Positions 1-47,363 of a stretch of DNA of 47,363 nt are shown here, piece after piece (the first letter of the stretch is position 1; each line of letters opens with the position of its first letter). The stretch is from a virus, in the IMG/VR virus record IMGVR_UViG_3300028025_003037, positions 1 to 47,363 of that record. One strand, written 5' to 3'. The position numbers and the translations under genes are program-made. A model generated the notes under the pieces. That model was not told the origin of the DNA, did not search any database, and saw nothing but the letters and a program-made list of their open reading frames with translations.

Positions 1-2
1 CA

Positions 3-1241
3 AAAAATGCTGCAAATGATATTTATAAAACTGGATTATTTGATGGTAAAACAACAAGTAGTGCTGGAGGAAAATCTAGTACTACTGGTGGTGGAACTAC
101 TGGTGGTGGAACTACTGGTGGTGGAACAACTGGTGGTGGAACAACTGGTGGAACAACTGACCCAGTTCCAAGTCCTGGGCAAAAGACTCCTCCAGGAGGG
201 GTAAAGAAAAATACTAATGCTGATACTGCTGCAGGTACAGCAATGACCCAAGAAGAAAAAGCAATTTTGCAAATGGCATCCACAAAACGAATGGATCAAC
301 TAAAAAATATAGCAATTAACAGACCAAAGTTTGCTCTTAGCAACATGAAAATAAAGTATGGAACTAATACTAAAGATAGTGATATATACAAAAACTTAAC
401 TGGAGAAAAAAGAGTATCCTTTGACAAAGACTACGCAGCGTATGAGGCTCTTAAAGAAGAGGCCACTAAATGGACAACAACCGATGATGGAGTTACTACT
501 AGTTATGCTTATTCTTCTGCAGCAGGTGAGGCTGAAGAAGCAAGACTTCTTAAACTTTTACCCGATTGGGTGCAAAAAGCGGTAGAGTTAGTAGACAAAA
601 GAACTGATCTAGCGAATACAGATTTTGCAAAGTTTAAAGAAGTAAGAGATAGATACTACGATGCAAAAGATGAAATGAAGATTGGGCCCAACTGGTCATT
701 TAAAGACATTGAAGCATACGAACCATTTATGAAGAAGTATGGAAGTCTATATAGAGAGTATAGAGCAATCCATTCAAAACTACAAGATACAAACAACGCC
801 ACGGACTTGGCCAGAGAGAACCTACTTAAGGCTGGATACAATGACCAAAACTTAGGCTGGGCTTTTAAGAGTGCTACAAGTGCTTACCGATTTACTAATC
901 AAACACCAAAAGGCTTTGTGCCATCTACTAGTTTTAATTATTATTCTAAGGGTGGGTCTGTTGCTTCTAGATTTGCACAAAGTGGATTAAGTATAGGAAC
1001 AGACACGGTTCCAGCCATGCTTACTCCTGGTGAGTTTGTCATGAGTAAGTTTGCTGTACAATCACATGGCACAGAAAAAATGAAGGCAATAAATAATGGC
1101 TCATCAGTAGGTGACGCAGTGTATAATTATAGTATTAGCGTAAATGTTAAGTCTGAGTCAAACCCAGATGAGATAGCAAGAACAGTCATTGCCCAGATAA
1201 AGAGCGTTGACGCACAGAAGATTAGAGGAGTTAGAATATAA
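3..1241 (+). CDS. Tape measure protein, C-terminal part (5' end outside window)
   Basis: The reading frame is open from the first bases of the window, so the gene begins upstream; about 412 residues are visible. A Gly/Thr-rich linker (bases 81-158) precedes a helical, charged region. Near the end there is a Gly-rich segment followed by SIGTDTVPAMLTPGEFVMSK, the conserved phage motif seen at the C-terminus of many tape measure proteins. The tape measure sets tail length and is threaded through the tail tube. The stop overlaps the next ATG by one base (TAATG). The downstream tail genes support the call. Confidence 0.85.
   Translation, partial: KNAANDIYKTGLFDGKTTSSAGGKSSTTGGGTTGGGTTGGGTTGGGTTGGTTDPVPSPGQKTPPGGVKKNTNADTAAGTAMTQEEKAILQMASTKRMDQLKNIAINRPKFALSNMKIKYGTNTKDSDIYKNLTGEKRVSFDKDYAAYEALKEEATKWTTTDDGVTTSYAYSSAAGEAEEARLLKLLPDWVQKAVELVDKRTDLANTDFAKFKEVRDRYYDAKDEMKIGPNWSFKDIEAYEPFMKKYGSLYREYRAIHSKLQDTNNATDLARENLLKAGYNDQNLGWAFKSATSAYRFTNQTPKGFVPSTSFNYYSKGGSVASRFAQSGLSIGTDTVPAMLTPGEFVMSKFAVQSHGTEKMKAINNGSSVGDAVYNYSISVNVKSESNPDEIARTVIAQIKSVDAQKIRGVRI
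81..158 (+). repeat. 15-bp tandem repeat coding for TTGGG units
   Basis: Three near-identical units ACTACTGGTGGTGGA are followed by variants with ACAACT and a 12-base partial unit. They lie in frame inside the tape measure gene and encode a flexible Thr/Gly linker. Such a repeat can change copy number by slippage without breaking the frame, except through the 12-base unit, which also keeps frame. Confidence 0.9.
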
Positions 1242-1900
1242 TGGCAACTAATGCATATATGGCAGGTCGTAAAAAATATCAAAGACCTCAAGGACTTCTC
1301 TTTGCAGATAACCAGGGTATCAAGGTAGACGGATTTCATATCCCAGAGGGAGACGAGATAGGGTCATTAGCAGCCTCTACAGACGGATATGGAGAGTTCT
1401 TAATACTTTCCGATAATAATAGGTCACCCATAGACTTTAAGACCACTAGAATTGAAAAAAGAGAAAGAATGATTAATGGTCGTATGAGGTCTTACCATAC
1501 TGCTGACAAACTAACTATTACAGTATCCTGGGATATGCTCCCATCAAGAGCCTATGATACATACGCAGGGTTTAATTCTAATGGAGATCCAAACCTAGTA
1601 AAAAATATAAATACCAGACCAAACCCATTAGAGTTTACTACAGATGGTGGAGCAGGTGGAGTAGAACTGCTTGACTGGTATAAAAATCATAGCGGATCAT
1701 TTTGGGTTTATCTTGCTTACGACAAATACACTAACTTTAAAGACACGTACGAGACTGCACCAGATGAAAGATTTAATAATATAAACAAATATAATGAAGT
1801 TATAGAAGTATTTTTTTCAGACTTTAACTATTCAGTTCAAAAAAGAAGCGGATTAAACTTTGATTTCTGGAATGTATCTTTAACTTTGGAAGAAGTATAA
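1241..1900 (+). CDS. Minor tail protein, possible distal tail (Dit)-like protein
   Basis: A 219-residue protein starting at the ATG that overlaps the tape measure stop. It lies between the tape measure gene and a very large tail protein, which is where distal tail proteins are found in siphophages. It has no signal peptide or membrane segment and is rich in beta-prone Tyr/Asn/Phe, as expected for a baseplate beta-sandwich protein. No catalytic motif is visible. The Dit assignment rests on position and size; tail protein in general is secure. Confidence 0.6.
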   Translation: MATNAYMAGRKKYQRPQGLLFADNQGIKVDGFHIPEGDEIGSLAASTDGYGEFLILSDNNRSPIDFKTTRIEKRERMINGRMRSYHTADKLTITVSWDMLPSRAYDTYAGFNSNGDPNLVKNINTRPNPLEFTTDGGAGGVELLDWYKNHSGSFWVYLAYDKYTNFKDTYETAPDERFNNINKYNEVIEVFFSDFNYSVQKRSGLNFDFWNVSLTLEEV

Positions 1901-4900
1901 TGTTTCAAGACAAAGATTTACTAAATCATATAGAGACAAGTTCGTCTATTAAGACACAGTCTGCAGTTATTGCTGAATGGAATATGAATATACATACAAA
2001 TATTCTAGCAGTTGGAAATTATAGGTACCGTCCAAACCAATCATCTTCTATTTATAGAACAATTCCAAATACTTTTGCTTTAGAAAATAAAAATACTACT
2101 ACAGCATTCTACTACGGTGCAACTGATGCAGATGTAGTTGTTGACGCAGGGTTTGAAAACAATGACTTACCAATGAGACTTGTTCCTAAAAAAGATAAAC
2201 TAAAAATGCTTTACTCTTTAGAAGATTGCTTAAAGTCATTTAGACCAAGGTCTGGAATCAATAAGGCAATGTTTTTGGACGGAAGATTTCTTCACAATCC
2301 AGATATAAACATGGCTAGAAAACCAAGATATTATATGCCAGACAAAAATGATCCATTTAAATATTGGACATCATATAGAACTGAAAATGGAACTGAATAT
2401 GGCATATCTAATAAGACAATCAATGGAAGACATGCAATTGAAGATGCTGCTCCATTTGTTGTTTATAAAGAAAAGATTCCAGCAAATAGAATTGTCGTAA
2501 AGATGCAAACAAACACAGGAGATATTAATTCTGGAGTATACACAAAAAAGTCTGGGTCTTTTTCAGATCCCTATTTTGGAGAACTAAATCAAACCACTCC
2601 AAGTGTTTGGAAAATTCAAGTATTAAAAAATAATAGTTGGGTCGATGCATTATCATTCTCTGATCAAACCAGAAGAAAAGATGGAACACCAATAATACAG
2701 TCAGATGGATATGTTGAAATATCTTATGGTCTTGTAGTACCAAAAATCTATTCAGAAGTTTTTACTTATCGTGGAGAACTTTCATCAGTATCTCTTAAGC
2801 CAATTGTTGGAACAAGAGAAGGTGATGCCTTCCTAGTTATTGAAAATTCTGGGGATATTGGAGAGTATCATATTTGGTATAAGGATGAGTGGAAGATATT
2901 CGTTCCAACCTATGGCTGGAAGTTTCAAGAGCCAGAAGTTGATAGTTTTACAAATTTTGTTACTGAGTTGTCAGATCCTACAAAGTATATAGTAAGCGGA
3001 GAAACAAAATATAAAGAGTTTGAATATATTTCTGGAATAAGAGTTGTTGTTGATAGCATGAAGAAGTTTGACTCATCTTTTGACCTTATCGAACTTTCTC
3101 CAAGACTGACTGCAGACCTTTCAGACAGGGTAACATCTTTTAATATTAATAAAAGTGCTTCAGATTTAGGTGTAAGCGGTATGCCAGTAGGACAACTTCT
3201 TGCTTCTACTGGTAGCATTTCTTTTTTTGATTTTGATGATTCATTTAACGATAACAACATAAAAAGCATTGTTGCTAATAAAAAAATAAAAAATGTTCAA
3301 ATTAAAATATATGAAGTTTTAACAGACGCCATTGGTATAAGTTACTATGTTCCAGTCAAGACAATGTATTCCGATGGATTTCCAAAAACAAACAATCAGT
3401 CAAAAGAGGTTTCTTTAGATTTAAGAGATCTGTATTTTTATTTTGAGTCGCAAACTGCTCCAGAAATATTATCTACAAGCACATCCGTAAGTGCTGCAGT
3501 GTCATTACTTCTTGACTCTATTGGGTTTTCTAATTACATATTTAAAAGGGTAGAGGGAGAATCTGAAATGGTAATTCCATATTTTTTCATTCCTCCAGAC
3601 AAAAGCGTTGCAGAAGTCCTAGAGTCATTAGCCATTTCTACCCAGACAGCAATGTTCTTTGATGAGTATAACAATTTTGTAATGATGAGCAAAGATTATA
3701 TAATGCCAACAGAAGCACAAAGACCTACGGACCTAACATTTTACGGTTCATCAGACTCTGACGATGTCGAAGTTATAAAAAATAAAACAATCAAACCTAA
3801 ACTTTCAAACATTATTGAGTTAACTAGTCAAAACAATCAGGTTTATAATGGCGGGCAAATATCCTACACCACAAGGCATATACAAAGATCAGTTGGAACT
3901 ATTAAAGAAGCCCTTATGGTTGACAGAGAAAGATCTTATACATATAAACCAGTTCCTCTTTGGGAAGTCTCTGGGACAGAGTTTACAAAATCAATAAACC
4001 AAGAAGTTGGAAACATGTCTAGTTATTCTCTTAGCGCAATACCTTTAAACTCTTCACTCTCTTCTCTGGTTCCAACAGTTTCTAGCGGTAGGATTATTAA
4101 CAATACTATCGATCTAGGGGAAGCAATATATTATATATCAAGATACAATGGATATTTTTACGCAAATGCAGAAATTATAAAGTATGATGCAGTTCAGTAT
4201 AATGTTTCAGGTTCTGGAGATGTATGGATTAACAGTGTTGAGGAATACAGCAAGTACTTTGCGTCACTGCCTTTTAATGGGAAAATATATCCAACAGGTC
4301 TTATAAGAATATACTCTGAGCCAAACTATGAAGAAGTTAATGGTTTTTCTAGATTAAAAAATGGCGAGGTTGCAAAGCATGGAAGAGGACAGTTTGGAAC
4401 TCCTGTTGTAGAGCATACGGCTGGACTAAGTGATCACTGGTCAAACAATGATAACGTAAGAGGATGTAATATGGAATCTAAGTATTTGTTTAGGTTTAAT
4501 CAGACTCTTCCAGCAACGACTCAAGATGTCTCAGCGGGAATCAACAATACTCTTGCTACAAAAACGACTAGAAACGGAATTATTAAAAATTTTTATTCTT
4601 CCAAATATATTGCAGAGTCTGAGATTAACAAAATGCTTTCAGTTCAGGCAGGCACTGTACAGTCCTCAGCCCTAGTAATGAATGGTGCAGGATTCAAAAC
4701 AACAGAATCCCCTACAGACTTTATCTCTTATGTATACAAACCCCTAGACAACAACTATAAGCATTTTGGAACAAGGCTTAGAGTGATAGGAAGAATTAAT
4801 GATAATGAAAAAAACGGTCAAACCCCAGTAGGACTGGCAGAACTATACACTGTACCAGGTAAGACAGCGGATGAAAAAATAACTATATCTGGTGGTGGTG

Positions 4901-6198
4901 GAGGCCTTGGAATCATGGTTGATCCAAAAACAAACGCTGGATACTTTTTTGAGATAATTGCTCTTGATGCAACTAAATTAACAGACAAACAAAGACAAAA
5001 TGTTCATAACATTATTTTTTATAAAACTGCTCGTAAAGCAACAGAAACTGATCCAACCAAGCCAGCAATTCCAATTAAACTATATGAGGGTCTTGCAAAC
5101 ATATCTGTAGATGGAGGAGATTTTGCAGGACAGTATAGGCTATCTGCTGAGCAAGATCCAACTGTGTATGACCTATCAGTAGAGTATCAGGATATTGGGT
5201 CAAGAAGAAAGTTTTTCTTATATTTAAATAATAATCTTATTGCTACAGTATTTGATGATTCGCCACTAAAGGTATATAACAATGTTGCTCTTTTTGTTAG
5301 AGGGTCATCCAGAGTTATGTTTGAAAATGTATATGCATTAGCAAATAACTACTCTCAAAATACTTCATTCGAACTAAACACTCCAATATCAAGTGTATTC
5401 GGTGACTCGAATGTAAATGCACACGACTCATTTAGAAAATATTCGATGAGCGGAATGGTTCAGGCATCCTATCTTTCTGGCATAGGTTCTTCACAGCCAC
5501 CAAAGTTTAGCATGTACTTTGATGAGTTCGGAACTATAATGAGAGAAGCCTCATCATTTAATTTTAAATATGATTTGGCATATCCAGCACTTTATGCAGA
5601 ACTATCTCCGACTTTTAACAAACTAAAAGGATATGTAGTTTCTGGATTTAGGGCAAGATCTTATGGAGCAGAGTTTTTAGTTTTCAATACAACAGATACT
5701 GCTTTAAATTTAGACGAAACAAGTCAAAACTATTTGAGAGTTCAGGGAGTTGCTTTTACTAATCAATCTCCAAACAACTTTACTGTTGACGAATACTTTT
5801 TAAAAAATAGTGACATGTCAGACCCACAGTTTGACTCAACTGGTTTAATAACATCGGTAGGCAAAATAGCAAAGAACTATCAAGACATAAAGGCAAGCAG
5901 AATGCTATACGGAAGAAAAGATTTTTCTTTAGATGTCCCATATGTTCAATCCAAAGACGATGCTGAATCATTAATGTCTTGGCTTGTACAGAAAATAACA
6001 AAGCCAAGAAAGTCTATAGGTCTTAAAATATTTGCAAACCCTATGATACAACTTGGGGATATTGTAAAGGTAGACTATGTAGAAAAGGGTATAAACAAAA
6101 TTGACGAGGATGACTCTAGGTTTGTAGTGTACAATATAGAGTATTCAAAAACAAAAGATGGCCCAGAAATGTCTATATTCTTAAGTGAGGTATTGTAA
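1900..6198 (+). CDS. Large minor tail / tail hub protein
   Basis: At 1432 residues this is the largest gene in the window; it starts one base before the previous stop. The C-terminus (about residues 1370-1432, with MIQLGDIVKVDY) resembles the end of tail hub/Tal-type proteins, where the chain returns to the baseplate. The middle, about residues 960-1150, contains a Gly-rich stretch and beta-rich sequence resembling a LamG/concanavalin-like carbohydrate-binding fold. It probably forms the tail tip and contacts the cell surface. No peptidase motif could be identified. The tail role is firm; the domain boundaries are estimates. Confidence 0.75.
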   Translation: MFQDKDLLNHIETSSSIKTQSAVIAEWNMNIHTNILAVGNYRYRPNQSSSIYRTIPNTFALENKNTTTAFYYGATDADVVVDAGFENNDLPMRLVPKKDKLKMLYSLEDCLKSFRPRSGINKAMFLDGRFLHNPDINMARKPRYYMPDKNDPFKYWTSYRTENGTEYGISNKTINGRHAIEDAAPFVVYKEKIPANRIVVKMQTNTGDINSGVYTKKSGSFSDPYFGELNQTTPSVWKIQVLKNNSWVDALSFSDQTRRKDGTPIIQSDGYVEISYGLVVPKIYSEVFTYRGELSSVSLKPIVGTREGDAFLVIENSGDIGEYHIWYKDEWKIFVPTYGWKFQEPEVDSFTNFVTELSDPTKYIVSGETKYKEFEYISGIRVVVDSMKKFDSSFDLIELSPRLTADLSDRVTSFNINKSASDLGVSGMPVGQLLASTGSISFFDFDDSFNDNNIKSIVANKKIKNVQIKIYEVLTDAIGISYYVPVKTMYSDGFPKTNNQSKEVSLDLRDLYFYFESQTAPEILSTSTSVSAAVSLLLDSIGFSNYIFKRVEGESEMVIPYFFIPPDKSVAEVLESLAISTQTAMFFDEYNNFVMMSKDYIMPTEAQRPTDLTFYGSSDSDDVEVIKNKTIKPKLSNIIELTSQNNQVYNGGQISYTTRHIQRSVGTIKEALMVDRERSYTYKPVPLWEVSGTEFTKSINQEVGNMSSYSLSAIPLNSSLSSLVPTVSSGRIINNTIDLGEAIYYISRYNGYFYANAEIIKYDAVQYNVSGSGDVWINSVEEYSKYFASLPFNGKIYPTGLIRIYSEPNYEEVNGFSRLKNGEVAKHGRGQFGTPVVEHTAGLSDHWSNNDNVRGCNMESKYLFRFNQTLPATTQDVSAGINNTLATKTTRNGIIKNFYSSKYIAESEINKMLSVQAGTVQSSALVMNGAGFKTTESPTDFISYVYKPLDNNYKHFGTRLRVIGRINDNEKNGQTPVGLAELYTVPGKTADEKITISGGGGGLGIMVDPKTNAGYFFEIIALDATKLTDKQRQNVHNIIFYKTARKATETDPTKPAIPIKLYEGLANISVDGGDFAGQYRLSAEQDPTVYDLSVEYQDIGSRRKFFLYLNNNLIATVFDDSPLKVYNNVALFVRGSSRVMFENVYALANNYSQNTSFELNTPISSVFGDSNVNAHDSFRKYSMSGMVQASYLSGIGSSQPPKFSMYFDEFGTIMREASSFNFKYDLAYPALYAELSPTFNKLKGYVVSGFRARSYGAEFLVFNTTDTALNLDETSQNYLRVQGVAFTNQSPNNFTVDEYFLKNSDMSDPQFDSTGLITSVGKIAKNYQDIKASRMLYGRKDFSLDVPYVQSKDDAESLMSWLVQKITKPRKSIGLKIFANPMIQLGDIVKVDYVEKGINKIDEDDSRFVVYNIEYSKTKDGPEMSIFLSEVL

Positions 6199-6707
6199 TG
6201 GCAGTAGATGCAACAGCAAATCAGGCAACAACAACTTGGGTATCTGACTTTGGTCGCAGTTCTGTAAAGGATCCAATTAAAGTAGCAACCCCAAATTTGG
6301 TAGAAATATTAAATCCACCACTTGACTACAATACCATGACAGAACTTATATTTCAGGATATAGGTGGGCAAGAAATGATTAATATTTCTAGGTCTGATGC
6401 AATTAATGGACAAAATATTATGTATAGCATTATAAAAAATTTAAAAAATATAATGCTTGACTATAATTCTAATAATATAATCAAACTTCAGGGCACCTCC
6501 GATGTATATTTTAAGAACTTTGCAATAAGGCTTGAGGACAAACTGCCTATTCAGGCCTCATCAGAGCAGACACCAAACGTATATATTGAAAACAGCACTA
6601 ACAATATAGTGGTTGAGTTAGTTAATCTTGAAGAAGATGAGCAGGTAGAGATCGAGATAATAAGCCAAGGATCTTACTTTGATGATATAATTGAGGATGG
6701 GGAATAA
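6198..6707 (+). CDS. Small minor tail protein
   Basis: A 169-residue acidic protein whose ATG overlaps the preceding stop (TAATG). The C-terminus is very acidic (EEDEQVEIEI). It lies in the tail-tip operon between the hub protein and a fibre-like protein and has no membrane segment. The family is not recognised by name; the structural role is inferred from position. Confidence 0.55.
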   Translation: MAVDATANQATTTWVSDFGRSSVKDPIKVATPNLVEILNPPLDYNTMTELIFQDIGGQEMINISRSDAINGQNIMYSIIKNLKNIMLDYNSNNIIKLQGTSDVYFKNFAIRLEDKLPIQASSEQTPNVYIENSTNNIVVELVNLEEDEQVEIEIISQGSYFDDIIEDGE

Positions 6708-6710
6708 TAG

Positions 6711-7874
6711 ATGATAACTAATGAAGGTAAAGGTATTTTAGCAAAATATCTTGTAGGTCAGGCTCCAGCATTTGCTTCTTTTATTGCTATTGGTTGTGGA
6801 GCAACGCCAGTCTCTTCCTCCCACATTTTTTCAAATTCTGAATTAAATGAAATAAAAAATAAAAAATCTTTAGACTTTGAGATGTTTCGTGTACCAGTAA
6901 CCTCTAGAGGATATGTTACTGAAAACGGTGTAGACAAGATTGTCTTTACTGGAGAACTCCCTACACTAGAAAGATATGAAATAACAGAAGTTGGACTTTG
7001 GTCAGCAGGATCTAATCCTAGCGCAAACTTTAATGACAGTCGACCAATATTTTTGTTTAATGAGAATGAGTCTTGGCAAAATGTTAACACTCCTGGATCA
7101 GTAGTTGAACTAACACCATATACTGACAGACTAGACTTAGATGGTGTACTAATCCCTACTGAAAAATCATTTATAACAAATTCAGACAACCCAACCTTCT
7201 TAAGACCAAAACGCTCTGGTAAGTATGAAGGATCTAGATTTTTAAATAATGTTATAGTTCTTAGAGGAGACCTATCAAAGATAGATACAGATCCAGATAC
7301 TGGAATTTTGGAAATAAATCCAACCTCACCTAGCCATTTAAGACTAACGGCAGCGACACTAGATTTTGACAAGTCATCTCCAAAAGATGAGTTCAGATTG
7401 GCATTTTCTGTAATAAACAAAGATGAAGACAGGGATAATATACAGCCTGAGAATGTAAAAATTGTTATAGAGTTTTCAGATAAGGATGTATTAGATGATA
7501 GTGAAAAAGAATATGCAAGGTTTGAAACAGTTCTTAATAAAGATGATGTTGACTTTGCAAATCAAAGATACTTTGTTTCTGTTACAAAATTTGAAGATCT
7601 ATCTAGGAGTCCTGGTTTTACATGGAAGATAGCAAATTTGGTAAAAATTTATGTAACGATAGAGGAAAAAAATCCAAACACAAATATTGTTGCTATATCT
7701 GATCAATACTATGTTTGTCTTGACGCACTAAGACTAGAAAATACAACGAACCTTAATCCTATATATGGATTAACAGGGTATTCAATTATAAAGACTGTAG
7801 ACTCAAAACCTATTGTAAAAATTTCTAACAGTTCAAACCACATTGAATTTAGATTTGGTCTGGATGTTTTGTAG
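6711..7874 (+). CDS. Minor tail / tail fibre protein
   Basis: A 387-residue protein. Its start, MITNEGKGILAKYLVGQAPA, is typical of a family of phage minor tail proteins in which a conserved N-terminal segment attaches to the tail tip (T-N-x-G-x-x-x-x-K-x-L-x-G). The rest is beta-rich, with no catalytic motif. The next gene starts at a GTG overlapping its stop codon, suggesting coupled translation. Receptor contact is inferred. Confidence 0.65.
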   Translation: MITNEGKGILAKYLVGQAPAFASFIAIGCGATPVSSSHIFSNSELNEIKNKKSLDFEMFRVPVTSRGYVTENGVDKIVFTGELPTLERYEITEVGLWSAGSNPSANFNDSRPIFLFNENESWQNVNTPGSVVELTPYTDRLDLDGVLIPTEKSFITNSDNPTFLRPKRSGKYEGSRFLNNVIVLRGDLSKIDTDPDTGILEINPTSPSHLRLTAATLDFDKSSPKDEFRLAFSVINKDEDRDNIQPENVKIVIEFSDKDVLDDSEKEYARFETVLNKDDVDFANQRYFVSVTKFEDLSRSPGFTWKIANLVKIYVTIEEKNPNTNIVAISDQYYVCLDALRLENTTNLNPIYGLTGYSIIKTVDSKPIVKISNSSNHIEFRFGLDVL

Positions 7875-8374
7875 TGCTAGATCAAGGAATAAAAAAGGCG
7901 ACAGTGTCAGAAGAAGACTTACCTTCTTTTAATGCAAGCAACTTGGGATATTTTGTTAGGTATAGAATTATCTCTAGTGATAAAAATAGATATTCACACT
8001 GGTCTCCATACTATTTTTTGCTTAAAGGGATAGTTCCAAAAGTTCCTTGCTCTGTTAGTGTTACAGGCACCTCTCTAAAGGTTATTAATATGGTTTGGCA
8101 ACATCCAAAAATTTCAGATGATGCCGAAGAAACTGAAATATCGATATTTAAAGAATATGACATATACATAAGGACAAATCTTACATTTGACCCACTAGAT
8201 CTTGACGATCCTTTGAATGGTTTTATTAGTATTGGAAGTTCTTCATCAACTCAGTTTTCAACTCTAGCACCTTCTGGCATATCTTGGTTTCAGGTTGCAA
8301 TCCAGGTTCCTGTCTATCCAAAAGCCTATTCTTCAAATGCTGCAATTTTTACTTCAGCACAGACAAGCCTTTAG
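7874..8374 (+). CDS. Minor tail protein, fibronectin-like
   Basis: A 166-residue protein with a GTG start that shares a base with the previous TAG. Sequence such as YRIISSDKNRYSHWSP and repeated Ser/Thr-rich beta strands suggest a fibronectin III/Ig-type fold common in tail tips. It is the last gene of the first tail operon; a new promoter lies between it and the next gene. The specific function is unknown. Confidence 0.5.
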   Translation: MLDQGIKKATVSEEDLPSFNASNLGYFVRYRIISSDKNRYSHWSPYYFLLKGIVPKVPCSVSVTGTSLKVINMVWQHPKISDDAEETEISIFKEYDIYIRTNLTFDPLDLDDPLNGFISIGSSSSTQFSTLAPSGISWFQVAIQVPVYPKAYSSNAAIFTSAQTSL

Positions 8375-8383
8375 TGGTATAAT
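8375..8383 (+). promoter_or_regulatory. Extended -10 promoter, leaderless start
   Basis: TGGTATAAT lies right after the preceding stop, and exactly six bases separate TATAAT (8378-8383) from the ATG at 8390. The predicted transcript would start at or beside the ATG. No Shine-Dalgarno sequence is present. Confidence 0.7.
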
Positions 8384-8389
8384 TATAGT

Positions 8390-8833
8390 ATGGCAAAAAT
8401 ACCCTTACCTGAGCGTGGTCAACCACTAGACGTTACATATATCTATGAAATGGCACAAGCAATAAATGATTTGTCTAAAGAAGTATCTCCAGCCACCTAT
8501 GACTATGTGACTGTTCAAACAGCAGACAATGGCCCACAAAACAGAAAGATTACAGAAGTCAGAATGCTTGGGGCATTGGCCAAGGTTGCAAGCAGCAGAT
8601 CCGTTCTTGCTGGGGATCAATTGCCATTCAGTGTTTCTTTTGCTGGAGAGTTTAGGTTTCCACCAATTGTTACTGCAACTGCAGTCAATGCTGGTCAAAC
8701 CCCAGCAGGTGCAAATGTCACATTAATTTTAAATGATCCTTCAACATCTTCTGTTAATGGATTTGTTAAGTTTAACACTTCTGGTCTAGTGTCAGTCAAT
8801 GTTAACTTAATGATTATGGGAATACCAAATTAA
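8390..8833 (+). CDS. Small tail fibre / minor tail protein
   Basis: A 147-residue protein: an N-terminal helix (MAKIPLPERGQPLDVTYIYE) and then a beta-rich C-terminal half (about residues 70-147) like small receptor-binding or fibre-tip modules of siphophages. It seems to be read from its own promoter as a leaderless mRNA. It is the last gene of the tail block before the replication genes. The exact role is inferred from position. Confidence 0.5.
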   Translation: MAKIPLPERGQPLDVTYIYEMAQAINDLSKEVSPATYDYVTVQTADNGPQNRKITEVRMLGALAKVASSRSVLAGDQLPFSVSFAGEFRFPPIVTATAVNAGQTPAGANVTLILNDPSTSSVNGFVKFNTSGLVSVNVNLMIMGIPN

Positions 8834-9024
8834 TGCTTAAGTGTACAAAGTGCAAAGGAAGAATGTTTCTTGACAGACAGTACAGCACCATTGGTCACCT
8901 TGAAACATATTGCATGTCTTGTGGGAACAGAATTTTTTTTAATCCACCAACAAGTTCTGCGGAGGGTTTATGGCTATTAAAAAGGGAAGTATCGAGAGCG
9001 AAGGCTACAATGTCCTCCCTGTAA
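8833..9024 (+). CDS. Small zinc-ribbon protein
   Basis: 63 residues starting in the TAATG overlap with the previous gene. Two pairs of cysteines, CTKC near residues 4-7 and CMSC near residues 27-30, would bind one zinc ion. The last 18 codons overlap the next gene in another frame. A small zinc-ribbon protein at the border of the replication region may bind DNA or a protein partner; no family name is recognised. Confidence 0.6.
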   Translation: MLKCTKCKGRMFLDRQYSTIGHLETYCMSCGNRIFFNPPTSSAEGLWLLKREVSRAKATMSSL

Positions 9025-9512
9025 TTCCAGGGAATCAAAAAGTTTGGTTTCTTAATGGAGACCTTGTAAGAGTTTACCATCTAAACAAGTCTAATGGAAT
9101 AATGTCTGTTTACAATATCACAAAAGATCAGATTGAAAGTTGTTTAATTTCTGATTTTAAAAAGAATCGTGAAAGAGCATACACTGTTAGAGAGACTGCT
9201 GATTTAGTTAATCGTCACAAAAAATATATGCCATCATTAATGAAACGAGGAGTCATTCCGTTTCCAATGGGGTCTCAAAAGGGTGGTGCAAGAGGATTTC
9301 AGGTAAGATCATATTACTCAGAATCGCAAGTAAGAGAGATACGTGATATACTTGCTACATACCATATTGGTAGACCAAGAAAAGATAATTTAATAACAAA
9401 TGATATCACCCCAAGCAAGCAAGAGTTGACACGAAGAATGGGCGATGGTATACTTACATATACAAGAACTGAAGATGGTCGATTCATTCCAATCTGGTCT
9501 GAATCTATTTAA
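8970..9512 (+). CDS. MerR-like helix-turn-helix DNA-binding protein
   Basis: 180 residues. The start at ATG 8970 is supported by GGAGGG three bases upstream. The central part (about residues 70-130), starting YTVRETADLV and followed by KYMPSLMKRGVIPFP, resembles the winged helix of MerR/excisionase-type proteins. It heads the early replication genes, so a regulatory or replication-initiation role is plausible. No effector domain is apparent. Confidence 0.55.
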   Translation: MAIKKGSIESEGYNVLPVIPGNQKVWFLNGDLVRVYHLNKSNGIMSVYNITKDQIESCLISDFKKNRERAYTVRETADLVNRHKKYMPSLMKRGVIPFPMGSQKGGARGFQVRSYYSESQVREIRDILATYHIGRPRKDNLITNDITPSKQELTRRMGDGILTYTRTEDGRFIPIWSESI

Positions 9513-9525
9513 CGAAGGGTATGAA

Positions 9526-9732
9526 ATGGAAAACGAAGACACAAAGGTATCTGTTACACTTGGATACACACTTAACCTTGGCAACTTTCAATCGCTAAGA
9601 CTTGATCTTGGAATTGTTGACTCAAGACGTAATGGAGAAACCGCAGATCAGGCTTTTGAGCGTGTTTACAAGTTTGTTGAAGATAAGTTAACAGATAAAA
9701 TTAACGAAGCAAAGGCAGAGATTAACGAATAA
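9526..9732 (+). CDS. Conserved small phage protein, unknown function
   Basis: 68 residues when started at ATG 9526, which has GAAGGG six bases upstream; an earlier in-frame ATG at 9445 lies inside the previous gene and is unlikely. The sequence looks like a beta hairpin (VSVTLGYTLNLGNFQSLRLD) followed by a charged amphipathic helix. It lies in a tight operon with the helicase genes, which hints at a role in DNA metabolism, but the function is not recognised. Confidence 0.6.
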   Translation: MENEDTKVSVTLGYTLNLGNFQSLRLDLGIVDSRRNGETADQAFERVYKFVEDKLTDKINEAKAEINE

Positions 9733-10040
9733 TGGCTGAGCGCAAAGACCGAATGGCTTTGCTTTCAAGATACAGCAAGTATCATACCGCAAGGTACGAA
9801 TCAAAGCCATCCCTTAATCTAAATGTAGAACAGTGGGCTTCAGATGCCCTTGTTGAATCATATGGCATTTCAGGATGTTACGATATACTTGAGTATTACT
9901 TTAAGGTTGCAGAGAATCCTTCTTGGAACTACTTTGCATACAATGCAGAAAAGATTTTACAGGCACAAAAAGATAAAAGCAGAGACGATAACGAGAGAGC
10001 AGAGCGTAGAAGAATGGCGAAGGAGTGGCTAAGTGAATAA
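9732..10040 (+). CDS. Helicase-operon protein, possible helicase loader
   Basis: 102 residues, mostly helical, with a very charged C-terminus (DDNERAERRRMAKEW). It overlaps the DnaB-type helicase gene by eight bases and is translationally coupled to it. Loaders are often encoded just upstream of phage helicases, so this is a candidate on position only. There is no AAA+ motif, so it is not a DnaC-type loader. Confidence 0.45.
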   Translation: MAERKDRMALLSRYSKYHTARYESKPSLNLNVEQWASDALVESYGISGCYDILEYYFKVAENPSWNYFAYNAEKILQAQKDKSRDDNERAERRRMAKEWLSE

Positions 10041-11253
10041 TACAGAGTCCAAACTAATTACTGCAGTTCTTCAAGACAAGCAGATCCATGTGCTACTACA
10101 AGCAAATGTAGACAATCTTCTTAGAACTCATGGAGATATCTGGAACTTTATAAGGCTATACTTTGAAAACAATAAGTCTCTTCCTCCTGCAGAACTTGTT
10201 ACAGAAAAGTTTAGAGACTTCTCTCCAATATCAAATGTTGGAGCAACTAAGCACCACCTTGAAGAGTTGCAGGGTGAGTACTTAAACGATAGTTTAAAAG
10301 ATATTTTGCGTTCAGCAGCAACTAATGTTCAAAACAATCAAGGTAATGTCGCATTAAATGATTTAATTACACAAACCTCAGAGTTAAAGAAAAACACTTC
10401 AGCAATCCGTGATATTGATGTAACAGACCTAGAGTCTGCAATTGCATACTTTGAAAACTTAAAGATCCAGCAAGCAGCAGGTCATGTTGGAATCAAAACA
10501 AATCTGCCAGGGTTTGACAACTATCTTCCATCTGGAATTATGCCAGGGCAGTTAGGAGTCTTTCTAGCATACCCAGGTATAGGAAAGTCATGGATGGCTT
10601 TGTACTTCGCTGTACAGGCCTGGAAGCAGGGTAAGACACCCCTTGTAATTTCTCTTGAGATGTCAGAGACAGAAGTTCGTAATCGTGTATTTACAATTAT
10701 GGGTGAGGGTCTTTGGTCTCACAGAAAGTTAAGCAATGGAGATGTGGAACTAGATACTTTAAAGGCTTGGCATGCTAAGCATCTGCAGGGCAAGCCAGAG
10801 TTTCACATTATCTCTAACGATCAGGGTGGAGAAATTAATCCATCAGTTCTTCGTGGAAAGATTGACCAGTACAAGCCAGACTTTGTAATTGTTGACTACC
10901 TTCAGTTAATGGCTCCTAATCAGAAGTCAGATAATGAAACGGTACGAATGAAGAACCTTTCAAGAGAACTTAAACTCATGGCTATTGGCGAAGAGGTTCC
11001 TATTATTGCTATCTCTTCTGCTACACCAGATGATGTTAATGATCTTAGTGGTGTTCCTACTTTGGGACAAACTGCTTGGTCAAGACAGATTGCATACGAT
11101 GCTGACTGGGTTATTGCCTTGGGACGAGCATCAAACAGCGATATCATTGAGTGCGCCTTTAGAAAGAACCGTAATGGCTTTATGGGAGACTTTTTGGTTC
11201 AGGTTGATTTTGACAAGGGATACTACAGGTATAAAGATTATGAAGATAAGTAG
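10033..11253 (+). CDS. dnaB: DnaB-like replicative DNA helicase
   Basis: A 406-residue protein with a GTG start inside the previous gene. The first ~130 residues form a short helical N-terminal domain. The RecA-like ATPase follows: Walker A AYPGIGKS at about 179-186 and Walker B VIVDY near 285-289. The segment KTNLPGFDNYLPSGIMPGQL is typical of the DnaB C-terminal domain. The usual SQLNR motif after Walker B is replaced by SSATPDD, an unusual change. It would unwind DNA at the phage fork with the primase and polymerase encoded next door. Confidence 0.9.
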   Translation: MNNTESKLITAVLQDKQIHVLLQANVDNLLRTHGDIWNFIRLYFENNKSLPPAELVTEKFRDFSPISNVGATKHHLEELQGEYLNDSLKDILRSAATNVQNNQGNVALNDLITQTSELKKNTSAIRDIDVTDLESAIAYFENLKIQQAAGHVGIKTNLPGFDNYLPSGIMPGQLGVFLAYPGIGKSWMALYFAVQAWKQGKTPLVISLEMSETEVRNRVFTIMGEGLWSHRKLSNGDVELDTLKAWHAKHLQGKPEFHIISNDQGGEINPSVLRGKIDQYKPDFVIVDYLQLMAPNQKSDNETVRMKNLSRELKLMAIGEEVPIIAISSATPDDVNDLSGVPTLGQTAWSRQIAYDADWVIALGRASNSDIIECAFRKNRNGFMGDFLVQVDFDKGYYRYKDYEDK

Positions 11254-11265
11254 GTATAATATGGT

Positions 11266-11619
11266 ATGTCGAAAAGTACGGAGAATGCTCCACCTACCTT
11301 CTATCATCATAAGCCTATCAAAAAGTTTTATCTTGATGGGGTTATACACGATGAGTCGGCACTTGGTAGGCTTAAAGCAGAGTATGTCAGACTCCTTGAG
11401 TCAGAGATGCGACTTTCGGGGTATGTTCCAAGAATCGATATATTACCAGACTTTACATTAGACTATAACCACAAGAAAAAATATTTTGAATTTCAATTAA
11501 CAGTACACGGAACATATACGGGGAGAAAACAAAGCGAATGGATAGCAGGAATAGACGGAAGCACAGCAATCTATACACAAAAGAGCAAATCAAAAGAGTT
11601 CTCACAGGAACAGGTGTAA
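11266..11619 (+). CDS. Hypothetical protein overlapping primase
   Basis: 117 residues of mixed composition with no recognised domain. TATAAT at 11255-11260 lies five bases before the ATG, so it may be first in a near-leaderless transcript. Its last 82 bases overlap the primase gene in another frame, an unusually long overlap for this genome. Its place between helicase and primase suggests a replication role, but nothing in the sequence proves it. Confidence 0.6.
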   Translation: MSKSTENAPPTFYHHKPIKKFYLDGVIHDESALGRLKAEYVRLLESEMRLSGYVPRIDILPDFTLDYNHKKKYFEFQLTVHGTYTGRKQSEWIAGIDGSTAIYTQKSKSKEFSQEQV

Positions 11620-12482
11620 CGATTGAGTCTGAGGTTGACTCAGACTATATTATTTTCTGTCCATATCACAACAACAACAGAACCCCAGCAGGAGAAATAG
11701 ATAAGAACAATGGAACTTTCTTTTGTTTTGCATGTCACCACGTAACTGGATTTATCGAATTTGTTATGCACATGTCAAACAGGACATACTTTGAGGCTGC
11801 AAGATTTATAAAGAGCAAAGAGACAGAGACAAGTATTGAAACAGACATTGACAAGGCTCTATATAAAAAGCCAGAGTTTATAATGTTTGATGAACTAGTT
11901 CTTAAACGATTGCACAACAATCTTATTTTATCTGATAGAGCAAAAGATTATTTTACTTATAGAAAAATAACAAAAGAGTCTGCCTCTAAATTTTCTTTAG
12001 GGTATTCAGATAAACAAGACATGGTAACTGTTCCAGTTCATAGTCCAGATGGTTTGCCAATTGGTTTTGTTGGAAGATCAATTGAGGGCAAGGAGTTTAA
12101 GAATACCCCAGGACTTCCAAAGTCTAAAACATTATTTAATTTGCATAGAGTAAAAAGTTCTGGAACAGTCTATGTTGTTGAGTCATCGTTTGATGCTATC
12201 AGACTTGACCAAGTAGGGCTTCCTGCAATTGCTACCCTTGGATCAAATGTTTCTAACATACAAATAGATTTGCTTCAAAAGTACTTCAATGATATAATTG
12301 TTATTGCGGATAATGATGAAGCAGGTGGAAATATGAAAACTAAGATAGTTGAAAAACTTGGTTCTCGTGTATCCGTAATACAACTAAATAAGCAATATAA
12401 AGATATAGGCGACATGGACGATAAGTCAATTAAAGAACTGGATTTCCAGTTTGACAAATCAATACAGTCTATGCTAAACTAA
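11538..12482 (+). CDS. DnaG-type DNA primase
   Basis: 314 residues. The N-terminal zinc-binding domain has C41-x2-H44 (CPYH) and C63-x2-C66 (CFAC). The TOPRIM core follows, with the glutamate motif VVESSFDAIRL around 210-220 and the metal-binding IADNDEAG near 255-262. It makes RNA primers for the neighbouring polymerase and works with the DnaB-like helicase. It is shorter than bacterial DnaG (~600) and lacks the C-terminal helicase-binding domain, as is common in phages. The start at 11538 is uncertain because the SD-like GGGAG is 12 bases away. Confidence 0.9.
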   Translation: MDSRNRRKHSNLYTKEQIKRVLTGTGVTIESEVDSDYIIFCPYHNNNRTPAGEIDKNNGTFFCFACHHVTGFIEFVMHMSNRTYFEAARFIKSKETETSIETDIDKALYKKPEFIMFDELVLKRLHNNLILSDRAKDYFTYRKITKESASKFSLGYSDKQDMVTVPVHSPDGLPIGFVGRSIEGKEFKNTPGLPKSKTLFNLHRVKSSGTVYVVESSFDAIRLDQVGLPAIATLGSNVSNIQIDLLQKYFNDIIVIADNDEAGGNMKTKIVEKLGSRVSVIQLNKQYKDIGDMDDKSIKELDFQFDKSIQSMLN

Positions 12483-12506
12483 CATAACACAGAAAAGAGA
12501 AAACAA

Positions 12507-13160
12507 ATGGCAATACTAAGAGGAATCAAAGAAATGGGCCCAGTACTAGACGGCCCAAAGGGTGGCGACGGCCCAAAGGTTAAGTGGCTAAAACTTGCAG
12601 ATGGACAGTCTGTAAAGATTAGATTCGTAGAAGAACTTGATGAGGACTCAGCAAACTACAGTCCTGATCGTGGTCTAGCAATCGTTGTATCAGAACACAC
12701 AAATCCAAAGGACTACAAGCGTAAGGCTGTAGACACAATGGACACAGAAGGTCGTGACTGGGCAGAAGAGATGCATCGTAAGGATCCAAAGGCTGGCTGG
12801 AGAGCCCGTCTTCGTTTCTATTGCAACGTAGTTGTAGATGACGGCATTGAAGCACCTTATGTTGCAATCTGGTCAATGGGTATTAGCAAGCAATCATCAT
12901 TCAACACAATTCGTGAGTATGCACTTGAAACAGGAAGCATCTCAAATGTACAGTGGAAGTTAAAGCGTAATGGTCAGGGAACTGAAACAAATTACACATT
13001 GATTCCATCTGCACCAGATAAGGAACCATTCAACTGGGGAGACATTAAGCCTTACCCACTAGAGTCTGCACTACGCAAGGTTCCATACGCAGAACAAGAA
13101 GCGTTCTACTTGGGCTTTGACGGCCCATCTGCCACTTCAGCAACAAACGCTGATTGGTAA
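12507..13160 (+). CDS. gp32-like single-stranded DNA-binding protein
   Basis: 217 residues. An N-terminal LKLADGQSVKIRFVEELDED segment with an OB-fold pattern is followed by a C-x-V...I central part. The protein starts with a basic Gly/Lys-rich arm and lies between primase and polymerase, as T4 gp32-like SSBs do in many phages. There is no standard acidic SSB tail; the C-terminus is Ser/Ala/Asn rich. The fold assignment is by recognition of the family pattern. Confidence 0.65.
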   Translation: MAILRGIKEMGPVLDGPKGGDGPKVKWLKLADGQSVKIRFVEELDEDSANYSPDRGLAIVVSEHTNPKDYKRKAVDTMDTEGRDWAEEMHRKDPKAGWRARLRFYCNVVVDDGIEAPYVAIWSMGISKQSSFNTIREYALETGSISNVQWKLKRNGQGTETNYTLIPSAPDKEPFNWGDIKPYPLESALRKVPYAEQEAFYLGFDGPSATSATNADW

Positions 13161-13161
13161 T

Positions 13162-16100
13162 ATGAACTACGTCGGCTTACATGTCCACACCCATTTTAGT
13201 TTATTTGATGGGATTGCTACTCCAGAAGAATACGTTGAACGTGCAGTTGAGTTAGGGATGCCAGCAATTGCCATCACTGACCACGGTACTTTATCTGGGC
13301 ATAGGGAACTGCACCGTATTGCAAAAGCAAAGGGCATTAAGCCAATTCTAGGTCTAGAAGGATACATGTGTTCAGACATATCTGATAAAAGAGATAAGTC
13401 TGAAAGAGAAGGTCAACAAGATCTTGTCTACAATCACATTATCCTTCTAGCCAAGAATCAAATTGGTTTAGAAAACCTCAACAAGATTAGTGAACTATCT
13501 TGGACAGATGGTTTCTTTAAAAAGCCACGATTTGACTTTACTATTTTAGAAAAATACAAAGAAGGAATCATTGTTTCCTCTGCTTGCCCAAGTAGCGTTT
13601 TAGTTAAAGCACTTGAAGAAGAAGAGTTTGCTCTTGCTAAGAAGTACATCTCTTGGTTTAAAGAGCGCTTTGCAGATGATTATTATATTGAGGTAATGCC
13701 TCACAATGAAGCACACATTAACAAATATCTCATAGAACTTGCAGATGAGTTTGGCATTAAGGTTATTGTAACCCCAGACTGCCACCATGTTGATCCATCA
13801 CAAAAAGAAATTCAAGAGTTTAAGTTGCTAATGAATACACATGGTAAGTTCGTAAAAGATGCAACATATGAAAAGTCAAAGAAAAAGGGCAGCATGATGG
13901 AGCGCCTTGACTATCTATATGGCGAAGATCGTCAGATGTCATTTAATAAATTTGACATCCATTTGCTATCTTATGAAGAGATTAAAGCAGCCATGGAAGC
14001 GCAGGGTATTGATCGACCAGACATTTACTCAAACACAATACTATTAGCAGAGACAGTAGGAGACTATGGCATTCAAGAAGGACTAAACCTTCTACCAGTA
14101 CAGTACAAGAGTCCTGACAAGGAACTTGCAAAGGTGGCATTAGAAGGTTTGGCAGAGCGAGGTTTGTCAGAGAATCAAGAGTACCTTGACAGACTTGAGG
14201 AAGAGTTGCAGATTATTAAGGACAAGAAGTTTGCTCCATACTTCCTGGTTGTAAGCAATATGATTAACTGGGCTAAGAAAGAAGAGATTATGGTAGGACC
14301 AGGTCGTGGTTCATCTGCTGGCTCTCTTGTTTGCTACGCATTAAAGATTACAGACATTGATCCTATCGAGCATAACCTCTTATTCTTCCGTTTTATTAAT
14401 CCAGAGCGTAACGACTTCCCAGATATTGATACAGATATTCAGGACACTCGTCGTGAAGAGGTAAAGGATTATCTTGTTAGACAGTATCGGCATGTTGCAT
14501 CTATTGCTACCTTCCTTGAGTTCACAGGTAAGGGAATTGTTAGAGATGTTTCAAGAGTTCTAAATATTCCTTTGTCAGATGTAAACAAGGTTTTGAAAAC
14601 TGTAGACTCATGGGATGATTTCTGTACATCAAAATCAACATACGAGTTTCGTGAGAAGTATCCAGAGGTAGAGGTTTACGGAGAACAACTTCGTGGTCGA
14701 ATTCGTGGCACAGGTATTCACGCTGCTGGTGTTGTTACTGCAAAAGAACCAATCTTTAGGTATGCACCACTTGAAACAAGATCATCTACTGGGTCTGACG
14801 AAAGAATTCCAGTAGTTGGTGTTGACATGGAAGAGGCTGAAAGAATTGGTTTAATTAAGATTGATGCACTTGGTCTTAAGACTTTGTCTGTTCTTAAGAA
14901 CACAATTGATATTATTAAAGAGCGAGATGGCAAAAAGATTGATCTTCTTAAGATCAAGATGGACGATGCAAATGTATATCAGATGCTATCAGATGGATAT
15001 ACAAAGGGTGTATTTCAGTGTGAAGCAGCACCATATACAAACCTTCTTGTTAAGATGGGTGTAAAGAATCTAAATGAACTTGCAGCATCAAACGCACTTG
15101 TTCGTCCAGGTGCAATGAATACTATTGGAAAGGACTATGTTGATCGTAAACATGGTCGTCAGAATATTTCTTATACACACCAAGTACTAAAACAATTTAC
15201 GGAGGACACTTATGGCTGTATTCTTTACCAGGAACAAGTTATGCAAGCATGCGTACACCTTGGCGGTATGTCCATGTCGGAAGCAGATAAAGTTAGAAAG
15301 ATCATTGGCAAGAAAAAAGATGCTAAAGAATTTGATCAGTTTAAAGAGAAGTTCGTAGAGGGTGCATCAAAGTTTATTTCGCCCAACCTTGCTCGTGATC
15401 TATGGCATGACTTTGAGGCTCACGCAGGGTACTCATTTAATAAGTCTCACGCAGTAGCATACTCAACGCTATCATATTGGACAGCATGGCTAAAGTATTA
15501 CTACCCACTTGAGTTTATGTACTCAGTGCTAAAGAACGAAAAGGATAAAGATGCGAGAACTGAATATCTTATTGAAGCAAAGAGAATGGGCATTAGCGTT
15601 AAGTTACCTCACATTAACGATTCGGATATCGATTTTAAAATTGAGGGTAAGGGTATTAGGTTTGGGCTCACTGCTATCAAGTTCATATCTGACAAAATTG
15701 CAGAAAGATATATTGCAGCACGACCATTTGGTTCGTACAAAGAACTTGAAGAGTTTACATTTACCAAAGGCAACGGAGTAAACAGTCGTGCACTTCAAGC
15801 ACTTAGGGTAATCGGTGCAGCAACATTTAATGATAATCCTAGAAATGATCAGGAGATTAAAGAGAACCTGTATGAATACTTAAACCTTCCAGAGTTTAAT
15901 ATTACAATACCTTCTCACTACTATGCCTTCATTCAGGATATTGTTGACTTTGAAGAAAAAGGGTCATACATTTTTATGGGTATGGTAAAATCAATTAAAC
16001 GAGGAACAGGATGGTCACGAGTTGAAATTTTGGACAAAACTGGCAGTGTCGGTATATTTGATGATGAAAATACGACTATTGAGACAGGTCGTTCTTATCT

Positions 16101-16437
16101 GGTCTTGTGTAATGATAACAGGATTGTTTCTTTCATACCTTCAGATGAGATAAAAGAATCATCACACGCTCTTGTAAAGTTCTTAAGTTATAAGCAACTT
16201 CCATACAAGGATGATGAGATGTTTGTGGTTTCATTTAAGCCAAGAATTACAAAGACTGGAAAGAAGATGGCATCTCTTACTCTTGCAGATACAAGCAGGG
16301 ACCTGCATTCAATTACAGTTTTCCCTACATCGTTTGCAAAAGCATACATGCATATCGAAGAAGGAAAATCTTATAAGTTTGATTTTGGCAAGACTAAAGA
16401 CGGAACAGTAACATTGGAGGATGTACATGTCAGTTAG
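13162..16437 (+). CDS. dnaE: DNA polymerase III alpha subunit
   Basis: 1091 residues from ATG 13162, chosen because the N-terminus then begins directly with the PHP domain (GLHVHTHFSLFDG). A longer frame upstream overlaps the SSB gene. Catalytic aspartates lie in PDIDTDI (421-425) and in KIDALGLKTL (Asp568). The helix-hairpin-helix and OB-like parts follow at the C-terminus. It is a C-family replicase, close to the usual ~1100-1160 length. With its own helicase, primase and SSB, the phage can build a nearly complete replisome; no clamp is visible here. Confidence 0.95.
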   Translation: MNYVGLHVHTHFSLFDGIATPEEYVERAVELGMPAIAITDHGTLSGHRELHRIAKAKGIKPILGLEGYMCSDISDKRDKSEREGQQDLVYNHIILLAKNQIGLENLNKISELSWTDGFFKKPRFDFTILEKYKEGIIVSSACPSSVLVKALEEEEFALAKKYISWFKERFADDYYIEVMPHNEAHINKYLIELADEFGIKVIVTPDCHHVDPSQKEIQEFKLLMNTHGKFVKDATYEKSKKKGSMMERLDYLYGEDRQMSFNKFDIHLLSYEEIKAAMEAQGIDRPDIYSNTILLAETVGDYGIQEGLNLLPVQYKSPDKELAKVALEGLAERGLSENQEYLDRLEEELQIIKDKKFAPYFLVVSNMINWAKKEEIMVGPGRGSSAGSLVCYALKITDIDPIEHNLLFFRFINPERNDFPDIDTDIQDTRREEVKDYLVRQYRHVASIATFLEFTGKGIVRDVSRVLNIPLSDVNKVLKTVDSWDDFCTSKSTYEFREKYPEVEVYGEQLRGRIRGTGIHAAGVVTAKEPIFRYAPLETRSSTGSDERIPVVGVDMEEAERIGLIKIDALGLKTLSVLKNTIDIIKERDGKKIDLLKIKMDDANVYQMLSDGYTKGVFQCEAAPYTNLLVKMGVKNLNELAASNALVRPGAMNTIGKDYVDRKHGRQNISYTHQVLKQFTEDTYGCILYQEQVMQACVHLGGMSMSEADKVRKIIGKKKDAKEFDQFKEKFVEGASKFISPNLARDLWHDFEAHAGYSFNKSHAVAYSTLSYWTAWLKYYYPLEFMYSVLKNEKDKDARTEYLIEAKRMGISVKLPHINDSDIDFKIEGKGIRFGLTAIKFISDKIAERYIAARPFGSYKELEEFTFTKGNGVNSRALQALRVIGAATFNDNPRNDQEIKENLYEYLNLPEFNITIPSHYYAFIQDIVDFEEKGSYIFMGMVKSIKRGTGWSRVEILDKTGSVGIFDDENTTIETGRSYLVLCNDNRIVSFIPSDEIKESSHALVKFLSYKQLPYKDDEMFVVSFKPRITKTGKKMASLTLADTSRDLHSITVFPTSFAKAYMHIEEGKSYKFDFGKTKDGTVTLEDVHVS

Positions 16438-17437
16438 TATAGAAGAAGCGTTAGCACAACTTGATCCTAAGTTGAGAAAGAGATTAGGTAGCGGAGTAGG
16501 GGTTAACTATGAATATCAGCCTACACCTAGTTTTGGTTTAAACCGTGCTTTAGGAGGAGGACTGCCTTATGGTAGACAAGTTCTTATCTGGGGCTCTAAG
16601 TCTTCTGCAAAGTCCTCTATGTGCCTTCAGATGATTGCTCTAGCACAAGCAGAGGGAAAGTTGTGTGCTTGGATTGACTCAGAGATGTCCTACTCAGAAG
16701 ACTGGGCTAGAACACTTGGGGTAGATCCAGAAAAACTAATCTATTCACAAGCAAGAACTATTAGCGATATGGTGGATGTAGGTGTTGGATTAATGAATGC
16801 AGGAGTTGATTTAATTGTGGTAGACTCTATTACATCGATGCTTCCTGCAATTTATTTTGAAAAGGATACAGATGAGATGAAGGCTTTGGAAAACACAAAG
16901 CAGATTGGAGCAGAATCCCGTGACTTTAGTAACGCATGGAAAATGCTTAACTATGCAAACAATAAAGTTAAGCCAACTTTGCTTGTTCTTATTTCTCAGT
17001 CTCGTAATAATATTAATGCTATGTATACTAGCCAGCAGCCTTCTGGTGGTCAGGCTACTAAGTTTTATTCCTCATGTATTATTAAACTCTTTTCTTCAGA
17101 GTCAGACAATCAAGCGATTAAGGGCAAGATTAAGGTAGGAGATAAATTAATTGAAGAAAAAATTGGTAGGACTATTAAGTGGGAACTCCAGTTCTCCAAA
17201 ACCTCTCCAGGGTTCCAGTCTGGTGAGTACGATTTTTATTTTAGAGGTGACGATATTGGTCTTGATACCATTGGTGATCTGGTTACTACCGCAGAACTAA
17301 ATGGTATTGTAGAGCGCACAGGAGCATGGTATATACTTCCTGACGGATCAAAAGTGCAGGGCAAAGAAGCATTTGTTAATCGTGTAAGGGAGGATCTTGA
17401 TTTGCAAGAATCAATCAAGGCTAAACTAAATGCCTAG
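16427..17437 (+). CDS. RecA-like recombinase/ATPase
   Basis: 336 residues from ATG 16427, six bases after GGAGG; the ATG at 16421 directly abuts the GGAGG. The Walker A region is GSKSSAKSS (56-64), a variant of the RecA GPESSGKTT, and Walker B is LIVVDSITSM. The segment from about 195 (LISQSRNN) resembles RecA loop L1/L2 with a shortened linker. It would mediate strand exchange or replication restart. It overlaps the end of dnaE by 11 bases. The variant P-loop may alter ATP turnover. Confidence 0.85.
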   Translation: MSVSIEEALAQLDPKLRKRLGSGVGVNYEYQPTPSFGLNRALGGGLPYGRQVLIWGSKSSAKSSMCLQMIALAQAEGKLCAWIDSEMSYSEDWARTLGVDPEKLIYSQARTISDMVDVGVGLMNAGVDLIVVDSITSMLPAIYFEKDTDEMKALENTKQIGAESRDFSNAWKMLNYANNKVKPTLLVLISQSRNNINAMYTSQQPSGGQATKFYSSCIIKLFSSESDNQAIKGKIKVGDKLIEEKIGRTIKWELQFSKTSPGFQSGEYDFYFRGDDIGLDTIGDLVTTAELNGIVERTGAWYILPDGSKVQGKEAFVNRVREDLDLQESIKAKLNA

Positions 17438-17606
17438 TTATACAGTCTATAATGGAAAGTTTGTTTGTCATGAATGCAAAGCAGAAGTTAAATCTCTTAG
17501 GCTTTATGCTGAGACAAAGACAATGACCTGGATGTGTCCAGCAAAACATCTAAGCACTGTCAAGTTTGGTAAGCAGAAATATAAAGGCAATGACAGAGAA
17601 AAGTGA
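17430..17606 (+). CDS. Small zinc-binding protein
   Basis: 58 residues starting at ATG 17430 within the end of the RecA-like gene. Cys residues CHEC (13-16) and a CPAKH motif (36-40) could form one zinc site. It overlaps the next gene by 17 bases. A similar ribbon occurs in many small proteins of this phage; no specific function is recognised. Confidence 0.55.
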   Translation: MPSYTVYNGKFVCHECKAEVKSLRLYAETKTMTWMCPAKHLSTVKFGKQKYKGNDREK

Positions 17607-17871
17607 GTCTAAGAGAATAGGTGCCAAGCAGCACAAAAACTCTGGTCGTAATACTCAAAAAGGAGATGCCTCCTGGAAAAACTTTGTCGTAGATTTTAAA
17701 GAAGTTGGAAAGTCTTTTACTTTAAATAAAGAGGTTTGGGCAAAGGCTACTACTGATGCCATGAAGAATGGCAAAGACCCTGCCATAGTTGTCGTGATGG
17801 GCGAGGGTAACTCCAAAGTAAGACTTGCTATAATTGAGATGAGTATATTAGAAGATCTAGTGGAGGAATAA
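17590..17871 (+). CDS. Small PD-(D/E)XK nuclease, Holliday-junction-resolvase-like
   Basis: 93 residues from ATG 17590. The sequence has a basic N-terminus (GAKQHKNSGRNTQKGDA) and then DFKE, giving a plausible D...(D/E)-x-K catalytic set, followed by KSFTL and VRLAIIE strands. This order is seen in small phage resolvases and endonucleases. The setting between RecA-like and Cas4-like genes supports a recombination role. Activity is inferred; the motif is short. Confidence 0.5.
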   Translation: MTEKSESKRIGAKQHKNSGRNTQKGDASWKNFVVDFKEVGKSFTLNKEVWAKATTDAMKNGKDPAIVVVMGEGNSKVRLAIIEMSILEDLVEE

Positions 17872-18176
17872 TGGAACAACAAGGAACAACGATAGATATG
17901 GTGAATGGTTTGGCAGAGATTGCAGACTATATGCAAGACGAAGAACTTACAGTTGCACTTACAATGATTGCTAAACTAATTATAAAGCCAGACATCCCAA
18001 TCAATGTTGCTCACGTAGAGATTGTAAGACTACAAGCAATCGCTGCTAAGATGGCTTTCAAGGCAACCTGGATGGCCAATGTTGACAAGTCGGATCGTGG
18101 AAAGAAGAATCTTTATTACACGGCAGCAGAGTCGTTAAACAATTTAGTATCTGCGCTAAAGTATATTACACGGTAA
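17871..18176 (+). CDS. Conserved helical protein, unknown function
   Basis: 101 residues starting in the TAATG overlap. It is almost entirely alpha-helical, with no cysteine pairs and no catalytic motif. It closes the first recombination operon; the next gene has its own promoter. It may be an accessory factor for the nuclease or recombinase, but that is only positional. Confidence 0.5.
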   Translation: MEQQGTTIDMVNGLAEIADYMQDEELTVALTMIAKLIIKPDIPINVAHVEIVRLQAIAAKMAFKATWMANVDKSDRGKKNLYYTAAESLNNLVSALKYITR

Positions 18177-18178
18177 TA

Positions 18179-18187
18179 TGCTATACT
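18179..18187 (+). promoter_or_regulatory. Extended -10 promoter
   Basis: TGCTATACT stands 24 bases before the ATG at 18212, in the short gap after the preceding stop. The 5' leader would be about 17 bases with an unremarkable SD. Confidence 0.5.
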
Positions 18188-18211
18188 TATACTAATAGAA
18201 ACGAGCAAAAT

Positions 18212-19012
18212 ATGACAAAAAGTTTATTACAACAAATTATGGTTAAGCAGGAAAAGCCACCAGTACACTCAATAGATGTTGCTGGTTTGACTGAAAAAAT
18301 TCAGTCTGGATATACTGTTAATCGTATTGAAAAACAAACACAGAAGAAAACCTTTGCGCCATCTACTATTGCCTATGGTCATGGAGAATGTCCAAGATAT
18401 TGGTACTTAGCGTTTGACGGGCAGATGTTTGAGGATGATGCAACTCCATATAGTGCAGCAAATATGACAGCAGGAACTAAGTCTCATGAAAGAATTCAGG
18501 AAGCAATGGGAAATGTTCCAGACTTCCTTGTTGATTCAGAATTTAAAATAACAAATAACGATCCGCCAATCTTTGGTTATGGAGATGTTATTGTTAACTG
18601 GCAAGGAGAAGAACTTCTTGGTGAAATTAAAACAATGATGAATGAAGGTTTTGAGTACCGCAAGGCTCACATGAAACCAAAGACTGGTCACCTAGTCCAG
18701 TTACTTATCTACATGAAGATTCTAAAGAAGCCTAAAGCAGTTCTTATTTATGAAAATAAAAACAATCATGAGTTGCTTATCCTTCCAGTAGAAGTAAATG
18801 ATTATTATCGTCGGTGGGTAGACCAGACGTTTGAATGGATGAGATCAGTTCGTAAGGCTTGGGTCGACAGAACCCTGCCTGAAAAGAATTATCGCTCAAA
18901 TTCAAAAATTTGCAAATCATGTCCTATTAAAAAGGCTTGTGCAGATGCTGGCAAGGGAGACTTTAAACTAAAGTCCTTGGAGCCTATAGATGAAGCATTG
19001 TCAATGGTGTGA
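18212..19012 (+). CDS. Cas4/RecB-like exonuclease with Fe-S cysteines
   Basis: 266 residues. Nuclease motifs appear in order: His92 (TKSHERI), Asp125 (GYGDVI), Glu138-x-Lys140 (GEIKT) and a glutamine helix (LVQLLIYMK). Four cysteines, C60 and C234-x2-C237-x5-C243, match the [4Fe-4S] site of Cas4/AddB-type nucleases. It would resect DNA ends to feed the RecA-like protein. No CRISPR array is present, so this is a phage recombination enzyme and not evidence of an adaptation module. Confidence 0.85.
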   Translation: MTKSLLQQIMVKQEKPPVHSIDVAGLTEKIQSGYTVNRIEKQTQKKTFAPSTIAYGHGECPRYWYLAFDGQMFEDDATPYSAANMTAGTKSHERIQEAMGNVPDFLVDSEFKITNNDPPIFGYGDVIVNWQGEELLGEIKTMMNEGFEYRKAHMKPKTGHLVQLLIYMKILKKPKAVLIYENKNNHELLILPVEVNDYYRRWVDQTFEWMRSVRKAWVDRTLPEKNYRSNSKICKSCPIKKACADAGKGDFKLKSLEPIDEALSMV

Positions 19013-19265
19013 TAAACAATTTAAAACAGATATAACATATCAAATATATTGTTCACCAGAGTGTAGAGACATGTCAACAAAAGAAAAAATTGCTGCAAGG
19101 TATATGATTTCTAGAAGACAAAAAAGAAAAGGCAGGGAAAGAAATTGTAAGTCATGCAAAGAGCCTTTGTCAATATATAATGATGAAAGTCTTTGTGTAA
19201 AATGCAATGTCAATCCTTCCGATGTAGCAAAAGCATTAAAAGAAATTAAGGATAACTTAAAATGA
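18990..19265 (+). CDS. Double zinc-finger protein
   Basis: 91 residues overlapping the previous gene by 23 bases. CQWC with CSPEC forms one zinc site in the first ~30 residues and CKSC with CVKC a second near residues 50-72; a basic stretch (RRQKRKGRERN) lies between. The pattern suggests nucleic-acid binding. It is coupled to the RuvC-like gene by a four-base overlap. Confidence 0.6.
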   Translation: MKHCQWCDKQFKTDITYQIYCSPECRDMSTKEKIAARYMISRRQKRKGRERNCKSCKEPLSIYNDESLCVKCNVNPSDVAKALKEIKDNLK

Positions 19266-19858
19266 AATTAGCAGAGGCAATAGGAACTAAACTTCCAAAA
19301 ACTATTTGTGCTATAGACGCAAGCACGAATAGCCTTGCCTTTGCTATTTTCGATACTCAACAAAAAACTTTAGAGTCAGTAGGAAAGATTACTTTTAAAG
19401 GCAAGAACACTTACGAAAAGGTTATGGATGCAGGACAAAAGGTTAAACTATTCCTTGATATGTATGGTGGATTTGAGGCAATTGTAATTGAGCATACTGT
19501 ATTTATGAATAGCCCTAAGACTGCTGCAGACCTTGCACTAGTTCAGGGTGCAATTCTTGGATCAGCAGGTCAGTCTGGAACCAAGACTATTGGCAAGGTC
19601 GCACCTATTACTTGGCAAAACTTTATTGGCAATAAGAAAATATCTAAAGATGAAAAACTATTTATTAAATCACAAAATCCAGGGAAATCAGAGTCATGGC
19701 TTAAATCTTATGAGAGAGACCTAAGAAAACAAAGGACTATCAACTTTATTAACATTAACTACGACAGATCAATCACTGACAATGATGTAGCAGATGCCTG
19801 TGGAATAGGCCATTGGGCATTAAAAAACTGGAACAAGGCAATAGGAGAGGACATATAA
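19262..19858 (+). CDS. RuvC-like Holliday junction resolvase
   Basis: 198 residues with an RNase H fold signature: Asp19 in AIDASTNS, Glu77 in IVIEHT, and the C-terminal NDVADACGIG (Asp175/Asp178). The length matches RuvC (~170-190). It would resolve branched DNA before packaging, with the nucleases encoded just upstream. An insertion around residues 120-165 is lysine-rich. Confidence 0.85.
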   Translation: MKLAEAIGTKLPKTICAIDASTNSLAFAIFDTQQKTLESVGKITFKGKNTYEKVMDAGQKVKLFLDMYGGFEAIVIEHTVFMNSPKTAADLALVQGAILGSAGQSGTKTIGKVAPITWQNFIGNKKISKDEKLFIKSQNPGKSESWLKSYERDLRKQRTINFININYDRSITDNDVADACGIGHWALKNWNKAIGEDI

Positions 19859-20502
19859 TGCCAGAGTTAAATGCAAACATTCCACCAATACACTGTTATG
19901 TAAGAGGAAACTACTTAAGAAACCATCAAGATAGCCACGATAAATATTTTGAATGTGTGGTATTTGGTGTTTCAAGTTTAAAGTCTAGAAGCCCTTTGTT
20001 TCATATCCTGATGCCAGATGGTGGACTTTGGTGGAGACTTCCAATTTCTGCATTCTGTACTGAGCCAGGCATACCTGAAGTAGATCTTCACAATTTAGTT
20101 TTGTGGAACTCGTTTAGCCACCATGTGTCCGTAACTCAGTTTGAAAACTTAACAAACCTTAGAATGTCTTACATAGATAGAACAAAGACAATGCATAAGG
20201 GCACCTACCTGTTTACACTAGACTGGCACAACCCAGATACAAATGTTTTGGATGATGGGTATTCAGAGAGTCCAGCAGACCATAAGTGTGGTCATGTTAT
20301 ACAAAGAGATGACGGAAACTTTGCTATTCAGCCTAACAATAGGGTTAGGGTATACGAGCCATCCTTTACTCTTGAAAAAGAGTATTTGATTGATAGAATT
20401 ATTAATGAAAGAAAATATGATGTTGAAAATCAAGACAAGTGGATCATGGAAAACTCTGATAGGTTTAACTATGATATTAGCGAGAAAGAAGTTGACAATT
20501 AA
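19858..20502 (+). CDS. Conserved phage protein, unknown function
   Basis: 214 residues from ATG 19858, which overlaps the RuvC stop and has GGAGAGG seven bases upstream. It has an N-terminal beta-rich part (ANIPPIHCYVRGNYLR) and a Trp-rich segment near GGLWWRLP. No signal peptide or catalytic motif is visible. Its place among replication genes suggests an early function. Confidence 0.6.
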   Translation: MPELNANIPPIHCYVRGNYLRNHQDSHDKYFECVVFGVSSLKSRSPLFHILMPDGGLWWRLPISAFCTEPGIPEVDLHNLVLWNSFSHHVSVTQFENLTNLRMSYIDRTKTMHKGTYLFTLDWHNPDTNVLDDGYSESPADHKCGHVIQRDDGNFAIQPNNRVRVYEPSFTLEKEYLIDRIINERKYDVENQDKWIMENSDRFNYDISEKEVDN

Positions 20503-20520
20503 TACCATGGGTAGTAGAAT
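20492..20520 (+). promoter_or_regulatory. Sigma-70 type promoter within gene boundary
   Basis: TTGACA (20492-20497), a 17-base spacer and TAGAAT (20515-20520) make a near-consensus promoter. It would serve the small HTH gene and what follows; if used, the HTH protein may begin at ATG 20540 and not 20507. Confidence 0.5.
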
Positions 20521-20662
20521 GTATACATCAGAAGTTTTTATGCGTAAGAGATATCTTGTGGATAAAAAAACACCAGAAGACATTGCAAAGGAATGCGGTT
20601 GCTCATTGGAGACCGTCTATGTCTACCTTGCTAAATTTGGATTAAGGAAGTCAAAGCGATGA
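20507..20662 (+). CDS. Small helix-turn-helix protein
   Basis: 51 residues if started at ATG 20507; ATGs at 20519 and 20540 are alternatives. The segment TPEDIAKECGCSLETVYVYL is a clear homeodomain-like HTH as in resolvase/terminase-type DNA-binding domains. It probably binds DNA as a regulator or recombination accessory. Confidence 0.55.
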   Translation: MGSRMYTSEVFMRKRYLVDKKTPEDIAKECGCSLETVYVYLAKFGLRKSKR

Positions 20663-20781
20663 AAAAGATTAAATATGTTTTGTTTATACTGTCACTTGTT
20701 GCAGCGGTTGGTATCTCATATGCAACTTTGACACTAAAGGGAATGCCAGATACTTTTGAAATGGAGGACGATGATGAGTGA
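20659..20781 (+). CDS. Small membrane or exported peptide
   Basis: 40 residues starting at ATG 20659, overlapping the HTH gene by four bases. A KKIK start and a hydrophobic stretch of about 16 residues (VLFILSLVAAVGISYA) form one membrane segment; the tail is acidic. It is too small to classify. It is coupled to the DUF3310 gene by overlap. Confidence 0.5.
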   Translation: MKKIKYVLFILSLVAAVGISYATLTLKGMPDTFEMEDDDE

Positions 20782-21016
20782 AAGTCTAAATATCACAGTT
20801 GATCAAGTAAACAATCCACTACACTACACTTCAGATCCATCTGGCATTGAGTGCATAGAGATTACTAGACACCGTAATTTTAATATTGGGAATGCTTTTA
20901 AGTACCTTTGGAGAGCAGGCCTCAAAGATGAAGAGAAAACTATTCAAGATTTAGAAAAAGCAATCTTTTATATCAAGGATGAAATCAATAGGTTAGAAGG
21001 TAAGTATGTCAACTGA
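20774..21016 (+). CDS. DUF3310 family protein
   Basis: 80 residues from ATG 20774, six bases after GGAGG. NNPLHYTSDPSGIECIEITR and FKYLWRAGLKD are diagnostic of DUF3310, a small family encoded by many phages and sometimes annotated as nucleotide-kinase-like. The biochemical role is not settled. The position before the terminase genes is common in actinophages. Confidence 0.85.
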   Translation: MSESLNITVDQVNNPLHYTSDPSGIECIEITRHRNFNIGNAFKYLWRAGLKDEEKTIQDLEKAIFYIKDEINRLEGKYVN

Positions 21017-21548
21017 AGATGATTTAGTCAAGCACCTTGATCAAGTGAATCAGGTAGTAGAAGAATACCTAAAGGGCAATGACCCAACAGTTATTTCTAA
21101 GCAACTTGCAATACCACGACAAAAGGTTGTCACACTTATTAATGAGTGGAAAGTTATGGCATCTGCTAACGATGCTATTCGTGCTCGTGCTAAAGAAGCC
21201 CTTGCTGCTGCAGACACACACTACAGCAAGTTAGTATCTCGCACATACGAAGTTATTGATGAGGCATCAATGACAAACAATCTTAGTGCTAAGACTGCAG
21301 CAATTAAACTTGTGATGGATATAGAATCTAAAAGAATTGACATGCTTCAAAAGGCTGGGCTTCTTGAGAACAAAGAACTTGCAGAAGAGATGATTGAGAT
21401 TGAGAGAAGACAGGAAGTTCTTGTCGGAATATTAAAAGACATAGCATCTGAACACCCACAAATAAGAGATCTAGTAATGCACAGACTTTCTTCTATTGCA
21501 AAAGAAGGTCAGGTAGTAACTATAGTTTCTGAGGTCCACAATGAGTAG
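21006..21548 (+). CDS. Probable terminase small subunit
   Basis: 180 residues. Residues ~25-50 (DPTVISKQLAIPRQKVVTLI) form an HTH, followed by long helices, a layout typical of small terminases that recognise the packaging site. It lies one gene upstream of the large terminase. The two are separated by a 2OG oxygenase gene that overlaps both, which is unusual. No direct family match is claimed. Confidence 0.6.
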   Translation: MSTEDDLVKHLDQVNQVVEEYLKGNDPTVISKQLAIPRQKVVTLINEWKVMASANDAIRARAKEALAAADTHYSKLVSRTYEVIDEASMTNNLSAKTAAIKLVMDIESKRIDMLQKAGLLENKELAEEMIEIERRQEVLVGILKDIASEHPQIRDLVMHRLSSIAKEGQVVTIVSEVHNE

Positions 21549-22074
21549 TTTAAACCAAATATCTATAATAGAGTTTAAAGATATAGGTTTAGAGTATGTT
21601 TTAGAACACTGCAATGATGAATCTTGGAAAGATGGTGGCGTTGCAAAATCTAGATATTCTGCAGAAAAAGGTGCTGCTATAAATAAAAGTATTAGAGATG
21701 TAAGAGTTGCTGACATGCCAAACTCATTTTACAAGCATTTAGATTCAGTAATCGAACCACATATAAAAAAATATGCTCAAGATAATAGGATAGACATATC
21801 AAAAAATACTGCGTACATAGTTACAAGATACAACGAAGGTCAGTTTTTTGTTGAGCACACAGATTCAACAGAAGAGTTCCCAAGAAAAGTTTCTGCAATC
21901 CTCTACTTAAACGATAATTATGATGGTGGAACACTAACATTTACAAAATTTAATAAATCATTTAAGCCTAAAGCAGGCAGTCTTTTTATTTTTCCATCTC
22001 ACGAAGAGTTTTCCCACTCCGCTGATCCAGTTACGAATGGAACTAAATATGTTATAGTTGGGTTTTGGGAATAA
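21541..22074 (+). CDS. 2OG-Fe(II) oxygenase (prolyl-4-hydroxylase-like)
   Basis: 177 residues. The double-stranded beta-helix has His106-x-Asp108 (EHTD), a distal His159 (FSHS) and a basic residue (Lys169) for 2-oxoglutarate. LYLNDNYDGG is the usual strand between them. It would hydroxylate a substrate using iron, O2 and 2OG. It is wedged between the terminase genes with 8- and 1-base overlaps, so it is co-translated with packaging proteins. It is one of four such enzymes in the window. Confidence 0.85.
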   Translation: MSSLNQISIIEFKDIGLEYVLEHCNDESWKDGGVAKSRYSAEKGAAINKSIRDVRVADMPNSFYKHLDSVIEPHIKKYAQDNRIDISKNTAYIVTRYNEGQFFVEHTDSTEEFPRKVSAILYLNDNYDGGTLTFTKFNKSFKPKAGSLFIFPSHEEFSHSADPVTNGTKYVIVGFWE

Positions 22075-23855
22075 TGGCAGACATGTTTGACGAATTCCTT
22101 GAAGCACTACAGGATGATCACTTTCAAGAGATGCCAGTAGACGCAAGAACATTTGTTGAGGGTGAGGCATACCTTGGCCAACCACCATTGTCTGATATCC
22201 AGTACGATATTGTTGAGGCCATGAGCCAAATCTATCGTAAAGAAGATTTAATAAATCTTTTAGGTGAAGAAAAAGGATCAAGGTACTACGACAAGTACAC
22301 AAAGAATGAAATCATTCTGCAACTTGGCAAGGGATCTGGAAAAGACTTCACATCAACAGTAGCATGCTCATACATCGTATACAAACTTCTATGTTTAAAA
22401 GACCCAGCAAAATATTTTGGCAAGCCATCTGGAGATGCTATTGACCTAATCAATGTAGCAATCAACGCACAACAAGCAAAGAATGTTTTCTTTAAGGGCT
22501 TCAAAACCAAGATTGAAAAGTCTCCTTGGTTTGTTGGAAAGTACAATGCAAAAGCAGACTCAGTTGAGTTTGATAAATCAATAACTGTTTATTCTGGTCA
22601 CTCAGAAAGAGAGTCACATGAAGGCTTGAACTTGTTACTTGCAGTTCTTGATGAGATCTCTGGCTTTGCTTCTGAGATTGGAACAGGAAATGACCAAGGC
22701 AAGACTGCTGACAATATCTACAGAGCATTTCGTGCTTCCGTAGACTCTCGTTTCCCAGACTTAGGTAAAGTTGTTTTACTTTCATTTCCAAGATATCCAG
22801 GAGACTTTATTTCAGAAAGATATGATGCAGTAATTGCTGAAAAGGAGTCAATTGAAAAGACTCACAGATTTATTATTAATCCAATCTTGCCAGAAGATGA
22901 TCCAGATAACTACTTTGATATTTCCTGGGACGAAGATCAAATCCTTTCATACAAATATCCAGGAGTATTTGCATTAAAGAAACCAACATGGGAAGTAAAT
23001 CCAACAAGAAAGATTGAAGATTTTAAGATTGCCTTTTTAACAGACATAGGTGATGCTATGCAAAGATTTGCATGCGTACCAACCTTTGCATCAGATGCAT
23101 TTTTTAAACAGTCTGAAAAGGTAAGATCCTGCATGACATTAAGAAATCCAGTGGACAACTTCAGAAGGTTTGATGAATCTTTTAAGCCAGATCCAGACAA
23201 GGTTTATTATGTTCATGCTGACCTTGCACAAAAACATGACAAGTGTGCAGTAGCAATTGCTCATGTAGAAAAATGGGTAAATATTCAGGTAATTAATAAT
23301 TATGAACAAGTTGCACCAATGGTAGTGGTGGATGCAGTTGCATGGTGGGAGCCAAAGGTCGAAGGCCCAGTTAATCTATCTGAAGTGAAGATGTGGATTC
23401 AGAACCTTCGTAGACTTGGATTTAATATTGGAATGGTTTCATTTGACCGTTGGCAATCATTTGATATTCAAAATGAACTAAAGCAGGTAGGCATGAGAAC
23501 TGATACTGTTTCTGTTGCCAAGAAACACTATGAGGATATGGCTATGCTTGTGTACGAGGAAAGACTTGCTATGCCAGCAATCGAACTTTTGTTTGATGAA
23601 CTAACACAGTTAAAGATTATGAAAAATAATAGAGTTGACCATCCACGAAAGAAGTCAAAGGACTTGGCAGATGCCGTGTGTGGAGCAATATTTGGGGCAA
23701 TATCACACACCCCAAAGGACCAAAATCAGGTCGTAGAAGTTCATACTATTAGTGATCGACCTAAGCAGGTTGACACAGGTAGAGACAATGTGATAGAATA
23801 TAAACCTATGCCAGATGATGTAAAAGATTATCTGGATAGATTCAATCTACTATAA
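22074..23855 (+). CDS. terL: Terminase large subunit
   Basis: 593 residues from ATG 22074 (TAATG overlap). The ATPase site is near residues 80-90 (LGKGSGKDF), with Walker B-like LLLAVLDEIS near 190. The C-terminal nuclease has VHADLAQKHDKCAVAIAHV (first catalytic Asp) and, near the end, KDLADAVCGAIFG (last Asp). It cuts and pumps DNA into the prohead. It sits far from any head gene in this window, an arrangement in which packaging is separated from the structural block. Confidence 0.9.
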   Translation: MADMFDEFLEALQDDHFQEMPVDARTFVEGEAYLGQPPLSDIQYDIVEAMSQIYRKEDLINLLGEEKGSRYYDKYTKNEIILQLGKGSGKDFTSTVACSYIVYKLLCLKDPAKYFGKPSGDAIDLINVAINAQQAKNVFFKGFKTKIEKSPWFVGKYNAKADSVEFDKSITVYSGHSERESHEGLNLLLAVLDEISGFASEIGTGNDQGKTADNIYRAFRASVDSRFPDLGKVVLLSFPRYPGDFISERYDAVIAEKESIEKTHRFIINPILPEDDPDNYFDISWDEDQILSYKYPGVFALKKPTWEVNPTRKIEDFKIAFLTDIGDAMQRFACVPTFASDAFFKQSEKVRSCMTLRNPVDNFRRFDESFKPDPDKVYYVHADLAQKHDKCAVAIAHVEKWVNIQVINNYEQVAPMVVVDAVAWWEPKVEGPVNLSEVKMWIQNLRRLGFNIGMVSFDRWQSFDIQNELKQVGMRTDTVSVAKKHYEDMAMLVYEERLAMPAIELLFDELTQLKIMKNNRVDHPRKKSKDLADAVCGAIFGAISHTPKDQNQVVEVHTISDRPKQVDTGRDNVIEYKPMPDDVKDYLDRFNLL

Positions 23856-23872
23856 ATAAGGAGAAATACCGA

Positions 23873-25012
23873 ATGAATTCATTCAAGAAAATCGCACTAG
23901 CCGTGGTTGCAGCCATGACTTTGGGCATGGTCGCAGTAGCACCTGCAAATGCTACAGTAATGACAGTAGCGGTAACACTAGATTCAGTAGCAAACACTAC
24001 TAACGGTGTAATCGCAACACCTGCTACATTGCCAGTCCCAGCAGATAACACAATCGATGCAGCAGATGCACTACGCTTTGTGGCAACAGTAGCAGCAGGA
24101 ACATCAGTTTCTGCAGTAGCAACTAACGCAACAATCGTATCAGCACTACACACATCAGCAGCACCAGTCGGAGCATCGTCAGGATCATCATCTTTGACAA
24201 TTGCAACAGGCACTGGAACAACTGCAACATTCTATGTCTATACAAAGACAACAGCAATTGGCACAGTTGTAATCAACAACGGTGGAACAACTCTTACATA
24301 CTATGTACAGGGTACTGCTGGCAAGATCAACAACCTAACAGTTTCAGCACCTTCAGCAGGCGCAGCAGGAACTAAGCAGGATATCGTTGTAACTGCAACA
24401 GATGCATTTGGAAACAAGGTATCTGGCAAGTCAATTACAGCAACCGTATTTGCTTCAACAGCAGTTATGGATACAGCAACAGTAACAACTGGTGCTACTC
24501 TAACAGACTTTGGAACAGCAACCTTTAAGGCTACTCTTCCAACAACAGGAACACGCTCACTAATTACTTTTGCACCAACAACATCATCAGATGCAGTTGC
24601 AGCAGCAGTAGTTGGTTTGACTGCTCCAACACTTGCACCATTCGCAGAGATTGCAGTTCGTGATCTAGTATCAGAACTTGCTGCTGAGAAGGCTGCAAAG
24701 GATGCAGCACTTGCTGCTAAGGCTATTTCAGATGCTGCAGTTGTAAAGGCTAACGCTGATGCTGCTGCTGCACTAGCAACAGAGAAGGCAGCATCTGCTG
24801 CTGCTCTTGCTGCTGAGAAGGCTGCTTCTACAAAGGCTCTTGCTGATGCAAAGGTCGCTTCTGATGCAGCACTTGCTGCTAAGGATGCACAGATTGCCAA
24901 GTTGACTGCAGATAATGCAGCAGCACTTGCTTCTTTGAAGAAGGCATTCAACACACTAGCAAACAATTGGAACAAGAAGAATCCAAAGGCAAAGGTTACT
25001 CTAGTTAAGTAA
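23873..25012 (+). CDS. Secreted Ig-like/coiled-coil surface protein
   Basis: 379 residues with a strong SD (AAGGAG). Signal peptide: KK, a hydrophobic core and cleavage near APANA (about residue 27). It is followed by Thr/Ala-rich beta sequence and a bacterial Ig-like (invasin-type) unit around 145-215 (VTATDAFGNKVSG). The C-terminal half (~265-350) is an Ala-rich coiled coil. The basic end (KKNPKAKVTLVK) suggests binding to a cell wall. It resembles host cell-surface proteins more than virion proteins and may come from the host. A terminator follows it. Confidence 0.7.
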   Translation: MNSFKKIALAVVAAMTLGMVAVAPANATVMTVAVTLDSVANTTNGVIATPATLPVPADNTIDAADALRFVATVAAGTSVSAVATNATIVSALHTSAAPVGASSGSSSLTIATGTGTTATFYVYTKTTAIGTVVINNGGTTLTYYVQGTAGKINNLTVSAPSAGAAGTKQDIVVTATDAFGNKVSGKSITATVFASTAVMDTATVTTGATLTDFGTATFKATLPTTGTRSLITFAPTTSSDAVAAAVVGLTAPTLAPFAEIAVRDLVSELAAEKAAKDAALAAKAISDAAVVKANADAAAALATEKAASAAALAAEKAASTKALADAKVASDAALAAKDAQIAKLTADNAAALASLKKAFNTLANNWNKKNPKAKVTLVK

Positions 25013-25026
25013 TTTAGTCCAACACT

Positions 25027-25059
25027 AAAGGGGTTGCCAATTATGGTAGCCCCTTTTTT
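25027..25059 (+). terminator. Rho-independent terminator
   Basis: A 13-base-pair stem (arms 25027-25039 and 25044-25056, with two G-U pairs), a four-base loop ATTA and a run of six T. It ends the transcript that includes terL and the Ig-like protein gene. Confidence 0.9.
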
Positions 25060-25070
25060 GTGCAATAAAA

Positions 25071-25079
25071 TGGTATAAT
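25071..25079 (+). promoter_or_regulatory. Extended -10 promoter before PA14 gene
   Basis: TGGTATAAT directly follows the terminator. The leader to the predicted ATT start at 25119 is about 33 bases and contains a strong purine-rich SD (25104-25110). Confidence 0.6.
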
Positions 25080-25118
25080 CATCCTATCAGACATCAGGTC
25101 TGCAAGGGGGAAAGGTAA

Positions 25119-27251
25119 ATTAAAAGACTAATACGCATACTAGCAGCCACACTTTTAGCATTCGGCTGGCTCATTATCTCCCCAGAAGGTGCCCACTCTG
25201 ACGATCCACTCACAGTTGCAGCCCAAGAAATACAGGAACTTAACGATAGCGTAGACGATCTTGGCTACCAAGATGATTTTATAGATCTTATAGATATAGC
25301 AGAAAACAAGTTCACCTATGCCAAAAATGCGATGGAACTTAGAGATGATTCCTACGATGCTCATGAGTATGCAGTAGAGGCAGAGACCACAGCCTTAGAA
25401 GCAAAGAACCTTGCCCAGTCAAATGTGGATGGTCAGACAGTCACAGTAGCCTTGGCCCTTGAACATAAAGACAACGCTCTTGAAGAAAAGAATGATGCTC
25501 AAGATGCACTAAGCATAGCCAATATTAATGTTCAAACCACTCAATCAAATATGCAGGCTGCTGCAGGGCAAGGTTTGGCATATACTGTCTATTATTTGAC
25601 GAGAACATTCCCTGGAATAGCAACTCCAAGTGGAGTTATCTGTTCTGGTACCTGGAACTCAAGCAGCATGCAACTTCCAGTTTGCGGTAATAGATACGAA
25701 AACTTTATAGTTAAATTTACTGGACAGATAACAGTTCCAGAATGGTTCACATCAACAAAATTTGCAGGTTACACAGATGATGGATTCAAGATGTATATTG
25801 ACGGACAACTTGCTATTGATAATTGGCAAGAGCAGGGAACAGAGTGGAGCCCATATTCACCAACCTATGATGTTACAACAGATAAGACTTTTAATGTAGA
25901 AATCTGGTGGTATAACGGTGGAGGGCCAGGTTCCTATCATCTTGGCTGGGCTATACCTGGTGGATGGACTGGAGCAGGATGTGATTATGCTGGAAATCCA
26001 AGAGTCTGGGGACAAAATTTTAGTTGTAATCTTAATACATTTTCTTCTGGATCAGGACCAACTCAATCACAAATAAATGCTTACAATGATGCTGTTGCAG
26101 CACAGGCTATAGCACAAACAAACTATAACAATAAATTGGCAGTATACAATGACAAACTAAGCGTATACAACTCTGAGAATGCAACACTGTCATCAATGAA
26201 TCAGGTTTTGCAAACTAAGACACAGGAACATCTTGATGCCGTTGAAGATACAGAAGATGCTTTAGAGTTGAAGAATAGCAGAATAGAAATATACAATCAG
26301 TCAATCCTTGACTTAAATAATGCTATTAGTGATGCTTGGGAATATTATTATGATCAGGCAGAAAGAGAACTTAATGCTGCTATTGCTCAAGCAGCAGCAA
26401 ATGCTGCAGCCAATCAGCCTACCCCAGAACCCACACCAGAACCTTCTCCAGAACCGACTGAAGAACCTACACCAGAGCCATCCCCAGACCCAACAGATGA
26501 ACCGACTGAAGAACCTACACCAGAGCCATCCCCAGAGCCTACAGTAGACCCTACAGACGAGCCTACACCTGAACCTACCCCAGAGGTTACACCAGATCCA
26601 GAACCAACTGAGGAGCCAGTTGTAGAGCCTACTGAAGAACCTACACCAGAGCCTTCTCCAGAACCTGGACCAGATCCAGAGCCAGAAGATAATCCTTGGA
26701 CTGAACCAGATGCAGAAATCAAAGATGAAGTATTGGCAGCCCTCATTCCTGAAAAGGGAACTGGTACATCAGAAGATTTATCTGGAGTTATTGCTAACCT
26801 TACAAGCAAGGATAATAAGTTAGTTACTCTTTCCCCTGAACAAGTTACAGCAGTTAGCCAAACACTCAAAGCATTGACGCAAGAAGCAAAAGTAGAAGTT
26901 GCAGAAGACCTTGGTATTAAGCCGTCAGAAGTTGCACAGATTGCTGAGCAGATGAAGTCTAACCCAGCACTGGCAGAAGCATTCGTTGAGTTTACAGATA
27001 GAGCAGAATCAGCAGGGGATACACCAATGCCATTTACATTAGCAGATGCAGTAACAGAAGTACAAACAGAGGCATTTCTTGAGGATCCACTTGGTGCAGT
27101 ATTTGAAGTGGATGTAGCAGAACTCCTATCTAATTTCTCTGAATTAGGTATGGACATGACAGATGATCAGAGAGAAAAAGCCCAGGAAGTCATTATCCCA
27201 GTAATCATTGTTTCACAGATTGCAAATGTAATGATTGGGATGAGGAGGTAA
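25119..27251 (+). CDS. Secreted PA14-domain protein with Pro/Glu repeat (ATT start)
   Basis: 710 residues if started at ATT 25119. No ATG, GTG or TTG occurs in frame before 25332, yet the extra N-terminus is a textbook signal peptide (KRLIRILAATLLAFGWLII). AAGGGGG lies eight bases before the ATT. Next come a helical region, a PA14-like beta-sandwich (~150-300, with FAGYTDDGFKMYIDG and WWYNGGG), a coiled coil, a Pro-Glu-Thr repeat (~430-530) and a helical C-terminus ending in a hydrophobic segment. PA14 domains bind carbohydrates. It may act on or span the cell wall during release; adsorption is an alternative. Confidence 0.7.
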   Translation: MKRLIRILAATLLAFGWLIISPEGAHSDDPLTVAAQEIQELNDSVDDLGYQDDFIDLIDIAENKFTYAKNAMELRDDSYDAHEYAVEAETTALEAKNLAQSNVDGQTVTVALALEHKDNALEEKNDAQDALSIANINVQTTQSNMQAAAGQGLAYTVYYLTRTFPGIATPSGVICSGTWNSSSMQLPVCGNRYENFIVKFTGQITVPEWFTSTKFAGYTDDGFKMYIDGQLAIDNWQEQGTEWSPYSPTYDVTTDKTFNVEIWWYNGGGPGSYHLGWAIPGGWTGAGCDYAGNPRVWGQNFSCNLNTFSSGSGPTQSQINAYNDAVAAQAIAQTNYNNKLAVYNDKLSVYNSENATLSSMNQVLQTKTQEHLDAVEDTEDALELKNSRIEIYNQSILDLNNAISDAWEYYYDQAERELNAAIAQAAANAAANQPTPEPTPEPSPEPTEEPTPEPSPDPTDEPTEEPTPEPSPEPTVDPTDEPTPEPTPEVTPDPEPTEEPVVEPTEEPTPEPSPEPGPDPEPEDNPWTEPDAEIKDEVLAALIPEKGTGTSEDLSGVIANLTSKDNKLVTLSPEQVTAVSQTLKALTQEAKVEVAEDLGIKPSEVAQIAEQMKSNPALAEAFVEFTDRAESAGDTPMPFTLADAVTEVQTEAFLEDPLGAVFEVDVAELLSNFSELGMDMTDDQREKAQEVIIPVIIVSQIANVMIGMRR
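26416..26690 (+). repeat. Pro-Glu-Thr-Pro repeat region
   Basis: About 90 codons of P-x-(E/D)-P-x units such as PTPEPSPEPTEEP, built from imperfect 6-12 base direct repeats within the PA14 gene. An extended, acidic, wall-spanning linker is likely. The opposite strand shows a long spurious open frame here because of the repeat composition. Confidence 0.85.
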
Positions 27252-27252
27252 T

Positions 27253-27459
27253 ATGAAAATAATAACAAAGGTTGTGAAGGGATTCTTCACATGGCTAAAA
27301 GATGCAGGGGTGGAGATAATCGCACAAGCCTTTACCCTCCTTGGCTTCTTCATAGCGTGGCTAACTTTGACGGGATCAGCAAGAGACATTGTTGGTATTG
27401 CAGTACTTGCAACCACAATCATCTGGCTAATCACAATCCCGCTAAGAAAGGAGGACTAA
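27253..27459 (+). CDS. Small two-TM protein, holin-like
   Basis: 68 residues with GGAGG upstream. An N-terminal amphipathic helix is followed by two hydrophobic stretches (about residues 22-42 and 44-63), and the end is charged (LRKED). Such small two-span proteins next to lysis genes are often holins or antiholins. It is coupled to another membrane protein just downstream. Confidence 0.55.
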   Translation: MKIITKVVKGFFTWLKDAGVEIIAQAFTLLGFFIAWLTLTGSARDIVGIAVLATTIIWLITIPLRKED

Positions 27460-27461
27460 AT

Positions 27462-27746
27462 ATGGCAACTAAAAAGGTAGTAGAGCCTCCTAAGAAGGAG
27501 CACCCACAAAAGGCAATCACTAATATTTTAATGAGAATCCTAGCAGTCTTTGCAGCATCTGGTCTATCAGTACTTGGTGCTGGAGCAGTGGTTGGAATTG
27601 ACACAATGCAGGCAGTATTCTTAGCAGGACTATTAGGCGTAGCAACAGTCATTGAAAGACTGGCAAGGGCTTTTTTGGACGATGGAAAACTCACATTGGC
27701 AGAGATCAATGATGCGTTTAAGACGGTAGACAAAAAGGCTAATTAG
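27462..27746 (+). CDS. Putative holin
   Basis: 94 residues from ATG 27462, with AAAGGAGG 6-8 bases upstream. The basic N-terminus is followed by two hydrophobic spans (about 22-45 and 50-65) and a charged C-terminus. The size and position (before proteases and the CHAP endolysin) fit a holin that opens the membrane for release of lysis proteins. An upstream extension in the same frame overlaps the previous gene and is rejected. Confidence 0.55.
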   Translation: MATKKVVEPPKKEHPQKAITNILMRILAVFAASGLSVLGAGAVVGIDTMQAVFLAGLLGVATVIERLARAFLDDGKLTLAEINDAFKTVDKKAN

Positions 27747-27762
27747 TCATTATTGACGGTAG

Positions 27763-27792
27763 TTGACAGCCCTCTCTGGGCAATGGTATACT
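27763..27792 (+). promoter_or_regulatory. Promoter with flanking inverted repeat
   Basis: TTGACA (27763-27768), an 18-base spacer ending in TG-G, and TATACT (27787-27792). AGCCCTCTC at 27768-27776 in the spacer is the perfect inverse of GAGAGGGCT at 27810-27818, which contains the SD of the following gene. This could be an operator, or on a read-through transcript a hairpin hiding the SD. Confidence 0.65.
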
Positions 27793-27823
27793 TAAGTATC
27801 ACCTATCTGGAGAGGGCTTTGTC

Positions 27824-28348
27824 ATGACCTGTATTGTTGCTTTACGCCATGAAGATAAAATTTATATGGCTGGAGATCGTGGAGCATCAGATGATGGTGT
27901 TATTCTTTCACTTGAATCACCAAAGGTTTGGAAGGTTGGACCTTACTTAATTGGATACGCTGGATCAATGGATGGTGACAGAATTAGACACAACTTTAGA
28001 CCATCAGCACCCAACATTAAAGACACAGATAAATATATGCACACCAAGTTCATTAAGGAACTTCGTGAATTTTATAACGAGTTCTGGATTGACACATCTA
28101 AAGATGGCGAACTTAGTTTGATCATTGGTATTCGTGGAGAAATCTATGAGCATAGTTCTGGAGATATGTCTTTATCCAAGTATTCATTACCATATGTTTC
28201 TATTGGCTCTGGATCAGAGTATGCCTATGGTGTTTTATATGCAACAGACAAGCAAAAAAATGCAAGGAATAGAGTTAATCAGGCAGTATCTGCAGCAATT
28301 AAATTTAACCCATCGTGCATGGGACCAGTTGACATCATAAGCGCTTAG
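27824..28348 (+). CDS. Proteasome-beta/HslV-like Ntn hydrolase
   Basis: 174 residues. After Met removal the first residue is Thr, and relative to it the family's catalytic set falls exactly in place: Thr1, Asp17 (AGDRG) and Lys33 (SPKVWK). SIGSGSEYAYG matches the conserved Ser-Gly-Ser strand near position 129 of proteasome beta/HslV. The length fits HslV (~175). No ATPase partner (HslU, ARC) is visible. It may be a self-acting peptidase or amidase in phage assembly or host takeover. It is not secreted. Confidence 0.8.
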   Translation: MTCIVALRHEDKIYMAGDRGASDDGVILSLESPKVWKVGPYLIGYAGSMDGDRIRHNFRPSAPNIKDTDKYMHTKFIKELREFYNEFWIDTSKDGELSLIIGIRGEIYEHSSGDMSLSKYSLPYVSIGSGSEYAYGVLYATDKQKNARNRVNQAVSAAIKFNPSCMGPVDIISA

Positions 28349-28357
28349 GGGTATACT
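28329..28357 (+). promoter_or_regulatory. Consensus promoter, leaderless start
   Basis: TTGACA (28329-28334), a 17-base spacer and TATACT (28352-28357), then exactly six bases to the ATG at 28364. The -35 lies within the end of the Ntn hydrolase gene. Confidence 0.8.
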
Positions 28358-28363
28358 TAATAT

Positions 28364-28567
28364 ATGAATCACACACATGATGATTTGTCACCTGAAGAAC
28401 AAGAGTTCGGTATATGGCTTGAAAATGGTATTGAAAGAGGATGGGTAACTCCACCATACTGCAATACTCATGATGGCGGATACGAGTATATGGGTGAAGA
28501 AGAAATTGAGGAGTGGGACCAAGGTGGTGACCCGTGTTGTCATGTCGTAAGACTGATGATCTCATAA
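28364..28567 (+). CDS. Small acidic protein, unknown function
   Basis: 67 residues, very acidic (EEEIEEW), with scattered His/Cys (one Cys in the middle, CCH near the end) that could bind a metal. It probably comes from a leaderless mRNA. It is not recognised. It is followed closely by the secreted protease gene. Confidence 0.55.
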   Translation: MNHTHDDLSPEEQEFGIWLENGIERGWVTPPYCNTHDGGYEYMGEEEIEEWDQGGDPCCHVVRLMIS

Positions 28568-28583
28568 ATAGAAAAGGAATAAA

Positions 28584-29444
28584 ATGAAAAAAGTACTACT
28601 AGCACTACTATCAGTTGCAATTGCATTTACAGCAATCGCACCAGCACAAGCACAAGATCAAAAGGTTTTAGCAATCATTGATTCAGCAGTCGATTACAAG
28701 AAGATTCCTTCAGTAATCTATGAAGCATGTTTCACAACTAATCTTTCATGTCCAAATAAAACAAACTTTATGGAAGGCAAGGGGTCTGCAAATTCAAATG
28801 TATGGCCTTCGTCAATTATTAATTCTATTTATCATGGTCACAACATGACTCAGGCTGCACTTACAGTAGACCCAAGCATCAAGATCGTCTTTGTTAGAGT
28901 TGCCAATGTTACAAGTTCTGGTAATATTCTTCAAGATACTAAGTCTTTGCGATCAGCAATTGACTGGGTATCAAAGAACGCTGAAAAATATAGCATCGAT
29001 GCAGTTTCAGTTAGTTTATCCTCTATATCTAAAAACAATCTAACCGAATGCACAACAGACTCTGTTGTTTTGACAGCAGTGTCTTATCTTAATTCAAAAA
29101 ATATTCCAACATTTGCAGCAACTGGAAATGATGGCTCATTGAATGTAGTTGGATATCCGTCATGTGTCTCTGGTGTAATTGGAGTTGGAGCATCATGGTT
29201 TGACACTACAACAAAGTCTCACATTTTTGCAAAGTCTACAAATCGTGGTCCTGGTCTTGACATTCTTGGTGTAGCAGAAGCACTAGTTGTAAGATACCAC
29301 GGAACAACAGTAGAGACATCTGGAACTTCTGGAGCAACTGTTCTTACGGCAGCAAAGTATGTTTCTAAAAATACATACAAAACCTTTGGAGAATATGTAT
29401 CATCTCTTCCAAAGATGCTATCATATCCATATAACGGCAAGTAG
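28584..29444 (+). CDS. Secreted subtilisin-like serine protease (S8)
   Basis: 286 residues with a signal peptide (KK, hydrophobic core, AQA cleavage near residue 23). A catalytic triad can be read: Asp33 in IIDSAVD, His84 in YHGHNMTQAA, and Ser249 in GTSGA, with an oxyanion Asn182 (TGND). It lacks a propeptide of usual size, and GTSGA replaces the common GTSMA. The phage probably exports it to cleave surface or cell-wall-linked proteins, perhaps in lysis with the CHAP enzyme. It is unusual for a phage. Confidence 0.75.
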   Translation: MKKVLLALLSVAIAFTAIAPAQAQDQKVLAIIDSAVDYKKIPSVIYEACFTTNLSCPNKTNFMEGKGSANSNVWPSSIINSIYHGHNMTQAALTVDPSIKIVFVRVANVTSSGNILQDTKSLRSAIDWVSKNAEKYSIDAVSVSLSSISKNNLTECTTDSVVLTAVSYLNSKNIPTFAATGNDGSLNVVGYPSCVSGVIGVGASWFDTTTKSHIFAKSTNRGPGLDILGVAEALVVRYHGTTVETSGTSGATVLTAAKYVSKNTYKTFGEYVSSLPKMLSYPYNGK

Positions 29445-29480
29445 TTTTAAGTCCTAGGCATGACTAAAACTGCCTAACCT

Positions 29481-29553
29481 TGCCCTATAACTCAGTTGGT
29501 AGAGTGCCGAACTGTTAATTCGGATGTCCCTGGATCGAGGCCAGGTGGGGCAG
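29481..29553 (+). tRNA. tRNA-Asn (anticodon GTT)
   Basis: A full cloverleaf can be drawn: acceptor TGCCCTA/TGGGGCA with one G-U pair, an anticodon stem CCGAA/TTCGG and loop CTGTTAA. The 3' CCA is not encoded. It reads AAC/AAU codons, which are common in this AT-rich genome. It is the only tRNA on the + strand. Confidence 0.9.
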
Positions 29554-29555
29554 CG

Positions 29556-29564
29556 TGATATAAT
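29556..29564 (+). promoter_or_regulatory. Extended -10 promoter for endolysin
   Basis: TGATATAAT starts just after the tRNA; the ATG at 29595 is preceded by a strong SD (AAGGAGG). Processing of the tRNA and new initiation may separate its expression from the endolysin. Confidence 0.55.
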
Positions 29565-29594
29565 TGTATTGTCATACCTACAAGGAGGAATATC

Positions 29595-30233
29595 ATGGCA
29601 GCAAAAGGTAGTTTAGAAGCAATCATTGAGGTTGCAAAGAAGGAAGTGGGAACAATTGAAGGCCCTAAAGATAACGAAACAAAGTACGGTGCATGGATCA
29701 AGGTTAATTTTCAGCCATGGTGCCAGTCCTTCGTTTCTTGGTGTGCATTTACTTCGGGAGTAAAGTCATTCCCTAAGTCTGCATCAACAGTTGCAGCAGC
29801 AGACTGGTTCAAGAAGGCTGAGCGTTGGTCAGATGCTCGCAACGATGATCCACAAGCAGGAGATTGGATCTATTTTGATTTCCCAGAAGATGGTGTAAAT
29901 CGTATTTCACATGTTGGTCTTTGCATTAAGAACAACGGAGATGGAACAATCCAAGTTATTGAGGGAAATACTTCAGGAACTGCAAAGGGAGATCAGCGCA
30001 ATGGCGGAATGTGCGTAGAAAAAACTCGTGCATATGTAAAGAATAACAAGAAGAAGTTAGTTAACGCTGTAGTTGGTTGGGGCCGTCCAGTCTATACTGG
30101 TGAAGAGAATGCTCCACTACTAAACAAGGTAGTTGCATCTGCAACAACTGCAGCACCAGTTAAGAAAGCAGCACCAAAGCCAGCAGCAAAGAAGTCTTCT
30201 GGTGGCGGAGGAAAGGGCAGTGTGGCACTATAA
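29595..30233 (+). CDS. CHAP-domain endolysin
   Basis: 212 residues. Catalytic Cys43 (PWCQSFVSW), His106 (ISHVGL) and Glu123 (VIEGNT) mark a CHAP amidase/endopeptidase. The C-terminus is Ala/Lys/Pro-rich with GGGG (about 155-212) and may bind the wall. There is no signal peptide, so it depends on a holin or similar. It follows the subtilase and tRNA-Asn in the lysis region. Confidence 0.85.
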   Translation: MAAKGSLEAIIEVAKKEVGTIEGPKDNETKYGAWIKVNFQPWCQSFVSWCAFTSGVKSFPKSASTVAAADWFKKAERWSDARNDDPQAGDWIYFDFPEDGVNRISHVGLCIKNNGDGTIQVIEGNTSGTAKGDQRNGGMCVEKTRAYVKNNKKKLVNAVVGWGRPVYTGEENAPLLNKVVASATTAAPVKKAAPKPAAKKSSGGGGKGSVAL

Positions 30234-30433
30234 TGGAATCAACTAAGAGGTCATCACTTAAAACAATTAGTTGGGAAACATTTCACCTTGTAGTTCTTGC
30301 TGGAATCATTTACATATTTACTGGTGAATGGGAGTACGCAAGTCTTGGTGCAATTCTTTACATCGCTATTGAAGCATTAGGATACTTTGTACACGAAAGA
30401 CTGTGGGCAAGGTTTGGAAAGAAGGTAAAGTAA
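30233..30433 (+). CDS. DUF2061 family membrane protein (copy 1)
   Basis: 66 residues with the family pattern: a basic N-terminus (KRSSLKTISWETFH), two membrane spans, and the end YFVHERLWARFGKKVK with the HERxW signature. The function of DUF2061 is unknown. It is translated from an ATG overlapping the endolysin stop. Two more copies lie at 32627 and 32827. Confidence 0.75.
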   Translation: MESTKRSSLKTISWETFHLVVLAGIIYIFTGEWEYASLGAILYIAIEALGYFVHERLWARFGKKVK

Positions 30434-30537
30434 TGAGAATTAAAATTATTAAGTTTGTAGTAAAGGCTTTGGGTTATGAGTGGGGTGGAGACAAACTAAA
30501 CCTACCTTATTGGACAGTAAAAGCAAAGAAGAAATAA
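30433..30537 (+). CDS. Small basic peptide
   Basis: 34 residues, ATG in the TAATG overlap. It is basic at both ends (KIIKFVVKAL and VKAKKK). Not recognised. It lies in the same operon as the DUF2061 protein and the FmdB-like protein. Confidence 0.45.
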   Translation: MRIKIIKFVVKALGYEWGGDKLNLPYWTVKAKKK

Positions 30538-30539
30538 AC

Positions 30540-30725
30540 ATGGCCTTGTACGAATATGATTGTATGCCATGTGCACAAAGATATATAAAGGAACGGTCTA
30601 TTAAGGACAATGATCCTGGATATACATGTGAAACTTGCAATACTTCTTTGGTTCGTGTATACTCTAATGTAGGAGCAGTTTTCAACGGTAGTGGATTTTA
30701 TTCCACTGATAACAGAAAGAAATAG
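30540..30725 (+). CDS. FmdB-type zinc-ribbon protein
   Basis: 61 residues from ATG 30540. Starts ALYEYDCMPC, then CETC, and ends with FNGSGFYSTD, all marks of the FmdB/putative regulatory zinc-ribbon family. In bacteria these are small proteins of unclear role, linked to regulation or translation. It follows the lysis operon. Confidence 0.75.
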   Translation: MALYEYDCMPCAQRYIKERSIKDNDPGYTCETCNTSLVRVYSNVGAVFNGSGFYSTDNRKK

Positions 30726-30735
30726 GCAGTATACT

Positions 30736-30963
30736 ATGAATACCATGATAGAAACACCTGAAGAAATCAAAGAATGGGTGCTTAAGGCAACCGATAGATG
30801 TGATTCATGTGCAGCAGAAGCCTTAGTTCAAGTTGTTGGGCTAAATGGAGAACTGTTATTTTGTGGTCATCACTACAATAAGATTATGGATGATTCAGTC
30901 GGATATGAAAAGATGATGAAGTTTGCAATTACTGTTACTGACGAACGAGAAAAGTTAAGATAA
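30736..30963 (+). CDS. DUF7455-like zinc-binding protein
   Basis: 75 residues from ATG 30736 (or 72 from 30745). CDSC and the C-terminal GELLFCGHHYNKI resemble a small zinc-binding family widespread in Actinobacteria and their phages. TATACT at 30730-30735 directly adjoins the first ATG and lies nine bases before the second, so a leaderless transcript from 30745 is possible. Confidence 0.65.
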   Translation: MNTMIETPEEIKEWVLKATDRCDSCAAEALVQVVGLNGELLFCGHHYNKIMDDSVGYEKMMKFAITVTDEREKLR

Positions 30964-31806
30964 GTGCTAAAGTTTCACTACATGTTTAGAGGAAATCCCT
31001 TAGACGCTAAAGGTTTGAGGGATCTTTCTTTTCAATTAGAGTCTTTTGGGTATGAATCGGTTCTATTGACATTTCATTCAGACTCTCCAGACTATCTTGT
31101 AAAAAGTGCTGCTGCACTTGTTCCAGGACAAAAGTTAAAATATATGATTGCTCTAAGGCCATACCATATAAGCCCACAATATTGTGCCATGGTAACAGAG
31201 GCCTTTAATCAAATAGAGCCCGATAGGTTAATTTTTAACTGGATCGCTGGAGATGAAAAAAGTACCTCTGGAGAAAAACCACAGATGGATGTCTATGGAG
31301 ACACAGAAGCATTAGATAGTATAGTAAAAAGAACAACATTTTTAAGGAATTTTATTAAACAATATAATGAAATGCCAGTGATAAGTAAAAAACCAGAAAT
31401 GGTATTTAGTGGTTTTTCAGAGTATACAGTAGAGACTGCTAGAATGTTTTCTGAAACTTCTTTATCAGTTATTGATGATTACAAAAATAATATGGACAGG
31501 TTTAAAGGAATAAAAAAAATAATGGTTATGGCTACACCTGTTATACTAGAAACAGAAAAAGAAGTTGAAGATTACAAAGAGTACCTATTTAAACAAAGTT
31601 CTAGATTTCTAGATATGTCAACAATTGGTACAAGAGATAGCGTAAAAAAACAACTTCTTGAACTTGAAGAGTATGGAGTATCAGATGTTCTGATCAACAC
31701 TCACAGGTGGGACTTGTTTGGAAAAGATAGCCCGTTAAAAGAAAAAGATAATATTTTAATTAATGATTTAATTAAAGAAATAAATGAAGAGATGGGAAAA
31801 AAATGA
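30964..31806 (+). CDS. SsuD/luciferase-like flavin monooxygenase homologue A
   Basis: 280 residues, GTG start. The segment GQKLKYMIALRPYHISPQYC followed by RLIFNWIAGD is the SsuD/LLM core (in SsuD, LKFLVALRPSVTSP and LFNLVTG). The family uses FMNH2 and O2 to oxidise alkanesulfonates or aldehydes. It is about 100 residues shorter than SsuD (~380) and lacks the His at the first strand. The end overlaps the CysC-like gene by four bases, so translation is coupled. Whether it is still an enzyme is uncertain. Confidence 0.75.
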   Translation: MLKFHYMFRGNPLDAKGLRDLSFQLESFGYESVLLTFHSDSPDYLVKSAAALVPGQKLKYMIALRPYHISPQYCAMVTEAFNQIEPDRLIFNWIAGDEKSTSGEKPQMDVYGDTEALDSIVKRTTFLRNFIKQYNEMPVISKKPEMVFSGFSEYTVETARMFSETSLSVIDDYKNNMDRFKGIKKIMVMATPVILETEKEVEDYKEYLFKQSSRFLDMSTIGTRDSVKKQLLELEEYGVSDVLINTHRWDLFGKDSPLKEKDNILINDLIKEINEEMGKK

Positions 31807-32561
31807 TTATTCAGATTATAGGTCTGCCAGGTGCAGGCAAGACAGAGTTAGCCAAGGCACTCAAAGAAAGAATTAACGCTATTCATCTTAATGCAGATGA
31901 GGTTCGTGCAACAGTAAACTCAGACCTAGGCTTTAGCCCTGAAGACAGAATTGAGCAGGCACGGCGCATGGGAGATATGGCTCGCCTTATCTCTAAGCAA
32001 GGTGTTGCTCCAGTAATTGTTGACTTTGTATGCCCAACAGACTTGACTCGTGCAGCATTTGGCAAGCCAGATATTTTAGTTTGGGTAGACAGAATTGAGT
32101 CTGGAAGATTTGAAGATACAAACAAGATGTGGGAAGATCCAGAGTCCTGCGATGTCCGAATCCCTTGTGGTATGACAGTAGAAGAAGAGGCTGATTTAAT
32201 CATTGCTGCTTGCCAGTTACACGATTGGACAGCCCCTACAACCCTTATGCTGGGCAGATATCAGCCATGGCATGAAGGACACCACGCCCTTTACAAAGAG
32301 GCAGGTAAGAGAACAGAGCAGGTTTTGCTGGGAGTTCGTAATACCTATAATACCAGTGAGAAAGATCCACTTAAGTTTGATCAGGTAAAAGAATATATTG
32401 CCAAGGACGACTTTATGGATGGTGCATTAGTACTAAGACTACCTAACATTACTAACATCGTATACGGTAGAGATGTAGGATACAAGATTGAACAAGTAGA
32501 TTTGGGGGCAGACATTCATGCTATTTCGGCTACTGAAAAACGCAAGCAGTTGGGTCTTTAA
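31803..32561 (+). CDS. APS kinase-like / nucleotidyltransferase fusion
   Basis: 252 residues. Residues 1-140 resemble CysC: Walker A GLPGAGKT (7-14), ADEVRATVNSDLGFSPEDR (31-49) and VIVDFVCPTD. Residues 146-252 form an HxGH-type nucleotidyltransferase: GRYQPWHEGHH (151-161), YGRDVG and ISATEKR (241-247). NMNAT and ATP sulfurylase both share these motifs. CysC makes PAPS from APS, and the second domain could supply an adenylate. It may be a small PAPS-synthase-like enzyme or a nucleotide/NAD enzyme; the sequence alone does not decide. Confidence 0.75.
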   Translation: MIIQIIGLPGAGKTELAKALKERINAIHLNADEVRATVNSDLGFSPEDRIEQARRMGDMARLISKQGVAPVIVDFVCPTDLTRAAFGKPDILVWVDRIESGRFEDTNKMWEDPESCDVRIPCGMTVEEEADLIIAACQLHDWTAPTTLMLGRYQPWHEGHHALYKEAGKRTEQVLLGVRNTYNTSEKDPLKFDQVKEYIAKDDFMDGALVLRLPNITNIVYGRDVGYKIEQVDLGADIHAISATEKRKQLGL

Positions 32562-32646
32562 TTATTTAGAAGAGTCTGGTCGCTTAATGAACGAAGCAGA
32601 AGAGCGAATAATGTTTGGAGACAAAGATGAGCGTAAAGAAAAGTAG
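32518..32646 (+). CDS. Possible small overlapping protein
   Basis: 42 residues from ATG 32518 in another frame, covering the 65-base gap between the CysC-like gene and the DUF2061 gene and overlapping both. The product is helical and acidic (LEESGRLMNEAEERIMFG). A run of five G lies before the ATG. It may be spurious. Confidence 0.3.
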   Translation: MLFRLLKNASSWVFNYLEESGRLMNEAEERIMFGDKDERKEK

Positions 32647-32830
32647 ATCACTTGTTAAGTCTTTAACATGGAGAGTTGTCGCAATGGTTTCAGGGTTTGT
32701 AACTCTTTATGCTTTGAGCGAAGATATTAGTCTGGCTACTATTGCTACACTAATAACCAATGGGGTTAACTTTGTGGCATACTATTATCATGAAAGAATT
32801 TGGAATGCTGTTGGGTGGGGCAAAGAATGA
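32627..32830 (+). CDS. DUF2061 family membrane protein (copy 2)
   Basis: 67 residues from ATG 32627 with GGAG six bases upstream. KKSRSLVKSLTWRVVAMVSG, two spans, and YYHERIWNAVGWG are the DUF2061 pattern. It overlaps copy 3 (ATGA overlap at 32827), so the two are made together and may pair. Confidence 0.85.
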   Translation: MSVKKSRSLVKSLTWRVVAMVSGFVTLYALSEDISLATIATLITNGVNFVAYYYHERIWNAVGWGKE

Positions 32831-33030
32831 AAGTAACCAAAACAAGATCATTTGTTAAGGCATTAAGTTATCGCATATGGGGAACACTTTCCTCTGTTGC
32901 TGTTGCCTATGTCATAACAAGAAATACTGCTCTTTCTGTAACGATTGCGTTTTGGGAAACGGTAGTTAAAATATTCATCTACTACGCACATGAGCGTGGA
33001 TGGAACTATATACAATGGGGGAGAAAGTAA
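32827..33030 (+). CDS. DUF2061 family membrane protein (copy 3)
   Basis: 67 residues from ATG 32827. TKTRSFVKALSYRIWGTLSS and YYAHERGWNYIQWG match copy 2, with clear divergence. Two membrane spans. The next gene (nuclease) starts in its stop codon. Function unknown. Confidence 0.85.
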   Translation: MKVTKTRSFVKALSYRIWGTLSSVAVAYVITRNTALSVTIAFWETVVKIFIYYAHERGWNYIQWGRK

Positions 33031-33437
33031 TGTTTGAATATTATGTAAAGAAAGTAACAAAGGTCGTTGATGGAGATACCATCGATGTCGATATTGATTT
33101 AGGGTTTGACATTTCTTTTAGTTCTAGAGTGAGACTGGCTGGTATCGACACGCCTGAGTCTCGCACAGCAGACAAGGCTGAAAAGGCTTTAGGACTGGAA
33201 GCAAAGGCTTATTTGAAGGCTGCTATTGACAGTGCTAAGTCTGTAGTCATCAAGACAGAGAAGATGGACTCTTCGGAGAAGTATGGTCGTATTCTTGGCT
33301 GGGTATACCTTGATGGAGATACAGAGTCTATCAATGACAAGATGATTAATGATGGTCATGCTTGGGGCTATATGGGGGAAACAAAGATCAAAGATTTTCA
33401 AGCACTTGCAAAGGCTAGAAAGATTTCTGGAAAGTGA
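33030..33437 (+). CDS. Staphylococcal nuclease-like protein (SNase)
   Basis: 135 residues from ATG 33030. The key residues fall at the same numbers as in staphylococcal nuclease: Asp21, Arg35, Asp40, Thr41, Glu43 (RLAGIDTPE) and Arg87 (KYGR). There is no signal peptide, so it would act in the cytoplasm, for example on host DNA or RNA. The next gene starts at GTG inside its stop region. Confidence 0.9.
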   Translation: MFEYYVKKVTKVVDGDTIDVDIDLGFDISFSSRVRLAGIDTPESRTADKAEKALGLEAKAYLKAAIDSAKSVVIKTEKMDSSEKYGRILGWVYLDGDTESINDKMINDGHAWGYMGETKIKDFQALAKARKISGK

Positions 33438-34060
33438 TCACAAAAAATATTTTAGAAAAAAATGTATACTATTATGAAAATGTTATACAAGATCCTTTAA
33501 AGTTGGTTGAGGATATAGAAAAAATAGATCACCTATTAACAGATAAAACTGGAATTTCTAAATGGTTCAAGTGGGCAGCATATCAGTCTACATATGTATT
33601 TGGAAAACAAAAGATGATAAGAGAACATCTTTTTGATAAAAATCATGAAGCATATAGCCAATGTAGGGACATAGAAAAGCAAATAACTGATGCAATACTC
33701 TATGCATCAAAAGACTATGAGTCTTTTCATACTGGACTTAGTATTGGTTTGCTATGTCCAATATCAATAAGCAAATATTCTGTTGGAGGTGAGATGGGCA
33801 AACATACAGACACCTATGATGACGATAAGTCAAGAACTATCTCTGTTGTTCTTTATTTAAATGACGACTACACTGGTGGTGAGATTGAATTTGAAGATCA
33901 AGGTATTTTTATAAAGCCAACTGCTGGAAGCATTATGGTGTTCCCATCAAGGAAGCCTTACTTCCATGCTTCAAAGCCAGTTCTCTCAGGAGAAAAGTAT
34001 ATTGTTCCAGGGTTCTGGGAAAATAGAGTTGAGTTTCAGACTGGATGGCAAAATGGATGA
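33434..34060 (+). CDS. 2OG-Fe(II) oxygenase
   Basis: 208 residues from a GTG that overlaps the SNase stop. His124-x-Asp126 (KHTD), His178 (YFHAS) and Lys188 form the metal and 2OG site; LYLNDDYTGGEIEF lies between. It differs from the terminase-linked copy in the N-terminal half, so substrates may differ. It ends overlapping the next gene by eight bases. Confidence 0.85.
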   Translation: MITKNILEKNVYYYENVIQDPLKLVEDIEKIDHLLTDKTGISKWFKWAAYQSTYVFGKQKMIREHLFDKNHEAYSQCRDIEKQITDAILYASKDYESFHTGLSIGLLCPISISKYSVGGEMGKHTDTYDDDKSRTISVVLYLNDDYTGGEIEFEDQGIFIKPTAGSIMVFPSRKPYFHASKPVLSGEKYIVPGFWENRVEFQTGWQNG

Positions 34061-34382
34061 GTTTGATGAAATAGACAGGCTTATCCTTAACGGATGTTTG
34101 GAGGTTGCAGGGATAGATATTGAAACTGGGGAACCATTGTACAACTTTACAGAAAAATTAATTGAAGTAAATCCACAACTTCACGAAGAAATATCAAGAT
34201 ATTTTTCTAACGAAGCAATGTCGTTGTGGAGTGAAGGATTTTTAGACATGGATGTGACAGAAAAAAATCCAATGGTAAGCCTTACACCAAAGGCATTGAA
34301 TGAAGAAGAGGTTGCAAAACTAACTAAAGATAAACAGTACACGCTAAAAGAGATCATGCGTGTTATTGGTTTAGATAGGTAG
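34053..34382 (+). CDS. Acidic protein, unknown function
   Basis: 109 residues from ATG 34053. It is largely helical and acidic at the start (MDEFDEIDRL). No motif is recognised. It is translationally coupled to the oxygenase upstream. Confidence 0.5.
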   Translation: MDEFDEIDRLILNGCLEVAGIDIETGEPLYNFTEKLIEVNPQLHEEISRYFSNEAMSLWSEGFLDMDVTEKNPMVSLTPKALNEEEVAKLTKDKQYTLKEIMRVIGLDR

Positions 34383-34388
34383 TATAAT
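34383..34388 (+). promoter_or_regulatory. -10 promoter element
   Basis: TATAAT right after the preceding stop and fifteen bases before the ATG at 34404, with GGAGGA between. No clear -35 or TG extension. Confidence 0.4.
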
Positions 34389-34403
34389 TGTTGTGGAGGA
34401 ACT

Positions 34404-34823
34404 ATGGAATATTTTCTTGGATCTGCAATAACTATGATAGCCATGTTCGTAACAACACGGCTAATTTCTTCCCAAAAAACAAACATTAAAAAGAATGATT
34501 TTGTATATAGACAAAGCCATATACATGAAATCATTTCTCCATTAATACCATACATGATGCCACATAAAAAAGAAATAGTTAGACAGTCCAGCAACCATGA
34601 AGAAAAAACAAACATAAAGGTTGTTATTTTTGACAACAAGGCCTATTTTGTTAAGGATGGTACATTTTATTGTGCAGAAATGCACGGTACAGATATAGAT
34701 GGGGCCAACGCAACCCTAGTTGACACGATGGCTATGGATAAGGTACAATTAGATAAGATGCTGTTTATAATGGATCAACTTAGAGATGGGAAGAAAAATG
34801 ATAGTGGGGATTCAAGGAACTAG
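34404..34823 (+). CDS. Membrane-anchored protein, unknown function
   Basis: 139 residues with a GTGGAGGA SD. The first ~22 residues form one membrane span; the rest is cytoplasmic, basic and then acidic. It contains the segment IKVVIFDNKAYFVKDGTFYC, a beta-rich region. Not assigned. It overlaps the next gene by 26 bases. Confidence 0.5.
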   Translation: MEYFLGSAITMIAMFVTTRLISSQKTNIKKNDFVYRQSHIHEIISPLIPYMMPHKKEIVRQSSNHEEKTNIKVVIFDNKAYFVKDGTFYCAEMHGTDIDGANATLVDTMAMDKVQLDKMLFIMDQLRDGKKNDSGDSRN

Positions 34824-35148
34824 TAGTTTTGATGACTACCAGGTTTTTCTTAGAGCCATGGCCGTTACGATGTCTTCTTTAAAAGAAGGTGATCCGTACT
34901 TCTATCTCTATTCTGCAGGACCAGCCAATATTAACTTAATGGCTATGGAGTTTGCTAATCTGTCAGAGAGAGGTCTTAAGGCTCGTGGTAAAAGTATTAA
35001 GTATAAGGCTGTGCCACCTTCGTGGATTACAGAAAATATTTTAGATATAAACTACTTTGCTTTTTTAAGTAAGGAAAGAGAACAGGTGTCAAAACTTGTT
35101 GACGATGCAAAAACAAATAATGTCGAATACGGCATTTTTAGGTACTAG
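34798..35148 (+). CDS. Possible SLOG/DUF2493-like nucleotide-binding protein
   Basis: 116 residues from ATG 34798. It begins MIVGIQGTSSFDDYQVFLRAM, a Rossmann-type start with G-x-(Q/R)-x-F-x-D-Y similar to the small SLOG proteins found in many phages. YLYSAGPANINLMAMEFANL would follow as the second strand-helix unit. Tentative. Confidence 0.4.
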   Translation: MIVGIQGTSSFDDYQVFLRAMAVTMSSLKEGDPYFYLYSAGPANINLMAMEFANLSERGLKARGKSIKYKAVPPSWITENILDINYFAFLSKEREQVSKLVDDAKTNNVEYGIFRY

Positions 35149-35157
35149 GAGATCATA

Positions 35158-35367
35158 ATGGAAATCAAGTCATTAGAACAAATGGAAACAATTGTTAAGA
35201 ATAACAAGGGTTTGGTATGGGATGGGTGGACAGTAGTTAATTCTTATCCTTCTGAGAAGGGTAGAACAGCCCCACAAGGGGCATTCGTGGATGGTAAATG
35301 GCATCTGCAGCGTCGCTTTGTACCTTCTAAGAATGGATGGGATATACCAGACAAGTTTGTGAGTTAA
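35158..35367 (+). CDS. Conserved small protein, unknown function
   Basis: 69 residues with GGAGA upstream. Trp-rich (VWDGWTVVNSY and GWDIP) and basic, with no cysteine. Similar small proteins occur near WhiB genes in actinophages, but no function is known to me. Confidence 0.55.
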   Translation: MEIKSLEQMETIVKNNKGLVWDGWTVVNSYPSEKGRTAPQGAFVDGKWHLQRRFVPSKNGWDIPDKFVS

Positions 35368-35368
35368 T

Positions 35369-35653
35369 ATGCCAAAGCACGAATGGAAAGATGATGCTTT
35401 GTGTTTAGATTACGACACAAATATATTCTTTGAAAAGTATGAAGATGATGAACTTCTAAGACCTGCAGTAGACAAACTTTGTTCTATGTGTCCAGTGTCT
35501 AAGATGTGTTTTGCTGTTGGTGTTTCACAAAAAGAGTGGGGTATCTGGGGTGGAGTTTATCTCGAAGGTGGACAAATATCTAAAGAGTTTTCAAAACATA
35601 AGTCTAAAACAGACTGGGCAAATACTTGGCAAAGACTAACAACGGAGCAATAA
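35369..35653 (+). CDS. WhiB-family transcription regulator
   Basis: 94 residues. Cys12, Cys38, Cys41 and Cys47 (C-x2-C-x5-C) bind a [4Fe-4S] cluster; EWGIWGG (56-62) is the WhiB turn. The family is essentially limited to Actinobacteria and their phages, where it works with sigma factor A. This is the best marker of the host group. A phage WhiB may redirect host transcription or mimic the host protein. Confidence 0.9.
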   Translation: MPKHEWKDDALCLDYDTNIFFEKYEDDELLRPAVDKLCSMCPVSKMCFAVGVSQKEWGIWGGVYLEGGQISKEFSKHKSKTDWANTWQRLTTEQ

Positions 35654-35654
35654 T

Positions 35655-35891
35655 ATGTATACAGATTCAATGAGACGAGCCTTTCGATCACTTAGGGGAC
35701 CAAAAGGATTTGAACTTCAAATAGTTGATAATGACAACTTCTTGACTGTAAAAGCAAGTGAGAAGCAGTTTATGAGTCTTTCTGGAGAAGAAAGAAAACA
35801 GGCTGTAGAGTATATGGTTCGTGCAAAAAAAGCACTTGAGGATAATGGTGCGATTGTTTTGTTGGTTAGAGAGGGTGGGGAAGAATTGTGA
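35655..35891 (+). CDS. Small protein, unknown function
   Basis: 78 residues, mixed alpha/beta, basic start (RRAFRSLRGPKG). No motif. It is followed by a GTG-started membrane gene that overlaps by four bases. Confidence 0.5.
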   Translation: MYTDSMRRAFRSLRGPKGFELQIVDNDNFLTVKASEKQFMSLSGEERKQAVEYMVRAKKALEDNGAIVLLVREGGEEL

Positions 35892-36313
35892 TAGAGTTAA
35901 TTTCATTTTCTATTTTTATTATTTTGTTCTTTATGTTAATTTTTAACAATGTTAGATTAAACATAAAGTTGTCTGAACTTAGGCTTGAAGTTATAAAGGC
36001 TTACCTAGAAAAAACAATCGTATCTGAAAAGTTAATAGAAATATCTGAAGAAAAAAATAAAAAAGACGACTATTCATCTGAAGCATTCTTAAAATTTATT
36101 TCAGATTCTAGAGACTGGGCATATCAGTATATAGATGAAGTTCAAGAAGGAATAAATAAGTTTGTTACTGATATTGAGCCTGAAATATCATACTTTGATG
36201 AGTATGGCGCAGTTGGTTCTGCGTATCCTCACTACCACTCTATGAAGAAAATTTCTGGGGCATATAAAGAACTAAAGAAACTGATACCAGAAGACTATGA
36301 TAGAATAGAGTAA
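35888..36313 (+). CDS. Membrane-anchored coiled-coil protein
   Basis: 141 residues from GTG 35888. A strongly hydrophobic N-terminus (ISFSIFIILFFMLIF) anchors a helical, charged domain. The C-terminal half ends in Tyr/Glu-rich sequence. It resembles small phage membrane proteins with a cytoplasmic coiled coil, such as spanin-like or Rz-like proteins, but no such assignment is made. Confidence 0.5.
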   Translation: MIELISFSIFIILFFMLIFNNVRLNIKLSELRLEVIKAYLEKTIVSEKLIEISEEKNKKDDYSSEAFLKFISDSRDWAYQYIDEVQEGINKFVTDIEPEISYFDEYGAVGSAYPHYHSMKKISGAYKELKKLIPEDYDRIE

Positions 36314-36462
36314 TGATCGTACTTAAATCAACTAAAAATCTTAACATGTTTATATGTGAAGAAGAGTTGTGCCAAGATGAAAGCACAAAAGTTTGGGCAA
36401 ATTCTGAGAGCAGAATCGCAGACCTTTGCGATTTCCATTATTCTGAGGCAAGTAAGCCATGA
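36313..36462 (+). CDS. Small cysteine-containing protein
   Basis: 49 residues in the TAATG overlap. C15, C20 and the C-x2-H near the end (LCDFHY) could form a zinc site. It is coupled to the second SsuD-like gene by a four-base overlap. Confidence 0.5.
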   Translation: MIVLKSTKNLNMFICEEELCQDESTKVWANSESRIADLCDFHYSEASKP

Positions 36463-37253
36463 ATTTTTTTTGGTTTGAAAGATCAAATTCTTATGATATA
36501 AAAGAAATATCTTTAGAGTTAGAAAAATCTGGTTTTTATGGGGTTCTTTTGGTGTACTCGTTTTATAGTGATGATCAATTTGTAAAAATAGCAAATGCAA
36601 TAGATGTAAATCAAAAAATAAAATATATGGTTGCCATAAGACCTCATGTTATATCTCCACAATATTTGTCTATGATAAACAATTCATTTCAAAAAATATC
36701 AAAAGACAGAATCATAATTAATTTTATAACTGGTTGGATATCGGAATATGACAAACAGGTGGGTGGAATTCAAGGTGAAGTAAATGACCTTTCTTCAAAC
36801 CTAGAAAGATCTGAGAACTTGGTAGAATATTTAAAGGTTTTAAAAAATACCGCTGGAGAAACACCAAACTTTTATGTGTCTGTTACTAATCCTATTTTAC
36901 TGGAAAAGGTTTCTGGCGATAAAGTTATTATTCCATACCAGTCATACAAGCAAAACAATTTTAGCACTAATGATTCAAGCAAAATAATGATCTATATTTC
37001 TCCAGTAATAAGAAAAACAAGAGAAGAACTTTTACCACTGATAGAAAAAAATACAAGAAGTGATGTTCAGCACTTTACCTTTGATGAGTTTGAAGCATTA
37101 TTAAACGAATTAAAAAATAAAAATATAAACAATATTTTAATGGACGAAGCAGAACCCAACGAATATATAGAAAAAAAGCACACGCTAAGTTTTGTTAGTT
37201 ATTTTACTAACAAAGAAACAAATATCCTAGGAGGAAAAAATGACACACCATAA
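36459..37253 (+). CDS. SsuD/luciferase-like flavin monooxygenase homologue B
   Basis: 264 residues. MNFFWFERSNSYD starts like SsuD strand 1; KIKYMVAIRPHVISPQYLSM and RIIINFITGW follow. SsuD has His at the position of Asn10 here. It is shorter than SsuD and lacks the long insertion and C-terminal helices. Lys/Asn-rich stretches indicate relaxed composition. It shares the core with homologues A and C, so one ancestral gene has probably been copied within the genome. Confidence 0.75.
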   Translation: MNFFWFERSNSYDIKEISLELEKSGFYGVLLVYSFYSDDQFVKIANAIDVNQKIKYMVAIRPHVISPQYLSMINNSFQKISKDRIIINFITGWISEYDKQVGGIQGEVNDLSSNLERSENLVEYLKVLKNTAGETPNFYVSVTNPILLEKVSGDKVIIPYQSYKQNNFSTNDSSKIMIYISPVIRKTREELLPLIEKNTRSDVQHFTFDEFEALLNELKNKNINNILMDEAEPNEYIEKKHTLSFVSYFTNKETNILGGKNDTP

Positions 37254-37557
37254 CGAAACAAACTCACAGATCAAGGCAGCACTTGCATCATACGGACGCT
37301 CAGTCCTTGGTGCAGCAACAGCGATGTATGCATCTGGAGTTACAGATCCGCAGACACTAGCATACTCACTACTTGGAGCACTTGTGCCCGTAGTATTAAG
37401 AGCAGCCAACCCTAATGACAAGGCATTTGGAAAGATGCCTTCAGTAGATGAGGTAGACGCAGCAGTTAAGTCTGCAAAGGTAGTAAAGAAGACCGCTAAG
37501 AAGGCTCCTGCAAAGAAGTCATCAGGCGGAGGCAAGACAACCAATCAAGTAAAATAA
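37240..37557 (+). CDS. Holin-like membrane protein
   Basis: 105 residues with a GGAGG upstream. A hydrophobic region of ~40 residues (SVLGAATAMYASGV then AYSLLGALVPVVL) is followed by AANPNDKAFG and a Lys/Ala-rich tail with GGG. This layout is typical of actinophage holins. With the genes at 27253 and 27462 the phage seems to carry three holin-like proteins. Confidence 0.55.
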   Translation: MTHHNETNSQIKAALASYGRSVLGAATAMYASGVTDPQTLAYSLLGALVPVVLRAANPNDKAFGKMPSVDEVDAAVKSAKVVKKTAKKAPAKKSSGGGKTTNQVK

Positions 37558-37558
37558 T

Positions 37559-37577
37559 ATAGTATAATTTATACTAT
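37559..37577 (+). promoter_or_regulatory. Promoter within a palindrome
   Basis: ATAGTATA, three bases, TATACTAT: an eight-base inverted repeat covering TATAAT (37563-37568). It may be an operator or a promoter that can fire both ways. It would drive the structured RNA downstream. Confidence 0.5.
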
Positions 37578-37695
37578 TCCGATCTAAGACTTTAAAAGGT
37601 TTTACAACGGATGCTCTTATGAGAAGAGAGTTAGCAGGAGTCGAACCTTCGTGGCTAATAGACCTGAGCAGTCGTCTATAAACTGCTCATTTCTT
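37575..37695 (+). ncRNA. Candidate structured RNA upstream of hsp20
   Basis: A gene-free stretch with several hairpins: CTCTT/AAGAG at 37614-37628, TTAGC/GCTAA enclosing AGG/CCT at 37631-37658, and GAGCAGT/ACTGCTC at 37666-37688 followed by ATTTCTT, a weak terminator-like end. A promoter precedes it and a separate extended -10 follows. No known class is recognised; the ends are estimates. Confidence 0.4.
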
Positions 37696-37696
37696 A

Positions 37697-37705
37697 TGCT
37701 ATAAT
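37697..37705 (+). promoter_or_regulatory. Extended -10 promoter for hsp20
   Basis: TGCTATAAT, giving a 5' leader of about 50 bases before the hsp20 ATG at 37763. Confidence 0.6.
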
Positions 37706-37738
37706 ATTAATACCTGCCCAAATGGGGGGTAAATTAAC

Positions 37739-37761
37739 TTATTCGCTTGAAAGGGGAATAA
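37739..37761 (+). promoter_or_regulatory. Candidate hairpin over hsp20 ribosome-binding site
   Basis: TTATTC (37739-37744) pairs with GAATAA (37756-37761), putting the SD AAGGGG (37751-37756) in the loop and closing base. Such hairpins act as RNA thermometers in front of many small heat-shock genes. A second hairpin (TACC...GGTA, about 37711-37731) lies upstream. The six-pair stem is short and AT-rich. Confidence 0.4.
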
Positions 37762-37762
37762 C

Positions 37763-38167
37763 ATGGTAAAAACAGCACTGGATCTTTTTAATGATCCATT
37801 TTTCAATACCTTCTCAAATTTTCAGAAGGTAACAACAACAACAAACTATCCACCTTATAACCAAATCAAACTAAATGATACAGAGTATATTCTTTCATTT
37901 GCCTTGGCTGGGTTCTCTAAGGATGATGTCTCAGTGTCGCTAGACAATCGCAAACTTACAATCAAGGGCGAGAAGCAGGATGCTGAGTTACCAGAGGGTG
38001 CGGAGTATCTACATAAGGGCATTGCTGCTCGTAAGTTTACTGATATCTTTACCCTTCCTGAGTTTGTTGAGGTAGTTGGGGCTGAGTTTAAGGATGGTAT
38101 CTTAGATATCAGACTTGAAAAGCAGATCCCAGAAGACAAACTGCCAAAAACAATCGCAATTAAGTAG
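37763..38167 (+). CDS. Small heat-shock protein (Hsp20/alpha-crystallin)
   Basis: 134 residues. The alpha-crystallin domain runs from about 33 to 122 (YILSFALAGFSKDDVSVSLD and LTIKGEK), then GAEFKDGILDIRLEK, with a C-terminal I-x-I (TIAIK) used for oligomer contacts. It is an ATP-independent holdase. Phage Hsp20 proteins are known from aquatic phages and may aid capsid assembly. Confidence 0.9.
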   Translation: MVKTALDLFNDPFFNTFSNFQKVTTTTNYPPYNQIKLNDTEYILSFALAGFSKDDVSVSLDNRKLTIKGEKQDAELPEGAEYLHKGIAARKFTDIFTLPEFVEVVGAEFKDGILDIRLEKQIPEDKLPKTIAIK

Positions 38168-38181
38168 TACAATATAAATGT

Positions 38182-38263
38182 CCCCACACAGGACCTTAGT
38201 GATGGATTAGTTACCCATTGGATAGAGACCGTGGCGCAAGTCAGGTGAATTGCCTGTGTGGGG
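38182..38263 (+). ncRNA. Candidate structured RNA closed by 11-bp stem
   Basis: CCCCACACAGG (38182-38192) pairs perfectly with CCTGTGTGGGG (38253-38263). Inside are ATGG/CCAT around 38202-38218 and an ACC/GGT stem containing GGC-GCAA-GTC, a GNRA tetraloop. The three-way junction looks like a folded RNA and is not read as a tRNA. It lies between hsp20 and an HNH gene. The RNA class is unknown. Confidence 0.55.
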
Positions 38264-38278
38264 CTTAATATTTGGCGG

Positions 38279-38284
38279 TATACT
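38279..38284 (+). promoter_or_regulatory. -10 element before HNH gene
   Basis: TATACT, seven bases before the ATG at 38292; a near-leaderless start. It lies just after the 3' arm of the structured RNA. Confidence 0.5.
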
Positions 38285-38291
38285 TAGATTA

Positions 38292-38561
38292 ATGACTGAC
38301 AAAGAGTTAGACCATTATAATAAGCAGCAGTATAAAAAGATGCTTGCTAAAATAAAAGAAGATTCTGGCTGTGTAGATTGTGGTGTTGGTAACCATATAA
38401 TTTTAGACTTTGATCACATAAGAGACAAAAAATATAACATATCTAGAATGATCCACGATGGGTTTTCATGGAAGGCTATTAAGAAAGAGATAGAAAAGTG
38501 TGAGGTGGTTTGTGCCAACTGCCACAGAATAAGAACACACAACAGACTTAATGAGCAGTAG
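38292..38561 (+). CDS. HNH endonuclease
   Basis: 89 residues from ATG 38292. CVDCG, then LDFDHIRDKK (the first His of HNH) and CEVVCANCHRIRTHNR supply the C-x2-C...D-H...C-x2-C...H pattern of small HNH nucleases. It may be a free-standing homing enzyme. It converges with the oxygenase gene downstream. Confidence 0.8.
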   Translation: MTDKELDHYNKQQYKKMLAKIKEDSGCVDCGVGNHIILDFDHIRDKKYNISRMIHDGFSWKAIKKEIEKCEVVCANCHRIRTHNRLNEQ

Positions 38562-38575
38562 TATTTATTACTTAA

Positions 38576-39151
38576 CTATCTAGTCCACCAAGAAAGACTA
38601 TATCGTGTTGTCTTCATAACCTCATTAACACCATGCTCATATTCTTTATTGCCTGGATGCATTACGAGAGACAAAGGCTTTGGCTTAATAGATAAACCCT
38701 TTTGAGGATAGAATATTTCTCCGCCTTCATAATCATCATTTAAATAAACAACAAACCCATGAGTTATTATTTTTTCTAATGGATTATATTGAGGATGATC
38801 TGGGTGAATTTCATCTGTGTGAACGCCAAGACCTGGACCTATTCTTCTAGAAACAGAGTTTATTGGTAGATAGTAGAACTCAGAAATCCCATACTCGCTA
38901 GAAAATATAGGCTTTGATCTATCCTGAAGCATATACATAAAATCATTATATTCTTTATATTTTTCTTTTAGATTAATTGAGTCAATTCTTAGTTGATTGC
39001 CATACCATTCTTTTAGACCAGATCCATCGTTGGACCCATCCCAAAGTTTTGGATCCTCTGTGGCCAGAGCAAGAACATAGTCTGCTTCAGCCTGTGTTAA
39101 AAAGTCTTCAACTACTACAATTTCGTTGTCAAAAGGTCTTATTATATTCAT
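38576..39151 (-). CDS. 2OG-Fe(II) oxygenase
   Basis: 191 residues from ATG 39151 (a longer GTG start at 39166 would overlap the promoter). His111-x-Asp113 (VHTDE), His173 (YEHG) and Arg183 form the active site, with VVYLNDDYEGGEIFYP between. The -10 TATAAT lies exactly six bases before the ATG, so the mRNA is probably leaderless. Confidence 0.85.
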   Translation of the reverse strand: MNIIRPFDNEIVVVEDFLTQAEADYVLALATEDPKLWDGSNDGSGLKEWYGNQLRIDSINLKEKYKEYNDFMYMLQDRSKPIFSSEYGISEFYYLPINSVSRRIGPGLGVHTDEIHPDHPQYNPLEKIITHGFVVYLNDDYEGGEIFYPQKGLSIKPKPLSLVMHPGNKEYEHGVNEVMKTTRYSLSWWTR

Positions 39152-39157
39152 ACAACC

Positions 39158-39193
39158 ATTATACACTATATAAGATTATGGTATACTGGATAT
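39158..39193. promoter_or_regulatory. Divergent leaderless promoters
   Basis: On the - strand TATAAT (39163-39158) stands six bases before ATG 39151. On the + strand TGG-TATACT (39182-39187) stands six bases before ATG 39194. The sequence GGTATACTGGATATATG (39180-39196) recurs exactly, inverted, at 44340-44324. Confidence 0.75.
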
Positions 39194-40072
39194 ATGTTAA
39201 AAGAAGGCGACTTTGTTATGGGATCAACCTCTGAGGGGGTTGTGCATGGTGTTATAGAGCACATTATGATAGAAGGCGGAGTATACGGAGTTCCTGGAAC
39301 AGAGTATGCAATCCAGTCGATGCCACCAGATAACCCAGCAATGGCTGTTAGAATTTACGAACAAGAAGATGGTGAGTGGGAGCCAACAGCGTACAGTATT
39401 GGTATGATGTATCAAGACGCTACAAAAGTAGAAATGGAAACAAACACAATGGATTCAGAAACAGAAATGGCTATGTTTGATGCACAAATAGGCAAGACAG
39501 ATGATTCAATGATGCCAACAAATACCTATCAAAGCAACAAGCAGGCACCGTGCTGGGATGGATATGTACAGCGTGGAATGAAGCCAGGAGCAGACGGAGG
39601 TCCAGTTCCTAACTGTGTTCCTGCTGCAAAAGCAGATGATCTATTTGAAGATGACGACACAGTTGAATACGATACAGACACAGTATCAAAGGCTGAAGGT
39701 TACTCTCCACCAGCAGGAGCAAGATCTGCTGCTCGTAGAGCAATTAAGTTTAAAGAAGATGGAAAGGCTAATGGTGCAGGAACTGCAGTTGGCTGGACTC
39801 GTGCAGGGCAGTTAGCAAGAGGAGAATCAATCTCTCTAAGTACTGTTAAGAGAATGTACTCATACTTCTCACGACATGAAGTAGACAAGAAGGGCAAGGA
39901 CTGGGGTAACTCAGAAAACCCATCTAACGGATACATAATGTGGCTTGCATGGGGTGGAGACGCAGGCTATTCATGGTCAAGAGGAATTGCTAATCGTGAA
40001 AGAGACAAGTCTCTGTTTGCTGATTTTGGTAAAGATTACACAAAAGTACAAACAGAAAGACACTCACTATAA
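39194..40072 (+). CDS. Phage structural-region protein with conserved C-terminal domain
   Basis: 292 residues. The N-terminal ~80 residues are beta-rich (GDFVMGSTSEGVVHGVIEHI). An acidic linker follows. The last ~120 residues (GYSPPAGARSAARRAIKF, VGWTRAGQLARG, MYSYFSRHEVDKKGKDW, WLAWGGDAGYSW) match a domain found in many phage proteins near prohead protease and portal genes; its function is unknown. The head genes are not in view, so a structural role is tentative. Confidence 0.6.
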   Translation: MLKEGDFVMGSTSEGVVHGVIEHIMIEGGVYGVPGTEYAIQSMPPDNPAMAVRIYEQEDGEWEPTAYSIGMMYQDATKVEMETNTMDSETEMAMFDAQIGKTDDSMMPTNTYQSNKQAPCWDGYVQRGMKPGADGGPVPNCVPAAKADDLFEDDDTVEYDTDTVSKAEGYSPPAGARSAARRAIKFKEDGKANGAGTAVGWTRAGQLARGESISLSTVKRMYSYFSRHEVDKKGKDWGNSENPSNGYIMWLAWGGDAGYSWSRGIANRERDKSLFADFGKDYTKVQTERHSL

Positions 40073-40200
40073 TGCCAAAGAAAAAAGCATCAGCATTTAA
40101 TCCTGTTCAGATCAAAGATGGCTGGATTGTTAGACTATATAAAGATGGACGAGTAAAGTCTAAGATAGCACCATACGAACCAAAACATCCTACAAAGTAA
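40072..40200 (+). CDS. Small basic protein
   Basis: 42 residues in the TAATG overlap, starting PKKKASAFNP. Basic, one beta hairpin likely (WIVRLYKDGRVKSKI). It meets the tRNA cluster tail to tail. No function recognised. Confidence 0.5.
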   Translation: MPKKKASAFNPVQIKDGWIVRLYKDGRVKSKIAPYEPKHPTK

Positions 40201-40202
40201 AG

Positions 40203-40274
40203 CACCCCTGGCAGGAATCGAACCTGCGACAAACGGATTAGAAGTCCGCTACTCTTCCGCTGAGTTACAGAGGT
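40203..40274 (-). tRNA. tRNA-Arg (anticodon TCT)
   Basis: Cloverleaf with acceptor ACCTCTG/CAGGGGT, anticodon stem with loop CTTCTAA and T arm GCAGG-TTCGATT-CCTGC. It reads AGA/AGG codons, which are frequent in this genome but often rare in Actinobacteria. No encoded CCA. Confidence 0.9.
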
Positions 40275-40278
40275 ATTG

Positions 40279-40351
40279 TATCTCCAACGGAATTCGAATC
40301 CGTGTTGCTGCCGTGAAAGGGCAGAGTCCTAGGCCACTAGACGATGAAGAC
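40279..40351 (-). tRNA. tRNA-Glu (anticodon TTC)
   Basis: Acceptor GTCTTCA/TGGAGAT with wobble pairs, anticodon stem CTGCC/GGCAG with loop CTTTCAC, and T arm ACGGA-TTCGAAT-TCCGT. It reads GAA/GAG codons. It is four bases from the tRNA-Arg, so the cluster is probably one transcript. Confidence 0.88.
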
Positions 40352-40355
40352 TTAG

Positions 40356-40429
40356 TACATCTGGAAGGACTTGAACCTTCGGCTCTCTGCATATAAGGCA
40401 GGTACTCTAACCAACTGAGTTACAGATGT
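40356..40429 (-). tRNA. tRNA-Ile (anticodon TAT)
   Basis: Acceptor ACATCTG/CAGATGT is fully paired; loop CTTATAT places anticodon TAT, and T arm GAAGG-TTCAAGT-CCTTC. It reads AUA, a codon used often here (for example near gene starts) and commonly rare in bacterial hosts. This fits codon compensation. Confidence 0.88.
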
Positions 40430-40433
40430 GTAG

Positions 40434-40508
40434 TACACCAGGTAGGACTTGAACCTACGAATAACCGAATTATGAGTTCGGGGCCTTAACCAACTTGGCT
40501 ACTGGTGC
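40434..40508 (-). tRNA. tRNA-Met (anticodon CAT)
   Basis: Acceptor GCACCAG/CTGGTGT begins with a G-U pair; anticodon stem CCGAA/TTCGG with loop CTCATAA; T arm GTAGG-TTCAAGT-CCTAC. The CAT anticodon could be elongator Met or, if the C is lysidinylated, Ile for AUA. The initiator features (mismatched first pair and three G-C pairs) are absent, so initiator tRNA is unlikely. Confidence 0.85.
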
Positions 40509-40514
40509 TAGACC

Positions 40515-40658
40515 TTATGATACTAGTATGCCAAGAAGCATTCCAATTATGAAACATAGTGTTCCAACTGTCCAGTGATAATATGTTTTCATATGCTCTT
40601 TGATAATATAACGCTTTAAATCTTTTGATATTTTTTCAAACTCTTTATTGTATGTCAT
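40515..40658 (-). CDS. Small membrane protein
   Basis: 47 residues: a cytoplasmic charged start (TYNKEFEKISKDLKRY) and one membrane span at the C-terminus (TVGTLCFIIGMLLGILV). TTGACA, a 17-base spacer and TATACT lie upstream, with exactly six bases to the ATG. It ends a few bases before the tRNA cluster, which may be on the same transcript. Confidence 0.65.
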   Translation of the reverse strand: MTYNKEFEKISKDLKRYIIKEHMKTYYHWTVGTLCFIIGMLLGILVS

Positions 40659-40664
40659 ATACTA

Positions 40665-40693
40665 AGTATATCAAAAAGAATTACCATTGTCAA
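40665..40693 (-). promoter_or_regulatory. Consensus promoter, leaderless start
   Basis: TTGACA (40693-40688), 17 bases, TATACT (40670-40665), then six bases to ATG 40658. The -35 overlaps the last codons of the CDGSH gene. This promoter may also drive the tRNA genes. Confidence 0.8.
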
Positions 40694-40821
40694 TTCTTGT
40701 CTGTGTTTTTTAAATCAACACTGTCTTTTGTTTCGTCTGCAGGGTTTTTGACTATCTTATCATTGTGAGTGCCATCACAATATGGATATATTTTTGATCT
40801 ACCACAGGTACATTGTCTCAT
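40690..40821 (-). CDS. CDGSH iron-sulfur domain protein
   Basis: 43 residues. CTCGRSKIYPYCDGTH matches the C-x-C-x2-S-x3-P-x-C-D-G-(S/T)-H signature in full; the three Cys and one His hold a [2Fe-2S] cluster as in mitoNEET. The tail is short and charged. It is one of the smallest CDGSH proteins one could expect. It may transfer electrons or clusters, perhaps to the oxygenases encoded nearby. It is very rarely noted in phages. The start is fixed by a strong promoter. Confidence 0.8.
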   Translation of the reverse strand: MRQCTCGRSKIYPYCDGTHNDKIVKNPADETKDSVDLKNTDKN

Positions 40822-40827
40822 TATTTA

Positions 40828-40856
40828 ATTGTATCACATGCGAAACAACTAGTCAA
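40828..40856 (-). promoter_or_regulatory. Promoter, leaderless start
   Basis: TTGACT (40856-40851), a 17-base spacer, TACAAT (40833-40828), then six bases to ATG 40821. Confidence 0.8.
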
Positions 40857-40870
40857 GGTGTATTTTTTAT

Positions 40871-41530
40871 TTAGTACTTATTGTTTTCGTAAAAATCTTT
40901 TGTCTTAATAAATCCAACAACAACATATCTCATTGGTCCATCTTTAACAAAATTTACACCATGATGAAACTCTTCTGAGCCTGGGAATATTACCAGGGTT
41001 CCTGGTTTTGGTTTTAGTGTTACATTAATTTTATCAAAGAACAATTCTCCACCAACATAGTCATCATTTAGGTATAGGATAGCAGCGTACTGAATGGATG
41101 GGTCCGTATCCTGGTCCGTATGAGCATACAGTTGAACACCAGCATACATTCTTTGTAATATGTTAGTGCCGTTTACTATTAAATTTGGATCTGCCATTTG
41201 AATAATGCTAACTATTTTATCGTCTATCTTTTTTGTAACATAATGATCTGAAATAGCAAGATTTTTATCTGTCCAGTTTTGAGTAATTTGCAATTTACCC
41301 TCTGCAACAAGATTGTCTATGTCATCTCTTCCATGCTTAAGTTTTGCAAATGCTTTTAAATTGTTTAGATAAATTTGTCCCCACTGCTCTTCAGTAGTGT
41401 TATTGATAACATCAAACAAACTATCTATATCTTCTTTAGATATGAAGTTTTCTATTGAAAGTATCCCGTTTGACACTTCCTCAAACTTTATTCCAAGTTC
41501 AGTTAACTCTTTAGAAAAAAATGTACTCAT
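40871..41530 (-). CDS. 2OG-Fe(II) oxygenase
   Basis: 219 residues. His137-x-Asp139 (AHTDQD), His190 (EEFHHG) and Arg201; LYLNDDYVGGELFF lies between. The N-terminal 130 residues are a long helical extension unlike the other three copies. An extended -10 (TGGTATCAT) stands six bases before the ATG. Confidence 0.85.
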   Translation of the reverse strand: MSTFFSKELTELGIKFEEVSNGILSIENFISKEDIDSLFDVINNTTEEQWGQIYLNNLKAFAKLKHGRDDIDNLVAEGKLQITQNWTDKNLAISDHYVTKKIDDKIVSIIQMADPNLIVNGTNILQRMYAGVQLYAHTDQDTDPSIQYAAILYLNDDYVGGELFFDKINVTLKPKPGTLVIFPGSEEFHHGVNFVKDGPMRYVVVGFIKTKDFYENNKY

Positions 41531-41536
41531 ATACTA

Positions 41537-41545
41537 ATGATACCA
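41537..41545 (-). promoter_or_regulatory. Extended -10 promoter, leaderless start
   Basis: TGG-TATCAT with exactly six bases to ATG 41530; no -35 visible. Confidence 0.65.
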
Positions 41546-41557
41546 CATATTGAAATA

Positions 41558-42016
41558 TTAGGATTTATCCCCATCCCATGTCCCAATTTTGGTTGTAGAA
41601 ATCCCGTACTCTTCCCAAAGTCTTATAACATTTGGGTTATCATCTACAGCATGCAGGACATTCCAGTGTTTTTTAATCTTAAGTAATATATCTTTTTTAA
41701 CTTCATAGTCTGGCCTATTGTCTTCATCGCTACGCATATAAAGTGCATGGTGACCAATATCATTTTTAGCAAGCCAAAGCGAAGTTAGTCCACGCCAAAC
41801 CTCCTTCCTTGATGTAACAATAAGAATATGCATCTGATCAAAGAAGGCTTCGTTCACCATTTGAATTACTTCAAAGTTTGGCAGGGCATCGATAGAGGCC
41901 TCATGAAAAGCATTGTAGTCCCTATTGGAGCCACGAACAAGGTGAAGATAAGGATCTACATTGGCCAATGTTCCGTCTACATCAAATATGTATGCTCTAG
42001 GCTTAATCTTGATCAA
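41558..42016 (-). CDS. HAD-family polynucleotide 3'-phosphatase-like protein
   Basis: 152 residues, probable TTG start at 42016. Motif I FDVDGTLA (Asp12, Asp14), motif II VTSR, a Lys near 108 and AVDDNPNVIRLW (125-133) match HAD phosphatases. LYMRSDEDNRPDYEVKKDIL resembles the phosphatase half of T4 polynucleotide kinase (PseT). The kinase half is absent, so it might act alone on 3'-phosphate ends of RNA or DNA. It lies near four tRNA genes; tRNA repair is a possibility. Confidence 0.75.
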   Translation of the reverse strand: MIKIKPRAYIFDVDGTLANVDPYLHLVRGSNRDYNAFHEASIDALPNFEVIQMVNEAFFDQMHILIVTSRKEVWRGLTSLWLAKNDIGHHALYMRSDEDNRPDYEVKKDILLKIKKHWNVLHAVDDNPNVIRLWEEYGISTTKIGTWDGDKS

Positions 42017-42095
42017 CCTTATATGTCATTATAAAGTAGCATAGTGAATACCCAACAATAATAGATGCTGGAATTAAAAACAAAATTTCAATCAT
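42003..42095 (-). CDS. Tiny membrane peptide
   Basis: 30 residues with a strong AGGAGG SD. One membrane span (ILFLIPASIIVGYSLCYFIM) and a charged end. It overlaps the genes on both sides (4 and 14 bases). The strong SD argues it is real. Confidence 0.55.
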   Translation of the reverse strand: MIEILFLIPASIIVGYSLCYFIMTYKVDQD

Positions 42096-42265
42096 TCGAA
42101 GTCCTCCTGTCTTTCAAACATAGTTGTCATATAATTATCTTCTCCTCTTGCAATCTTTGCTGCAAGCATTCTCATACCAACTGCGTTGGTTACTGACTCT
42201 TCTATTGGAAGAGCCTCAATAGCCCTTGCAATTTCTTCTCTCAATGCCATTTCGTCTATACTCAT
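42092..42265 (-). CDS. Small helical protein
   Basis: 57 residues. It is acidic and helical (MALREEIARAIEAL), with Met/Arg-rich helices after. It overlaps its neighbours by four bases on each side and so forms an operon of three to four tiny genes. Unknown. Confidence 0.55.
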   Translation of the reverse strand: MSIDEMALREEIARAIEALPIEESVTNAVGMRMLAAKIARGEDNYMTTMFERQEDFE

Positions 42266-42405
42266 AGTTTAGCCACCAACTTGGATGCCATTTTAAGCCC
42301 CTTGACTAGTCCATCATGATAGTCCTGATTTTTAATAACCTTGGTAGTATCCCAAATACGATAGGATTCTTGATCTAGTAGTTGTGCTATTTCTTGATTA
42401 GTCAT
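42262..42405 (-). CDS. Small helical protein, leaderless
   Basis: 47 residues. The promoter TTGACA-17-TATAAT (42440-42412) is perfect and six bases separate the -10 from the ATG. The product is helical with a conserved-looking start NQEIAQLLDQESY. It is first in an operon leading to the HAD phosphatase. Confidence 0.6.
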   Translation of the reverse strand: MTNQEIAQLLDQESYRIWDTTKVIKNQDYHDGLVKGLKMASKLVAKL

Positions 42406-42411
42406 ATTTCT

Positions 42412-42440
42412 ATTATACAGTTAGTTGCTGTCTTTGTCAA
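42412..42440 (-). promoter_or_regulatory. Perfect consensus promoter, leaderless start
   Basis: TTGACA (42440-42435), exactly 17 bases, TATAAT (42417-42412), then six bases to ATG 42405. This is the strongest promoter in the window. Confidence 0.85.
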
Positions 42441-43213
42441 GTAAAAAGATTTTTGTTATCTTTAACAAAATTAACTATCTTAATTCTATACTCTTCAGGC
42501 CAGTAACAATAAAACATCACACCTTCTATTCCATCTAACTTTAATTCGTTAATGATTTCTTTTAACTCCAAAGTTGTTGTTAATCTTATATCAGATCCAA
42601 GTTCTTTGCTGTTTTTTAATTTATTAAATTTTTCTTCATCATCTTCTATAAGTGGAAACATAGATAAAACTCTTGGTTTTGATATTTTTTTGTACTTAGC
42701 CACTTCAGCATGTGACTGGTATGCTGCAAAACTGTAGTCTCCATAGTTCTCAACAAGGGAGTTCATATCATCACCTTTACCAGATATGCATATCTTTGTT
42801 TCTATTTTTAACTTTTTACAAAAATCAAAGAAGATTGGTATATAGTTTTTTAAATATTCTCTTCTTTCATAAAGGCTGGATGTATCATTTATCTCACCGA
42901 TTATCCCGCCCATACTTTTTTCTTCATCTAAAATTTGCCCAGACACAAAATTAATCCAAACCCTGCCAACATCTATAGAGTTTAATGATTTAATTATCAT
43001 TCCAAGATTTTGTGGAGAAATTGTGTAAGGTCTGACTGCAACAATGTAAGTAAAATTCTGATCACTTTTAAGTGATCTGGCTATCTGTACAAAATAATCT
43101 CCAACATCTGACCCATATGGCAAAAGGATTCCGCTGAAGCCATTGCTTTCTAAATCTAAAGACATTTCAGAAAGATTATTGTTGTGAGTTCTTCCAAACC
43201 AATAAACATTCAT
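42437..43213 (-). CDS. SsuD/luciferase-like flavin monooxygenase homologue C
   Basis: 258 residues. MNVYWFGRTHNNN lines up with the SsuD start MFWFLPTHGDG, keeping the His that in SsuD lies in the active site; this is the only copy of the three that does. YIVAVRPYTISPQNLGM and RVWINFVSGQ follow. Like the other copies it is ~120 residues shorter than SsuD. It follows a chain of very small genes on this strand. Confidence 0.78.
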   Translation of the reverse strand: MNVYWFGRTHNNNLSEMSLDLESNGFSGILLPYGSDVGDYFVQIARSLKSDQNFTYIVAVRPYTISPQNLGMIIKSLNSIDVGRVWINFVSGQILDEEKSMGGIIGEINDTSSLYERREYLKNYIPIFFDFCKKLKIETKICISGKGDDMNSLVENYGDYSFAAYQSHAEVAKYKKISKPRVLSMFPLIEDDEEKFNKLKNSKELGSDIRLTTTLELKEIINELKLDGIEGVMFYCYWPEEYRIKIVNFVKDNKNLFT

Positions 43214-43426
43214 TTATTTATTTACCTTAACAATGTAATAAGTTCCCCACCACTCATATGGCTTATTAAGATATTTCCACATCTTTGCGTGGTATTTAAA
43301 TCGTAAACCCAAGTTATCATCTTCATCTAAATATATAGCCTTGACTAAATGATTACCAGCATAGCCACCAAGAAAATTACCTATCCATCGTAATGGAAGT
43401 ATATTAGTCTTTTGAATCTTTTCCAT
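43214..43426 (-). CDS. Small basic protein, unknown function
   Basis: 70 residues, Trp/Tyr-rich (KMWKYLNKPYEWWGTYY) and basic. It abuts homologue C. No motif recognised. Confidence 0.55.
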   Translation of the reverse strand: MEKIQKTNILPLRWIGNFLGGYAGNHLVKAIYLDEDDNLGLRFKYHAKMWKYLNKPYEWWGTYYIVKVNK

Positions 43427-43520
43427 CTTGTGGCACCCACACTTTCTTCCCGTTTTTATATACTGGCCAATATCCCAAGGCTCTCCAGTCCATCTTCGTA
43501 ATCTTAGGTTCTCTTGGCAT
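43404..43520 (-). CDS. Very small basic protein
   Basis: 38 residues from ATG 43520. Basic, Trp-rich (MDWRALGYWPVYKNGKKVWV), possibly a small beta hairpin. It overlaps the next gene by 23 bases and the previous by 17. Confidence 0.45.
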   Translation of the reverse strand: MPREPKITKMDWRALGYWPVYKNGKKVWVPQDGKDSKD

Positions 43521-43617
43521 TAGTACACCATACATGCCCATCACTCATAGTCTGATGAGTGTCCCAAAACAAGGGATCTTTCTTAGACATCTCGCACTTT
43601 AAGCATTCGTTATTCAT
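43504..43617 (-). CDS. Very small cysteine-containing protein
   Basis: 37 residues. CLKC near the start and a single later Cys (VWC) suggest a partial zinc site. It overlaps neighbours by 4 and 17 bases. Too small for a firm identity. Confidence 0.45.
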   Translation of the reverse strand: MNNECLKCEMSKKDPLFWDTHQTMSDGHVWCTNAKRT

Positions 43618-43736
43618 TGTCTATGCCGTTTCTTATTACCAAACTTAGACTTAACCTCAGACTTAGCCCTATCGACTATGGCTTTCGTAATCTCTTCAAC
43701 ACTAAACTCTTGGTCAAAGGTTTGCTCAGTATCCAT
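43614..43736 (-). CDS. Very small helical protein
   Basis: 40 residues, acidic start (DTEQTFDQEFSVEEI) and very basic end (KSKFGNKKRHRQ). ATG directly follows the preceding stop. Unknown. Confidence 0.45.
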   Translation of the reverse strand: MDTEQTFDQEFSVEEITKAIVDRAKSEVKSKFGNKKRHRQ

Positions 43737-43904
43737 TTATTTATCCATTTCAACGACACCCTTAGTGTCAAGACATAGTTTGCATATTTCAAAGAACATA
43801 GCACCAGATGAGTCTATCCTGTAATCGTAATCACATTCGTGGGGGGTATTTCTCATCTCATTAAACTTTTTCCAAGGGTCTGTCATAAATTCATTAATAT
43901 CCAT
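43737..43904 (-). CDS. Small zinc-binding protein
   Basis: 55 residues. HEC in the middle and CKLC near the end may coordinate zinc. It overlaps the end of the upstream gene by 11 bases. Small, not recognised. Confidence 0.5.
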   Translation of the reverse strand: MDINEFMTDPWKKFNEMRNTPHECDYDYRIDSSGAMFFEICKLCLDTKGVVEMDK

Positions 43905-44103
43905 TTAGGCACTCATTTCTTGTATGATATAGGCGAATCTTTGTCATAATTTTGCGGGATGGAGCATAAAGATCATCCTTACAAGTAGTACACCTATAAG
44001 ACCATTCACCAGTAAAGAAGTCATGAACATAACCCTTAGCGTTAGCATACTTCTTGGCTACGAAGGTTTGAAAAGGATCAGGTATATCGTAATGTTTAAG
44101 CAT
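43894..44103 (-). CDS. Small zinc-ribbon protein
   Basis: 69 residues from ATG 44103, with GGAG upstream; a longer frame upstream is less likely. CTTC near residue 38 and a later H-x-R-x-E-C could bind zinc. The sequence SYRCTTCKDDLYAPSRKI suggests a treble-clef-like or ribbon fold. Unknown role. Confidence 0.5.
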   Translation of the reverse strand: MLKHYDIPDPFQTFVAKKYANAKGYVHDFFTGEWSYRCTTCKDDLYAPSRKIMTKIRLYHTRNECLNGY

Positions 44104-44326
44104 CTCGTCTCCAGTGAAGGTATGATCTAATATAAACAGCACCATAGGCTACTGCTGCAAAAATAAATCCGTATTGGTCTGTCACTAAAGCGTAGGCTAT
44201 CCATAGGCACTCATTGAACAATAGGACAAACCATCCCCATAGGGTTTTTCTTCCAACAAAGTAAATACCAGATACACCAATACAGGCAAGTACCCAGTGT
44301 GCATAGTCAGCAATCCATTGAATCAT
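44096..44326 (-). CDS. Small polytopic membrane protein
   Basis: 76 residues with three hydrophobic segments (about 8-24, 30-46, 50-66). The pattern GWFVLLFNECLWIAYAL with GFIFAAVAYGAVYIRSYLHW resembles PnuC-like or small phage transport proteins, but the length is too short to name. The promoter TTGACT-17-TATACT stands six bases before the ATG. Confidence 0.6.
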   Translation of the reverse strand: MIQWIADYAHWVLACIGVSGIYFVGRKTLWGWFVLLFNECLWIAYALVTDQYGFIFAAVAYGAVYIRSYLHWRRDA

Positions 44327-44332
44327 ATATCC

Positions 44333-44361
44333 AGTATACCTTAAAGTCAGGGTTTAGTCAA
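44333..44361 (-). promoter_or_regulatory. Promoter, leaderless start
   Basis: TTGACT (44361-44356), 17 bases, TATACT (44338-44333), then six bases to ATG 44326. The stretch 44340-44324 is identical to that at 39180-39196. Confidence 0.8.
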
Positions 44362-44593
44362 CTGATGGTTTTTGTTTCCACTTGGTTTTTACCCAAGTGC
44401 CTATTTTATTAATGTTAACTTTTTCTCTAAGAACTTCTGCAAAATCTGTGCTTATCTCAGATCCAAGGTACTCCTCCCCAGTCTCTAAGTCAATAAGTTT
44501 CCATTTTCCAGGAGCCTTAGTGTGAATAATTAAATCAACTGGCTTATCAAAAGAGTCAACCTCTGAACCATCTTTGAGTATTCTGCTATTCAC
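44354..44593 (-). CDS. Small hypothetical protein
   Basis: 79 residues if started at the GTG that overlaps the previous stop (TAGTG); a GTG at 44629 would extend it into the upstream gene. It is beta-rich with DLIIHTKAPGKWKLIDLETG, and a basic end (KTKWKQKP). Not recognised. Confidence 0.5.
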   Translation of the reverse strand: MNSRILKDGSEVDSFDKPVDLIIHTKAPGKWKLIDLETGEEYLGSEISTDFAEVLREKVNINKIGTWVKTKWKQKPSVD

Positions 44594-44718
44594 TAGGATA
44601 CAAGACCCATAGATAGATGAACTAAGCACACATCCGCAACAACATAGTCTTCGTGATCTACAACGATATCGTAATGTGTTGCATCTTTTTCACAAAAGAA
44701 GCACTTAGATTTATTCAT
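44593..44718 (-). CDS. Small zinc-finger protein, leaderless
   Basis: 41 residues. C6-x2-C9 (CFFC) and C31-x2-H34 (CLVH) form a clear four-ligand zinc site; a short acidic part lies between. TGA-TATAAT stands exactly six bases before ATG 44718. Function unknown; it heads an operon. Confidence 0.65.
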   Translation of the reverse strand: MNKSKCFFCEKDATHYDIVVDHEDYVVADVCLVHLSMGLVS

Positions 44719-44724
44719 ATATCC

Positions 44725-44733
44725 ATTATATCA
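44725..44733 (-). promoter_or_regulatory. Extended -10 promoter, leaderless start
   Basis: TGA-TATAAT, then six bases to ATG 44718. A weak TTTGCG lies 17 bases upstream. Confidence 0.7.
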
Positions 44734-44800
44734 TCTTTAAAGTTCGGCGCAAAATAGGAGTTATAAACCTCCCTATGCCCTAAACGGGCACCATTGGTTA

Positions 44801-45250
44801 CTATCCCTGATTTGCCCATTTCCTTAAATTACATAACCCATGTGCTGGTCTAACATTTTCTAATGTATCTGAGCCACCCTTTGCAATAGGAACAACATGA
44901 TCGATATGCAAACCATGCTCCCAGCCATCTACCCCACATTTTCGGGGAGCCATAAAGTCAATTTCTAATCCACATAGGTAGCAATCAATACCATAGACAG
45001 ATATAACCTGGAGTTCATTATAGTCGTTCGTAATCTTTGCTCTGCGTCGCCTATTTTTAGATCGCTCTCGCTCCCTTACTTTCTCAAGGTTTCTTAGGCG
45101 ATATTTAGCAGTTACATGAGCACGATTATTTTTTTGATATCTGGCCTTATTATATAAATTGTTTGCAGTCAAACACTCAAGGCAAGGTTTAGTCTTATGG
45201 TTGTGGTGCTTTTTATATCCAGCATAGGTGCCACAGTTAGGATACATCAT
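44801..45250 (-). CDS. HNH endonuclease with N-terminal zinc site
   Basis: 149 residues from ATG 45250 (a TTG at 45268 is an alternative). Near the start CGTYAGYKKHHNHKTKPCLEC may form a zinc site; a very basic central region (KNRRRRAK) binds DNA. The C-terminus has CYLCG, then HGLHIDHVVPIAKGGSDTL and NVRPAHGLCNLRKW, the full HNH motif. It may cut host or rival DNA or be a homing enzyme. Confidence 0.88.
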   Translation of the reverse strand: MMYPNCGTYAGYKKHHNHKTKPCLECLTANNLYNKARYQKNNRAHVTAKYRLRNLEKVRERERSKNRRRRAKITNDYNELQVISVYGIDCYLCGLEIDFMAPRKCGVDGWEHGLHIDHVVPIAKGGSDTLENVRPAHGLCNLRKWANQG

Positions 45251-45482
45251 CACTTTCCCACACCACAAGACACTTAGTACACTGGATGCCTGGCTCTCTC
45301 ATATACCAAGTATGATCACAGCCCTTGGCTTTGTTTTGAGGTAGCCTGTGCTCACCTTTTTTGACCTGTTGTCTAAACTTTCCATTGGGGTCATGGACAT
45401 GGCACTTACCACTTGTTCTCCACTCCTCTACATAAATAGAGCAGGGAGTACCCTTCTTAGTAGTTGATGTACAAGATCTCAT
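45237..45482 (-). CDS. Zinc-binding protein
   Basis: 81 residues. N-terminal C-x9-C-x11-C-x-H (CTSTTKKGTPC, then GKCHVH) is a recurrent phage zinc motif; at the C-terminus CDHTW and CTKCLVVW resemble a second ribbon. It overlaps the HNH gene by 14 bases and is co-translated with it. Confidence 0.6.
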   Translation of the reverse strand: MRSCTSTTKKGTPCSIYVEEWRTSGKCHVHDPNGKFRQQVKKGEHRLPQNKAKGCDHTWYMREPGIQCTKCLVVWESDDVS

Positions 45483-45491
45483 TAGCCCAAC

Positions 45492-45650
45492 TTACATTGG
45501 AAGATAAGAGGCTATAAGGCCTTCTCTAATTGACTTCTGTTCTCTCTCAAACCTTGATGTCTTGTGATACGGATTGGCAGAGATTCTCTTCTTATTCTTT
45601 TGTGCTCGCTTTGCCTTGTGCTGGGATACTTTATTGTTAGTTTTTCTCAT
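45492..45650 (-). CDS. Small very basic protein
   Basis: 52 residues from ATG 45650; a GTG at 45677 would add nine. More than a third Lys/Arg (SQHKAKRAQKNKKR), likely nucleic-acid binding. It is first of the operon with the zinc-binding and HNH genes, and diverges from the GIY-YIG gene. Confidence 0.5.
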   Translation of the reverse strand: MRKTNNKVSQHKAKRAQKNKKRISANPYHKTSRFEREQKSIREGLIASYLPM

Positions 45651-45688
45651 AGTACCAATAGTATCATGATTTGCCACGGTATGTCAAG

Positions 45689-45694
45689 TATAAT
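45689..45694 (+). promoter_or_regulatory. -10 element, leaderless start
   Basis: TATAAT with exactly six bases to ATG 45701. No -35 or TG extension. Confidence 0.6.
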
Positions 45695-45700
45695 GAGTCT

Positions 45701-46018
45701 ATGGATGAAGCAGTCTTATACATACTATACAACCCACTACATAAGGCTGTCAAGGTGGGTATATCAGATATATCAGGCAGAAGGTTTGCAAGCCATAGGA
45801 CCAAGGGTTGGATACTTATTAAGTATTGGCATTTTTTCGAACGGGATAAGGCAAGAGCCGTAGAAACCCTAGTACTAAGAACACTAAGGGAAAGATATGG
45901 ACACTTTTTGGATAAGGCGGATATGCCTCAAAGCGGATACACAGAGACCTTTGATGCCTCAAAGATAACCCGTAGGGCGTTGATCCGTATGGTCAATAAG
46001 GCTATAAAGCAGACTTGA
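45701..46018 (+). CDS. GIY-YIG-like nuclease domain protein
   Basis: 105 residues from ATG 45701. LYILYNPLHKAVKVGISD replaces the usual GIY...YIG as in the T5orf172/MUG113 group (Y-I-L...K-V-G-I-S), followed by the Arg (GRRFASHRTKGW) and a later Glu (VETLVLRTL). It is the lone + strand gene in a long - strand block. It may be a homing or DNA-cleaving enzyme. Confidence 0.65.
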   Translation: MDEAVLYILYNPLHKAVKVGISDISGRRFASHRTKGWILIKYWHFFERDKARAVETLVLRTLRERYGHFLDKADMPQSGYTETFDASKITRRALIRMVNKAIKQT

Positions 46019-46112
46019 TCCCCTGGCATTTTGGACATTGCTTAGTAGGGTTTGACACCCCATAAGGTACTTGAAACATACCCCCACAGTCAAAGCATAG
46101 GATATCTAACAT
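46002..46112 (-). CDS. Tiny zinc-ribbon protein
   Basis: 36 residues. CFDC (6-9) and CPKC (26-29) form a classic zinc ribbon. Its ATG lies in the TAATG overlap with the previous gene; its end overlaps the opposite-strand GIY-YIG gene by 17 bases. Confidence 0.6.
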   Translation of the reverse strand: MLDILCFDCGGMFQVPYGVSNPTKQCPKCQGIKSAL

Positions 46113-46297
46113 TACTTACATGCCAGACAGTAGTACGGAGCACGAAGATTGTCTATATGGGTGTAGATGGTTTGAGCACACTTAGCACAGTTAATATGTA
46201 CCATGTTTGGGTCTACAGTAGGCATTGAGAGTTTAAAGTTTTTTGTATAGTATATCTTAGTGGCATACCAGGTGATTAGTATTATAATTATTTCCAT
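46112..46297 (-). CDS. Membrane-anchored zinc-ribbon protein
   Basis: 61 residues. An N-terminal membrane span (EIIIILITWYATKIYY), a short linker, then CAKC and CLAC at the C-terminus (the last codons). TGA-TAGAAT stands six bases before the ATG. It is paired by overlap with another zinc ribbon. Confidence 0.65.
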   Translation of the reverse strand: MEIIIILITWYATKIYYTKNFKLSMPTVDPNMVHINCAKCAQTIYTHIDNLRAPYYCLACK

Positions 46298-46303
46298 TAG
46301 TCT

Positions 46304-46312
46304 ATTCTATCA
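46304..46312 (-). promoter_or_regulatory. Extended -10 promoter, leaderless start
   Basis: TGA-TAGAAT, then exactly six bases to ATG 46297. A perfect DnaA box lies about 16 bases further upstream. Confidence 0.65.
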
Positions 46313-46327
46313 CATCAAGGTTAACAG

Positions 46328-46336
46328 TTATCCACA
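46328..46336 (+). promoter_or_regulatory. DnaA box
   Basis: A perfect TTATCCACA. It lies alone between two - strand genes, about 640 bases from the cluster at the right end. Confidence 0.6.
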
Positions 46337-46338
46337 GG

Positions 46339-46569
46339 TTAGTGTTTATTTAGCCACTCCTGAAAATCTTTTTTGGCTTTCTCTTTTGGCCATCTGGAGA
46401 GATCATCCCCATTCTTGATAGCCTCTTTTCTTTCATAATCATCCAAACCAATAAAGTATCCAACTATACTCAAACATACTGACCACCAAAAAGATAGTCC
46501 AAGAAGTGCTGAAAATACAATAAAGAATGCAGTTGTTAGTATTGGCTCTGTCTTGATTTTTTGATTCAT
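46339..46569 (-). CDS. Small membrane protein
   Basis: 76 residues, one or two spans (about 11-45), then a charged C-terminus (DDLSRWPKEKAKKDFQEW). Unknown. It is in the rightmost - strand operon. Confidence 0.55.
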   Translation of the reverse strand: MNQKIKTEPILTTAFFIVFSALLGLSFWWSVCLSIVGYFIGLDDYERKEAIKNGDDLSRWPKEKAKKDFQEWLNKH

Positions 46570-46582
46570 AGTTTCCTATAAG

Positions 46583-46906
46583 TTAAAATGATAGGATTGT
46601 AGCAACAAATAGAGCAAGGATTAGAAGCCCAAACGAACCACACAAGAAGAGAGCAACACCATTTAGATATACCTGATTCATTGCTGATTTTCTAAGTTGG
46701 TTTGGCTTTGTATAAAACTCTGGATCAATACTTTCTATTAAAGCCCTTGCCTCATTCACAGGAATCTTTTCTTCCCTTGCAGCACCAAAGATATCTCTGA
46801 CTGCTTCATCAACATATAGTTTTGCATCTTCTGGAGATAACTCAGACATTTCTTTTTTGATTCTTATCTTAAGGTGTACAAGGCTTTCTCCGTCTTTTAG
46901 TATCAT
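46583..46906 (-). CDS. Membrane protein with cytoplasmic domain
   Basis: 107 residues: a helical acidic N-terminal domain (~1-75) and two C-terminal membrane segments (about 78-105). It is the first gene of the rightmost - strand transcript; TATACT at about 46943-46938 with a leader of roughly 30 bases is a candidate promoter. Unknown. Confidence 0.55.
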   Translation of the reverse strand: MILKDGESLVHLKIRIKKEMSELSPEDAKLYVDEAVRDIFGAAREEKIPVNEARALIESIDPEFYTKPNQLRKSAMNQVYLNGVALFLCGSFGLLILALFVATILSF

Positions 46907-46970
46907 TGTAATCTTTCTGTTGTAGTTATATTCTAAGTATATACCCGCAGATGTGGTTTGTCAATAGGAC

Positions 46971-47024
46971 TTATCCACAGATAAATACCCATAAAAATGT
47001 TAGTTATCCACACCTTTATCCACA
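46971..47024 (+). other. Cluster of three DnaA boxes (candidate origin)
   Basis: TTATCCACA occurs perfectly at 46971-46979, 47004-47012 and 47016-47024. The first and third are each part of a 15-base repeat TTATCCACAGATAAA. With an extra T the third gives TTTATC-CACA-GATAAA, a short inverted repeat. No gene is present from 46907 to the window end. Confidence 0.7.
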
Positions 47025-47061
47025 GATAAATGTTACTGATTATATTATTAGACAGTCTAGA

Positions 47062-47088
47062 AGTGGAGTGAAGTGGAGGATAGTGGAG
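47062..47088 (+). repeat. Iterons phased at 10 bp
   Basis: AGTGGAG repeats at 47062-47068, 47072-47078 and 47082-47088, spaced exactly ten bases apart, one DNA helical turn. Proteins bound to them would all sit on one face. It lies just after the DnaA boxes. Confidence 0.7.
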
Positions 47089-47131
47089 TAGGGAGCATCT
47101 TTAAAGAGGGCGTCGTAATCTTTTATAGCGG

Positions 47132-47334
47132 CCAAACCTCACATCTCCAAACCTTATAGCCCCCTTATACCACATATGAATCATATTGTCAAACCTTTGT
47201 ATGCATGGTTTGGGCATTATATACCAAACCTTTGTATTTGTCAAGCCCATTTTATGCCAAAACCTCATATAAAATTTGCTCAAATTTGCTCAGAAAATAA
47301 AGAAAACCTTCATAAAAATATATAAAGGTTTGGA
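47132..47334. repeat. AAACCT motif array in AT-rich region
   Basis: CCAAACCT or close variants occur at about 47132, 47147, 47189, 47224 and 47257, and inverted at 47207 and 47324. Two copies extend to CAAACCTTTGTAT (47190-47202 and 47225-47237). The region has no coding sequence; the short open frame on the - strand has no RBS or family. Confidence 0.65.
47272..47291 (+). repeat. Exact 10-bp tandem repeat
   Basis: AAATTTGCTC twice in tandem within AT-rich sequence at the right end, again with a 10-base period. Confidence 0.8.
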
Positions 47335-47363
47335 AAAGTTTTAAAAATCAGGAAATAATTTAT

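Follow-up and report, generated by a model that had tools for sequence, protein, structure and literature searches.

Short, lid-less luciferase-like barrel proteins of phages and a gene slot shared with 2OG-Fe(II) oxygenases

The window analysed here, a viral stretch of 47,363 nucleotides (IMG/VR record IMGVR_UViG_3300028025_003037), encodes three diverged paralogues of the luciferase/SsuD fold, which belong to a phage family that has kept the core of the flavin pocket and lacks both the active-site lid and the sulfonate-binding arginines. These proteins are P0001 in slot A (30964..31806, + strand, 280 amino acids, GTG start), P0002 in slot B (36459..37253, + strand, 264 amino acids) and P0003 in slot C (42437..43213, - strand, 258 amino acids). 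All three reading frames were found where the original prediction had placed them, and their translations contain no internal stops. P0002 occupies a fixed slot behind a gene termed c2; this slot and the existence of tandem pairs of phage luciferase-like barrels are new here. We tentatively interpret the family as lid-less luciferase-like flavin oxygenases that would serve as stand-ins for 2OG hydroxylases, a reading that we rate at somewhat under an even chance.

The best sequence profile for the three proteins is TIGR03565 (SsuD, NCBIfam), which matches within residues 14-131 (E 4.2e-9 for P0001, 2.7e-13 for P0002 and 9.5e-10 for P0003), but the scores of 35.9, 49.7 and 38.0 bits, respectively, are far below its equivalog cut-off of 518 bits. 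For PF00296 (Pfam), only P0002 exceeds the cut-off of 27.9 bits (29.0 bits, versus 20.9 for P0001 and 21.5 for P0003). The next profiles, SfnG and RutA, gave matches that were both weaker and partial, or were not listed, and no F420 family was listed among the profile matches of the three proteins. P0002 and P0003 share 35% identity over 245 amino acids (E 5e-38), P0001 and P0002 30% over 204 (E 3e-24), and P0001 and P0003 35% over 118 (E 8e-22). The short length that had been pointed out for them is confirmed, as they are 101-123 residues shorter than E. coli SsuD (381 amino acids). When the record of the window itself was searched with PF00296, P0003 alone scored; weak side matches linked P0002 to NPV_P10 (residues 90-129) and P0003 to centrins (residues 155-229). 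In PHROGs, two of the three proteins had no match and P0002 had two weak ones (E 0.1-0.2).

The structural models of P0001 (pLDDT 88.3, built on a 44-row alignment that preceded the 52-member set used below) and P0002 (pLDDT 90.3) are both eight-stranded TIM barrels, in line with the predicted fold and with the profile matches of all three proteins. Comparison with PDB structures revealed similarity to SfnG, MsuD, RutA and SsuD with Z-scores of 18.8-22.2. The P0001 model matched 8t0u with Z 22.2 (rmsd 3.3, 260 aligned residues), and the dimethylsulfone monooxygenase SfnG and RutA were its top matches, which their sequence profiles do not mirror. The P0002 model matched 7jv3 with Z 20.2 (rmsd 3.3, 246 aligned residues), MsuD/SfnG with Z 20.3 and the bacterial luciferase LuxA/LuxB (1luc) with Z 18.8. 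In the ranking of both models MsuD/SfnG were first or level, and F420-dependent enzymes were close (KvPepI at Z 19.9-20.9, with Mer and FGD1 as further matches). P0001 and P0002, as modelled, are members of the luciferase-like superfamily (PF00296 fold), in which P0003 is placed by its identity to P0002.

The upstream edge of slot B is formed by c2 (35888..36313, + strand), which encodes a 141 amino acid protein with a hydrophobic N-terminus, a conserved C-terminal domain and no Pfam family above cut-off. A 49 amino acid reading frame (36313..36462, + strand) with a C-x4-C ... C-x2-H pattern, seen directly in the sequence, overlaps both c2 (1 nt) and P0002 (4 nt), and the end of P0002 is overlapped by c6 (37240..37557, + strand), a small protein with a Lys-rich end and no Pfam match that marks the downstream edge. 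When the best 80 of 541 c2 relatives were reduced by identity of their last 80 residues to 57 distinct loci, the slot contained luciferase-like genes only in 21 loci, 2OG genes only in 12 and both in two, and it was empty in 22; the 13 query rows for c2 all came from family-bearing contigs and may favour loci with the family. Counted more crudely, these loci amounted to 60 distinct ones, 25 with and 35 without luciferase-like genes. Within these loci, 59 of 60 same-strand slot genes of at least 80 amino acids were of one of the two enzyme types, and all four slot 2OG genes that were put to Pfam matched PF13640 (E 7e-14 to 6.2e-13). An overlap of 1 or 4 nt with c2 was present in 31 of 80 luciferase-like genes directly behind it (not dereplicated). 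The slot 2OG genes also occur in tandem, 3 nt apart in the two cases viewed, with the first gene sharing 4 nt with c2. Such overlaps suggest a single transcription and translation unit. On the c2 tree, changes of slot state are frequent: 25 steps in all and, counting starred branches alone, at least 7 for either type. The resolution of this tree is low (17 of its 54 inner branches are starred), and many shuffles of the slot labels are just as clustered (39 of 200 scored as low). A glycosyltransferase island was suspected from such genes, named by eye, after c6 in some relatives, but gene maps place them outside the slot, and no glycosyltransferase gene is present in the part of the window shown.

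Because the same slot holds either type, often as closely spaced tandems behind c2, barrel proteins and 2OG-Fe(II) oxygenases, which are unrelated in fold and cofactor, would probably provide interchangeable hydroxylation-type steps during infection, i.e., a similar oxidation rather than sulfonate breakdown. The slot could instead be an insertion hotspot for neutral cargo, in which case the alternation of barrel and 2OG genes carries no information on a common role. This is an improbable but serious alternative, to which the 22 empty slots and the frequency of 2OG genes elsewhere in these phages lend weight: they account for 111 of 876 genes of at least 150 amino acids in the fetched loci (near-copies included). 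Four are located in the window itself, at 21541..22074 (+ strand, PF13640 E 3.1e-17), 33434..34060 (+ strand, E 9.2e-15), 38576..39166 (- strand, E 1.9e-8) and 40871..41530 (- strand, E 9.4e-12). A neutral hotspot is nevertheless expected to contain a mixture of genes, which disagrees with the near-exclusive presence of two types and with the coupling to c2. A more specific version of the shared role is an exchangeable cassette, in which paired lid-less flavin or paired 2OG-Fe(II) oxygenases behind c2, whose product is probably membrane-anchored, would carry out the same oxidative modification of a component of the host envelope or the virion. We consider this version doubtful; if true, these phages would have a modification system that can run on either of two non-homologous chemistries. 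More generally, a shared task would point to an uncharacterised, O2-dependent modification in phages whose hosts are probably actinobacteria, and c2, the tandem barrels and the tandem 2OG genes provide a short gene list for testing it.

The flavin pocket was analysed in 52 members, obtained by reducing 138 family proteins at 90% identity. Rows in both alignments, the one of 44 rows and the one of 52, begin at the match start or the first nearby start codon, and a few may lose or gain N-terminal residues. The columns equivalent to MsuD A75 and N104 contain Ala and Asn, respectively, in 52/52 members, the R77 column Arg in 51/52 with one Lys, and the G108 column Gly in 51/52; the roles of these residues are described in PMC8234197. 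The core of the isoalloxazine/O2 pocket is therefore kept, and the sequence core quoted in the original prediction (Ala, Arg-Pro, Ser-Pro-Gln and Asn...Gly) is invariant or nearly so. The first-strand His noted earlier for P0003 is indeed found directly after strand 1 only in this protein among the three, but it is not conserved family-wide, and P0001 has another His inside the first strand. A Tyr at the end of strand 6 (Tyr160) is present in 49/52 members and replaced by Ile in the remaining three, which constitute the P0001 clade. The column of the flavin-stacking Trp195 of SsuD/MsuD is a gap in the alignment with SsuD. The FMN-phosphate residues of MsuD (H123, R126, Y127) could not be aligned consistently, and the loop differs in length; a nearby Arg or Lys is kept in 52/52 members but is not aligned with R126. 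Both this and the Ile of the P0001 clade count against the flavin oxygenase reading.

From this pocket we infer FMN use and oxygenase activity for a lid-less subfamily of luciferase-like (group C) flavin enzymes. Supplied by a host reductase, reduced FMN would be bound on the C-terminal face of the barrel, where O2 would be activated as N5-peroxyflavin by the conserved Ala/Arg/Asn pocket. Oxidation of the substrate, which is not a sulfonate held in the SsuD manner, would take place in this open pocket without a lid. Two flavin reductase families, PF03358 and PF01613, were absent from all seven long phage records (90-119 kb, which may be incomplete), while each was detected in 13 of 14 control genomes; reduced flavin would thus have to be provided by the host or by a different reductase family.

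P0001, P0002 and P0003 are far apart in the window, but adjacent same-strand barrel pairs exist in 12 distinct relatives, six overlapping by 1-4 nt, five at 6-7 nt and one with an uncertain start. Like LuxA/LuxB, which belong to the same fold superfamily, the products of these duplicated genes would probably form heterodimers. LuxB is catalytically silent, whereas both phage partners keep the pocket residues. A non-catalytic function, in which the barrel would bind a ligand or host protein as a sensor, decoy or scaffold, is unlikely. It would explain the loss of lid and substrate residues, the short length, the tandem pairs and the missing reductase families, and it has a parallel in LuxF, a shortened luciferase-like flavoprotein that has lost barrel elements. 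Unlike LuxF, the two phage models retain eight strands. A nearly invariant O2/isoalloxazine pocket in both tandem partners exceeds the needs of binding alone, and the alternation with 2OG oxygenases also argues for catalysis. As a possible third partner, we noted the gene preceding the barrel members at loci L119 and L124, which has no Pfam match, and a DUF6065 gene at L156; this is a weak lead, with 23.9 bits between them.

Sulfur scavenging, i.e., SsuD-like desulfonation for the host with the 2OG enzymes in a role like that of TauD, appears quite improbable. SsuD is the best profile of the three proteins, both ssuD and tauD have been named among viral auxiliary genes (PMC9636769, PMC9469726), and cysC/cysH have been described in freshwater phages (PMC10914622). 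In addition, an APS-kinase-like gene (31803..32561, + strand), whose product could aid sulfate assimilation, shares 4 nt with the end of P0001, and such a gene is the one right after the slot-A member in 5/7 distinct rows. It encodes a P-loop domain (PF01583 E 5.4e-15; E 6.6e-10 for the APS-kinase domain of PAPS synthetase) and, behind it, a weak cytidylyltransferase-like domain (PF01467, below cut-off); a possible sulfur link remains at this one gene. However, the strand-7 sulfonate-binding Arg (MsuD R225) is absent in 52/52 members, 41 of which have Ala or Ser, and the lid with the sulfonate loop carrying MsuD R296 is a gap in 52/52 when aligned with E. coli SsuD. In MsuD, an Arg to Ala variant at either position produced no measurable sulfite (PMC8234197). 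The 2OG genes checked match PF13640 best with no TauD family listed, and the two reductase families are missing from the seven phage records. The original proposal of reduced enzymes for organosulfur use is consequently weakened, and its companion, flavin-fold proteins with a new role, is the better fit. Surveys that rely on profiles could annotate these genes as ssuD and so assign them to viral sulfur metabolism, which the missing sulfonate site advises against. An F420-dependent reductase or dehydrogenase, with F420 of an actinobacterial host replacing FMN, is at least as improbable: the close structural matches, the nearly as short solved KvPepI chains (269-276 residues) and the probable host would suit it, but the profiles favour SsuD, followed by SfnG and RutA, and no F420-dependent enzyme surpasses MsuD/SfnG in the structural ranking.

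An actinobacterial host is suggested by a WhiB-like gene (35369..35653, + strand, PF02467 E 1.3e-10), as whiB is an actinophage marker (PMC6802176). Slot A is preceded by a small zinc-ribbon-like DUF7455 protein (30691..30963, + strand, PF24254 E 1.6e-15), which directly abuts P0001 and whose cluster lies directly upstream of slot-A members in 7/7 distinct rows. In slot C, two listed genes separate P0003 from the 2OG gene at 40871..41530 on the same strand; such a same-strand 2OG gene within three genes is found in 5/8 distinct members, which favours a shared role, and absent in 3/8, which counts against it.

The family was confirmed at 227 places in IMG/VR, of which the best 80 were listed. 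Two scans of bacterial and archaeal genomes with the family alignments returned 9 and 13 pattern stretches, none of which was confirmed, and the family has so far been seen in viral contigs only. The copies fall into three separate clades, and loci within each clade have neighbours in common, which supports the old duplications proposed previously. In BFVD/UniProt, two proteins of uncultured Caudovirales phages, A0A6J7WQ01 and A0A6J7WN64, carry the name 'Luciferase-like domain containing protein'. They align with the P0002 model along its full length, the first at 33% identity (E 2.2e-19) and the second at 23% (E 3.0e-17), and are taken as family members; our literature search found nothing in print on them. 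The claim that no such phage set has been described holds insofar as this search, which was not exhaustive, found no description of the family, the tandem pairs or the slot; two members nevertheless carry names in UniProt, and ssuD has been listed as a viral auxiliary gene (PMC9636769). Searching a named-phage collection with P0001 and P0002 identified Pseudomonas phage Y15 and four Acinetobacter phage MD-2021a records, the latter with genes annotated ssuD; these are distant (24-33% identity, at most 51% of the query) and were not counted as members. As small, lid-free barrels, the proteins are also usable for flavin-enzyme work. All three are under purifying selection, with dN/dS values against their nearest relatives of 0.04 for P0001 (full range 0.04-0.19), 0.07-0.08 for P0002 and 0.08 for P0003 (one comparison); the values against the nearest relatives indicate that the three reading frames are not due to chance.

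The three genes originally predicted to encode SsuD/luciferase-like proteins, P0001 (30964-31806, +), P0002 (36459-37253, +) and P0003 (42437-43213, -), are real reading frames, and all three products match the SsuD model TIGR03565. The matches lie within the first 131 residues (E 2.7e-13 to 4.2e-9) and reach 36-50 bits, where the model's cut-off is 518; the Pfam luciferase cut-off is exceeded by P0002 only. In sequence comparison, the three proteins are closer to each other (P0002/P0003 121 bits, P0001/P0002 85.5, P0001/P0003 79) than to the alkanesulfonate monooxygenases SsuD and MsuD, whose solved PDB entries score 23-33 bits with P0001 and P0003. dN/dS values of 0.04 to 0.08 against near relatives and of 0.14 to 0.24 in more distant pairs, with a single comparison for P0003 itself, argue that all three genes are maintained.

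They are members of a genuine phage family that is fairly large and adopts a known fold. Scanning IMG/VR with a seven-row alignment yielded 244 pattern stretches, 227 of which were confirmed as family; the best 80 of these 227 places were kept for analysis. Among 84,980 bacterial and archaeal species, none of the 13 stretches detected with the seven-row alignment and none of the 9 detected with a 52-row alignment was confirmed. Because these scans depend on short conserved patterns, which distant kin may escape, the family is virus-only within scan sensitivity. A viral-protein structure library contained two close matches, both labelled 'Luciferase-like domain containing protein'. In a tree of 52 non-redundant members, the window copies fall into three separate clades, each with two other members (support 100/100 for P0001, 100/99 for P0002 and 99/84 for P0003); the placement of P0003 is unsure due to its long branch. 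All three copies occur together in one 111.9 kb record. Seven records of 90-119 kb carry three copies in one case, two in another and one in five, additional matches in these records being second pieces of one gene.

The structural evidence covers models of P0001 and P0002. AlphaFold predicted eight barrel strands for each, with a mean pLDDT of 88.3 for P0001 (family alignment of 44 rows) and 90.3 for P0002 (52 rows). Solved structures matched by the P0001 model include SfnG (Z 22.2, 260 aligned, rmsd 3.3), RutA (21.9), MsuD (21.8) and SsuD (21.4), and those matched by the P0002 model include MsuD and SfnG (both Z 20.3), SsuD (19.5) and RutA (18.8).

P0002 occupies a slot bordered upstream by the small gene c2 (35888-36313) and downstream by c6 (37240-37557), and the strongest new fact is that this slot is shared with 2OG-Fe(II) oxygenases (2OG). 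At least 541 c2 relatives were confirmed in IMG/VR with a 13-row query taken entirely from family-bearing contigs and hence biased towards family loci; the best 80 were analysed and represent 57 distinct loci. Within these 57, the slot up to c6 is empty in 22, contains family genes alone in 21 (14 single, 7 pairs), 2OG oxygenases alone in 12 (9 pairs, 2 triples, 1 single) and both enzyme types in 2. Slot genes that lie on the same strand and encode 80 or more residues number 60, and 59 of these are family or 2OG genes; the sole exception is a DUF6065 protein (PF19541, E 1e-59) at 5280-6011 of the L156 locus, directly behind a tandem luciferase-like pair. The 2OG label of slot genes derives from an HMM seeded with slot and window genes; PF13640 was matched by four 2OG genes of the window, including one absent from the seeds, and by 4/4 slot genes from L176 and L182. 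Distributing the four slot states on the c2 tree needs 25 changes (shuffled mean 27.3), and the starred branches alone impose at least seven for either enzyme type. Slot contents thus seem to be exchanged frequently, on a tree that is weak (17/54 inner branches starred). That the slot is only a neutral hotspot is the alternative that survives best, and we consider it rather unlikely.

The window's c2 and P0002 are connected by a short ORF of 49 residues, which carries a C-x4-C...C-x2-H pattern and overlaps c2 by 1 nt and P0002 by 4 nt. Of 80 family genes that immediately follow c2 in the loci, near-copies counted, 31 share 1 or 4 nt with it. Twelve distinct tandem family pairs comprise six overlapping by 1-4 nt, five spaced by 6-7 nt and one with an uncertain start (L107). 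The C-terminal tail of P0002, TNILGGKNDTP (37225-37253), is near-unchanged in the distant members L042 and L056; since its codons contain AGGAGG just ahead of the c6 start codon, it may be conserved as the c6 ribosome-binding site.

The SsuD-like reading holds for one part of the active site and fails for another, with residue roles as assigned to MsuD in PMC8234197. The isoalloxazine/O2 pocket columns (MsuD A75, R77 and N104) retain Ala in 52/52, Arg in 51/52 and Asn in 52/52 members, in upstream and downstream tandem partners alike. In contrast, the sulfonate site is absent: none of the 52 members has Arg in the R225 column, and all 52 show a gap in place of the R296-bearing lid. C-terminal residues were mapped by one sequence alignment and matching strand order, coordinates not being superposed. 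The flavin-stacking Trp195 may be replaced by Tyr160 (49/52; Ile in three rows of the P0001 clade) in an ambiguous column, and the MsuD phosphate site had no confident mapping onto the family. A non-catalytic binding role appears unlikely. Sulfur scavenging is decidedly improbable. PMC9636769 names ssuD among viral organosulfur genes, and PMC9469726 discusses viral tauD. About as improbable is an F420 enzyme. F420-dependent enzymes are level in the P0002 structural comparison (Z 19.9). In PMC11849493, two virus contigs are described, in connection with ammonia-oxidising archaea, as carrying genes for F420-dependent luciferase-like and NAD(P)-dependent oxidoreductases. Among the listed papers and consulted passages on luciferase-like or alkanesulfonate monooxygenases of phages or viruses and on freshwater actinophages, none described the family.

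We favor FMN-dependent, lid-less oxygenases. Their flavin would come from host reductases, since two tested flavin reductase families were absent from 7/7 long phage records (controls positive in 13/14 genomes). As the lid is absent, the pocket should admit a bulky or protein-bound substrate. 2OG oxygenases often hydroxylate, and the alternation of family genes with them suggests a similar product, the least certain step of this mechanism.

In slot A, which holds P0001, a DUF7455-like gene cluster lies directly upstream in 7/7 distinct rows, and the gene directly downstream is APS-kinase-like in 5/7, a family member in 1/7 (L107) and an SNase-type nuclease in 1/7 (L108); these Pfam names derive from window genes, and two of the seven rows are the window phage or a close relative. 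At 31803-32561, an APS-kinase-like domain and a weak nucleotidyltransferase-like domain possibly form a small PAPS-synthetase-like fusion. In slot C, which holds P0003, a 2OG gene lies on the same strand at most three genes away in 5/8 distinct members, on the opposite strand in 1/8 and is missing in 2/8, two of the eight being the window phage or a close relative. An unrelated-looking 231-aa gene (L119, 2818-3513) directly precedes the slot-C members in L119 and L124 and has only a very weak likeness to the DUF6065 protein of L156. Proteins that by eye resemble phosphate-binding PstS proteins are encoded at L008 6084-7118 and, behind an HSP20-like gene, in L183 and L195.

Elsewhere in the window, a 639-aa protein (25332-27251) combines a PA14 domain with a Pro-Glu-Thr repeat tract, and an antisense frame of 247 aa is likewise open. 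A proteasome-subunit-like protein is encoded at 27824-28348 (PF00227, E 8.4e-7, above cut-off), and the same phage has a WhiB gene. From about 40100 to 46900, the majority of larger ORFs switch to the minus strand; the GC skew reverses sign near 40 kb, beside a cluster of four tRNA genes (40202-40508), and 41558-42016 encodes a PNKP-type HAD phosphatase domain (PF25109, E 1.9e-21).
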